Shown here: in pieces, positions 1-64,000 of the stretch
How positions within the stretch are numbered: position 1 is the first letter of the stretch
Layout: each line of letters begins with the position of its first letter
Source of the DNA: Dictyophora rubrovolvata
Taxonomy: Eukaryota > Basidiomycota > Agaricomycetes > Phallales > Phallaceae
DNA: 64,000 bases
Assembly (NCBI GenBank): GCA_029959195.1
Contig: CP114119.1
Coordinates: forward strand, 1,364,001 to 1,428,000
Direction of reading: 5' to 3'
Notes under the pieces: model-generated
What the model was told of the DNA's origin: nothing
Databases searched by the model: none
Seen by the model: only the letters and a program-made list of their open reading frames with translations
Program-made: the position numbers and the translations under genes

Positions 1-1522
1 TATACCAGAAGAGTATAGCGACCCTTCAATGCGTTTGATCTGGAACGCCGCTGGGTTCGAGGATGCCACTGAAGAAACATAATTCCGAGGGCGAATTGAA
101 GAATTGTCTACAAAATGTCTTAAGTTTTGTGGGGGGAGGCGGAGGTGGGATAAATAAAGTGAATCTGCGTCGACACCGAGCATGTATCGCTGTTTGGAGA
201 AATATATACGAGCTCCGAAAGATGTAACTGCTATAAGTTGAGGCTGATCAGAATCGGTACTACGCGCACTTCTCTTGATGACGTGCAAAGAAATGATCGT
301 GAATGGTTCACTCGGAATAATTCGATTAACATCCGCCACTATGCTTTTCATGGTACTCCGCAGTACCAGATTATCTCCCTTGCTCCCCAATGAATATACG
401 GATATATGAGGCTGTTGAGTCAACGTATACAAGCAGTTACGTTCATCATCCACGACGACAGAAATGATGCGGTCTATAATATTAAACCTGTTGAGTTAAA
501 GGCTAGGGTCACGAGATACCAGACGTACCGCCTGTGTTTGTCACTAAGCCCCATGCCGATAATGACACCGGAAGGATTCCTGAAAGCCCACCGGTGGTCG
601 AGTGACATATAAGGTTTATTTTGTTGCTGAACCATCCTTCGGTTGATTTGTATACAAGTTCGTATAAATATCCATCTTCACTGCCGCACATAAATATGCG
701 GCCATCCTTAGTGCCAATTATCGACTGCATCTCTCTCGAAGGAAGGCTGAACCCAGTATCATAGAGACGAGTTTCTAATCGGGGTGGAGTATTCGGGGAA
801 GGTTGAATATTTACAGCGGCCACACCCAACAGAATTAGAGAACTAGATGTTGAAAGAACCAATAAAAACTGAATTTCATCGATAAATACGTCGGGCTTCG
901 CTTTGACCAGCCCCACGTGCAAAATCACGTCCGGCTGATCCTCAAACGTTCGGACATCAGACCTGCGTTAAATTAATAAGTTGAATGGCTAGATCACGTC
1001 TGACATTAATACCCTTCATTATAATCCCAGAGGAGAAGACGGTTATTAAGAGTGATCCAGACCCGCTGGATTTCAGGGAAAATACCCATGCAGCAATGCG
1101 GACGAACTACAAATATCCTTGTATAAGTTTAGTTCAAATTAAGACCAGTGACATTACCTTCGTCATATTCATCAAAAACACCTGTAGGCATTGCTTTGAA
1201 ACCTTCCGGACCCTCTGGGCGGAAAAAAGGTGCCCAAGATCGATGCGGTGTAACGTTGTAGGTGGACGAAGAAGGACCTTAATTTGACATATTGAATAAT
1301 CCATGGGAACTGTGATCTTAACGTACCAGGTAATATATCCTTCACGTCAGGTATCATTTGTGCGTCCTTCTCAAAAAGCGAATTCAACAATTCGCTAGCC
1401 TTGGATAACGTAGCCAAGTTGGGCGCATCGATCTTGCTTGAAGACGATATGTGAGATGGGTATACTGGTGAATATGATTGTGAGGCAAGCAGCGTCGATT
1501 GCTCCCTAAATCCTGCAGCCAT
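1..1522 (-). CDS. NUP170: Nucleoporin Nup155/Nup170, N-terminal part (runs off left edge)
   Basis: This is the N-terminal beta-propeller of the large inner-ring nucleoporin Nup155/Nup157/170, a scaffold of the nuclear pore complex. The start is the ATG at 1522 (MAAGFREQST). The next exon gives a proline-rich stretch ending FDEYDEG. A further exon carries the family-typical GRIFMCGSEDGYLYELVY (about 615-720) and STEGWFSNK. Downstream, the frame reads DERNCLYTLTQQPHISVYSL and stays open to base 1 without a stop, so the gene continues outside the window. At least four exons are visible, with short introns (for example about 1277-1325). It is divergent from MAD2. Assignment rests on conserved propeller motifs; whether it is closer to yeast NUP157 or NUP170 cannot be told from this part. 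Confidence 0.9.
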
Positions 1523-2015
1523 GCTCACGCGTTAGTTGTTTTCAAGAAAGACAAGAGTCACGCGTATGTCACAGAATTGCATAATACCCCTTTCATACCT
1601 ATTTTTGTTGTGTTCTTGTCAGTTGTGAGCAGACCACAGGTATCAGTTGGAGTACGAGCAATCAGTGGATATTCATTATATCATATAGACAAGCCCCGTC
1701 AGGGGACATCACTAAATCACTACAAATGCTTAGGAGAACTTCGACGGACCCGGTGACGGGTTCTGCCGGAGATTCATGCTTCATTTTGGCAGGTACCGAG
1801 GCCGATTCTTGCTGCAGTATGCTCAGAAACCCAGCCTAATTTATGATTAATGGAGATTGCAAATACGATACCCAAGGTAAAGGGAAAGAGAAGATCCTTT
1901 GCTTATTATTAGCCTCCGTTACTTATAAAGTGACCAAAAAAGTCACGTGCGCCTTTGTTTACTTAAAATAAATCCAACGCGCGTCGCGGACGCGGCGATC
2001 AAGTCGCTGATCACA
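1523..2015. promoter_or_regulatory. Divergent intergenic region NUP155/MAD2
   Basis: These 493 bases separate the two divergent start codons. They contain an E-box CACGTG (1944-1949). A GC-rich patch of overlapping CGCG and ACGCG cores (about 1977-1997) lies just upstream of the MAD2 start. ACGCG cores resemble MluI cell-cycle boxes bound by fungal MBF. That reading is inference, although it would suit a cell-cycle gene. No convincing gene is seen here. Confidence 0.4.
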
Positions 2016-2868
2016 ATGCCACCTACCAAGCAAGCTCGAAATCTTCAGTCAATTTCATTGAAAGGGTCATGCGAGATAGTCACCGAGTTCTTTAAATACA
2101 GCGTCAATACGTGTGTTCACATCTTAACTTCATCTAATTTTCAATAATCACTTTCAAGGATCTTATTTCATCGAGGAGTTTATCCATCCGATGACTTTCA
2201 TATGGTTAAGAAGTATGGTCAAACTGTATTAGTAACCCAGGATTTAGCTTTGGAGAATTATCTCGATCGGTGGGTTCTATGTTTCATGCTTTTTCTTTCT
2301 TCATCTTCTGAGCTACTGTTAGGATCTTGAAACAAGTTAAAGGTGACTAGTAAAACCATTTTCATGGTTCAAGAAGGCATTGGCATTATTCTCCACTTTC
2401 TAGAATGGTTATTGACCGGTTCAGTCACTCAACTTGTCGTAGCAATTATTGCGAGAGATACTAGGATCACGCTTGAACGTTGGGTTTTTGACATCACAGT
2501 CAATGAATCTCAAGTAAACGGCGAACGTGCACAGTAGGAATACATCCTTTTTTTTTATAAAGTATTCAATTCACAAGTTTTTTTCGAGTAGAACCCAACC
2601 TAAGCCAGAGGCAGAATTTCAGTCTGAAATCCGTCGCATCTTGAAGCAAATTGTTTCCAGTGAAACTTTTCTTCCAAATTTTGAAGATCCCACCGTATTC
2701 AACATATTGGCGTACACCAAAGACTCGGCGGACGTACCAGCAGAAGAATGGGTTGACACGGACCCTCTTGCCATTGAAGCCGGCAAGAGTCAGCAGGTGA
2801 AACTAAGGAGTTTCAGTACAGATATTCATAGAATAGAAGCCATGGTTGCATATCGATATGAAGAATAA
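2016..2868 (+). CDS. MAD2: Mitotic spindle checkpoint protein Mad2 (HORMA domain)
   Basis: Mad2 is the HORMA-domain checkpoint protein that, with Mad1, Mad3 and Bub3, inhibits Cdc20-APC/C until kinetochores attach. Five exons fit in frame: 2016-2110, 2159-2269, 2323-2342, 2404-2513 and 2578-2868, giving 208 residues, the usual family length. Landmarks in order are SLKGSCEIVTEFFKYSVNT, the RGVYPSDDF segment, LERWVFDI, and the C-terminal safety-belt region with LRSFSTDIHRIEAMVAY. The ATG at 2016 is chosen because the conserved N-terminus follows directly. Exon 3 is only 20 bases. The last acceptor (CAAG before 2578) is preferred because the alternative TAG acceptor at 2591 breaks the frame. Confidence 0.94.
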
Positions 2869-2957
2869 ACTTTTCTTGTATATAATGTAAAATATGCTGA
2901 ACAGCACCAAATCATAATGCAGTAGTCGATGAGATTGCGTTAAAACAAGAGACAGTA

Positions 2958-4130
2958 CTACAGTTCCTCATCTTCATCCATATTCGTGATAAGCCTCTTC
3001 CCAACTAGCCACCCAACCTTATGTATCCATGAATGGCGTATCTCTTTCATTCCGACATATTTCTCAGCGAGATCGTCCAAATTCCGATCCCAGGTTTGTG
3101 CTGTCTCGGCGGAGAACATGCCGCCCTCACGATTGACTATTGTATCAATCCGATCTAGCCAGGCTTTCCACTCTTGTAAAAGGCGAGGCATCAACTGGGC
3201 CAGCAGTTCACTTTGTGCCACTTGTGGTTGTGAAAGAATATGTGACATAAGTGCAGATAAAAATGCAAAGGTTTCCGTAGGGTGTGGTTTCAGACCAGAT
3301 GATGACAGACTCGCTGAAGAAGATGAAGGCAAAAGCGAGAAGTACGGGAGATAAGAGAAGCACGTCGCCATAAACTCGGAGATATGGGGTCGAAGACGGG
3401 AAAGAATGTACGACTCGCGCATTGGACTTGACCGCTCCACGGCTGATGATTGCGAAACTTCGCGAGCAAAAGAATTAGAGTCATGGTGTGATTCGAATTC
3501 AGAGTTTGTTCGACTTTGTGGCATCGAATAAGGGTATGCATCTCGTAAAGTTTTTGAGGCGTCCGTTAATACTTGAAGAGCAGCTACTAAGGTCGGCCGT
3601 GGTATTAAAGAAAGTAGGATTGGTTTGAGACTGGGCTGTTGTCGTAATAAAGACATGAGAAGGGGTAATAACGACTGCTGTGGGAGAGACGCTTGGTCTG
3701 CTGTTAGAAGCAGACATCAAAATCAGCACTCGTAACACATACCTAAAAGCACGCCGACATCGGCGTCAGAGTTAGTGACCTTAATCCCCTTGTGATCGTG
3801 GAGGTCCTTATGTTTCTCTTTTGCAGAATCGTCGGTGTTGACAATGCGCAATCGTTTAGTGGGCCCGCGTTTGGGACGTTCGGGTGTAGGACTGCGATCC
3901 ATGGCATCGTCACTACGAGGACCACTTTCGTCGTCATTTTCTAGTCGTCGTTTCTGTGGCCGCTGAACCTGATGATGATTGCATGGGAAAAGAGGAGCGG
4001 GTGCGAATGTTGATGGCTGAGACGAAGAAAGACCAAAGCCGAAACCCAAAGACGATGATGAATGATTGACATTACGAGGGAAGTCCAGGTGATGTAATTG
4101 GGGGAAGGGCGGGAGGTAGATGTTGGCCAT
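2958..4130 (-). CDS. STS1: Proteasome nuclear tethering factor Sts1/Cut8
   Basis: Sts1 (budding yeast) and Cut8 (fission yeast) tether the 26S proteasome to the nuclear envelope and promote its nuclear import. Two exons, 3743-4130 and 2958-3700, join in frame around a 42-base intron to give 376 residues. The start is the ATG at 4130 (MANIYLPPFPQL); the codon further upstream is TTG. The N-terminal part is basic and proline-rich, with a likely nuclear localisation stretch (RPKRGPTKRLRI). The helical Cut8 domain begins around LLPLLMSLLRQQPSLKPILL, followed by IPRPTLVAALQVL and a three-helix-like region (RLRPHISEFMATCFSYLPYF). It lies 2.7 kb from a BLM10 proteasome-activator gene. Confidence 0.88.
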
Positions 4131-4587
4131 GAAGCGGTTCAAAAGGATGTAACCTTTTTAAATTTGAAACTCAACGTATGTACCGTGACATGTGATGATA
4201 ACCGTGACTTCGCTTGTCCGTGCTTATATAAGACCCTTGGAATTGTCACGTCAGTCTTTTTTCTTGTCCTCAATTCCTGTCCATATCCTCTCAGTCCTCA
4301 AAGCCTCCAACAAGGTCCCAACCTCTCCCCCCTTCGAAATACCAGGTCAGTTATATGCTCTAGCTTAATACCTTCGTAAAGGATAGAAAAAAAATCATAG
4401 AGTCAAGCCCCGAAGCTCATCTAAAGGATGGGTTATGAGGTTATCTTTCCATGCTAATTCTGATTTTCTTTTAACTTTTTTCTACTTGCCAATGACGATA
4501 CTAATAGTTTCACAGTTTCTTTACCTTTTTTTTGTGAACAGTCATGTTTTGTGTATATATGTTATAAAGTAAAATAAATAGAACAGA
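4131..4587. other. Intergenic region STS1 start / RAD14 end
   Basis: These 457 bases hold the STS1 upstream region and the RAD14 3' flank. The part near the RAD14 stop is strongly AT-rich (TATATATGTTATAAAGTAAA, about 4553-4572). Small open frames here have no recognisable similarity. No gene is called. Confidence 0.5.
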
Positions 4588-5719
4588 CTAAAACTCTTCT
4601 ACTTCTATAACAAACTCGCATTCGGTACAAGTCTGTGTTTGTTTTCCATTTTCGTCGACCACACATGGACCAAAAGTATGATGGTGCTCGGCGTCCTGCC
4701 GCTGTTGCCACACTGTCCCCTTGGTTTTCCGTCTCAATTCCCTCAAAGCTGCCTCAAACTTCTTGCCTCCCTTGCGCTTCTTCTCTCGCTGTCGACGCTC
4801 ATATTCTGCATCCAGAGCTTCCGGGGATCCCCATTTCTTCCATGCAAAGGCCTCTACTTGCATCCTTAAATATAACATCATGTTAGAGAATGTACTATGA
4901 TGTGGATTTGCTTTCAGGAGATGTGGAAGCTCTTCCTCATCTCGCAACTCGGCTAGGCGAACCAGGCCCTTGAGTAAAGTTGCCTCGTCTACCAAATAGT
5001 GTTTATACGTACGATCAGTCAGTAAATAATCCTATATTCCCCTCGTGAGTCCATGAACCGAAAAACCATGTTATAATAGCCTACCTCCTTGCATTCCGTT
5101 TTCGTCAATAAACTATATTTTTCGGGCATAACTTGTTTGCACTTGTGACATACACAGCACTTGAAGACTTTCAAAAATTGCTGGTCAATATCAACAGATT
5201 GGCATTCCGTGCATTTTGGATTGAGGTTATTGTCAAGGAATAAGGCTGCAGGTAATGAATATTCAGAGAAACCAAACCCATAAAGAATAGACATACGCGG
5301 ATCCAAATGAGCCATAGCCTTTTCACGTTCCTTTTGCCGTTGAAGAGTTCTTTGATTTTCGGTAACTTCTTGGTCGTCTTCGACGAGAAAGCCACCTTTC
5401 GAATTGACCATTTTACTGAGGTCATAATCAAAGTACTTCCCCAGTCGAGAATCTCGCTTCAACGGTTTAGGCGCGGTGGGTGAACGTGAATTCGAGGATA
5501 CCACTTCTAAGGGTCTTTTATTATTTTCATTAGCATGCGAGGAGGACGACAGTGTGGCATCTAGAGTTCGTTGTCTCGCCTTGGCTATTCAATGCGAAGT
5601 AAAAGTTAATGGAGAAGAATAGACAACAGCGGATCACAAATACCTTTTAATCTGTTGATTTCAAATCGTTTTATCTGTTCAGGTGTAAGACCATCTTGCG
5701 AGGCAACAGAATGGTCCAT
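4588..5719 (-). CDS. RAD14: DNA damage recognition protein Rad14/XPA
   Basis: Rad14/XPA binds kinked damaged DNA and assembles the nucleotide-excision-repair incision complex with RPA and TFIIH. Four exons (5644-5719, 5085-5584, 5013-5031, 4588-4988) join in frame to 331 residues. The zinc finger is visible as CTEC, a spacer of about 17 residues, then CHKC. It is followed by the DNA-binding stretch ECKEDYLLTD, ANPHHSTFSNMMLYLRMQVE and the basic helix FAWKKWGS. The C-terminus holds a second Cys-rich motif (CTECEFVIEVEEF). The start (MDHSVASQDGLTPEQIKRFE) is the ATG at 5719. One exon is only 19 bases and encodes the centre of the family's YLLTD motif. The start codon is just 80 bases from that of the divergent neighbour. 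Confidence 0.93.
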
Positions 5720-5799
5720 GGACCATTGATTTAGCTAGCGTGCGTGCCGGCCCTCTAAAGTCACAAACCTGTGACTCAACTTCAGCGTCTCCATTCGCC

Positions 5800-6704
5800 A
5801 TGGACAACTATTCTTTCGTTGAGCTTGCAGATATAACCGGAGCAAAGGGGAGTAATTGGGGAAATAAATTCGAGCAGGAAGCTAAATGGTTGCGGAAAGA
5901 CAAGTTGTCTTCATGGAGTCCTCATAAAGAAGAATGGGAAGTAAGTCGATGCTTTCTCTTATCACTACTGAAGTTCAATCTTTATAGATAGAAGAGAGAG
6001 CACGAAAAAGGCTTTCAGCCGCCCTTTTTTCTAAACCTCCCTCCCCATCTCCACCCCGGTTGCACTTGCGCTCCCCGAGTCCTCCTCTAATCCCCCCCTA
6101 CCCAGTACCAGCCACGCAACACCTGTCGTTCACATCCTTTGTTTTGGATCCTGCTGCCCAGCGTTCGTTTAGATCTGAAATGATAAATGATCTTGAGCAA
6201 GCGACGTGTACTCTTATTGAAGGGGAAACGCAGCTCCGTCGTGCAATGGGCAGACTGTGGCAAGTACTGAGTGACAATGCGGATAGTCGAAACAAAAATG
6301 GGTCGAGCAATGAGGTCGCTATCACAAAACAAGAAGACTCGGACGAGAACGAAAACCTTACTAGCGATCAAGGAAGTAATATCGATAGCAATCAAGTTAT
6401 GATAAACCATGGACCCCCCTACCCAATTCACAAACTATTTTTGAACATACCACCATTAGGAAATGGCAATAGTACCCATGCAGAAGCGGTCTCATTCGAT
6501 CAGGCTCAAAGATGGGAACATCAAGAAGAAATATTGGAAAAAGGTCTCGCCGTTCTCCGCGAATTACAGGAAGACAGCAGGGAATATGTAGAGCGCTTAG
6601 AAGAGATACGAGAAGACTTGGGATTAGTACGGAACCAAAGGCAAAGTGTATGGACTGTTGTTAGGGAACGATCACTCAAGGAAATGGATGGAGGGTATAC
6701 TTAA
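5800..6704 (+). CDS. Unrecognised coiled-coil protein
   Basis: I do not recognise this gene. Two exons, 5800-5940 and 5988-6704, give 285 residues starting MDNYSFVELADITGAKG. Visible parts are a charged N-terminus (about 1-60), a proline/serine-rich linker (LRSPSPPLIPPYPVPA), a helical segment (SEMINDLEQATCTLIEGETQ), an acidic linker, and a C-terminal coiled coil (EEILEKGLAVLRELQEDSRE) ending in a short conserved-looking stretch, VWTVVRERSLKEMDG. Long helices without enzyme motifs suggest a subunit of a complex; this is inference. The start ATG follows directly from the short divergent promoter shared with RAD14. Confidence 0.75.
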
Positions 6705-6838
6705 CAATAAATTGTTCAATACGATCCGGAATTTCTCCGCTTTCACGTATTAATTCAGACGTGATTGCAAGGAGCAAGTACAAAGCAATTGACTAGTAGT
6801 GCTTATAGTATTAGCTATAATCGTCACTGGCAAATCTT

Positions 6839-9800
6839 ATGGCCTTGGCACAAGCGCTTGTTGTTCCTGCCGTCATGTCCGAGTCGACTTATTCCTTAGA
6901 CATTGAGAATCTCCATATTTCTTACGACAATCCAACGGACGAGAGTCTCGGGAATGATAGCGTCGATTGGAATAGGTTAAAGGCCTATGCCGCTTCACTG
7001 CCTTATTCCATCGAGTCAAACTCTACCATGCAAAATTTGCTGGATATGTACCTCATGCGAATTGTTCAGGTACATGTCTACGTATTGCTTTATTTTTATT
7101 TATTGCCTATCAATAAATATTACAGTGTATCAAGGCCAAGGATTTTGAACCTGGGTTACTGCAGTGGGACAGTATGATTGACCAGTCCGCTTTGACCTCT
7201 TACTTTCAAATTCGACCTGTCCTGATTGATTTTTCATACAGTTGGTTAATGCTCAAATACCCTGTTCCCTTGAAAAAGCGAGTCCTCCTTGCTAGATTGT
7301 ATTATGAGCTTTGCGTTTTGCCCGGAATGCCTACACACCTCCTATCAACCTGGGTGGATGGTTTATCGGTTTTGCTCCACTCTAAACGCAAAACTTCCAT
7401 CCGTGACTTAAGACTCCCCTGGAAACCAATTTTTGACATACTCAAAAAAGATTTATTTCTTACCAGAAGACAATTCGAAATAAGGCACGGACTTTTCGTT
7501 GTATAAACGCTACGAGAAACCACCAACGATTACTTCTAGTCAAGTGCCCTACTATATGGGATACATTGCTGAGAAATGCCGTCGATTTTTTCATGCAGCT
7601 GCTATTGAAGAAATGCTCGAAACTTTTCTTCCCTTAATGAATGGTACCTCGCTCGATGTGGGTCAGCTTCAAGTCACCACCGGAATTCCCTCGCTTATGA
7701 CCCACGCAGAGTATGCTAGCAACTCAATATTATTTAGTGACATTTCTGCCCCTCTCTCATCCTCAACTTTACCTTCCATTGATGTTCCGAATGTGGGATA
7801 GTATTAATTCCTATATGTGGGACGAAAGGATGTTGTAAGTGATATATTATGGTGCGAAAGTTATAGTTTAGCATGTATGTCTGCTTCATAGGTCTTTCCT
7901 GGGGCAACTTGCCGAGATGCATGTCGATCCAACTCTTAGTGACCCGGCTCTACTTTCTTCCATACCAGACGATGCTCGGAGTGATGGAGAGAGACGCCCG
8001 AAATGGAACAATGACGATTTAAAGGCAAGTGGTGAATGGTGTGGTCTATTCAAAGACGTTGGAATCTTCACCGATGCGCAATGGGCCACTATTATGTCAA
8101 AGTGCTTAACAAGCATGGGTATGTTAAGCAGAGTGATCGACTGTCCATAGTAATCTCAAACGTTACGTAGAAATTTCTCTTGCGGACACAGGATCCTTGG
8201 CCACAGGATCGACTGCAGACAGTCAAGCTGGATTCGAGATCAGTCGTCTTCCAAAAGCCACATGGCGCATTTGTGAGGATTTTTAGTATTTGATATTTTT
8301 TCACTGCTCACCATCGTTATAGATTCGCTGGCAAAAATTTTAGTTTATTCCATGTTCCACGATGGTCAAGCTTCGACGATTGAAAATGGAGTAGATGCTG
8401 AATATTTTCCTTTGAGAGCACCGTCTCCTGGAGGTCGAGGATCTTATCTTGCGGGATGTAAAGCTCTCGACTCATTGTCTCGAATGATTACATCGACTGA
8501 AAGCTTCTTTCACCCGTCCACCTCGGGTCCCTGGACCTCCGATTTGAGTGCCTTCATAAAATATCTCGCCTCGGAATTCAATAAGCGTAAATCCTTGCCA
8601 CAAAGTCGTACTTGATCCAGCTAATTGGCCCTCTCAGGCTGGTATTCCGAACAAAAAATCGATTGTAAAACTCCCGTGGTAAGCTTCTTGTTGTTTGGTT
8701 TGGCTCAGAAGTTTATCATAACCAGAAACGTCGACTTACTCCCCTAATTAAACGCGAATTAGTTCGATGTCTGAGGACTCCGGCTCTCTTAGCGATATTT
8801 TCTCGTGATTCAACGACTGTATCCAATATTCAATCGTGCTTTAAAAGCATGACTATAATGGAACCCGATTTAATTCTGCAACCTATCCTAGAACGCGCTA
8901 TACCCTCGCTGGAGACTTTGGTTGAGGTAATGCTCTCATGTTGGTTACAAGCTGATACTGACGTCCCTAGACTCGCCGTACTACGGCTATCATCAAAGCA
9001 CTGGGTGCTATTACCTTGTCTTTGACAAGTCGCGAGATATATTATCCGGGTTCCAAACACCTCCTTCAGATCCTGGATCTGTTGCTACCTGGTATTGACT
9101 TGGTATGAAATTCCGTTTATTTTCACTCTACAGCCTTCATAACAATTCTTCAGAATGACCCCACCAAAACCGTACGTTACCTAATTTGAAGTTTGAAACT
9201 TGAATATGGTTCATTTTGCCGTCATAGCTATGCACCGCTGCTTTTCTCGTCGAAATGTCTCAATGTATCAAAATTGGAGATCTAACCGAAGATATCAATG
9301 CTCAGGTCAATGGAAATTCACGAGCGGATGATTTTTTCTCAAATGTAATCGATGAAGCGGACGTGAAGATGCCGGCTGAAAACGACGACATTGCTTTAAG
9401 CAAATTCCAGGAGGATGCATTGCTCAAAGACTCGTCAAGAGCATTTCCTGCCTGGACAACAGCATTTATTCGTCGGGTAATCTTACTATTTGAAAATCTA
9501 CCAGGGGATACGGGAACAGAAGTTCGATCCAGTAGTGAAACGGAAAGTGAGTGCTGCAGCTTCCTTGTGCAAAATGTGCCCCGATGAACACGGATGGACT
9601 TCGTAGTTGTCGACGCTGTCATCGAAGCCTGCAGCCAAGTCTGTATTCACCTGTCGGATGCCCTATATGACCTCGTGCTGAATCTCATATATGACTATGC
9701 AAGCACAACTGTACGGCCAAACTGCGTGCATGTTGTTCATCGATTAGTGGAATGCGTCGCAAATGCTAATCCTCCGAAAGCGATTGAGAAATTCCTGCCC

Positions 9801-12800
9801 TTTTGTATGTCAAGGATTGAAAATGAGCTTCAAAACGGTGCCTCATCAATTAGAACAACTTCCACGAATTCCGCTCCTCTACCATCTGACGCTACTTTTC
9901 ACTGGAGTAAGTGAACACGATGTTAGTATGTTCTTCAATGCTAAAAGCTTCATCAAGCTCTGGGTATTGTTCGCGGGCTTGTACGGAGGTGCGTTGCTAA
10001 TTCACTCATTATCGTAGTTGAATCACTGAGAAATTGTCTTTTTAGCGATGGCAAGGCGGTGAGAGCACTTGCAATTCATTCATTCTTATTCAAACTATTA
10101 TCAAAAGCTTTTACCCCACAAGAAAGAATTGTTAGAGTTGCTGCTTTTGCTTCAAAGAAAGACCTTTTCCAAGAGAGGTTTCTCTCGTGCCAGTAAATTT
10201 CTCTTAACAGTGATGGCTTCTTTGACCTCTATTTATCCTAATGAGACAAGATTCGTAAATCCTGATGAGTGGTATGACGAAAGTATGTACTTATTCCTGT
10301 AAGTTTACATCCAAGTAACCTTTAAGCCATCACTAGGTTTCCAGAAGTCGCACTATTTACATTGGGGAAAACTTTACGGTCTCGGTGAAGCAAAAGTGAG
10401 CACCCTTTTATGTATGTATGTGCTATGCAGTATCGATTGTTCATAGATCAACTGGCATACTCCATCGGACGCAGAAATCGGATTCGCATTGGATATCTTT
10501 TCTACTATCATTAAGCCGAGCCTCGATGCTTTAAGAACATTGCTTTCCCAGGATTACGAAGATCCCGGCGTTTGGCAGAACGAGTTCTGCAGGTAGCCAA
10601 TGCTTATTTACCAATAACTAGTGATCCTTTACTGATATCAAATTTCAGACATATGAGTTTTGTTCGGAATGCCTTCGCAGGTATTTCGACACTCTGGAGA
10701 GAACATGTACCTTCCGATGATTTGCTGGCTCAGTCGTTGGAGACCAGTGATATACTGTATGTTCCACGAATTGCAATAATTCTCATCACCCATGAATAAC
10801 TCCAGAAACGAAATTCCGGAATTTATTGCCACCGTAGAGCCATTATCCGCTGGCTTTGGCCTTCAGCCTGGCGATCCAAGACATTCCTACATTAGTGATT
10901 TGCGCCAGGAGTTCGGTGATATACTCTTAACGTCAAGTCGCTTTCTCCGGAACAAAGGACCGGAAAATACCTTTGCGTCATCCCAAGCGTTGCTACGATC
11001 CGTGCGGACCTTCATGCTGGCTTACGGTGATAGTCGGGATACCTACAATACTTTACGAGATCGATATGAGGCTGAGTACAATCTCGCTCTCCAACACGTC
11101 GGTCAGAAGGTTTGGCCCCGGGCATTATATGTACACAAAGCTCAGTATGTATTCCGTACGGTGGTGTCAACTGCGGCAGGCTAACTTATGTCGTGGAGAT
11201 TTTACCATGTGGCTAGGCTACGGTGGAATAGCGTCGAACGGTTTCGTGGGCCTCTTCAGGACAATATTATTGACGAAACTCTGGAGTGGTGCGTACTGAG
11301 AATATCAACCGCCCCCCTTGAGATCTTCATAGTTTTCTAGGTGTTTGTGGCATTACCCAACAAGTATGTACTAGTTTCTCGCGCCAAGTTTTCCCGATCT
11401 TACATTCTTTTTAGTCAGATCAGCGAGTCAAACATTGTTAGAAGACATTTGCAAGGTACAGACGTTCTTCACATCCTCTAACTCAGCTTAATGTCTGTTC
11501 TTTTCTCAGTCTTACGATGGGGTCCGTCGACGGTCACTTCCAAAGCTGTATGATGCGTTGACTCCCGATGCCCCTGATCATCGAGTTAAAGGAGCCCTTT
11601 GGCTACTGAATTCTTCATCCTTTGCTCGATATGCGATGTCAGGTACGTTTGACTCTGTAAAGCCTTGCTATTTTTTTTACCATAGCTCAGAACCAACTTT
11701 AATTCTTCCTTTTATCCGAAAAATATTCTTTTGTCAGGCATACGAAGAGTCGTCTGTACAAAAATGCGTCGCTACGATTATAGAGAATTGTCTTGGACAA
11801 TTTTATGAACCGTCATATATCATCTACGAGTTGCATTCCCCGCCCTTGTCTCGCGCGGTTGATGCCTTAGAAGCTGCTTTACCAAAACATCTGGTCGATG
11901 ATGGTCTTGTGGAGAAGGCCGGACTTCATACTAGGCAACGAATCGAATCGGATAAATGTTGTATAATGGATTTAGTGCGTGTATAGGCAAAAGATTCTTG
12001 ACAAACCGTAAACGTACGCCTTTAGACGATTTCACTTACAAAAATCGCGGAGAGCCCTCAAACACATTGGAAATATTCCATTGTAGCTCTCCGACTGTTG
12101 AGAACTCTCATACGCCGTGATATTCCTATCCATGGACCCCAATTAATATATGTGTGTATTCATTTTTATAATGGGTCATTACTAATGGCCCATAGTTCCT
12201 CAAAAAAGTTACAGACACCAATCCAAGTATGCGGTATTATGCTATTCGAAGTGTAATGAAAGGTAAGTAATTTTATTCCCTGCGTAATACCACAACTAAA
12301 ACTGGGATTCTTCAGCTTCACGATATATTAAACTGCGAACATTCTGCCGGGCTGATCCAAGGGACCTTGCTTTAGGAATCAACCGCAACCCTTTGAAAGT
12401 CTTGGTCGCAATTGATAATCCGTCTGAACGATATACTCAGGAGCTATTATTAGCGTTTCGAGAAACTTTGGACCCGTTGGTTGCATCAAAAACTCCCCTT
12501 TTGAAGGATCGCATGAAGGTTGGTTGGTTAGTATGGGGGAGCGTAGATGAACGCTATCTGGCACCCCCACCAACCCACTCCGACTATTTACCCTGGACGT
12601 CGGATAATGCCACAGCTATTGAGATACTAATGAAGACATGTTGCTCGGAAGATTTTTGGAATTCTATGTCGATCTACTTTGCTGAGGAAACCAATCAGCG
12701 GAGTCTCTCGACAGATAATATCTCGTGCACGAAATCTATATGTGATTGTCATTATCTCTTGCTAGTTGCATTCAAAACTGACGCAGAGATAGTTCAATTA

Positions 12801-14581
12801 CTTCTCGACGCGCCCTTGTTAAGTTTTCAGAAAGTGGTGCTCAAATTTCTGAAAACGGATGATCAAAACAAACAAAGAGCTGCTGCTGAGCTACTTGCAG
12901 GTGTTATAGGGGGTTCGAAACACTGGACTCAGGAGAATCAGGCGCGATTGTGGGTATGGCTTATACCTCTATTTCCTCAAATGTTGGGTAGCAACGTAAA
13001 GCCGGATACACTTACTATCTGGACATCATTTCTAGAGGTATTTATTGTCTTCGAATCTACGACAGCAGTTTGATCGTGTACATGTCCTAGTATATTTCGT
13101 GGCATCGGGATCCTCGTCGCATCGCACCGTTGATCAATTATGTTTTCGAGAAATTTGAGACGACAGATTTCAATGGTGCAAGCTCATCCGAGGCCATCAA
13201 GGTTGCTTCTTTTCATCGTGGACTGGCCGAGGAAATGGGTTGGAAATTTACGGCGTGGATTGATACTACAATCGATCGCTACTGGAAAGAGATAGCTAGT
13301 GAGCATGACGAAGTAAGGGGTTGCATAGCCGAAGCGTTTGCGCTGACTACCAAATTAACCGTAAGCCGAGCCCAATCTCCGTCAAAGGATAAGTTTAGTC
13401 ACCGACTTGATCTTTATTAGTGGAGACCAAAACCCTCAGTCCCCAGTACGTCTTACCTCGTGAAGGAAGCACGGGTCCTACCTGTGGATTTTGATTTATT
13501 GGGTGTAAGGAGTAAATATCATGCGAAGCGCGTTCAGTATCTCGTTAATCAATTCCCAATATGGCGAGAAGCGCGAATTCCAGGCCCTCGAGCGTTTGAG
13601 TCTACCTACGATCGTGTGGGTATCTTGGTGTGTAAATGGCTCTTCCTAGCCATCCATGACGTTCAAGCGGTGTCTGTGTTCGATTACGTCCTTCCATTGA
13701 TGGTAAGTATATTTATACAAAACGTATCGAGATCCGTTTGTTTAAAATTTTCAAAGCCTGAATTGTTTCGATTCGGAGAAGTTAATGATAATGATGAATT
13801 AGTGACCAGAAGCAATCAGCTTTTGGTTCGAATGTGCGGAGTGACCCCGCCCGTCGATCTCATTCGTCCACTATTAGGCCACATTTTCAATGCTATAATG
13901 TTGTCACCATCCTATAGGACTAGGCTGAGCGCCCTTCGACTGCTACAAATATGGTGTTTTCGACAGGGCGGATATTTACTGTCAGAAGACCACACTGTGC
14001 GGGAAATTTTGGATGTAAGAGTGTTTTGAACGTGTATCTCGATTATATTTAATTAACACGAGCCAAACAGGTTGTTTCCACGTCACTTGACGATGAAAAG
14101 ATTGAAGTTCGAGAAACGGCTGGAACGTAAGAGCTTGGTCTCTGTTTCTCCGATACGGGACAGTTGGCTGATAGGTTTTTTGACACTTAGGACGTTGAGT
14201 GGAATTCTAAGATCGTCTCCAAAGGATCCTATTCTGGCGCTCAAGAAACGGTTTGTTGGGACATCTCAAGGAAAGCTTCCAAGTCGAGACTCTCCTGCGT
14301 ACCACGAAGCACTCCGAAAGCTGCATGGGGCTCTTATTGGTATTTGCGCCTTGGTTGATGCCTTCCCGTATACTATTGAGCCATGGATGCCCGAACTGTT
14401 AACTAAAGTGCTAGCTGAGCATGTTTACGATCCTCCGCCACTAGCCGGAACAGTCCGTAAATGTGCGTCAGATTTTAGAAAAAGCCATATAGATACATGG
14501 CAAGAGGACATTACACACTTCACAGAAGAAGAATTATCTACATTATCTACTATGCTTTCTGGAAATACTTACTACGCCTGA
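6839..14581 (+). CDS. BLM10: Proteasome activator Blm10/PA200, copy A
   Basis: Blm10/PA200 is a roughly 200-kDa HEAT-repeat ring that caps the 20S proteasome, opens its gate and helps proteasome import. The start is ATG 6839 (MALAQALVVP; an alternative M is at 6875). Landmarks in order are SLPYSIESN, LYYELCVLPGMPTHLLSTWV, GYIAEKCRRFF with METFLPL-type helices, LAEMHVDPTLSDPALLSS, ALDSLSRMITSTESFFHP, GASSIRTTSTNSAPLPSDAT, and the C-terminal end LSTLSTMLSGNTYYA. The terminal YYA is the HbYX-like docking tail. More than 20 exons are separated by short introns. I checked many junctions and they keep frame, so the gene looks intact. One conserved-position intron (7485-7539) has a GC donor. A second, divergent copy lies at 47003-54487. 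Confidence 0.92.
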
Positions 14582-14885
14582 CTCATTGTCAGTAATCGCG
14601 TATTCATTTATAATAATGGACATGTTTGAATGATAACTTTGGTGGACAGAGTTCAAGTTTCTTCTTCTTCTTTTGTTTATTTATTAAATAAAACTACGAC
14701 CATACTCTCTCTCATTGGTATATTGATTAAGTTTGAACCAAAACAAGGGCGGCGGCAACGAGCCAGAACAAGAAAGGTCAAGAGAAGGAAATGGTGGAGT
14801 ACTTCTTTGGATATGCTACACGTGTCTGATAATGTCAATACTGATTATGAATGAACTTGAGAATAAGTCCTAGGTGGGATACAAG
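14582..14885. other. Convergent intergenic region BLM10-A / HIT gene
   Basis: These 304 bases lie between two convergent stop codons. They include a short (TTC)n run near 14662 and an arginine/lysine-coding open frame (14630-14854) with no similarity that I recognise. I regard it as 3' flanking sequence. Confidence 0.5.
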
Positions 14886-15810
14886 CTAGGGAGAACGGGA
14901 GGAGGAAAGTTCGCCACTTTCTAGGTCATCAATTCCTAGACTTGGGAATGTGGTTTCGATACCATCCGGTCTCCCCGTACGAGCTCCAGCATCGGGAACG
15001 GAATCGATAGGCGCAGGACCGCGATTTGCGTACCCCGACTTTACGCGATTGTTAGAAGTGGATTCGCTGCCAAAACAAAAAAAAACATAGCATGAATTAA
15101 TGATAAGTTGAGAAGAAAAACCACAGCTAACCGAATTTCTGCCATGAGATCCTCGATAGCATACCAACCAACATGGGAATAAGCAATGCGTCTCCACCAG
15201 CCTGCCAAGTCGGGTTGACCAATGTAAGCGTGGGCATGAAGATGATCTGAAACTGGAATTTTGCTGTCTTTAAACGGAGAAGTAATGAAGCCAATGTTAA
15301 AGGAAGTAGAGGGGGGCGATAAATCCGGAGTAGTAAGAGTGGTGGGTGAGGTTGGTGAATTGGACTGAGAACTTTGAGGGCGACGAATCATATGGAGCAA
15401 CTGCTTTGCGCGATGGTGAATCTTGGCGAGAAGAGGTAGATCACTAGAAGACTTGTGAAGAAAGATGAGTTCAAAAAAAAACTAAGAAAAAAAAACAGAT
15501 GCGAAACGCACGAGAGAGTAGATGGAAGGAACATGCAAACTAAGATGGATGCTTTGAGTGACAAGCGATATATAAAAGAGAGAAATAGATATTACTTGAA
15601 TACGATGACGACGTGACCTTGACTTGAAACTGGATTTTCTTTCTCAAGGTATGCGGTGAAGTTGTCATCCCTCCAGAGAATTTCCGGCTTGCCCGACTTT
15701 GAATTACTATTGCTGGCTGAAGAAGGTTTAAAACTATCCACAGGTTCGAGTGACGCCGACCTAACGATGCTGCACATCGGGCAACCTGGCTTTGGGGCGA
15801 ACATTGACAT
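14886..15810 (-). CDS. HIT-family (histidine triad) protein
   Basis: This is a histidine-triad nucleotide hydrolase/transferase fold protein. Four exons (15596-15810, 15512-15539, 15132-15451, 14886-15066) join in frame to 247 residues. The N-terminus has a CPMC motif (PGCPMCSIV), typical of zinc-binding HIT proteins. It is followed by ILWRDDNFTAYLEK, GHVVIVFNLHVPSIYSL, LAKIHHRAKQLL and the catalytic triad in HLHAHAYIG, then AGWWRRIAYSHVGWYAIEDL. A Ser/Thr/Pro-rich insertion (after MIRRPQSSQSN) and a polar C-terminal tail lie outside the core. Exon 2 is 28 bases. The start codon lies 182 bases from that of divergent TSNAX. The exact subfamily (HINT, FHIT or aprataxin-like) is uncertain; the CPMC start and tail suggest a fungal-specific branch. 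Confidence 0.86.
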
Positions 15811-15992
15811 GGAGGGACGAGGAGAAGGTGCAGGAGGTGATATTATTATTATTATTACTAAGAAGTATTACATATTCCCCCAGATATATTTATATTATAC
15901 ATGCACACTATAAATAAAGGCAGAAAACGGGCGTAGGACTTATTAAATTAGTACCAGGGTCCTTTATTGATCCGCGAGGAATCAAACCGAGA
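15811..15992. promoter_or_regulatory. Short divergent promoter HIT/TSNAX
   Basis: These 182 bases separate two divergent start codons. They carry an (ATT)n run (about 15841-15856) and TATA-like AT-rich sequence (ATATATTTATATTATA, about 15884-15899). The spacing implies a shared bidirectional promoter; this is inference from layout. Confidence 0.45.
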
Positions 15993-16980
15993 ATGGACGA
16001 GCAACGCGTCGACCGCGACGCAGTCGTCGCCGCGTTCGATGTTTTCCGCAAAGAATTGGACGAGTACAACGACGTCCGGGAGAGGCTGATCAAGGTGAGA
16101 GCGCTCTCATATTTTTAGGTGTCCATATATATTCATCGTCGTCTGGGGCAGTTGAGCCGGGAAGTAACAACCAAGTCCAAAAGAGTCATCTTCGCCCTCC
16201 ATCGGTCCTCAGAAATATCTAGTGAAAATGAGAGAAAAGCCCGTCAGGATTCTACAGCTCAATTATTTTCCGAAATCAACCGTTCCCTTGAAGGGATTTC
16301 AGCAGAGCTTCAGAACGGAGAGTTTTGGAGATATCACAGAGCAATCTCGCCTGGGCTGCAGGAGTACATTGAAGCCCTTTCTTTTTCCAAGTATTTGGGA
16401 TCCTGCACTCTTTTGTCCTATGAAGATGTTCAGAAACACTTGGGAATTGTCAGTAATATCTTCAAACTCATTATCATCCGCTTATTCATTTTGAACGGCC
16501 ATACATCTGCTCACTGAAATCACTCCTGCTTTAGTTTCTTCCTCTCGGCGTTCCGTATTCAGATTATCTCCTTGGGGTGTCTGACTTGACTGGAGAGCTC
16601 ATGCGCTTTGCTATCACTTCCGTCGGGTCGCAAGGGTTGTCCTCTCGAGACGCGTTTACAAACGCTTTATCCATCTGTAACTTTGTTCGGGAATGTAGGG
16701 CCTGTGAGTGATATTTTTTTGATGCGTGCAATAATAATATCTTGTATTACAATTCAGCCTGGGATCCAATGTCCCCGTACATTCCAGAGCTAAAATCAAA
16801 GCAAGAGGTAACAACAGCTTCGTTGAGAAAGATAGAAGAAGGTGGGTTCCGCTGCCAGGGCTTTTCCTTACTGAAAAATTCACTATTTACCTAGCCGTTT
16901 ACTCGCTCTCTATACGTGGATTAGGTGGTGGGCGAGTAAGCAATGTTGACGAGGTGCCTATCCGGCAGGGTAAATTTTGA
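15993..16980 (+). CDS. TSNAX: Translin-associated protein X (TRAX)
   Basis: TRAX is the catalytic partner of translin in the C3PO endoribonuclease complex, which acts on passenger strands and tRNA fragments. The start is ATG 15993 (MDEQRVDRDAVVAAFDVFRK); exon 1 ends at 16094 and exon 2 starts at 16152. Signatures are YNDVRERLIK, LSREVTTKSKRVIFALHR, the helix FWRYHRAISPGLQEYIEAL, DLTGELMRFAITSVG, ALSICNFVREC and the C-terminal GRVSNVDEVPIRQGKF. The acidic RNase residues of TRAX lie in the segment around DLTGELMRFA and EYIEAL. The chain appears complete. No translin gene is seen in the window. The frame remains open a short way upstream of the ATG but holds no earlier ATG. Confidence 0.9.
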
Positions 16981-17273
16981 AGAATATATACAGAGTGGCG
17001 ATTAACTAGTTGTGTAGATTATTACTTATCAAGGCCTGTCTATATGCAAAATACAATCCACATTTACAGCCACAGATGACGTGCTAAAAAAAAATTGGTG
17101 AACGGTAACATATGAAATATACCAGCAACGACTAAGAGATTGGTAACTGGTAAATTGAAGACTTTTTATATATAAAGGAAAGAAAGCAGTGGCGTATACT
17201 GTACAAGAAAGTATTATAAGTGGTAGTGGCACAAATTGGTGACATAGCGTTACAGACTCCAACGATCATACGT

Positions 17274-18030
17274 ATGTCAGCTGGAACACCCTCCTCCTCC
17301 TCGTTTATTGACGATCCAAACCCAACAAGCACCGGTCTACGAGGCCTTTTTCAGCAATCACAAACCATATTGCAACAAGCCATACAAGTTTGTAATTACC
17401 TTACCTCGGACGACCAACTCACATACGAAAGTAAATCAACTCCTGGCTCGACTATTGGTGACTTTTGTTTTTGATCTTCCAACAAAACTATTCTGGAATA
17501 TTGTCATTTTTTCTTTAGGAAAACACTTAAGACATGCACGAGATCATTTTGAATTACTCATTGATGCGCTGAATTCGCGTCCTCCGTATATCCTTTCTTA
17601 TGACACTCGAAAACGCAATACACCCATGGAAACTTCCCGTACAGCCGCCCGTGAAGCCTTATCGAGCACTATTTCCCGATTACAGGACCTACTAATGACC
17701 TGTGAAGAAGGGAACGAAACAGGCAGGCAGTTTATTACCGTTCAAGGTCGAAGAGTCGACCTCGATGAGCCTATCACGTTGAATGCAGTCACTCCTACAA
17801 TGCAAGCTTTCCAATCTAGCTTTGGCAGAGAGCTATGGTTCTCAAGCCTTCATGCCGTACACCATTGGAGCATGATTCGTGCCATCGCGAGTGAACAAGT
17901 AAGTCCCCGTATTGTTTGAAACTATTCAAGAATGGCTCAGTTACCGTTGTCTAAGAATATTAAAATCGACGGTTCTTTCGGAGTAGCTCCATCAACTGTA
18001 GTCTATAGGGAGGCTAAATCTAAAATATGA
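17274..18030 (+). CDS. DinB-like (DinB/YfiT fold) putative metalloprotein
   Basis: Three exons (17274-17457, 17519-17898, 17956-18030) join in frame to 212 residues. The protein resembles bacterial DinB-family four-helix-bundle proteins, many of which are metal-dependent thiol transferases or of unknown function. The histidines expected for the metal site are visible in GKHLRHARDHFELLIDAL and in LWFSSLHAVHHWSMIRAI. The family's C-terminal FGVAPSTVVY motif falls in exon 3, which confirms the last splice junction. The substrate cannot be deduced. The introns show that it is a resident fungal gene. Such proteins are much commoner in bacteria, so old lateral transfer is possible but unproven. ATG 17274 (MSAGTPSSSSF) is the first usable start. 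Confidence 0.82.
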
Positions 18031-18152
18031 TCAGACGCTTTTTATTCTTTTGCAATTTTTTCCCCACATTTTTGCATAACATTCCACAGTTCTTCTATGT
18101 CTGTAATATCTATCTATACATAATAAATTACCAAAAGAAAAGAAGAAAACGA

Positions 18153-19750
18153 CTATGGGTGTGTCGCAGTGACCGGTTCAGCTGATGAATGTGATAAAGA
18201 TTCGTCAGTAATTCTGTCCTCATGCTTTTTTAAGCGGTCCTGCTCAAAACTTCGCATTCCAGTCAGCCCCCATCTCTTCATCAAGGCTTTATCCTAGTTT
18301 TAAGGTTAGTAAATAAACCCATATCACCAATCGTCAAGGTACCCACATCATCCCAAGGTGAACCTGAAATGATAATCAGATAAAGCTATCCAACTGTAAA
18401 TGAAGTACATACATGGTGTTGTTAGCATCGCATCCCCAGTAAATACGGCATTAGCACCGGCCATGAAACACATGGCCTGTTCAGCTTCACTTAATTGTTG
18501 TCTTCCAGCAGCGAGACGAATGATAGTGCCCGGCATGGCAATGCGAGCAGTTGCAATGGTGCGGACGATGGCATGATGAGGAACCGGCTGGTAATGTGAA
18601 CAGCTTATCAGAACGAAGAATATAACTTTGGCTCTCAACCCTCACCTCATTTTTCTCTAAAGGTGTCCCTTGAATAGGCACCAACGCATTTACAGGGAAC
18701 GATTCAGGATGTTCAGGCATGCTTTAAAGTCATCATAATAAGGTGCTGAAGGAAAAAGGAGAATACCTAAAAATCTCACTTTGTTGCCTCCCATATTAGT
18801 CCAACTCGATCGACATCCGATTCTCCTAAGCCCAAGATACCGCCAGAACAGACGCTGATACCGGCCTCCCGGACTGCAGCAATTGTTTCAAGCCGGTCAT
18901 CGTAAGTCCGTGTTGTAATAACCTGAGAATAAAACCGTAAAACAGGTCACCACATTCTTAAACAATTTGTTCTTACGCTTGGATAAAACTCTCGCGATGT
19001 ATCGAGGTTGTGGTTATAAGCGGTGAGGCCGCTATTTAAATTCGAATTTCAGGCCCTCGCAAGGGAAAAAAGAAAACAATCGAAACTGCTCACGTACGCT
19101 TCTTTGAGTTGTTTGGCCTGTTCCGGGCTAAGCATGCCAAGAGTAGTACAGACTTCCATCCCCATAGCTCTGACTTCTTTAACCATTTCCAAAATCTTTT
19201 CAAAGCCTCGCTTCCGGCCTGCTAAGTCTCTCCAAGCTGCGCCCATACAAAACCTAGTACTTCCGTTTTCCTTTGCTTTCCTAGCCGCTTCAATGACTGG
19301 TTCTATTGAAACAAGCCTAGACGCAACCGTGGATGTTGAGTATCGAGACGATTGGGAGCAATATGAACCTGTTAAAGAGAATTGATTGACAAGTCTGAAC
19401 GATTGAATTATCTCTTACAATCTTCAGAGCATCCACCAGCTAGGAAAATAACATTTACAGCGTTCATTAATCACCTCGAGAGGTCAAACAATAATCCACA
19501 TACTCTTAATGTTCATCAGAGTGCAGAGTTGAATTTTCGAAGGATCATGATGAATTCGGTGTACAGAAGCGGCTCTATACACGAGATCTAGTAAAGGTGA
19601 GTCGTAAATTTCTTGAATGTCCCCTTTGGACCATCGAGTAGTAATGTTTGAGGGTAAAGTGCTGGCAGGACTAGTAGCTGTTGCGTGCGTGCGGACTAGT
19701 GTATAAAATAATTTAGACTGAGAGCGCAAGCGGAATGCATTCGAGAGCAT
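18153..19750 (-). CDS. BIO2: Biotin synthase (radical SAM), mitochondrial
   Basis: Biotin synthase inserts sulfur into dethiobiotin in the last step of biotin synthesis. The N-terminus ([20 protein letters not shown]) resembles a mitochondrial presequence. It is followed by [19 protein letters not shown] and [11 protein letters not shown]. The radical SAM motif CSEDCSYC is assembled across introns, with a 21-base exon (19419-19439) carrying its first part. Then come [32 protein letters not shown], the GILGLGE motif, [11 protein letters not shown] and MFCMAGANA-type core sequence ending in the [10 protein letters not shown] loop. The tail, rich in Ser and Glu, ends EPVTATHP. The gene has many short exons and appears intact. 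It shares a 497-base divergent intergenic region with RPS27. Confidence 0.93.
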
Positions 19751-20247
19751 GACTTTGAAAGTTTTGGATCAAGAAAGATGTAAGATATGGTAAGAGAAAC
19801 GTCTTTGTTTTGTAATGAATGCAATTGTCGCTTTTTTTACCGCGTTCATTGCCCGGGATTCCGACGGAATTATATAATCATATGATATCCCCAACCAAAA
19901 TGGCGGGGCGACATTGGTTGAGAGGGATCCCCAGCCAGAGCGGAATTGGTCCATCGTTGCTCAAAGGATCATTGAAATCAATTCAACTCGAAATACATAT
20001 CTTAGACCGAAAGCTTGGCACTCTTCGTGTGCACCATCAGCCGAAAAGTGCCAAAAAGTGTGCACGATCGGAAGTCGAATTTATTAAAAGTCCGACGGCC
20101 AAAACTGTTACAGTTTACGAAATCTCGTCATCCATCTTTTTCTCGCCTTTAGCGGCTTTCAATCTTTATATCTCCCAAAAACTTTCCGACAGGAAACAGC
20201 GTTTTAAAAAAGACTTCCCTTTTATCATCGCTAATTAGTGTATCATC
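19751..20247. promoter_or_regulatory. Divergent intergenic region BIO2/RPS27
   Basis: These 497 bases separate the BIO2 and RPS27 start codons. Pyrimidine-rich sequence (CATCTTTTTCTCGCC, about 20131-20145, and later TTTTATC) precedes the RPS27 ATG, as is common for ribosomal protein genes. An open frame on the plus strand (19819-20238) lacks recognisable domains and is probably fortuitous. A short inverted motif (GTGCACCATC ... AGTGTGCACG, about 20029-20072) is visible, with no assigned role. Confidence 0.4.
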
Positions 20248-20676
20248 ATGGTGAGTCGTTATAAACAAAAAATTTCGGGTATATATCGAATGCGTTTAAC
20301 TATCGAAAATTTTGTACAGACTCTCGCCGTTGATTTGCTCAACCCCACTGCCAAATCTGAAGAACGCAGGCACAAGCTCAAGCGTTTAGTACAAAGCCCG
20401 AATTCATATTTTATGGATGTCAAATGCTCAGGTATGTTCGCAAGAGCCACCCGCCACCTCTGCTGGGCTCTTATAAATTCGCTTAGGCTGCTTCAATATC
20501 ACGACTGTATTCTCGCACGCACAGACAGTCGTTTCCTGTTCCGCATGCTCTCAGGTTCTATGCCAACCAACTGGTGGTAAGGCTAGATTAACTGAAGGTT
20601 TGTTTTCTTTTCCATTATCTCGTCGCCAATTTCACTCATTTAACCTACAGGAAGCTCATACCGTCGGAAGAACTAG
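20248..20676 (+). CDS. RPS27: 40S ribosomal protein eS27 (RPS27)
   Basis: This is small-subunit ribosomal protein eS27, a zinc-finger protein of the 40S platform. Four exons (20248-20250, 20320-20431, 20487-20597, 20651-20676) join in frame to 83 residues, the normal length. Sequence landmarks are [55 protein letters not shown] and [15 protein letters not shown], ending SYRRKN. The four zinc cysteines are present as CSGC and CSAC. Exon 1 consists only of the ATG; the second codon begins 69 bases later. This start is required because the family begins directly with M-TLAVDLL. High expression is expected. Confidence 0.95.
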
Positions 20677-20898
20677 TTTTTGGTTTCTCCTCGTACCTTC
20701 CATTAATTTGTATTGCATTATACTAGCACATCTTTGTCTGACACTTATTCCTTATTGCAATAAAAAAAAGCCCCCAGCTGCTCTATGCCCTATCCTCCAA
20801 ACAGCGCCCATGAGCGATAAAATGTATGATAAGGTTTTTGATTTCGTGTACTACGAAGATATATCCTCATGCGAGTTTCCGCCATGACAGCAGGGTTT

Positions 20899-22368
20899 TC
20901 ACCTTTGCCTCTGCCTTCGTCCGCGTTCCCTTGGCGGTTCTGCATTAGGATAACTATCTCGCCATCTCTTGTTAAATTGCTGAACTTTTTGTCTGCCGGA
21001 TCTGCAAGAATCACCGGGATGAATCAACTATGTAATTGGAAAGGCAATGAAGGGCGTTACTGTGCTCTGCTCAGCCACTGCTGATATTCTTCTCTTTCCT
21101 TGTCGTCCATGTTTAGCTTGTTCTTAAAATGCATTTCTGCTAACTGGTCAATTGAAAAGTTGGGAACGAAAAATCCTTTCGAGGGTTCTCGACAAATAAA
21201 ACAAGGATTATTATTTTCGGCTGGGTCCTGAGGAGTTTGTTTAGTTTTTTGAAGCACAGATTCAGGAATATGTACATACCAGCCATTTATGAAGGCAAAT
21301 CCCACAAGCCGTATGACCGCATGGAAGGGAGTAGGCGGCAGCACTTTTTGTTTGGTCATCATGTGTATCTCAGAAGGTCTAACATACAGTGTGTCTCACA
21401 TAATGTTGAAGCAGCTAATGAAGGGAAGGAGGTCGACTCAGCTACCAAACAAAACAAAAGAAACATAGCGCGTACATAGTGCATTCAAGAATGCTTTCAA
21501 TATCTCGCATATACTTTTTCTTCTTTGCGCGCTTTCGTTTCTCGGACTTACAAAGAGAAGGTTCAGAGCTGATCTGATCTTTTGAAGGCGATTCGGATGG
21601 GTCTACTAAAAGTTTTAGCACCAGAAGTTGCCACAAAAATGAATTCATACCCCTCGGTCTTTTTGACTTTATCGTTTTCTTATTACGCGATGAGTGCGCT
21701 TGACGAGTGAAGCTGGCGTAAAACGAAAGTGTGGTGCAAGGCTAGCAGCAAAGACGTACTACGTGGTGGAGGAGGAGGGGGATTATTATCAGATAAAGAT
21801 AAAGAGGATGAACTAGAGGTGTATAGCATTCATAAGATTCATTTGTCGAAAAGAAGTTGGATTACATTATTATTACTGTTCATGGTCAACTTATGCGTAT
21901 TCATGTTTGTGGAAACAACAACTTACCATCATCCTCATGAAGGTTGGGGGTTACACCTAACGAATAAGAGAAACACAATCCCAGATAAGAATTTGGATTA
22001 TATCTTACTTTCGTTTTCTAAGACTGAGCTGGAACTAACAATTGGGTGGGTAGATGGAGAAACCGTTAATGGTGGTACTTGTGACAGTAAATCAATAGCT
22101 GCCCAGTCGACATCTTCTCCGAACGGCTCTTCCAGAAGAGCATCGTATTCGTCGTGGTCGGGACTCATTTCAGCAGCTCGGATTATACTGGGATGCAGTT
22201 GTGATGATAACCCTGGTAGCCGTGACCGAGTTGCGATCGCGACTGGGCGACGCGATCACGTGCACGGGTTTTGCGTACAGGTCCTCCTGACTCATCTGAC
22301 AGTGGACACACGACATCTGCTCGCAATGATGGCCCTAAACTACTCTCCTGCGAACTAATTACCAACAT
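20899..22368 (-). CDS. Unrecognised multi-exon protein (low-confidence model)
   Basis: I do not recognise this gene. The C-terminal half is the better supported. An exon near 21690-21490 (KSEKRKRAKKKKYMRDIES) splices to one at about 21374-21060 (MMTKQKVLPPTPFHAVIRLV, then CFICREPSKGFFVPNFS). That exon appears to splice at 21061 to a last exon ending at 20899 (QQFNKRWRDSYPNAEPPRER). The central part is predicted to be basic, and CFIC might bind a metal. Upstream on the same strand are an acidic segment (DEYDALLEEPFGEDVDWAAI, about 22160-22100), Ser/Pro-rich low complexity, and an ATG at 22368 (MLVISSQESS). Whether all of this is one gene or two (for example a second start near 22168) cannot be settled here. 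Confidence 0.4.
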
Positions 22369-22823
22369 ACATAAAGACCGGTGCGGTTCGTATCATTCCG
22401 GATAATAATAATAATAATAATAACACAAAATTAGAGCTGTCACCAGCCGTTCCGCCACGCAGCCTGAATTTTCCCAAGACATGTTATTTTTACACTTTGG
22501 CTTGGGTATGTATGTAGAGTGCATATATTTGTACAGTCAAAATAGAATGCATGTGATAGACTGAGACTACTGAAGGGGTCTGTGCGCTCTTAATATATGG
22601 GTCATATAATTAGATCCCAAAAAAAGGGGGGGTGGCACAGATTGAAATACCAGGTGGTTTAGCACGAGAAAACACAGCCTTATATTTAATCTGATGATGA
22701 TGGTCAAAAGAATCATGATGTAGAATATCATCGTGCATATGTGTATGTATTTGAATTACTAGTACAGAAGAACACAAGAACACAAAAGAAGAAAATAATA
22801 GTCGGAAGAGGGAGGGAAGAGAT
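22369..22823. other. Intergenic region with (AAT)n microsatellite
   Basis: These 455 bases lie between two minus-strand genes. They contain an (ATA)n microsatellite at 22402-22423 and A/T-rich sequence. Nothing gene-like is seen. Confidence 0.55.
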
Positions 22824-23710
22824 TTATCCGGAAACTTTACTTGGCTTATGATACGTAGCATCTCTTTCTCGATCACGTTCCGCACTTGTTCTAGAAGGCC
22901 ACTCTGAGTCACGCTCCTGTTCCGAGGACAGTAATGAGCCAATAGCCATTGCATCTCCCCGGGATTGGGGGTGCGTTGTTAATTCTGAACAAGCTGTGGA
23001 TCTTCCTGGAGAGGAGAAGGGTGGCGAGGGAGGCAACATTTCATTTGAATTTGGGGCCATGGGATGGTCTGAGCTGTGAATGGGATGACGTCTTTGGTAA
23101 GGTGGTGGTGATTGAGACGATCTTGGACGCTTGTGGGTATTCTGTTGGCTGACAACATGGATGGGTGGAAGTGTGATGGATTGGGGAGAGACCAGCGGAG
23201 GGGTCTTGGAAAGGGAAGTGGGGGAGGATCGATATGATGTATGCGAAGTGGCAGACTGTGGTTGTTGTAGTGACTGGGGCGAGGGGGGGCACGATGGAGA
23301 GAGTGGCGGAAGTTCTAATAGTTTGTGGTGGAGGGTGGCCATGGCGGCAATTCTCTAGTTATTCAGAGAGAGAGAGAGAGAAATTAGGAAAAGACAGGGA
23401 GCAGATATTGGAGAGAAGACAAACCTGGTCTTCTGAGCTCTTGGCGTTGAGCATGGCGAGAAGCATCTCCCTGTCGCCGTCGCCTTTTGACTTGTAGGCA
23501 TGCAGAATTTCACGAAGAGTCGGGGGAGGAGGCTAAACAAAAACGGTGAGCTGGAGACTCGAAAGAGCGAGGACACCATCGTCTCACTTGGTCTATAACC
23601 TGCCACGCCGAAGTAATAACTTGCTTGGTAGAGTTTGCTATAGGAGAATAGGGTTGTTGATGTTGATGTTGATTGGCTGTTGGGTACGACGAGGTCGGGA
23701 TGTTAGCCAT
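22824..23710 (-). CDS. Conserved fungal low-complexity protein, function unknown
   Basis: Three exons (23588-23710, 23425-23532, 22824-23354) join in frame to 253 residues. The N-terminus is Gln/Ser-rich (NQHQHQQPYSPIANS), followed by TKQVITSAWQVIDQ. A compact helical block TLREILHAYKSKGDGDRE and MLLAMLNAKSSEDQRIAAMA spans exons 2 and 3. The rest is Ser/Pro-rich and disordered, with a basic patch (THKRPRSSQSPPPYQRRH). The block has the look of a conserved core with short helices, and I have an impression of similar proteins in basidiomycetes; I cannot name a family. The Gln/Pro/Ser-rich make-up suggests a nuclear regulator (inference). Splice junctions are clean and the ATG at 23710 is the only sensible start. 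Confidence 0.72.
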
Positions 23711-24859
23711 GAGAGGAAAAGTGGTGAGGATGTAAGCTCTTTTTGTTTCCTTGTCTCCTGTTTTCCTCTTCGTTTCCTCCTTTGTGAGGTAAAATAGATC
23801 TGGGCAGTGTGTATTCGCATGATCCTTTTTTTTTGAGTTTAAATAAGTGCCAAATTGCGACGCTTGGCAGTAATGCCAAGCCTGAAGTGTGCCAAACTTA
23901 GCTCAGGCGATAACATCTCTCAAGCTAAATTAAGCCAGCCTGAAGTGTGGAGCAAAACCCAAAAGTCCTAATTTATTTCTGTCCCCGACATGCTCTGCAG
24001 TTTTTTTCTGTCTTAACTTATGCGGGCATTGTGTGTGCAATGGACCAAGCATTGGGACAAGACAGCACGTCGAAAACAACCGGAAGGATTATACGAAACG
24101 GAACCATTGGATATACGTCAAAAATCTCTTGGCAGGCGGCTACTATTTTTAAAATAAAACAAAGACATAGGCGCGTTGGGCTAAATTCAGCTCTTGATCT
24201 CACACAAAAACTAAATTTGGCTCAGAAATCTCCGTGCAGTTGTTTCAGGCGGACACAAATAATACATATCAACAAACACACGTGCAAGTCAGCAAGTCAG
24301 GAAACACAATCACATTCACAATGCAACGCAACACTATCTTATGCCGTTCTGGAGAAATACACAAATAAATGCCCGGAATATTGTCCAACGTACATCCGAT
24401 AGTGGTTCCGGAAAGTCCTTCTGAGGGCACTGTTCCGGATTCAGACCGGTCCTAATTCTGCAAGAATTTCCAATACATATATATATCATCGACCTTACTT
24501 TAGACGTAAGTAGCCGAACTGTGATCCTCGGGCAATGCGAATAGTTATGTGAAATATCACGGGCAGATCTCGGGATTATTGACACCAGGAGAGGGGGTGC
24601 CTATTAACAACGCTTAACGACGTGTTGTATGCCGTGATATCCAAGCATCATGTAGTAGTATATAAGGAACAACTATGTACACATAATCAATTCAGAGTCG
24701 CTAACTTTAGAGAAATGCTCGAGAGACTCGGAGAAGAAAAAAAAATTCGTGCGAACTGAAGCGAGAAAAAGTTCCTCGTATACGGGGTTTGGCAGCAATC
24801 AAAGAAAGAGACCAACATCAATAGAACACTAGTTTCACAGAAAAGATTTATCTTCTTCT
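23711..24859. other. 1.15-kb intergenic region with hairpin and direct repeats
   Basis: No gene is supported here; the open frame at 23947-24402 has no recognisable features. A perfect hairpin lies at 23862-23881 (8-base arms, 4-base loop). The 11-base word CCTGAAGTGTG occurs twice (23881-23891 and 23939-23949). Related GCTAAATT and TTGGC words recur nearby. The region lies upstream of the low-complexity protein gene (start 23710) and downstream of CK2 alpha. Confidence 0.45.
23862..23881. repeat. Perfect 8-bp inverted repeat (hairpin)
   Basis: GCTTGGCA and its exact reverse complement TGCCAAGC are separated by GTAA. It stands 152 bases upstream of the divergently placed gene start at 23710. 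It could be a binding site for a dimeric regulator or the edge of a small mobile element. Confidence 0.55.
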
Positions 24860-26322
24860 CTAGGCGGACAGAGTTCCATCACTAGCTTCACGGCGAGCGG
24901 CATCTTTAACCGGATCTACAGTCACCGGTATCATTTTAATAAAAAGTTTTTAGCCAAATAAACAAACTAACATACCAAAGTAAGGATGGACTTGAGCCTC
25001 AGCTGCAGTTAATCGTTCTTGATGATCGTATCTCAGCAATTTGTCCAGAAAATCGATTGCTTCATTCGAGATGTAGCGTTGATTTTCCGCGTTCACGAAA
25101 CGTGTCCAGGGTTTCTTAGCATACCTAGTGGTAGGGAATTGAAATATCAGAAAGGAAAGGAGATAATATCATTACAAATCCTCACTAACCTTCCCAGGAT
25201 GTCGTCATATTGCGAGTCCAGTTCGATATCGTATTTCTCAAGATAAGCATACAAGTCGTCCGTTCCCAAGACCTTGGTTATCTTAACAAGTTGATCATAA
25301 TTGTCATGACCATGGAAGAAGGGTTCCTTCCTAAAGATCTTCAAAAGACAAAGTATCAGAGTTGTGATCTTCCCCATCTCGGTTGGTGAGACGAAATCTC
25401 CTCATACCATAGACGCAAACATGCATCCTAGACTCCACATATCCAGGCTATAATCGTATTCCTGAAAGTCTACCAGCAGTTCTGGTCCCTTGAAATACCT
25501 CGAAGCCACGCGGACATTGTATTCTGTCTTTGGGTGATAAAACTCGGCCAAACCCCAGTCGATTAAGCGCAGCTGAAAAAAAAAAAAATAGTATTAATAA
25601 AATGAGAAAAATAAGAAAACTTTTATCGCGAACTTTTCTACGCTCATGATCAATCATAACGTTATGTGGTTTGACATCTCGATGCATGATTCCTTTCGAG
25701 TGGCAGAAATCTAAAGCCTGTCCATGGCGGTTGTTGGTTATAATATGATATTGGCATCAACTCTATCTCTTGCCTTCAGTAATTCCAACATGTAGTATCT
25801 GACATCAAAGTCGGTGAATCTGGCATAAAGAACTTTGAAGTCTACGTTTTGGATATATTCGGTGATGAGACTTGGAATTTTAGAAGAAGGATCTCGGACT
25901 ACGTCTAGGAGAGCAATAATGTTCGGACCCCCAGCCAGGTTTTGAAGGATCTTGATTTCTCTCTTTATCTTCTTCTTTTTAACGGGTTTGAGTACCTTGA
26001 TAATACACTTCTCATTGTTTAGAACGTTGATTCCTTCGAAAACCTGCCTCGTTGTTAAAGCGATATAGAACGTTTCTGTTGGATATATAATGGAGGTGGA
26101 GTACGCACCTCAGAATACTTTCCTCTTCCAACCTTACGGACTATTTCATAGTGGTCCTGATTACCCCATTGAACTTGTAAATTATCTACAAAGAAAAAAG
26201 ATCATGAAGATTGTGGAAACAATTATCTATTATTTTAACAAACCATAGTCATGCCATCCTGGACCTAACTGAGCATTGACATTGGAATACACCCTTGCCA
26301 CCGAGTGGGTTGTTGAGGGCAT
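24860..26322 (-). CDS. CKA1: Casein kinase 2 catalytic subunit alpha
   Basis: CK2 alpha is a constitutively active Ser/Thr kinase with acidic-site preference. The start is ATG 26322 ([20 protein letters not shown]). Exons give [27 protein letters not shown] (glycine loop), the family-specific basic stretch [34 protein letters not shown] (catalytic loop), [16 protein letters not shown] (DWG in place of DFG, normal for CK2), [54 protein letters not shown] and [19 protein letters not shown]. The C-terminus ends [14 protein letters not shown]. Roughly nine exons are visible. All key residues appear present, so this should be an active kinase. Confidence 0.95.
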
Positions 26323-26783
26323 TGAGAGAACGAGTGCACGCAAGTCTCGTGAATGCGTGCACGGCGCTCAGACGTGGAAACCGGCATCACGGTACACTCC
26401 GATTCCTGCAAGTGAAAGTCGATACATATTTGAGCGCCACGACATGAATAGGAAACTTGGCACTACAAAACGAGTTGCGGTACGAAGGCAAATTGAATCA
26501 TAGGTATTCATAAATGGTCGTGTAGAGGCAATTTCGTTGCTATATTGACTCATCCTTGAATTACTAGCTTATCCATGAAGTACTAATAAAGAGTGCGTAT
26601 TATTTATAGTTACTCGTTTTGCTGATTCGTTTTCGAAGGTTGTTATCATTTTTAACTTGACGTACATAAACACGATCTATCGGGAGATCTTGTTGAAATG
26701 TTCACAGGGAATCAGCAGTGGTGATCATGATGTGACATAGCCTCTATTCAAAGTTCAAGTTGGTTTCGGATTTGCTTTGGCTC
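26323..26783. promoter_or_regulatory. Divergent intergenic region CKA1/SET gene
   Basis: These 461 bases separate divergent start codons. They are moderately AT-rich, with no recognisable motif that I would defend. Two small open frames on opposite strands overlap here and have no family features. Confidence 0.4.
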
Positions 26784-27350
26784 ATGATGACAACATCGAC
26801 ACCCTCTCTTCCCAAACATTGGCCGGCAAATATCACGTACCTTTGCGTGCCATCGTACTCATCGTCGCTTACATCAGATGTTCTGACACAAATCCGTGGT
26901 ACCAGACCGTCTTCAAAGTCAGCACCGTCGTCTCACGTTCTCATACGCCGCATTGCCCTGGACACCCATCCAGCGTTTGGACAATACGGACTTTTTGCTG
27001 CTAGGGCTATCACCGCGAACACTCATATATGTAATTATCTCGGAGAAATTCACTGCGAGGATCGAGTCGATTCGGATTATGATTTATGCCTTATCCGCCT
27101 TTCCGATGGTACGGCTGTGGGCATCGACGCGAGAAAAATGGGCAATGAGGGGAGATTCGTTAATGATTACAGAGGGGCCAAGGATAAACCAAATGCGATA
27201 TTCAAAGATAATCGCACGTCTACAGGCGAACTTCGAATGAGCGTCTGGAGTGGACCCAATAAAATACGGAAAGGCGAGGAAATCCTAGTCTCTTACGGCA
27301 AATCATGGTGGAGGGCTCGTCATTCCGATGCATCTCGCAACGATTCCTGA
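26784..27350 (+). CDS. SET-domain protein (putative lysine methyltransferase)
   Basis: A single exon encodes 188 residues from ATG 26784 (MMTTSTPSLPKHWPANITYL). A short N-terminal part is followed by a compact SET domain: PAFGQYGLFAARAITANTHI (GxGLFA-type start), CNYLGEI, the central YDLCLIRLSDGTAVGIDARK, GRFVNDYRG (in the place of the usual NHS/C motif) and EILVSYGKSWW with the catalytic tyrosine at the end. The pre-SET and post-SET cysteines of histone methyltransferases are absent, so a non-histone substrate is possible. It is intronless, unlike its neighbours. A similar small SET protein class is common in fungi; the substrate is unknown. Confidence 0.85.
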   Translation: MMTTSTPSLPKHWPANITYLCVPSYSSSLTSDVLTQIRGTRPSSKSAPSSHVLIRRIALDTHPAFGQYGLFAARAITANTHICNYLGEIHCEDRVDSDYDLCLIRLSDGTAVGIDARKMGNEGRFVNDYRGAKDKPNAIFKDNRTSTGELRMSVWSGPNKIRKGEEILVSYGKSWWRARHSDASRNDS

Positions 27351-27667
27351 AAGGACGGGAAAAGTGGAAGGACGTCTAGGGAAGCAGTGATGGTGCGAAC
27401 TTGCGCCTTGCGCATTCTCAACTCCTTCTGACTGCTACCTCTGCACCCACTACATAGACCCGAATGCATGCAGTGAATGATAATTGTTATATATTATTAT
27501 AGTGAATGAAGCAGCTTGGCGTCATACTACTACTACTACTACTACTACAACCCGAAGCACGGTCTTCAAGGCATTGAATGGGCGTGTGAAAATTTGGTCT
27601 CGCTTAGTCAGTGTTTTCCGACCGCAAAAAGAAAGGGCAGACCATCCACTGCATTCGCACTCTGTCG
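27351..27667. repeat. Intergenic region with (TAC)n microsatellite
   Basis: These 317 bases lie between the SET gene and MDJ1. A (TAC)8 microsatellite lies at about 27525-27548. Open frames through the repeat code for homopolymeric Tyr or Thr and are not genes. Confidence 0.6.
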
Positions 27668-29473
27668 ATGTCCCTTCCGTTATCTGCAAAGAAGGTCGTG
27701 AATTTTGTGACATCCCCAAATTTTTGTAGGACACAACAACGCTGTTTCTCCTGTCAAAAATCACTCCAGCGTATTGCCACAAGCCTGCTACCTACTCAAG
27801 GGCCATGTTCACGAGGTCCTCGCTCAGTTCTAGGCTGTTCGCCACAACATAAAGTATGTCGCAAGGTTATTTCTCTTTTGTATTTTTATTAAAATTTACA
27901 TATCGCAATTAAAGCGTACATTTCATTCATCACACATAAATTACGCCTCGACCAAAAACCCATATGAAGTACTCGGAGTAAAAAAGGATGCTAGTGCTTC
28001 CCAAATAAAAAATGCTTACTACCAGGTAAGTGTTTATTGTCTTAGCCTTTTGTTTCATTATTTGCGTAGAACATTTTCATAAGACACATCCTAGCTGGCA
28101 AAGAAATACCATCCAGACACCAACAAAGATAAAAGTGCTCATGAACGTTTCGTAGAGATCCAAACTGCATATGACGTTCGTACTTGTCCGTTTTCTTTGA
28201 TTCTTGTGTTATTAATTTACAAAATTTCCCTCATTTAGTTATTGGGTGATGAAGAAAAACGTGCTGCGTTTGATCGTTATGGTGCTGCTTCACAACAACC
28301 GGGTTTCGATCCAAATGCTTTCTCGCAAGGATTCGGCGGATTTGGATTTCAGGATTTTTCAAATGCGTTTGCTAGATCTGGTGCAAACTCACAAGCTGAT
28401 CTCTTCGAAACATTATTTGGCGCATTCGGCGGAGGTAGAGCAAAAGCGACCGAAAATTATCGGGGAGATGATATTGGTATATCCGTCAACATTTCCTTCC
28501 TAGAGGCATGCAAAGGCACGACTAGAACTGTTACTGTACATCCGGTTATTAATTGTAACACTTGCTCCGGAAGTGGCTTGAAACCTGGGGCTAAGCGGGC
28601 AACTTGTGGTACATGTGGAGGATCTGGTACCAGAACGTTCGTAATCGAGAGTGGCTTCCAAATGGCTAGCACCTGTCCGACGTGCCAAGGAACCGGTTCA
28701 ACGGTTCCTCGATCATCTCAATGTGGCGATTGCTCTGGTGTGGGGAAGGTTAAGACTCGCAAATCTGTTCAAGTAGAAATACCACCAGGTTTGGATATCC
28801 CCTTTTGTTGTTGAACTCATGACACCGTTGTAATTGACCTGGGTCAATTTACAGGCGTGGAAGATGGCATGGCCGTTCGGGTTCCAAAGGCTGGTGACGC
28901 GCCTATATCTGGGAAAGGCAGTTCTGGAGACCTACTTGTGCGTGTCAATGTCGGAACTTCAAAGGTGTTTAGACGTCAAGGCGTGAACCTTTATCACGAC
29001 GCACGAATACCCATGCATACCGCGGTCTTAGGAGGTAAGGTCCGTGTACCGACATTGGATGGTGAAGTAGAGGTCCGTGTACCACCTGGGACGCAACAAG
29101 GCGAAGAGTGTGTGTTACGAGGACGCGGTGTGCCTTATGTTACCAGTGGGGGTAAGGGCGATCTGTTTGTTGCATTTGCAATTCAGTTGCCTCGGTGAGT
29201 AGAGGGAGAGCCAATTTGAGATGGATTGTTTGTTCACATGGCTTTAGGTCATTAACACAAAGGCAACGTCAGCTGTTGCAGGACTATGCCGATGATGTCG
29301 AGGGAAAAACATACAACACAACAGGGACTGTTGAAACCAGTACGAGTAATGAAGAGACGAAGGATAAATCGGACAATAATGGTACGGCTCCTTTTACCTC
29401 GTTAGAGACCTCGCCTGTTAGTGGTTGGGTTTCTAGCGCATGGAATAAACTGAAAGAGCTCATGCGATCTTAA
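27668..29473 (+). CDS. MDJ1: Mitochondrial DnaJ/Hsp40 co-chaperone Mdj1
   Basis: Mdj1 is the type I J-protein that stimulates mitochondrial Hsp70 in the matrix. Six exons (27668-27853, 27915-28025, 28095-28175, 28239-28788, 28855-29194, 29248-29473) join in frame to 497 residues. A basic presequence ends around RTFHSSHINYAST. The J domain follows (NPYEVLGVKKDASASQIKNA, then KKYHPDTNKD with the HPD triad). A Gly/Phe-rich linker (GFGGFGFQDF) precedes the four CxxCxGxG zinc repeats: CNTCSGSG, CGTCGGSG, CPTCQGTG and CGDCSGVG. The client-binding domain (VRVNVGTSKVFRRQGVNLYH) and an extended C-terminal tail complete it. ATG 27668 is the first in frame with the presequence. One donor (28176) is the weak GTTCGT. 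Confidence 0.93.
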
Positions 29474-30097
29474 ATTTTTGTGACTCTGCACCTATTGGTG
29501 TAGGTGTAGGACATTCCTCGTCAGACCACCACGATGCGGACCGGCGTAGAAAAGCAATTGGATAGAGATAGACACACATCCACATACACAACATACAACG
29601 TACATATATCTAATAAATATATATATTATTTTACGGCAGGTACCACTGAAAATATTATTAGACGATAACTAGGGATGCTGTCAGGACTAGCTCTTTTAGC
29701 CGGAGACCAGGGAACTCGTGAGCTTGACATAAGCAAGATTGCCGAAGCTTCGACAGTACTTCCTCTGCCGTCACAAGATACCCTTCCATTTACCCATATT
29801 TTTCTCTCCAAAAAAAACAAAATAATATTATTCTTACCGAAATACCATGTCCATGAAAACGACGCTGCGTCATTTCGATTCTACGATCGTTCTTCACTCC
29901 TTGCGCCACAGCAAATGCCGTATCTTCCCTAATCCGGTGCTCTTTGTTTTTGCCTACTTTTGTTTGTTAGGAATTTCTCGCTCTTCTACCTTGCATTGTG
30001 TTCTTTTTTCTTCTTTATAAAAGCCCGCTGTTTCTTTCAAAATGGTTTGCTTAACTGTCCAGACATCTTTGTCGTTGCCAGCGTGGTTCTGCGAAGA
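29474..30097. other. Intergenic region MDJ1 / MFS transporter
   Basis: These 624 bases hold the MDJ1 3' flank and the transporter promoter. An AT-rich block (ATATATCTAATAAATATATA, about 29604-29623) could serve in 3' end formation of MDJ1. A pair of overlapping small open frames near 29630-29930 shows no family features. Confidence 0.45.
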
Positions 30098-32661
30098 ATG
30101 CCTCTCGAAAAGCCTTCACTCAGTTCTTCAACACTGGCAACTGTTAATGATAGAAATGAGACCCGTCCTAATGGTGCCTAATATTCACTTTTCTTGATAT
30201 ACTCTCATGTGTTCAAACGCTTTGGTTTTTTTTACCTACAGGTGCCACCTCTTCACGGTTTATTTCGCTCTTGCTCGCACATATAGGGTGTGTCAGGTTT
30301 GACGTATTATTGAGGTATAATATTAACTCGCGTCCAACAGAGCTGCTCTGGCATTGTTTCTTGCAACCACCGATGCGGTAACGTTGTTCTCACTGAGTAA
30401 GTTGAGGTCACCTGCTAAGCTTCCTGAACAGACTATTGTTTCAACTAGTTTACCCACCATCGCGTCGGAATTAAACGCGTCTCCCACTCAATATTCTTGG
30501 GTTGGTGTAGCTTATATGCTTACCCAGACCGCTTGTCAACCTGTGTATCCCGTGTTTTCCCGTCTGTTCGGAAGGAAGGTACACAGAGAAAAAAAAATCT
30601 TCTCACATGTCTACCTGTTTTGCTTATAATTGCTTGTCAAGGCTGTCTTGTTCTTCAGCATCTCGGTTTTTGTATTGGGATCGACTTTCTGTGGTCTGGC
30701 TCAAGTGAGTGTTTGGACCTTTCCTGAGCATTCAGTCTTATTTGTATTAGAATGCTCTGTGGTTAATTTTGGCTCGTTCATTCCAGGGGATGGGTGCTGG
30801 AGGTATTGTCAATTCAATGTAGGGCCTAGAGAACTCATTGTAAATCCCTACTAATTTTGTGCAATTAGTTGGGTCCTTACCAGTGAAATCGTTACCCCTT
30901 CTGAAAAGCACAAATGGTCTCAAGCTCTCAGTTTAACTTGGAGTGCTTCTGCTATAGCCGGTCCAATCCTGGGCGGAGTTTTTAGTAGGGTTTCCTATGT
31001 CCGCTTTGGGAGGTTTTTTTAAACCATTGATCTGTATAGGCGAGCAGTCTCGGGTTTTATCGTGGCGTTGGGCGTGTATGTGGCTCACTTCTTCTCCTGA
31101 TTTTTTTTGCCTAACACATAAAGTTAGTCTATATGAATATACCTGTTGGTTTTGTGGCATTTGTCCTCCTATACTGCTCGCTTCGATTCTTCAAATTACC
31201 TGAAGTTCCACCTTTTTCTTTGGCGGTGCTAAAAAACACATTTTTACGTGAATTTGACTTCATTGGAGTGTGAGACGTTGCGTTTTATGTCTTTAGCCCA
31301 CTTACAGTGTTCGTAGTCTTCTCCTGGTTATAGGAACAGCTTGTACGGTTCTAGGATTCAGCTTAGCTGGACAGCTCTCCTGTACGTCTGTTGGCTTATA
31401 AATCTCACCCCCAAGTTTACCCCAAACTAATGATTCGTTAGGGAGTGCTCCCGTTGCGGTGGTCTTACTTTCCACCGGTTTAATACTTCTGGTTGTCGGG
31501 GTATTATACGAATTCTATACCTCGAGAATTGCCATTCTTCCAAAGGTTCTATTTAGTTCTCGTACGGAAGGTGACGTTTATTCATTTTGTTTTATGGAAT
31601 TTTTTTTGAATCTTTTGGACTAGTTATCATCTTAATAATTACATTTTTCCATAACGTAGCATTCAACGCTGGAACATTTTATTTAGCGATATTTTTCCAA
31701 GTAAGTTTCGTGATGATCCAATTCAACAAATAACATATTCAATTATGGTTAGGCTGTTTTAGGAATCGGACCTTTATTATGTGGCGTTCTTATGCTACCT
31801 TACTCTTTAGGAAGCGCCCTTGCCTCCATACCTGTTGCGTTATTCAATGATTACTACTCCAAGAAAACTAAAGACACAAGATGTTATAAAATCGTTGTGA
31901 TTAGTGGTTTGGGCCTGTCGACTTTAGGCTTCGGTAAGTATTTTATTTCAAAACCACTCTCCGATCGATGATGAAGCAGATGTTTAGGACTGTTGACAAT
32001 GCTCAGCAACAAAAGCCCACTAATTCTGAAAGAAATATATCCGTTAATTGCCGGAATTGGGATCGGAATGTTATTTCATGCTCCTTTCGCTGCAATTACC
32101 AATGGGATGACAAATGAAGATCGTGCTTGCACAACGAGCGCTTTCTTCTTAGTCCGGTTTATAGGCGCAACATCTGGTCTTGTAAAGGATCTTATTTATA
32201 TCATGGTTGGCATCTAGAACTAACGTTTTGTACTAGTCAGTGGCAGGTGCCATATTTGACAGCAGGCTTTTTCAAACCCTCCCCAAAAATTCCCCTGTGG
32301 GGGAAGCAAACTTTTCGGACGATCTGCGGAAATTGGTTCATTTAGAGCCGATAACGCTGAGATTAGAAGTTCTTCACGATGTGTCTTCCGCTTTATCGGT
32401 AAGTTACATAATTCGTCTGGCAGCCGGGTCTTCCATAAATTTTGCATTTTCAGTGTATTTGGATCACCTGCGTATGTTGCCTGGGCTTGGCGTTTCTGGT
32501 TAGTCCGTCAGACTCACGCATTCATATATATAAATATTTATGCCTTTTCGTTCCAGTTTTCGTTCGCTATTCGGATCCGTCCCATTGATACGGAAACTAG
32601 CAAAGATGAGGTGACCAGTCGCTCAATAGATGCTTCGACGGAAGTTCGAAGTACAGTTTAA
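30098..32661 (+). CDS. MFS transporter (multidrug/H+ antiporter type)
   Basis: This is a major facilitator transporter of the plasma-membrane drug:H+ antiporter kind. The start is ATG 30098 (MPLEKPSLSSSTLATVNDRN). About 13 exons are interrupted by short introns. Membrane-segment landmarks are QTIVSTSLPTIASELNASPT followed by YSWVGVAYMLTQTACQPVY, RLFGRKAVLFFSISVFVLGS (motif-A-like loop), GMGAGGIVNSI, GPILGGVFS, WRWAFYMNIPVGFVAFVLLY, TVLGFSLAGQLSW, FNAGTFYLAIFFQAVLGIGP, LIAGIGIGMLFHAPFAAITN and ACTTSAFFLVRFIGATSGL. The arrangement suits the DHA2 (14-segment) group. I tested most junctions and they hold frame. The substrate is unknown. The first two introns are the least certain. Confidence 0.85.
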
Positions 32662-35600
32662 GGCGTGCGTGACACGTACGCTCACCTTCAATATATGTTT
32701 TGTTTTTTCTTCCTGGAAATGTTGTGTATTTAGAATGTCTAGACAATAGATGTTGTTTATCTAGGGTGAATTGTCGTCTTTGATAAAACCTGATTAATTT
32801 CATTATCTGTGAGATTTTGTAATGTTTAACAAGGTTGAACAAGATTGTGGTCAGTCTATGTATGTATAACTCGTTCTCGAATTTTTTTTTCACTTCACTT
32901 TGAGTAAAGGTTTGGACAACGGAAGATATTTTAGCAAATAACTCTTCTATTTGAAGTCCTTTTTTCATGAATCTGGTGGATCATGACTTCCGATCTTTTT
33001 CGCATTTCAACGTGTCCGAGTCGAGATGAAAGCGCTCGTTCTGTGCGTTTTGCTTTTTGTTCAACCCGAGCTTACTGCCATCCGTTTTTTTTTCAGGTAC
33101 AGAGAATGTATTGGAATAGAGCCAATACGGTTGCAAATTTGACCGATTAAATTGCACCTTTGACTTTTATCATTGTGGCTGTTAATAGTGAACCTATAAT
33201 TACATAACACCATCGATAATGCATCTCTAAACTACTCTATCGCTTTTATTTTTCTTCACAAACTAGTGAGTCTTATCAACTAGTTGCACCTACTTCACAA
33301 CATACATTTGCCTTCCACATTCATCGTTTGGGGCGTAACTTGAATGCATAATGTAATTTGGCACCAATAGTCCCTTCGGCTTAACTGCGAAACAGAGAAG
33401 CAGGGCCAAAGCTGGAGCTCGGGTTCCAATTCATCGACACGTGTTTTTAAGTTTCAGATAATAAAGATCGATAGGTTCTTCATATAGTCCTTAGTTCTAT
33501 TTGGAATCCCGGTCCCGCTTGAATGTGATCGATAAATTTACGGCATATCAGGCCCCCGGCGCAGCATTGAAAATGGATTGGAAGTATATTATTAGCTGAA
33601 TCACCGCTGCCGCTGCCCTGCTGCAGTAAACCGTATGGATCGTTCATCATGGTTCCTTGACTACGTACTACCTGCCAGTGCCATTGATCCTAGAGTACTA
33701 TCCATTTTGGGTTTATACTAAAAAGGAGCGGCAATAAGATAATAACGTCTCTGTTTAGTACTCCTTGAATCTATGTCCTTACCAAGTATGTCTTACCACC
33801 AGTGTGCTTTTCAAACTTTTAAACGGCGACCTGTCCATGATGGTTATTTAACAAACCCGCTCATTGCTTATCTATATGCTAAAGCAAGACTCCTGCAGTC
33901 GCCGCATCACTCACTTGACTTCTAGCCTCTCACAATTTTGTGCTGCAATCAAATGTCAATTACGCCTCAAATCTTACTAATACTATACGCATCTTCAACT
34001 AGATTTTTTCTTTGCGAGAGACAGGTGCCACACAAAGATTTGCTGATGAATGGAAGCTTACTTTTTTTTCCCTCTTAGATTCTACTTCTTGCCATATGTC
34101 AGTTACGGGTATGCGTCAAAGTCTTAAGATGTACGGTGGTCGAATTAAATGGGCTGTTTAACTGCGACGCGGAGGCCTCGAATTTGATGTAGTAACCGAG
34201 GGTGAGTAGAAGTCTTCTCGGGTGGGAAAATGGAGATGTACACATGAATTCTATCTGATTCGAAACGAGAGCGTTTCGATTCTGGGTCCGTCAATAAATA
34301 AGCGGACTCAATCTGGCATGATTGCATATGTGATATCTATAATACGCAACTCGGCGATACTATCACAGCCACATCTACAATTGTAAATACCATACTAGGT
34401 AGAGGTAGAAAGACGGGGTTCACACAATTAAAGTATTGGGTGGTTTATTTATATAACAACCGATTAAATTAAAAATCACTGCATTTCATTGCACTTGCAA
34501 TGACGAATCCGACGTCGCCAGCGGCCGCTTGTAACATGTAAATGCTCAATGAACTAAGCGAATGGTGCCCCTCATTAATCACGGAAAAAAAATGAAAGGG
34601 ATACTGTATGGGTTAGCTCTGTTCATGCCACCCCGCAGCGCTATAATGAGTCCAGAGCTTACCTTCAAAGCGGATCCAGAACTAGAGAAAGTACCATTCT
34701 GCATTCAATAGGTAGCGAGACCATCTAACAGTCATATGATAGCGTCATAACTATGGTAGGACATAATGAAGACTACGAGTGAGCAGATATCTACATGAGG
34801 TTGTGTTTGGAATAATTGTTCATGTTTTTATCTCCTTGAGTTTTTCTTTCAAACTCACGCTATAAATCGCTTCGAAAGTTGTCAGAGAAGCACAAGCTGT
34901 TGCATAGCTTGGCTGATTGACAATGTGCACTAGAATCACTAACACTGAGATACTAATCAACACCACCTACTATAATAGGAGGTGCAGTGTACTAGCAAAG
35001 TATGATACATTGACATAAAATTCTGGGAAAATAATACTCCTAACGGAGCATAAGAAACATAATTTTTCTGCGTACTAGCTAGGATAGCATCGGAAGGGAA
35101 TGAGATCGTACTGAACTCGGTTAACCGTCGTAGACCGGCGAAGTGGACTCAAATTCCCACTCAGTTTAAGTTCAGTGACGAAAGATGGAGGTGCCAGTCA
35201 ACGAACCCTTTGTCGCTTCATTATTGATCAACTCCGTCATTTACGCGCTTTTACGCGGGTCGAGGGAAAAAAGAAGATCCGCGAAAGTGTCAACAATGAG
35301 AAGCAGAAGATGAGAACGTTCCACAGTGACGAAGCACCAAAGTTGACATACAAGTTCTGTCAGTGGTGGACTAGTGTGTTGCATAACCGTACCGGATGAA
35401 AAAGGACAGACAGCGGCGATAAATTAATTAGTATAAGTCCGAAGGAGGTCAAAGTTATCAGGATGTCAACTTGTGAGACTTTGGCCACAATGCATAGTGC
35501 ATCATGCATGCATTGGGTGATCTCGTTGTTCCTTTCCGAGCTATTGTTCCATCCTTCTTTCGCCATGAGTTAACTCTCCTTAGCTCCCGTGAACTATTCT

Positions 35601-38600
35601 TAGAAAACGTTGAGCCCAATCTCGTCGACTCGGAAACCCATTTGAGATCTGTAAAGTGCTCGTCGGTTTTCAATTTTGGAAGAAAAGAAGAAGAACTCGT
35701 TAACTTAATGCCGTTTCACGAAGGGAAAAACTCAGGTTGTCGATGGGAACACTGAAACACTGTGGCATGCAAATAGTATCGGCCCCATTAGCGTCATGGG
35801 TATAATTAGTCTGAAAAGTAAATACCACGTAAGGGGTGCGCCATTCTCGAAGTTAAACCTTTCCATATCAATGTCCGAGAGAAAATGATTTGCAGATCAA
35901 CGCCAAGTCCAGATACATACATAATATGTACTCCGTATAGATAGACACACATATCTGCAAGCCGTCGATGTATATTTCATCCGATAGCCAATGCCATTTT
36001 TTTCTCCTGGCTAACATCTTAGGCGACATTCCTCCATCACGATTGTGGCTTTTTGGGAATTTTTTTTTTCCATTCCATTCCACGAAACGGGTGTGAACAA
36101 GGTTGGCAGTCAGACTTGGAAGAGGGAGAAGTTCTATTAAAATCATTTTCATATGACACGTTGGACCATGATATGACTTGGACTACATGGATCAACGTGC
36201 TGCTCGCACTCAGGTGTCACTGGTGCGTGTTGGTTGTAATATTGTTTCCAAGCTCCGTGTACCTGAACCTCAACTGGACATGGGCACGGGACGAGAAGAA
36301 AACGTTCACAATGTCTGAAAAGAGAAAAAAGAACTTGTTGGCTCGTTTTCAGTTATCAGGAACGGAACAAAAAAATAATTCTCCCGAAGGGCAGCACCAT
36401 CGTTATAGTGTCAAATAAGTGGTTTGGGAGCGTTCTGTTTAATGGATTGCAGGTTATCAATAAAACGCATGCTATATGCACGTTTGAATATGTGACGAAA
36501 CAACTCTACTTTAAAATGGGTCGTCTTAATACCTCATGTCCTTGGTCTTATTAAGTAAAACTAACCAAAGTTGCCAACAGATCATGCTGATACGCATATA
36601 TGCCAATGGTGCATACATGTCACAATAGTGTTGAATTTCGAAGCTCCTCTTATTCAGATGATTCTGTAGCTACTAAATAAAGCGAGGACGAAAGGTCGGG
36701 CTACTATGACACAGTGAACCCACGTCAGTGACCGAAAAACTCCCATCATCATTACAACTCTTCTATTATACATACGAGAGAGCGGATGGATTCAATTTGA
36801 AATTTAGTATGGCTATGATGTAATCCTTGAATCATGTATAGATAAGATCTGCTGAGAACATGGATAATATGCCAATTACCATTACAGAACCTGACCCTCG
36901 ACTCAATGCCGGAATTTGCGCCAAAAAAAGCTGGCTGATGGGATTCACATATAAAGCAAAATCCGTCATCCCCCGTGTCAAATGACCGATAAAATAATTT
37001 CGACAATTAAGACAGGGATATTAAGGACAATCGATGATCCGTCTATTATATCCCTAGAGTAGTACACAAGGCTGTGGCATCACTGCACTGCCTGACAATT
37101 CACTCTCCTCACATTATTAAGGAACCTGGCATTTACATACTTATCACGATTACAAATATCCCGTGGTTATATCTAGTACCGTAAAGTCCGAGATCCACCA
37201 TGAGTTGGAATATCCAAGCTCGGCGAAGCCATAAGTCGAGGGTTCTTATATTTGTGAAATGACGACCTTGCAACCAGAAGATTTGACTAAGATATTATTA
37301 GAGTCACATACTACACATTGACCGCTAAACCGATACCGCAAACCTTGGAAAGGCTAGCCTTTCAGAAGAACCCGCTAGTCGCAACCGAAACCTTCACGTT
37401 TAAGTAATGTTCCAGTTAAGTCCATACCACAAGGACCGTGTAAGTCTCGAGATTCTCCAGGAGATAGTAGATTGATAAGGTAAACTTTATCTAACACAAG
37501 TTGTGATCTCTATTGGAAATATTTGAATAGACAATCAAAATGCTCACGCACACTCTTTCCTTTTCGGCTGTCCGAACACACACGCACAAAACAAACTGGC
37601 TCATCTTTGAAAAAATCGAATAGGAATTCTGAGAATGATCCTTCCGTAAAACCCCGCCGGTTAAAAAAAATTCGGAGGACCTAAATATTAGTCTGTAAAG
37701 GAAAGGGGAGAACCAAAGACCTGAGCGCTGAGCACCGAGTGACAATTTAACAACATTTAGATTTCAAGTAAACGGTCTGAATTCATTTAACGGGAACCCG
37801 TAGGCCTTGTAAGAAATGTACACGCAAGCGATAATAGTAAAATCAAACGCACATGCATCATGATTCATGACTTGGTTGACGAACAATGGACCTTTGTTTT
37901 TGTTTACCTTATATGTAAGGGTGACTTGTACCGATCAAAAGGAGAAAACCAGGGTTGATAAAGGAAAAGATATGGCATGTAAAATTAAAAAGCGGAGAAA
38001 TTATCTTTGTCTGGTGTAATTGCTTCTTTTGCGAAAAGGTAGGTAGGATCGGTACGACTCAGACGGTACGTCAAAGTGATATCTCTTGATTATTTTCTGA
38101 CCAGCTAGCTTTTTCTGAAAAAAAAATCCAGAGCTTCTTGATGTGCTTAAAACAAAGAAGTTCTCCTAAGACCATGTGTTGTAAGTTTCTAAACTGAGAA
38201 GGACACACAAGCATGACACACACTACTTACTTTTTTGAACCGAGGTCCTCTTACCTAAACGATTGAAAATCGTTAACGTTATACCCCGCAGAGAGCACAC
38301 GGCGTGTAATTTGATATAGTAAGTAGATCTCGGTCATGTTTCTTCTAGATGCGGCCGTGGGATACAATTAAGGGGAATTATTTCCGTCAATAATAAGGTT
38401 CTGTTTATTGATTTGACAAAACAAGATTTCAAGTGCTAACAAAGGCTAACCGTCCCTGAATTGAGCGAGACGGTCGTAAGTAGTTCACTCGAAAAGGACA
38501 AGACTGTCTGGCGTAATCGAAGGGGCCGACTCGGATGTCCACATAAAATCGGACTGAAAGGAACGTTGGACCCAAGTAAATAAGACTATCGATGAAGCAC

Positions 38601-39966
38601 ATACTGCGACTGCGATCCGAACAAATGAAGTTCTTGGGGCCTGGGAGAGCACAGCAATATTTCCCGTAATGACAAAGCCTCCGAGTAGGCTCCGAGCAGT
38701 GGGGTCACTCAGTCAGGTTTACTGAGCGAGTCCACATACTAGAATGGTTTCGACACGGTAGACAAAGGACGTCAAAACTTTCGAATCAGTCTGCTTTGAA
38801 ACTTGGCATCCGGACGCATCCTCGAGAGCAGGAGCCGGCTAATAAGTTGCACAAAGCTCAGCAGGTTTTTTTTTTCTTCGGGAGGTGCGGTCCGACTTAC
38901 AAGCTACTACAACATATCCCAGTAAACCTTATTTTTTTTGGATGCTAGGTTGACAGTTCTTGGGGGAAAGAATCTTTGCTATAGCTTTAATACGTACCGC
39001 GTACCGTACAGTGGTGAGGGGTAGGAACTTCATATCAGGCGGGAACTTGGGATGAATTCTAGATGGCCAGTCGTGGCACGTATGGTAATAAGTACAAACA
39101 TGATATTACTCAATTTGTTCCGAATGGTGGCTCGCTTGAGTTACAAATTGCAAATATTAAAGGCGCAGCAGATTGGCGATTACCCCGAGTATAAGCAATT
39201 CAGCTGTATTGAATACTTATTTGGCATTGGATGCGTGCATATCACATACATCATACTTACCACGTACAAAAAATTTTCAGTATATATAGTGTGCATATTA
39301 AAACACTTCGAATCCTGGCTGGCATCATTGATGGTAGTCAGGGCACTGAATGAAGGTTTCGTCTGCAAAAAGCTCTCAGTTGTTGATCAAGTGAAGAAGC
39401 CAAGAAGAAGCAGAATGTTGAACAGCAACTTGACAAAGACCCGGAATGATTAAGCTCCGGGTTCAGGCTAGTAGCATATTGCTCTTACTATCGGGTATTA
39501 TTATTTCAGTGGTTGTTGTTGTCGTGCATGAACATTGCACATACTCGACGTCGTTCAAACGCGACATCATCGGCGCGAGTCGGTCCTCGGAGAAACCGAA
39601 CGCGGGACGACTAGCTTACGTAAATTACAGTTTTATAGTAGGTAGTACGACCTGAGTGATGACAGAAAAGCATTACCACGAGAATTCTAAATAAAGATAG
39701 CAATCGTGACAGACTCGAATAGTTGTTTAACATTAGTTGACATCCCCTTCAGACGTTGTTACATATCGAATTATCCCTGAACTGACCTGCACACGAGCAA
39801 TAAATAGCCTTGGGCTTACTAAGGGCATTGGAGTCAAGGGGACTCATGGCGTCATTGCCAGTTCACGGAGAGCCCATAAGAACTTGCAAGTGTAGGCCCA
39901 TTTTTGAACGTCTATTTTTGCTAATTTTCAAGCATACTTTTACACAGTTACTAACGCGCTACTCGA
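32662..39966. other. 7.3-kb gene-poor region
   Basis: I find no supportable gene in this stretch, in contrast to the surrounding density of about one gene per 2 kb. Open frames are all short (under 140 codons, for example 39052-39453), lack recognisable motifs and do not link through plausible introns into a known family. No terminal repeats, transposase motifs or tRNA could be defended. A structured inverted-repeat element lies at 38223-38326. Either the region contains old decayed sequence or it holds non-coding or very lineage-specific genes. Confidence 0.5.
38223..38326. repeat. 104-base element with 9-bp terminal inverted repeats
   Basis: CTACTTACT (38223-38231) and its exact reverse complement AGTAAGTAG (38318-38326) enclose an internal hairpin AACGAT-TGAAA-ATCGTT (38258-38274) and a small ACAC-GGC-GTGT hairpin (about 38297-38307). 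ACCGAG (38239-38244) just inside pairs with CTCGGT just outside the right end. It resembles neither a full tRNA nor a known snRNA. Confidence 0.5.
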
Positions 39967-40159
39967 ATGCACACTCCTTATCTAACCTTCAAATCCGGAG
40001 TCTGCCGAGGACTTTCAGTGTGGTGCCACTCTCTCAGAATGGACGGTATACCTCCCAGCGCAGCAGGTCCGGTTTTAACTATGTCTACAACAACGAGTCT
40101 CACTAGTGGGTCTTGGACAGCAGCCGCTCCACAATCTGTTTCGAGTCAGTCTACTACTA

Positions 40160-40191
<32 letters not shown>

Positions 40192-41624
40192 ACTACTACT
40201 ATTACTACTATGCGTCAGTATGGCACGAGCAGGCTCAAATACGTGCCCGTGTATCTTGATTCAGACATGCGGTACGTACATGATATCACTGCATCTGATT
40301 TCTATGCTTATAGGATCTTTTTCTCTCCCTCTTTGTTTGCTAAATCAAGGAAATTATCCTTCAAAGTCGACCTTGCAAAAATTTTACAAGCACTGGGCTT
40401 CAAAGGGTGGACAGTTCCGACAATGAGCATCGAAAAAGTCAGCGGGTCTTTAACGAATGCCGTCTTTTTCGTGCACAACAACAACGTCAACGTCAATGTT
40501 AACGCTGGCCAGCCGACGTTGCTGTTGAGAATATATGGCCCGTCTACGTCTTCTCTCATTTCCCGTCGGCATGAGCTACACATGCTTCATGTTCTCTCAA
40601 CGCGGTATGGTATCGGACCACGAGTGTATGGCACTTTTGTCAATGGGCGGGTGGAGCAGTATTTCGATAGTGCACCGCTGACGCCAGGTGAGATGCGGGA
40701 TCCGGTTGTGAGTCAATGGATTGGCCGACGGATGCGAGAGCTACATGGAACGGACGTGCGAGGACTATTGTTGCCAGAGGATATGGATAAGGGATTACTG
40801 CCAGAGGAAGGAGTGCGTCGAAACGTGGGGAAATGGATGGGACCAGCAAAGCGAGTTGCGGATGCACTGCGAGACCGGGACGAGAGGATCCGGGAGATCG
40901 ATTTAGAGAAATTTGAACGAGAGTGGGAAGAGTACTGGACTTGGCTGATGAACTGGGAGAAGAAGCACGGGAAGAGTGAACGGGTGTTCGCACATAACGA
41001 TACGCAGTATGGTAATTTGCTCAAGCTGAAGAATGCGAGGACGATGGAAGATCACAAACGTGTAAGCACAAAAACTGCGAAAGTTTTATATTTCATATTA
41101 TTATTATTATATATGATATGTATTGAGAGCACACACACACACAGATCATAGTGGTGGACTTTGAATATGCATCGTACAATGCGGCGGCATTTGACATCGG
41201 GAACCACTTTCAAGAGTGGATGGCGGATTATCACAGCCCGGCGCCACACGTAATGCGGGAAGAGATGTATCCTAACAAGATGGAAAGATATAATTTCTAC
41301 AAGGGGTACGGGATAGAAGGGGATGAGCGGTTAAAAGAAATGGATGCACAGGTAGGGGCATGGTCTAGGGCGTCAGAGGGAATGTGGGCGGTGTGGGGAG
41401 TTGTGCAAGCACACAGCGACAGCAACGACGGTGACGGTGACGAGGGCAATGGCAATGACGAGGGCGGCTACGGCATTAACGATGGTAAGCAGGTGTATGA
41501 GCAGGAACGGGAGCGGGAGCGGGAGAGCGAGGGCAAAAGCGAGAGTGATGAATTTGATTATATCGGATATGCGCTGTCACGCATGTCACGATTCCGTGGT
41601 GCTGTGGTGTCTATAGAAAAATGA
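39967..41624 (+). CDS. Choline/ethanolamine kinase
   Basis: This kinase phosphorylates choline or ethanolamine in the first step of the CDP-choline (Kennedy) pathway. Core motifs are GWTVPTMSIEKVSGSLTNAV, PTLLLRIYGPSTSSLISRRH, GIGPRVYGTFVNGRVEQYF, the catalytic Brenner-type motif VFAHNDTQYGNLL, and, after the intron that follows HKR (41060-41145), IIVVDFEYASYNAAAFDIGN with HFQEWMADY. A probable 78-base in-frame intron (40272-40349) removes sequence between YLDSDMR and KLSFKVD. In-frame ATGs at 39967, 40039, 40081 and 40210 are all possible; a (TAC/TGC)n repeat coding poly-Thr/Ala lies between them. An acidic/Glu-Arg low-complexity insertion precedes the conserved end EFDYIGYALSRMSRFR. Choline versus ethanolamine preference cannot be decided. 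Confidence 0.9.
40152..40211 (+). repeat. (TAC/TGC)n trinucleotide repeat in kinase N-terminus
   Basis: This interrupted trinucleotide tract is read as ACT/GCT codons, giving Thr and Ala runs in the choline kinase N-terminal extension. It is upstream of the catalytic domain and ends at the in-frame ATG 40210. Confidence 0.75.
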
Positions 41625-42202
41625 TTCCGCGTAGACGCTGTCATGTCATGCATTGCATATGTTCCAAGAGCAAAAAAATAAATATAAATAGGAAAAAGAA
41701 CGCCGTTCGATTGTGCCAGGAAGGAATAAAATAAAATAAAAATAAAGAAAAAACTTTTTTTTTCTTCTTCCGCTTGCTCCTGCTCTTCTTTCACCGTCAC
41801 CCTCCCCGAGCTCATCGTCGTCGTCGTCGTCGCCGTCGCCCATCCCGCGAGTATAAGTAATTTATTATTTATACTTAATCTTATTTTATTCCATCCATTG
41901 CCATCCATTACCACTGAACTTTTCTGATCAAATCTGATTTATTTCTGACAAGTACTTTATTTCATAATTCACCGTCACAGAACTGAATTGAATTCTCTTT
42001 CACTTGGTGGGCGTACGTATATACACGCTTAAATTTGTGTTTGGTTACATACTCCCCCTTCCATACACGTTTACACGTTGTTTTCGTCTCCCGAGTCCAT
42101 TTTGCCATCCCTTCTTCCTTTCTTCTCTTTTCTTTTCTTTTCTTTTCTTTTTACCCCTCCCTTCCTCTCATATCTCTTCCTCTTTTCTCGTCTGATTTCA
42201 AT
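41625..42202. promoter_or_regulatory. Promoter and pyrimidine-rich leader of the CCCH gene
   Basis: These 578 bases lie between the kinase stop and the CCCH start. A (TCG)n run lies at about 41815-41840. A strongly pyrimidine-rich tract of TTTTC repeats (42121-42154) and CT-rich sequence run up to the ATG. CT-rich leaders are common upstream of transcription starts in filamentous fungi. No gene is called. Confidence 0.5.
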
Positions 42203-45200
42203 ATGCTTGCCAACCGTAAAGCTAAATTAGATTGGGCGACCGAGTGTCAGACGCCACTCGACGAAACGAGGATATCCATGTTCAAAATGAATAATTCCAC
42301 CAATTCAAACATCAACGCCAATACTTCCAGTAACCCTAATACTTCTTCTTTCCCTTCCTCCTCCTCCTCTGCCTCCGCCTCTACCTCCTCCCTTGCCACC
42401 ACAACTGCGTCCAATAATACCGCCGTCGTCCCTTCCTCCAGTTCTACTCCAGGTGATCCTGCGACTGCGACTGCGACCTTGAACAAGGACTCATCTGAGA
42501 AAGACCAGCACCCTCTCCTTTTTCATCCTCAGCCTCCTCATCTACACCAACAGCGTCAACAACAGCAGCAGCAACCTCGAGGTCATCCTCTTAATATGTA
42601 TTATCCTAACTCGGCCGATCCCGCCATCGCCTCTATGGGCATCGGCGTAGGGTCCGTTGGAATGGGCGCTCTCCACCCGAACAACCCAAACATCAGCTCC
42701 AACACCAACCCAAATATGCAGTCCTCTCAATCTTCCGCTCAACAACACCAGCAACATCAACACCATCAGCAGCAGCAGCAATCACACCAACAGCAATCAC
42801 AACAGCAACAACAACAATCCTTTATTCAAAACAGCCCTCTTCCACTGGGTGCCCCACTACCCTACCCTCACCATTTTTTCAATAACATGAACATGGGCTT
42901 AAGTCCAGATGTCTACGCTGCTACTGTCGCAATGCAACAACAATTGGGCCTAGTCGGCGTCGGCGGCGCTGGCGTCAACCTGCTTTCCACCAGCCATACC
43001 CATGGTCACGGTCACGGTCACGGTCCAATCCACAACATGGCTGGTACAGCCGCGGCGTCCCCCGTCGGTCAACACCAGCCCAACTCAGGTTTTCCCAATC
43101 TAGCTTCCATGACTCTTGGAATGCCGGGAATAAGCATTAGCGGCCTCCCGAATATCGCTGGTTTAACCGGAGGTCTCAATGGTATGGGCAGTCTCAACGT
43201 CAACGCCTTGGGTGTCGGCGCAAATCCCAATCTTGTTCCGGGTCTTGCAGCCCTCAGCTTATCCCCCTCCCCTCATCCTTCTGCCCATCCTCTGAACCTC
43301 AATCATTTGAACGTTAATCATACTGGTCATCACCACTTACATCATCCCCAACATGGCATAACCCCCCCTCCTCCCATTTCACCTTCCTCAGTCGGCGGCC
43401 CTTCCTCTGCTACCTCAACCGGCCCCATGGGCTCCGGTATACCTGGTGGCCCCAGCGCTAATAACCGCAAGCTTGGTCTCTATAAAACTGAACTCTGTCG
43501 CAGCTGGGAAGAAAAGGGCTCGTGTCGCTACGGACCCAAATGTCAATTCGCACATGGTGAAGATGAACTGAGGAGGGTTTCTAGACATCCCAAGGTGCGT
43601 GTGTTTGTACCCCGTACATTAGTGTGTGTGTGTGTGCTGAGTGTTATATCAGTATAAAACCGAAATTTGTAGAGTATGTCTATGGACGCGATGTCTTGCT
43701 CTTTTCTTTTCTGATTCTTTTCTTTCTAGACTTTCTGGGTCTCAGGTTCATGCCCCTACGGCAAACGCTGCTGTTTCATACACACCGAGCTACCATCAAG
43801 CCCAGCAGATGGCGCCCCACCTCCAACCGCTTCGTCCAATTCGACCCCAGCTAATCCCACACCGGTTACTAATAGTTCTGGACCGACTTCTCCTGTTAAG
43901 AATAAATCTCTGGGTGAACTTAGCGATACCCATCTCAATGCAGTCTCTGAGCAGCAGCAGCAGCAGCCATTTTCCCTATTGAGAATTGGTACTGTGAACA
44001 ACAGTGTAGCAACCTCTGCGTCAGCACCGGTTACTGCTAGTTCTACCCCTGCGTCAGCATCACCCGCGCCGGGCCAAAATACCAACGCTCACATACCATC
44101 CTCTCAATTGGCGACTCCGACCACGGAGGGAAGTGTTACTCCTACTTCCGCATATCCCAAGAACAATGATTTCTCATCTGACTCTGAAGTTTCTAATTCT
44201 TTGGCGTCGTCAGCAGCCGCTACTACACCCAGTGGAAGATCATCTCGTCCTACCTTTTTGCGAGTTGACACTCATATAAACACTTCTGTTTCCATGAAAC
44301 AGAACAAGAGCGCTTTCCCCATTATGAATCCGAATACGCTCACAACGTTCTCATTGGGTGGTATGAGTATGGGTGGGGGATCTGGTATTAGTGGTGCAGG
44401 TAGTGCAGGTTCTTCTAATAACAGTGGAGGTTCTAGGCTCTCCTTTGGACGCCTTTCTACCGGTGCTGTAAATGCTATAGGCACGAATGGAGCTGGTGTT
44501 GGTGGAGGCGCAAGCGGTAATAATGCAGGTAATGGAATGGGCCAGAGTCAAATTGGATATGGCGGTGTTCTCCTTAGTCCTGCACCAGTTACTGCTGGTC
44601 CAGATCTGGGTGGTACAGCTAGAAGGTTTGAAAATTTCGACGTAAGTTCAGCTCCTCATAATTATTTACCCCGACATTCGCTAATGTCATTTTCATTATT
44701 ATTTTCTTGCCATATAGCGATTCCCCAAAGTTTCGACACCTGTTACCGCACAACCTACACCCGCTAATGCAACCCCACCACGCGCGCCGTCCACTTCTGG
44801 GTCAAGTAAAGACATTTCGCCGCCCACGACTTCCGCTGGGGCAACGTCTTCCGGTTCTGGGTCCGCCAACGTCAGACACTCGTTCACCGGGGAAAATATG
44901 GGAATTCAAGGTCATTTCGCGAATTTAACGCTTAATACCAACGTGAATGGCTCCGCGTCGTCGGCTTCCATTCCTTATCACGGAGGACAGATGAAAAATA
45001 CACCACCGCCTTTGACAGCCGGTCCTGTCCCCTCGGCGACTACTGCTGTGGCTCAGGCTATTTTGCACGGTCGATCAGGTTCTGATGGTTCAGGTGTTGG
45101 TAGCGGGGTGAACCTCAGCGGTCTAGGCGGATTGGGCGGTGTGGGACTCGCTGGTTTGAATATGAATATGATCAACGGTACACCGGCTCCTGGTGCTGCA

Positions 45201-45383
45201 GGCACGGGTGCGACTAGCAGCAATACCGGATTAAATGGAAATAGCGGTAGCGCCGCGTGGGGAAATACGAACAAGTTCCTGTCAAGGGGTGCGCTGTCCG
45301 CTCTTCCTGGTGGGCCGAGTGTCGTCCCCCCTTGGGCTACCAGCAATTCCGGATCGAATGGTGGGAATGGGGGGTCGAAATAG
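42203..45383 (+). CDS. Tandem CCCH zinc-finger mRNA-binding protein (TTP/Zfs1 type)
   Basis: Proteins of this family bind AU-rich elements in 3' UTRs and promote mRNA decay. Four exons (42203-43594, 43653-43673, 43730-44641, 44718-45383) join in frame to 996 residues. The two fingers are [24 protein letters not shown] and [24 protein letters not shown], both C-x8-C-x5-C-x3-H, each preceded by the family lead-in YKTE(L/I)CR. The 21-base exon 2 codes exactly for the lead-in YKTEICR of finger 2. The long N-terminus is Gln/His/Ser-rich and the C-terminus Gly/Ser/Asn-rich, with runs such as QQQQQ. The protein is much longer than fission yeast Zfs1. ATG 42203 ([16 protein letters not shown]) is the first in frame after the leader. 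Confidence 0.93.
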
Positions 45384-47002
45384 ACTAGGTTATTCGGAGT
45401 ACCGTGAAAGAAGTGGAGAACGAAAAAAAGGCTTTCATACAAAAGTCTTTTGGGCTTCTTTCACTGAGGCTACAAAAAAAAACCAACTGCTTTATTTTTT
45501 ACTTTAACGTGTCGGTCTTCCTCTTTCGCCATTTCAGCCTCTCTTATTAATCGTCACACAACACTTACAACTGCATACGCACGCCGGAATTGCGCCAAAA
45601 ACGATCTCATTGATATTCTCTCCCCTTATCTCTGTCCACACTCCTCACCCGTGCTTGATCTAGCAATCTACACTGGCCCCCCTTGTCTAGTAAACACCCG
45701 TCATCCCTCTTTATCCTGCACTCTCCATTATCCTATTCGATCTCACTTAACTACAACATGCTCGTTTAACCTCAAGTCACGATGAACTTATCTGTCAGCT
45801 ATGCAAAATTATCCTATTCGGTCTCGTCTTTTTTTTTGTCTTGCTCTTTGTATACACACAACGATACGCGGTCATGCCCACACGATCCAACTGTCCATCT
45901 GATGTTTTCTAATTTGGTGAGACAGCAAACTCTCACTCATACTCATCCACCCATTTTATTTTCCTTCAAACAGTGTCCCCCTGCGCTTCCTCGCCTCCTT
46001 TGCCTCTCTTTCCTTCTCGCCCCGTTTACCTTTCTCTTGTACATACGTCACTTAATTCTCTCTCTCTCTTTCTCTCTTTCATTTTCTCATCCTTTTGTTA
46101 AATTCCCTTTACATCACGAGACCGTTCTTCCTCCGAAAACCCAAAATCTGTGTGTAGAAAAATCCGCATTGATTGATCGGATTATCTGATGCTTAAATGG
46201 ACGGTGGTTCTCTTTCTTTATTCCTTTACCTGCTTCTGTTTTCTATTTTCTCGTCTCTTTCCAACGTCCGGCTCGATCTCCCTCATTACACCATACCGCA
46301 TCGATTACCATGATAGCAATATATGCCCCCCATCCCCTACCGTATCTCGCTAGTTGTTTATCGCTTATCCTTGCTTATACCTACAATTATCAACCTATCT
46401 ACCACGAGGCTACTTTTTTCTCTTTTTCTTTTTCTTTTCTTTTTGATTCTGATTCCCTTTCTGCCCTGTTCTTATTACGTTTTTAATGACTGGTTCCATT
46501 TTAATCTCGATTGTCCTCAATTTTCCAGACAGGCAAATTCGAAATTACAAGTCAGCGACTGAGGATAAATGTATCAAGCGAGAGTCAACCCCTTGACAAT
46601 TTAGATTGCATGCCGACAAGGCAGGGGGGAGGGACGATTACTCTCATGATCGGTTGGGTATATTATAACACCTACATATCATTATTCATCCAAATTCTTG
46701 TTTATCGATTAATCACTATCGAATTAAATTTTGGTTGATCATGACTGATGTTATGAGAAAAGCATAACTACCTAGCAATACTTAGATTGAGATAGCGGTC
46801 TCGATCATTTAGTTTTCTAACAAACATTTATTCTGTATATAAATATGAATAGCAATAGATCTCTCAACACTTTGAATTTTGTATAAGCACTGAACCATAG
46901 ATGACAACTCGACACAAATTATCTTCCCGTTAACTTCTTTATATATGGGATACAACACATTCATCATCGTAGAAATCCCAGATGTCATTGCCATAGCCTG
47001 GG
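45384..47002. other. 1.6-kb convergent region, pyrimidine-rich
   Basis: This lies between the CCCH gene and the end of the second BLM10 gene. From about 45500 to 46460 the plus strand is conspicuously C/T-rich, with TC runs (46054-46078) and T-rich tracts. This suggests a long 3' UTR of the CCCH mRNA or its downstream flank (inference). Open frames here are composition artefacts. No gene is called. Confidence 0.5.
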
Positions 47003-50000
47003 TTACGCGTAATATGAGCTCCCTGACAGCATCGTCGACAAAGCCTGCAGTTGATCCTCGTTGAATTGGTGTTGATCAATATGCCACATGTCCTGATGCG
47101 TTTTCTTGAAATCTGAAGCACATCTATAAATAAAGGCAGTGGGCAGCAAAGACGAAGAATTAGGAATCATTGAGAGTGCCATGATTAATGAGATAGTGCC
47201 CAGAGATTATTGAAAGAGTTGCAAAATCACGATACATCCATTGGTGAGTACAGCCAGGCGCACATGAAGATGAAGCGGTTGATTTAGGGGAATTTCAAAA
47301 GAAGAAAGGATGTATACTAAGCACTTTTATCACTGCGAAGCCGCTTGAAGCACACTCACCTGCGAATGGTCTGTGCAATCGGTGGCGGATCAGTCGCATG
47401 AGGTGCCAGAACTGTACGTAATTATTTCAGTCACCGTGATATATGAGTTCATTTGGCAATCTGTTCACACTTACCCTCGCAAAGAGAAGGCATCCACTCT
47501 GGGACAGTATAGGGGTGTGCGTCCATCAATGCGACGATTCCTAAGATACCTCCATGCAACTTCCTCATGCACTCCGCATAGCTAGAAGATTGTCTCTTCG
47601 GAAGTTTGGCGTTCTGGAGAACTGCCCGTGTGAATATATCCCTCAAGGGAAGGATACGCTGCCGCTGCGAGCTTCGTAAGACGGAACTCAGTGTCTTAGC
47701 GGCCATTTCCCGGACTTCGATATTTTCGTCCTCGAGACATTGAAGAAGAACATCCATAAGCTTTGACATTGATTCGGATGTAAAAAAGGTCAGGTTGCGA
47801 TACCAAAAAACTGCCAGGGTTGGCAAAGCGTTTAACCGAACACGCCAACTTGTAGATGAGACTATTGCATCCATGAACATATTCGCTACCTTAGAGACGT
47901 ATTCTTGGGGTGGCATCACTGCTGATAAAACATAAAGCACTGCCGTGGAGTACAGTTGTAAATCAGAACTCTACAAACATGGATTCAAATTTCAGACCAA
48001 GACTTTTTTTTTTGAGATGAGTTATGGTACGCACATCATTTAATTCAGCCATTTCAAGAAAGGCAGGGAGAAGAGGTGCAGAATATGGAAAGATGGCTGG
48101 TGCGAATGAACCGTGAGCCCCCGTCCAAATAAATTGCAAGAGAGTTAATCCTGCTCTATCATACTAGCAAATATTGTTAAAAAAAAGGGAATCCAAAATG
48201 ATTGTGTACAGACCTCTGATTGAGCCTGGTTGGGAGGAGGAAGACGGAGCAGTTTCCATTGAGGGAATAGCTGGACATAGGATTGAATCCTGTCACGATG
48301 TTCTGCTTCACGGATGAACAGAGGATCCTGTGATTTTGTCACAGCATGTAAAAGGTCCAATGTTGACCGATAACCAGGATGCCATTGTAGCCTCACGATA
48401 GTATCGAGGTTGGTCGCGATATGTGTCCTTATCTACAGGAACTCAGCTGAAGAAAAAGTAACGTAACGAGAAACAATGACCTCGGCATAGCCTGTATTGG
48501 CGTTGTCAAAAAATATGTTGACATATCGATCAGCGTAAGGTTCGAAACGAGCCCCTAAGTTCTCAGCCATTATGCCGATCAGGTTGAGAGATTTACTCAC
48601 TACGAAAAGATGTCATTCATTCGTAGAACAGGGATAAACAAATAAACATACTGGAAAAAGGAGACTCCCCAGAAAAGTCTAACGGCAAAGAATTAATGAA
48701 GTCTATCAAAGTTTGGTTTCGACGTGGATCCCAGGAGTCTAGCTGCAGGGAAAACATTGATTCCCACATTTGCATGGTATCCGGTGTAATTGAGGCTAAA
48801 ATGCGAGGAAGACGTGGTGCAACCCACGTCCAAAGTTTTTCTGATGCCACCCGGGACCAATGTTTGGAGCCTAGATGTTGAATAGTATCTCTAGCTGGAA
48901 AAAAATCAAACGAAAGGGTAGCAAACCTCTCATCGTTCCCTGCAGTAACTCAGCCGCTGCCCGTTGGTTGAACCTATCCCCGTCCTGCCATAATGTGTCG
49001 GTGATACTCAATATCAAATCCACATATCTGTCCTCGTACATTTTGCCTTAACAGCACATGAGTTTTAGAGTGAAATTTCGTATTGTGAGAGTACTAACAC
49101 AAAGACTTGATCAATACCAAATGATCTGAGCGGACATCGGTTGTTCCACTTGTAGTTGCACCAGACTCTTGGGACCACAGAGTAGCTAAACGCATAAACC
49201 AATTTTGGTCGTCCAGACTTTCTTGGATAACCTCTAATGCAGGCAAGGTCGCCTCACTCCAATTAAAGGGAGAACCGGATTCGGGAGGGGGAATGTATAC
49301 TTTGACATTTTTACTCCACACAAGAAAGCCCGTGAGTAGCTTATCTACATAAAACCTACAGGAATTAGACAGAGCACGGGGTTTTGAGGCAAATGAAATG
49401 TTTACCTATGATTGTTATTCGACAAGGGCCGTGCCAGCTGTTGCATGAAAGCATCTGGGTCGTCAATATCTACAGACGAAGACAGCGGATTGTGCCAGTT
49501 GTCCAACCAAAGCTCTTCATCATTTTTGCTCCATGTTTGGATCTTAATCATACGTAAAATTTTTACAATTGCTCTGCAGTGGATGTCAGTACTTTCAACT
49601 TCTTTTGAATGTTTATAAATTGCTTGCCGAATGGATGTGGCACGCAGTGATGGATGGTCACTGAGAACATTGTAGATGAAGAACTGAGCTATAGGCTTAG
49701 ACGGGGCTGCATCCCTTCTAAGCATATGAGATAGAAGGCGTGAGGCGGCATGAACGTATCTCCACTAACAGAGACGATTATTTGCGTACAACAAAGCAAT
49801 AACAATTACGCACGTGAGTTGATGGATCAGTTGCGATATTCAAGATCCCACTCAGCGTCGTGGAATAAACCTGCTCCTTTCGCGTAAGTCGTGGACTCAC
49901 CATCGACATAGCCTTATCGAGTACAACGAGTTTGTAATCAGGTAGTTCAAAGTCTTCTTGGATCACTCTCAAGGCAGCATCTACTTTGGGAATACCCATC

Positions 50001-53000
50001 GTGTATACGTGCGATGAAAGTGCTTCAGGGCTGAAATTATTCAATACTTCCATTAACGCTGTCGTGACCAATTTTTGGATACTAGGCTAAACTTCTCGTG
50101 AGATGATCTGAACTGGTACAATGACGAGACAAAAACCTTTTCTTGATGTTGACACCTCAGTAAAGATAGGATATACTCTTCAGCATACTGTGGATCTCCA
50201 ACTGTATAGCTAGTTGTACCCTTGGTAGACAAAACATAAAGAGCTCCCTTCATTCTGTCCGGATCAGTATCTTTAGTGAGCGCGCGCAGAAGATGGGGCA
50301 AGCAAAAACGCGTCGAGCGAACATAATGCTGCATCACAGTCAGTAAAATGGCTTGACTGTGTCTAATCAAACCATTAAAATAGAGTGATAGAAAATTATA
50401 GTACGGACACACCTTCGGATACGGGTATATGGTGATAGAGAAAACTCTACAAGATCGAGGATAAGAGCATCATCCAAGGCACTTCTTTTTCGAAACATCG
50501 CGTTGAAGTAAACTCGAGTGGAATGGTATACCTGAGCTCGTTTTAATAAAACAAGTCGAGAGAATTGTTTCGACTTAGACCATAGACGCTGCAAGCTGCA
50601 TAAGGAAATGTCTAAGTAAGTGGACGACGAAGCAAGTATACACGCACTCTCGGACCACAGTATAACTTTTGTTGAGAGCACTGTAAGCGTTTGCAGTAAT
50701 GCCATACTCAAGGAGATAAACGTCTATGGCACGTGAGACAGCTAAGATAGCATCAATGTGATCGTCTGCATCGGATTCTCTCAGAGCTTCCGCCGCACGA
50801 TGCAGCAACTTTCCAAAGCGTAGCTTATGTTCTGAGAACTTCTGGTATAAAGGATCGTCCGGCGAGGTGAGAGCAAAGCCGGCGGCAACTTTAAGAGAGG
50901 TCGGTAGGAACTCCATTAATTCGAAATCTTCATTCACGCAAGGAGCGGTGACTTCCTTCTCCTCCTCTAAAAAGACAGTAGACAGGCCGCTCCAAGCACA
51001 GCGAACCGCATGAATAAACCTTCGGGAAAAGTTCGAATAATGATGCGGACAGACGTTTCTCGAAACTCACCGACAGAAATCATTTTTCCATATACTATCC
51101 CACCTTGACCTTGCTTCATCCAATAGAAGTTCAACCTTCTTTAATAAAGGTTCGACTATTACATCCAATATCTCCAATGCAAATCCTATTTCTTCTCTGG
51201 AAGGAACTGCAGATATAATGGAATGAAATCATGGCCAGGCTCACAGCATTGGGAAGTCTTACCATGCCAATCGACCTTCACGTCCCTGGCTTCATATAGT
51301 TTTCCCCAATAGTCAAGATTTTCGCGATCAAACGCTTAAAAGTGAATTAGATGATCGATCGAATAAGGGTGTTGAATGTAAAATACTTGGATCTTCCCAT
51401 TCGTCGGTGTTAACAAAACGGGAGTTAATGGGATAAACTCCGGTCAGCGTGCTTAATATACGGGTTATGAGTCTCCCAGTGCTTGTAAAACCCCTTTCGC
51501 TGAGAGTTTTGTCTATAAGGAGAGAAAGTAATTCTAGGATGTCATTCTTGCGCCGAAGCAGCTAATCAAGAATGAGGAAACGCAATGAGAACCTGGAAAA
51601 AGACCCACCGCGAGTCCTCCATAACCCATGCATCCGCGAAGAATTGAGATACCTTTGCAAAGTAGGTCAATTCTATCCTTTGGGATGCATTGTGAGGGGG
51701 ACTTACACCAATGCAAAGTAGTGTCTGATGGCACAGCATCATGCGTTGATGTCGTTCTAACGCTTGACGCTCCATGCCGCAATTCGGTAACAATCTGCTG
51801 AGAACAGTATGGCAAAAACCTTTCGAGCGTTTTCTCGGGTTTCACTCGAGCCAGACACCCCACAAGTCCTCCGAACGCACGAACAGCGTTAGCTTTTGCA
51901 TTGGAAGTAGCGTATTCGAATGTCAGATTCAAAACAAAATCAAATAAGGGATCTGATAGGTGTAAACATGTCACGTCCAAAGCACTTTTGAGAGATTTGA
52001 TAACACTCTCTTCTACTTTACCCCCCTAAGAGAATATCAGTGAAGTACCAATGTATCCATAGAAGACACTTACAGTCGTATTGCGTTTACCTCCTTCTTC
52101 GGGCAAATTCTCATATAGGGCAAAGACGCGTCTAAAAAAACTAGCAATCCAATCTTATGAAGCCATATATCAAACGTGAGTTATACAAAACACATCAAGA
52201 GAAACATACGAACCTGTAAAACTAGCAGTACTTTCACGGACCAAAGCGCGTTCTTCGTTCTTGTTCAAGACTTGCGTTGAACCATGATCAATCCCGTCTG
52301 GTAGTTTATTTCCAATACCATTAATAGCAGCATCGGTCATTCCATCATCCGTGGCAATAGAGGAGTCCCGATCTATGGTGGTTAAATCCACGATCTTGAT
52401 GTTCTGGAGCACCGCCACAAGGAACATTGTCGTGCAAACAGTTTTTATAGGATCATTCTTTAATAATGGAATTATGATCAATCTTTAGAGATCAAGGTAC
52501 ACTTACTAAATCTATCCCAGGCAAAGACAATTCCAATAAAGGGAGTATATGTTTTTGACCACCTAGCCACAGCTTATCTGAAACAAGAGGTAAAGCGACA
52601 CCAGATAAAGTACTGAGAACTGCTGTAGTTCTGTGTGTTTCATTGATGACTTCCAATCCATTATAAGCACGCTCAAATATCTCGGGCATAATCAAGGAAG
52701 GTTCAAGGATGGCCATGACACGTAATGCTCCTTGTGCAAAAGACATAGAAACAGGATCCTTGGAAAACATAGCTAACAGAGCAGGCGTGCGTAACATTAG
52801 AACGAAATTTCGTTTGATCGACGGTGTAAGCCGGCGAATCTGAGAATACTGGTTACATCAAACCCTAGCAAACATAAGTTGGAGATACACACGTGTGGAG
52901 TCAGGCAAGAAGGCTGTTCTTCTTCTTTCCATCTTTTGGAAAATTCCAAGCAAACCTTATGCAGAAAAGTCGTCAAACAGACCGTCCATATACCAGCATT

Positions 53001-54487
53001 TGAAGGATGAAAGTATGTTTCTGTACTTGTCATGAAGCGTTGAAGGGAATCGAGTGCACGAGAGCCAGCCAGATAATGCCTCTCAGTGGTTTGCATCGAC
53101 AAAGACTCTTTTGTCATGCCGCTCGAGAGGGAATCGACACTCATTGATCCTACAAATATCTGTGCCAAGTGACCTGTGTGATACGAAATAAATCTTAAAT
53201 CTTTAAGAATAGTGAAGCATGAAGAACGCACTATATCTGCTTGTGTTCTTCTTAATTTGAAGGGACTGTGTATCTGCTTGACCATCCGCGTGAGTACCGG
53301 TAGTGGAAGTGCCCTTACCGATTCCAACGGGAATACCTTTTTTTTGCATGAACTGACATTATGCGATACATCATGTCTTTACACTCACTGAATGAACCCA
53401 AACACTTTCCCATGAGAATAGTCCACTGATCCTCAGAGAAAATACCAACGTCCAGCCAAGGAGTGCTATCATGTTTGCCTCTGTGCCCGGTGTGTTCAAC
53501 AGCTAAATTACCCATAATTTCAAGCATGCGTTCATCCGCAAGCTTCAAGTACAATCAATTCAGGACTTCAAAAGCCATATTCAATATAAGAACTTACATG
53601 AGAATTCAGCGCTTCCCAGAGTTTGAAGAGAAAGGGAATATATTTCTCACAGCCATCAAGAGGTAAAAAGGACGCTAGGACATGGACAATGATAAGATGG
53701 GTCTACACAAATCTAATTAGTCACGTGAAAAGAATGAGAATGAGAACAGACATCTCTAGTCAGTAACGGGAGAAAGGTGGCTAGCATCATCCCTATCTCA
53801 TCAGATGGGTAATAGAACTTGCATTGCTCTGCAGCATATAATAAGATATTGACCATATTGCGCCTACATCATATTGGACACAATTAGTACCAAAGATAAC
53901 GATGTTGTGCTCAAACAAACATACGAATCATCTAATCCACGTTTCTTGGGGAAAAGCTCCTTTTGCAAAACACACCAAAGTGAACGCCACTCAAGCTGGA
54001 GGTCCGAAGGCTGCAGCTTTCTCTTATAGCCGGGGCCTTTATTGGCCAATAGTTTTACTAATGTGTCAATCCAAGTTCTAACGCAGCGAGGATCCATCCC
54101 CGGAATGAGGGTAAGTTGATAATACAATTTGACTAGGTTTGCTCGAGTTTCTGTAGAAATTGGGTACCGTAACGTAAGCCAACTAGACAATTGAGTGAAT
54201 GGAAGTTTAGAAAACAAGACATTAGGCAAAAAATCTTACCAAAGGACCATGTTGTTGTAATTGTTAACGGCATTCCATTCTCTCGACTTCAAGCTGGTAA
54301 TGAACATTCCCACAATGTGTTGAAGCTTGGCATGCATCTCAGATATTGTTTCGGTCTGGTACGGTAAAGAAGCCAGATATGTATCCAAGGTCTTTTTGTC
54401 ATATTCAACAGGGTTTTCGTTATACGGAGGGGAAACCGACTCTGACATTTCTGAGTCAATATTGATGTCGAGTTCGTCGGGGTCCAT
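47003..54487 (-). CDS. BLM10: Proteasome activator Blm10/PA200, copy B
   Basis: This is the second large HEAT-repeat proteasome cap gene, on the opposite strand. The start is ATG 54487 (MDPDELDINIDSEMSESVSP). Landmarks parallel copy A: YLASLPYQTETISEMHAKL, LVKLYYQLTLIPGMDPRCVR, QLEWRSLWCVLQKELFPKKR, GSRALDSLQRFMTSTETYFH, VFDFVLNLTFEYATSNAK-like helices, GASSVRTTSTHDAVPSDTTL, DTDPDRMKGALYVLSTKGT, YAECMRKLHGGILGIVALMD and the terminal LSTMLSGSSYYA. The YYA tail is the HbYX-like docking motif. More than 20 exons are visible and the junctions checked hold frame. Relative to copy A it is clearly diverged (by eye roughly half of the residues match in the best blocks), so the duplication is not recent. 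It is divergent from AIM18. Confidence 0.92.
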
Positions 54488-54788
54488 GTTGATGTTGGAA
54501 CACTTTGGGTAAAACAAAACTTGAAGAGTCGGGAGAACAAAAAGCAGGAAAGGGGAATCTGAGTTGAAATAGTTCCTCAAAGCACTGACGCGTACTGGCC
54601 AGCGTAGAGCATACGCGTCGTATTATACGCTCTTAAAAGGACAAAGGACGGACGTCAGCACTGCCACAGCGCGTCAGCCCAGGCTCAGTATGTAAGCGCC
54701 CAGGCTCAGGACTAATCACACGTCGTGTCAACGCGGCGGCCTGTGCGCGTCCACACAGGGACGATATACAGGGACCTGGTACGAAATA
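54488..54788. promoter_or_regulatory. Divergent intergenic region BLM10-B/AIM18
   Basis: These 301 bases separate divergent start codons. They include several GC-rich words (GACGCGT near 54588, ACACGTCGTGT near 54718) and a tandem-like repetition of CCCAGGCTCAG (54677-54687 and 54699-54709). A proteasome-gene PACE element was not found by eye. Confidence 0.45.
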
Positions 54789-55858
54789 ATGTTTCGACGA
54801 TTTGCATTTCGGACGTTTTCCTTTGTGGCAGCTCGAAGAAGACTCCCTTTCTATGCCGTACCGATTCTCGCAGTTGGGACCTTAATTTCATCGAAATCCA
54901 CCGTGTATCTTGATCCACCAGTTTCCAGCAAAGCTCATGTCAACTCGGGATCAATAAAAGATACCGCAACAGATATCGAGTTTCCAGTTGTTTTACAAAT
55001 CCCTTCCAGGTTTCCCTTGCCACAGTATACTTTGCTGGGTGTAGGTGTCCGTAAAGTAAGGCGTTCAAACATGTGTTTCTCTGCGCACTCTCGAAGTTTA
55101 TGTAAATTTGAAAAGGTATCCATGTTTGGAATTAAGGTGTACTCAGCAGCACTGTATGCAGATCTCAGTAAAATTCCTCCCGTGAGTGTTCCATACCCAA
55201 ATAATTGACATTGCATTTTACATTTTAATTACATTCGTACAGCTTGATCCATCCACGACAACGGAAGAAAAAATCTCACGCATCATAGAAAACACATCAT
55301 GTGTGATCAGAATCGGTAGATTGTCAAATGTTATCTTCTTTTCGAATTCAGATATGCTCATTTGTTATAATCTTGTACCATAGTACCCACGCGAAACACC
55401 TCATTTGCACATTTGAGAGATGGGTTCATGAGAGCACTGCAGGTGCGGCTTAGCTCTCAGAAACGCCAACATCTAATCACTGAGGAAGAAGGAAATGTCT
55501 GTAATCGCTTTGTATATAAGTCTATCATACTCACTAATGAACTCTTCAAGCGCATTGTTACTCCAATGCTTCAATTCAAATCATTGTTTCCGAATACAGC
55601 CATGGAAAAACATGTCCCTCTTGACGTGATCTTGATACCGCCAACGAGTTCACAGGAAGCTCGATTAATCGTTCGGGATCTTGGATCTGTAACAAGCACG
55701 TGGTTGGTGCGTGAATTTGCCTTGGCTTATTTCGACGGAGAAGGGATCAGTCCACCCGTGAGTTGAATTCCTAGTCCTAGTCCTTTCTAAATCAAATTTT
55801 CTTCCCATCTCAGTTAAAACAAGCTGTGGCATCACGATTGAATTTAATTAAGAATTAG
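54789..55858 (+). CDS. AIM18: Mitochondrial chalcone-isomerase-fold protein (AIM18-like)
   Basis: This belongs to the fungal Aim18/Aim46 family, which has the chalcone isomerase fold but no known flavonoid substrate; yeast members are mitochondrial and linked to haem binding. The N-terminus MFRRFAFRTFSFVAARRRLP is a typical mitochondrial presequence followed by a possible membrane anchor (FYAVPILAVGTLIS). Family motifs are YTLLGVGVRK, then VSMFGIKVYSAALYADL after an intron, RIIENTSCVIRI, VPTRNTSFAHLRDGFMRAL, EFKSLFPN-like FKSLFPNTAMEKHVPLDVIL and ALAYFDGEGISPP. The last exon encodes LKQAVASRLNLIKN. Four to six exons are visible. The conserved arginine in RNTSFAHLRDGF is present. Confidence 0.88.
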
Positions 55859-55927
55859 TCCGGTATCAATTTATTCCATCTAGGACTCTAGTAATTGCAG
55901 ACCATAAATACAAGAATTCTTTGGGAA

Positions 55928-58191
55928 CTACAACGTAATAAGTGCATATACATTTGCGGCTACGATAAGGCAAAAGAGTAAATAACCCAAACACATCACC
56001 AGTTTATTATTGCGGTAGTCAATTTCTTTAACCGGGACGACAATTGGAGATTTGCCGGTTTCGGATGAAGTCGTTGAATGCAAAGAAGGTTCCAAAGGAA
56101 CCTTTACAGTCATCACGACGTGACTTGAAGTGAGGTAAACGAGGGGGAATACAACAAATGGCAGGACAATTGAGAGTGCCACTTGAGATGCAATTAGAAG
56201 CTGATCGATACCGTTGCGTCCTATCAAGGCTGCTACCAACGCAGAAGGAACCAAGCCGAGTAGACGAGTGACTACCCGACGGACAAAGGGCTAATAGGAC
56301 GTTGATGAGAAGCGCACAGTATAGGTTAAAAGAGAAAGACCACTTACAGAAACCTTCCACTCTAAGAACCCTTCCGAGACGATTTGTCCACTCAACGTTG
56401 CAGTTATACTGGCACTCTGACCTGCAGCTAATAGTGCAAATGCGAAGAGAAGGGCTGCGGCTATTTATACAATGAGTTTTTTTTTTTTTTTTGCAACCAG
56501 ATTGAGACCAACACCGACCTTTTCCCAGTTTTTCTCTAATTAGATCGTGTACATTGAACAGGCCAGCAGAATCGTCCAAGTTGGTTTCGGAACCCCCGAA
56601 AAAGAACACAGCCCCGGCCAGTATGAGAATTCTAAAGAAGTAGACATGATATCAGGTGACATGAGCTCAACGGGGTTTAAACACGTACGCAGAATTAATC
56701 GGGATAGCGAAAAACGATAGACTCATGACTTGATATTGAAGACTTAGCATCGATTTTATCTTTATAGCCTCTCGAAAGAGACTTACTTATATCAACCATT
56801 CCATGGTTCAAGTGTGCCGAAACAAACTCATAAGAATTGTTGTTGCGGTTTTCATGACGTGTTGTTCGATCCGGTGCGCCTTCCTCTACGTAACCACTGA
56901 GATAGAACCACGAGCGGACATACTTGATGAATCGGCGATAGCGGCTTTCGCTTGGAGGCACATTAACCGGCAAGGATACAGAAGGGCCTCCTACACGGTC
57001 CAGAGTGCCTAGAGCTGAACCCAGAAATAGTGCATGTGGCATAACCGTTGCACCGAGAATCCCGATCGCTATTGATTTGGTTAGACAATTGCGGCTCTCC
57101 TTGACATGTAGCACACATACAGGTATAGAGTGCGCTGGGTTTGACTAGAGTCTTGGAAGGAAGAAAACCCTGGAATACTTCTCCCCACTGAGGGTTAACT
57201 TTGACTATAAGGACGATGAAGCAACCAAAGACCACGAGAACCTTGTAATGAATTGGATCAGTAATTGAATATCTAGTAATGTTTGGTGCATAAACAGGCT
57301 TACCAAAAAGACGATGATGAGCTCAAACAACCTGGCCGGTTTGCCCTTTTCACCATCGCTGATGGCCAAAATAACAAAGACATCCAGAGAAGTCAGCAGG
57401 ACTCCAGCCCACAGGGGCACGCTGGGGAATATCAAGTTTATTGCAATAGCAGAGCCCAAGAGTTCTGCAAGGTCTGTAGCAATAATGGCGAGCTCGGCTT
57501 TTTTACAATTAGCTTGTTGTTGGGGAAGGGAGAATATTAGACATACCTAGAACATACAGGGGATAAAGTACGAGACGGCGAACGAGACGAGGATGACGAG
57601 GATGATCGTGTAAAAGAACCCGGCAATGGGACGCAAGGTCTATTCCGGATTTAGCTCAAGGGAAAAAGTGATAATAAGAGTGCTTACCTAGTCCAGTGAC
57701 ACAGCCCAAACGACCGGCGAGAACCTAGAATAATGATGAGGGAAGTTGAGATTAAGCAGAAGGGTAAAGCTCGAATTATTACTTGCCTGAAGGACGATGG
57801 CAATCAAACCAGCCAAGAGAATGACAAATAATAATTTATACCCAAAGTCTGAGCCAGCCTGGAGATCCACGCTCCAGTTGCCGCTACATATTGATAATGT
57901 GACAAATAGATAAGTGAGTAGGTGATCGTGCAAGCATTTAGACGAAGAGACGTACGGGTCAAAGTAGGCGACACTGGCCATTACTCCTGCACCAGCATGT
58001 CGTTTGAAGTGATAAACCGTAGTAAAGAAAGCCTTGGAGAGAGCGGTCTGGAGCTGTGAGCCCCGAGAACGTCGAGAAGGTTGAGAAGAATGAGCCTGCG
58101 AGGTTGAGTTGATATGGGTAGTAGACTGGCTGACGGGGTATTCCTCTTCGTCCTCCATGATAGACATGTCTTCTTGAGAGGCTGAAAACAT
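55928..58191 (-). CDS. NRAMP-family divalent metal transporter (Smf type)
   Basis: This is a proton-coupled manganese/iron transporter. The start is ATG 58191 ([20 protein letters not shown]), followed by a Ser/Gln-rich cytosolic N-terminus. The TM1 metal-binding motif is DPGN, split by an intron inside the proline codon (YFDP then [19 protein letters not shown]). Then come [20 protein letters not shown], the helix [35 protein letters not shown], the TM6 motif [19 protein letters not shown] (MPHA metal site), [40 protein letters not shown] and the last helices [17 protein letters not shown] and [20 protein letters not shown]. All motifs needed for Mn/Fe transport appear present. Which Smf paralogue it is cannot be decided. 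Confidence 0.92.
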
Positions 58192-58426
58192 GGCCCTTTA
58201 TGAGGAAAACCAATGACCCAGTGTAAAGGTTAAGGTCGACCAGCTCATCGGGCGAATTAAATCCACAAGAACTCGAATCCGCTATTTTGGGTGGAGACGC
58301 GGGAAATGGCTGCAGCTCGGCGTTTAACTGATCAATCGGTGGTCCAGCAATAGCTTAGTGGTGCTTAGCAATTCAGATCGACGCAGCTTTGTTCAGTGAC
58401 GTGACTTTCATTCATCGGTCAGTCGC

Positions 58427-59550
58427 ATGGATACATCGCATCCCCAGGACGATTATTCCACCCGTTTTTTCATTTTTAATGAATGGTTCGCAGTCAGTAG
58501 CAATCTTACGGCCTTTCTCTCCGCTGTCATGCCCTGCTACCCAACCCAAACATTCTGTAGGCTCGCGGTCCTTTAACTGCTCAAAATGTCTTAGACTACT
58601 TCGCCATCTCCATGTTTTATGATAAGCAAAGCAACAATCAGGTTCTCAGGATGCAGACAGAATTTACAGGCATGCCTGTTGAAAATGAGGCTGAGGAGTT
58701 GAGGTAAGGGTTTCGCTCTTAAGCTCTGCAACGAGCTGTACACTTCACGTCAGGTCTGCAGACGTTTTACAGGCATTGAATTCGCTGTGGTGCATGAACA
58801 AGCTCCGAATTTCTTCGTTATTCAAAAACGTGAACGCCTTTCACCGGACGAAGGTAAACCTTGGCTTGCTTGCCATGTTTCCCATCAAAAAAATTAATAT
58901 TCACACAAATATATAAATCATTCATAGTCCGACCTATATCGATGTATTTCATCATGTATAATCGTATCTATCAGGCCCCAGATGTCTACTCCATCGCATC
59001 CAACAGACTGGTACGGTCGCTCAAAAGAGTACCCCTTCCGCCACCCCAATTAACCAACATTGCTCTAGCTAGCGACCCTGAACTGTCTGCAAAGTTCACT
59101 GCAACTCCTTTCATCTCGGAGACCCGATTTTACTCCAAGGATGGGTTTTTTGTGGCCAATTGTACCTCAAAAGTCAACAAAAGAAACCGACAATCCTAGT
59201 CTTAAACCCTCAGACTCCACTTTACTTCGAGACAAATATGTCGAGACAAATCTGACACGACCATTGGGCAAGAAACAAGAAAATCACACCCTTCTATACA
59301 ACGCGATGCGGACAACCGCTACCCAGACGCGCCAGATACCAACCTTTGATGCTCAAATCTCCGGCCTATCATTGTCAGAGGTGCCAAGAGGATCTTCAAG
59401 AACTTCCGAAACTCCCGGTCCAAGTTTGAACCAAGACGATGAACAACCAAAACTCCCCCTCAAGAAGAAACGAAAACGTAAAAAAAAATTTATTTCATCA
59501 CCCCTATCTGATTTGACTTGTTGTCCATAGGTTCAGTAGTACCACCGTAA
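58427..59550 (+). CDS. MED6: Mediator subunit Med6 (apparent frameshift or extra intron)
   Basis: Med6 is a head-module subunit of the Mediator coactivator. The start is ATG 58427 (MDTSHPQDDYSTRFFIFNEW). Conserved blocks are NVLDYFAISMFYDKQSNNQV, LRMQTEF, TGIEFAVVHEQAPNFFVIQK and IYQAPDVYSIASNRLVRSL. Near 59146 the reading frame must change to keep the typical GFLWPIVP block: read straight through, a T6 run (59146-59151) leads to a stop at 59197-59199. A one-base indel in the run, or a 46-base intron with a weak donor (about 59093-59138), would keep the second frame (GPSLNQDDEQPKLPLKKKRK) open. A final intron (from 59479 to 59530) would give the end KRSVVPP at 59550. NRAMP is divergent at 235 bases. 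Confidence 0.86.
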
Positions 59551-59744
59551 TTCCTTGGCATCCAACAATTTTTTTTACTGATCTGAACTGCCCAATTTGA
59601 TTGTATTTGTACGGAGTTGGCAGCGGATCCGAAACAGTGGGTCAGGTATGCTTCCATTGTTACGGACATGAGTATCTTCTTGTGTAGCATGAGGCTTATT
59701 ATTAGCCCTCTTGCGCTATCGCTTGAATTCAAGAACACTAGTGG

Positions 59745-62621
<2,877 letters not shown>

Positions 62622-62760
62622 TGTACTTTCGGTGGCCTGTACGGCGTGAATGAACTCGACAACGTCATAAAAGCGCACTATTTAGTCAGCAACGTTCTTA
62701 CGTAAGACAACTGAGATTCAGCGGAAATCCATCCGCTTTCCTGTATATCTTACCTGTTAG
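62622..62760. promoter_or_regulatory. Compact divergent promoter ECD/VMA7
   Basis: These 139 bases separate two divergent start codons, so both promoters and leaders must overlap. No specific motif could be defended. The layout implies shared control elements (inference). Confidence 0.45.
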
Positions 62761-63314
62761 ATGGCTGGAGTGGGGAATAGATCCCTTATCGCTGTGATTG
62801 GGGATGAGGTAAGGTGTTATGTTGCATTTCTTACTATTCTTTAAGAAATTACTGCAGGATACCATCACTGGCTTACTTTTAGCTGGCATTGGCCATATTA
62901 ACGAACAGCAGAAACGGAATTTCCTTATTGTCGATTCTAGTTGCGTCGCCCATACCATCTATAGACTCCCTTTGAACTGAATTATGACACAGAGACACAG
63001 ATATCGACAATTGAATCAGCGTTTCGAGAGTTTACCGAGCGGAAGGATATAGCCATCTTGCTAATAAATCAACATGTAGGAATAATCTTCTCAGTACCTT
63101 ACTCTTTACTGAAAAGGATCGACAGGTTGCTGAGAAGATCCGTCTCAGTGTTGATAGTTATCAACAAGCTTTTCCGGCTTTACTAGAAATTCCTTCCAAG
63201 GATCATCCATACGGTACTTCAACATTTCGGAAACCTGACCCTGAGCTTATAGTTGTTTTAGATCCCTCCAAAGACTCGATCCTTAAAAGGGTTCAGAAAC
63301 TAGCGGGAGATTAA
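62761..63314 (+). CDS. VMA7: V-type ATPase subunit F
   Basis: Subunit F is part of the central stalk of the vacuolar H+-ATPase V1 sector. Five exons (62761-62808, 62858-62939, 62993-63075, 63126-63213, 63262-63314) join in frame to 117 residues, normal for Vma7. The sequence reads [16 protein letters not shown], then [76 protein letters not shown] and the end [11 protein letters not shown]. The start is certain because the family begins in the same way. Confidence 0.95.
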
Positions 63315-63451
63315 GACATCGATATTTCACTACTTTGTATTATATTATTTTAGTCGTAGAAAAAGAAAACAAAGGAACATTACAATTGAACGCAAGCACC
63401 AACCGACCCGGCTCTTCGGCATCAACCGGTGGACACATTGTGACATCTGTG

Positions 63452-64000
63452 ATGCGTGACAGCATAGAACTCAGACTCTATTCCATGACAGCAGCAGCTG
63501 GCGATGTCGATGAATCCTCGCCTAACGCTAGGCAAGATAGACTCCAAGTCCATACGGAGGTAAAGGTTTTGCGCAATATTCATTCTCTCAGTTTGATAAA
63601 TGGATCATTTAGCTCGATTCATCCCCATCTCCTCTTTCTTCTCCTGCTCCGACCGACACTTTTGGTCAGAGAGCCACTTCAGCCTTATCTCAAAATGCTA
63701 CTGAAACCCCTAACGGAGGCAGTGATCGAGTGTCTAGACGAAGATCCATCATGGATGTATGTATTGATACCTTTTTTTGCTTCAACCTTGGTCAACGCTC
63801 ATTCGTAATTCATGGACTTCTTTCCGTTTCTTTTTTTTACAGCCTCGAAGCTCTCGGTTTTCTGGTTTTATATCCAGTCTTATACGGAGGGATAGAGATC
63901 GTGAGAGAGATCCACTACAGCCTGACCAAGCGCCCGCAGAACAGCCTTCCTCTCCAGCTGCTCCACCACCCCCTTCTGTAATCCCCTCACCAGCTCCTCG
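63452..64000 (+). CDS. Unidentified gene, 5' part (runs off right edge)
   Basis: I do not recognise this gene. From ATG 63452 (MRDSIELRLYSMTAAAGDVD; alternative ATG 63485) the first exon ends at 63560. A second (63618-63750) gives LDSSPSPLSSPAPTDTFGQR and ends RVSRRRSIMD. A third (from 63842) gives PRSSRFSGFISSLIRRDRDR and a proline-rich stretch running to the window edge. The Ser/Pro/Arg-rich composition suggests a disordered N-terminus; the functional domain must lie beyond base 64000. The frame is also open upstream of 63452, so the start is uncertain. Confidence 0.5.

What the first reader, a model, noticed from the sequence alone, without database searches (positions are those of the whole stretch)
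6839..54487. Two diverged, apparently intact BLM10/PA200 genes in one 64-kb window, in inverted orientation
Copy A (6839-14581, plus) and copy B (54487-47003, minus) show the same order of conserved blocks, and both end in LSTMLSG..YYA, the HbYX-like tail needed to dock on the 20S alpha ring. As far as I know most fungi carry one BLM10 gene. The copies are clearly diverged along their length, so this is an old duplication with both copies kept, which hints at specialised proteasome caps (for example stage- or compartment-specific).
Basis: partly seen in the sequence, partly recalled or inferred. Interest (0 to 1): 0.85.

Follow-up and report, generated by a model that had tools for sequence, protein, structure and literature searches.

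The report
Two ancient mushroom proteasome-cap genes
This stretch of a stinkhorn-like fungus's genome holds two old, apparently intact versions of a gene for a cap that opens the cell's protein shredder; many related mushrooms carry the same pair, usually on the same stretch of chromosome, and the two caps differ in a loop thought to poke into the shredder's gate.

Summary
Copy A (6839-14581 +, 33 introns, 1991 aa) and copy B (54487-47003 -, 28 introns, 1936 aa) are complete BLM10/PA200 genes, 37% identical, sharing 11 introns in position and phase; both end in YYA. No third PSME4_C copy was found in the 28.2-Mb genome. The nearest named relative is Clathrus columnatus, so the host is stinkhorn-like.

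The pair is not peculiar to this fungus. A and B each have orthologues across Agaricomycetes, forming two clades (ultrafast bootstrap 100 each), with Tremellomycetes, Wallemia, Ustilaginomycotina and Pucciniomycotina outside in the best tree. The duplication most likely fell on the Agaricomycetes stem. A and B share a contig in 46 of 53 species tabulated (46 of 55 with two omitted pairs). I found no report of it, and a 2015 survey describes PA200 as a single gene in each genome examined.

Specialisation is supported but unproven: 62 fixed A/B differences, and a contrast in the loop that inserts into 20S in human PA200. Two basic residues are kept in B (116 and 119 of 120) and other basidiomycetes (27 and 29 of 29) but absent in A (0 of 120).

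The parts
6839..14581 (+). PA200/BLM10 copy A (A-clade): 33 introns, 1991 aa, ends YYA
   Evidence: spliced model; Pfam; closest Clathrus columnatus Clacol_003672, 69% id over 100%, 76% over 1868 aligned residues with the revised model
47003..54487 (-). PA200/BLM10 copy B (B-clade): 28 introns, 1936 aa, ends YYA
   Evidence: spliced model; Pfam; closest Clathrus columnatus Clacol_003687, 75% id over 99%, 79% over 1840 aligned residues
14570..14578 (+). C-terminal YYA (HbYX-type tail) of A
47006..47014 (-). C-terminal YYA (HbYX-type tail) of B
9501..9641 (+). A residues 679-705: equivalent of the human PA200 loop Thr562-Lys574 that inserts into 20S; acidic, net charge -5 in the columns of B 632-659 (interrupted by intron 9547-9606)
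51969..52103 (-). B residues 631-659: same loop; 5 basic residues, net charge 0 in B 632-659 (interrupted by intron 52073-52026)
7485..7539 (+). only GC-AG intron of the pair; same position and phase as B intron 53924-53864
7185..7241 (+). A intron with weak donor GTCCGC; position and phase shared with B intron 54239-54183
5689..6704 (+). upstream neighbour of A (its longest exon has no Pfam match; extent approximate); the same gene is annotated as an N-terminal fusion to A in 7 A-type proteins of other Agaricomycetes
41987..45383 (+). CCCH zinc-finger gene next to the 3' end of B (extent approximate, from open frames); the same gene is annotated as a C-terminal fusion to B in Tetrapyrgos and Fibroporia

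Best explanation
The window holds the two members of an Agaricomycetes-wide PA200/BLM10 paralogue pair (A and B), made by one duplication most likely on the stem of Agaricomycetes and kept, mostly linked on one contig, since then. Both are most likely working proteasome activators: a HEAT-repeat dome on the 20S alpha ring, docked by the C-terminal YYA, working without ATP or ubiquitin (family knowledge, not shown here). They are probably not equivalent. B keeps basic residues, shared with other basidiomycetes, in the loop that in human PA200 inserts into the 20S; A has lost them and carries a strongly acidic loop. The inferred step is that A- and B-capped 20S differ in gating or in the substrates or partners they admit. 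Shown: intactness of the models, orthology, clade monophyly, linkage by contig, fixed differences, loop change. Inferred: docking, gating difference, division of labour.
For: Complete reading frames, three family domains and YYA in both. The best 120 hits of B all fall in the B clade and the best 120 of A all in the A clade. ML tree of 30 sequences: A clade 100, B clade 100, A+B 100 ultrafast bootstrap, with Tremellomycetes, Wallemia, Ustilaginomycotina, Pucciniomycotina and Geosiphon outside (FastTree of 90 sequences agrees). 11 introns shared by A and B. A and B on contigs of identical length in 46 of 53 species; gene tags 8-15 apart in five assemblies with a shared contig and ordered tags. 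Conserved neighbours on both sides. Constraint: 308 near-invariant columns (99%) in A, 220 in B; the window copies keep 292 of 308 and 220 of 220. 62 columns fixed differently between clades, of which window A has the A state at 51 and window B the B state at 48; polarised about evenly: 19 A-derived, 20 B-derived, 23 unresolved. Loop: position B643 is K/R in 119 of 120 B, 29 of 29 outgroup basidiomycetes, 0 of 120 A; position B636 in 116 of 120, 27 of 29, 0 of 120 (17 of these gapped); mean net charge A -4.0, outgroups -1.6, B -0.1. Human Thr562-Lys574 and YYA insert into 20S (PMC7077846, passages read).
Against: No expression, biochemical or dN/dS data. Loop equivalence to human rests on a phmmer alignment in a poorly conserved stretch. 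The 29 outgroups are not independent: by tree position 19 are Ustilaginomycotina, 6 Pucciniomycotina, 3 Tremellomycetes and 1 Wallemia. 50 of 120 A and 32 of 120 B database proteins do not end in YYA; 38 of the 50 and 15 of the 32 run ...GSSYC or ...GTSYC, which looks like a missed last intron splitting the penultimate Tyr codon, but real loss of the tail in some species is not excluded. Window A is faster than typical: it keeps 489 of 538 A-clade 95% columns, against a clade median of 98.7% (the relative Clathrus keeps 458 of 538, partly for annotation gaps). An A+Tremellomycetes grouping is not rejected (AU p = 0.092). In the midpoint-rooted tree the A side has support of only 0.617.
Confidence: 0.78

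Rival explanations
1. The two copies are functionally redundant caps retained for dosage; sequence differences, loop included, are near-neutral drift within a tolerant HEAT scaffold.
For: Same domains, same YYA tail, similar root-to-tip lengths (A 0.81-1.20, B 0.92-1.24); derived fixed changes split evenly (19 against 20).
Against: Redundant duplicates are rarely both kept this long (general knowledge); 62 columns fixed differently at 90% or more; the loop state is uniform within each clade (0 of 120 against 116 and 119 of 120).
Confidence: 0.18
2. The duplication is older than Agaricomycetes (before the split from Tremellomycetes), with one copy lost in the other lineages.
For: The AU test does not reject A+Tremellomycetes (p = 0.092), and the more conservative SH test does not reject B+Tremellomycetes either (p = 0.064); the outgroup search saw only proteins of about 1990 aa or more, so second copies there could have been missed.
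Against: A+B monophyly has 100 bootstrap; by the AU test B+Tremellomycetes (p = 0.010), A+all other basidiomycetes (0.019) and B+all other basidiomycetes (0.015) are rejected (20 sequences).
Confidence: 0.12
3. Copy A is decaying in this fungus (recent or early pseudogene).
For: One GC-AG intron and one intron with a weak donor (7485-7539, 7185-7241); A is among the faster A-clade members.
Against: Open over 1991 codons with 33 introns, 292 of 308 near-invariant A columns kept, YYA kept; the two weak introns match B introns in position and phase.
Confidence: 0.03
4. Assembly artefact or divergent alleles placed in one contig.
For: None found.
Against: 37% identity, and the same two-copy arrangement on one contig in 46 of 53 other species.
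Confidence: 0.01

Closest known systems
Blm10 (Saccharomyces cerevisiae) / PA200, PSME4 (human)
   Same: Same family domains and C-terminal YYA; PDB sequence match of B to human PA200 E 4.4e-102 and to yeast BLM10 E 4.7e-48.
   Different: The survey PMC4453063 reports one gene per genome; here two. The human acetyl-lysine residues Asn1716-Phe1717 correspond to Ser-Gln in B and Ser-Pro in A, read by eye from the alignment and the A sequence.
BLM10 of other Basidiomycota (Ustilago, Sporobolomyces, Wallemia, Cryptococcus, Kwoniella)
   Same: Closest outgroups; share the K/R-containing loop with B (29 of 29 at B643).
   Different: They branch outside A+B; their copy number was not established here.
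PA28/PSME duplication in chordates (PSME1/2/3)
   Same: A proteasome activator duplicated and split into isoforms with different roles (PMC4453063, passages read).
   Different: Unrelated protein family; in that case one paralogue stayed slow and others ran fast, while A and B here evolved at similar rates.

Membership tests
BLM10/PA200 proteasome activator | PF16507 mid HEAT region | tested here: met
   A 558.7 bits, B 577.3 bits, cut-off 25.2
BLM10/PA200 proteasome activator | PF11919 C-terminal domain | tested here: met
   A 95 bits, B 109.3 bits, cut-off 22.5
BLM10/PA200 proteasome activator | C-terminal YYA (HbYX-type) tail | tested here: met
   Both window models end YYA
BLM10/PA200 proteasome activator | Binds 20S alpha ring and opens the gate | not testable with these tools
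   Needs biochemistry
BLM10/PA200 proteasome activator | Human-type acetyl-lysine residues Asn1716-Phe1717 (not family-defining: yeast Blm10 uses other residues) | tested here: not met
   B has Ser-Gln, A has Ser-Pro at the aligned place (alignment, by eye); yeast Blm10 uses Tyr1663 and Asn1664 instead (PMC7077846), so this does not bear on membership
BLM10/PA200 proteasome activator | Inositol-phosphate-binding openings | not tested
   The text read gives no residue list; the other structure paper (PMC6863390) is not held
A/B paralogue pair of Agaricomycetes | Each window copy nests in its own supported clade of Agaricomycetes orthologues | tested here: met
A/B paralogue pair of Agaricomycetes | Both genes under purifying selection (dN/dS below 1) | not testable with these tools
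   No DNA of relatives; protein-level constraint shown instead

The most novel reading that the evidence does not exclude
Mushroom-forming fungi run two chemically distinct PA200 proteasomes: a B-cap with the basic gate loop shared with other basidiomycetes and an A-cap whose loop became acidic, giving different gating or substrate selection (for example histones or other basic proteins at a particular life stage). Because the genes have mostly stayed linked, the pair may be co-regulated.
Probability: 0.3. Interest if true: 0.75.

Novelty: new variant of a known kind. Interest (0 to 1): 0.5.

Why it matters
PA200 has been described as a single gene in each genome surveyed (PMC4453063, passages read; which basidiomycetes that survey covered I did not see). 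A class-wide, apparently unreported duplication with a fixed change at the 20S-inserting loop offers a natural experiment: two long-separated versions of one cap in the same cell, in genetically tractable mushrooms such as Coprinopsis cinerea, which has both (P0114 B; P0217 A). It makes the role of the loop and of PA200 gating testable by deletion and loop exchange.

Tried and rejected
Ab initio splicing with weak intron penalties over-predicted introns and a gene finder for the whole window ran away in non-coding DNA; I used a stricter self-trained model and hand curation against B, Clathrus and Ramaria. One A model had a one-base intron error and was discarded. Earlier models (A 2010 aa, B 1930 aa) were used; later changes were small (A lost a 57-base unspliced intron; B gained 6 residues). 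Trees and topology tests were not rerun with the final models.

Considered and rejected: mating-type locus (30 exon stretches scanned show no mating-type domain; most matches are housekeeping genes); alternative 20S with duplicated alpha subunits (one search found 6 alpha N-terminal motifs, 4 over cut-off, seven expected from general knowledge; exon-wise search, so inconclusive, but no sign of extra copies); human-type acetyl-lysine motif as the A/B difference (absent in both window copies).

Literature: six searches aimed at a duplication or at PA200/BLM10 in these fungi (open-licence library only) gave no paper on a PA200/BLM10 duplication in basidiomycetes; one search looked for structures. 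PMC4453063: passages only. PMC7077846: passages and one section in full. PMC12954528: passages. All others were seen only as search listings.

Full report
What is there. Two regions of the window match each other exon by exon in inverted orientation. A self-trained splice model plus hand curation gives A at 6839-14581 (+) with 33 introns and 1991 residues and B at 54487-47003 (-) with 28 introns and 1936 residues, each from ATG to stop. Introns are short (median 52 nt); 60 of 61 are GT-AG. Both proteins carry PF16507, PF11919 and PF23096 (earlier models) and end in YYA. They are 37% identical and share 11 introns in position and phase (chance mean 0.14), so they descend from one intron-bearing gene.

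Whose genome. The window is C3:1364001-1428000 of a 28.2-Mb assembly in 11 contigs. The best protein hits of both copies are from Clathrus columnatus (B 75%, A 69%; 79% and 76% on revised alignments), followed by Hysterangium and Ramaria for B and Ramaria for A. The source is therefore a stinkhorn-like fungus; the species was not established. Six-frame searches of the genome show no third PSME4_C gene, one PA28 place and one Cut8 place.

Orthology. Searching with B and with A returned 239 and 210 proteins; the best 120 of each were listed, and for A only the 7989 candidates sharing most words were scored. A tree puts all 120 listed B hits with B and all 120 listed A hits with A. The hits cover Agaricales, Polyporales, Russulales, Boletales, Hymenochaetales, Gloeophyllales, Auriculariales and Phallomycetidae (groups recalled from the genus names). 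For outgroups I used a long joined query, which returned 68 proteins including Ustilaginomycotina, Pucciniomycotina, Wallemia, Tremellomycetes, Geosiphon, two yeasts and Cavenderia. In the resulting trees A and B are each monophyletic and together exclude every other lineage sampled (FastTree 1.0, 0.994 and 1.0; IQ-TREE ultrafast bootstrap 100, 100 and 100). Rhizoctonia (Cantharellales) falls at the base of B, and an unnamed protein, P0250, at the base of A. The AU test rejects three of four older-duplication trees; A+Tremellomycetes remains possible (p 0.092), and the SH test also leaves B+Tremellomycetes open (p 0.064). The duplication therefore sits most likely on the Agaricomycetes stem.

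Linkage. In 46 of 53 species with both copies in my lists, A and B are on contigs of the same length, down to 160 kb. Of the seven exceptions six have at least one contig under 200 kb; Serpula lacrymans is the clear exception (3.2 and 2.9 Mb). Two omitted pairs on different contigs make it 46 of 55. In five assemblies with a shared contig and ordered gene tags these lie 8 to 15 apart: Clathrus 3672/3687, Tetrapyrgos 62/77, Collybiopsis confluens 6201/6213, Tricholomella 5140/5155, Trametes sanguinea 826/834. Of the 288 proteins fetched, seven A-type proteins carry the gene just upstream of A as an N-terminal extension (P0121, P0135, P0203, P0205, P0239, P0259, P0280), and two B-type proteins carry the CCCH gene beside B as a C-terminal extension (P0051, P0248). 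In the window both neighbours are separate genes; the upstream one has its own stop at 6704, and the CCCH gene lies on the opposite strand from B, unlike in the two fused annotations. I could not read the other genomes' DNA, so gene order between A and B elsewhere is not shown.

Constraint and divergence. With columns of at most 25% gaps, A has 308 columns at least 99% identical and B 220; the window copies keep 292 and 220. At 95%, window A keeps 488 of 538 and B 414 of 435, so A is a somewhat fast member of its clade (clade median 98.7%). Sixty-two columns are fixed (90% or more) for different residues in the two clades; the window copies show their clade's state at 51 (A) and 48 (B) of these. 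Against four outgroup lineages 19 are changed in A, 20 in B and 23 are unresolved. Root-to-tip distances are similar. Neither copy is simply the ancestral one.

The loop. In human PA200 the YYA tail and the loop Thr562-Lys574 insert into the 20S, and residues 562-575 are seen only in the complex (PMC7077846, passages). Through this loop corresponds to B 631-659 and A 679-705. B and the other basidiomycetes share a motif of the form LPEEG..K....GGK.E, whereas the A consensus reads LPEEG....GGATEVQ. At B643 a basic residue is present in 119 of 120 B, 29 of 29 outgroup basidiomycetes and 0 of 120 A; at B636 in 116 of 120, 27 of 29 and 0 of 120 (17 A sequences are gapped there). B gained further lysines (B653: 120 of 120 B, 0 of 29 outgroups). 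Mean net charge is -4.0 in A, -1.6 in outgroups and -0.1 in B; three A proteins have two or three basic residues elsewhere in the loop, at least one of them (P0121) in what looks like a retained intron. This is the best lead to a mechanism: the same docking tail with a different gate probe. Geosiphon, the two yeasts and the human loop do not share the motif, so polarity is shown only within basidiomycetes, and 19 of the 29 outgroups belong to one subphylum.

The tail. 70 of 120 A and 88 of 120 B database proteins end in YYA. Of the rest, 38 of 50 A and 15 of 32 B run ...GSSYC or ...GTSYC, mostly followed by unrelated residues, the pattern expected if a last intron splits the penultimate Tyr codon and was missed by annotation. 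This is an inference.

Novelty. [quoted passage not shown] which basidiomycetes it covered I did not see. Six literature searches found no report of the pair, in an open-licence library that lacks most subscription papers. The family is known; the class-wide pair with a divergent gate loop is a new variant.

Noticed in passing
2958-4130 (-): Cut8/STS1 nuclear proteasome tether (PF08559, E 2.6e-14), the only place found in the genome, about 3 kb from PA200-A, with an XPA-like DNA repair gene between. A functional link is a post hoc guess; conservation of this neighbourhood elsewhere was not testable.
   Followed up: partly
A- and B-clade database proteins, e.g. P0161, P0207, P0016: Many annotated PA200 proteins of mushrooms lack YYA, apparently because a last intron splitting the penultimate Tyr codon is missed; public models of these tails look unreliable.
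   Followed up: partly
P0244, P0245, P0252, P0253: In Rhizoctonia/Ceratobasidium annotations B carries thiamine-pyrophosphate-enzyme domains and the name pyruvate decarboxylase in two of them, probably merged gene models, hinting that the neighbourhood of B differs in Cantharellales.
   Followed up: no
P0250: Unnamed protein at the base of the A clade with the acidic loop (GGE); it may be an early-branching Agaricomycete or a Dacrymycete and would help date the duplication.
   Followed up: no
7485-7539: A GC-AG intron with an otherwise poor donor at a position where B has a canonical GT-AG intron.
   Followed up: partly
15623-46500: Genes between A and B by exon-level Pfam matches: Translin, BATS domain (biotin synthase-like), protein kinase (CK2 alpha-like by eye), SET domain, MFS transporter (below its cut-off), choline kinase, CCCH zinc finger; plus several stretches without a match.
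   Followed up: partly
54747-63800: Beyond B: chalcone isomerase-like, Nramp transporter, Med6, SGT1 and an ATP synthase F subunit-like gene.
   Followed up: no
30001-32000 and 42001-44000: Marked local base skews (AT skew -0.238; GC skew -0.291 with 50% GC).
   Followed up: no
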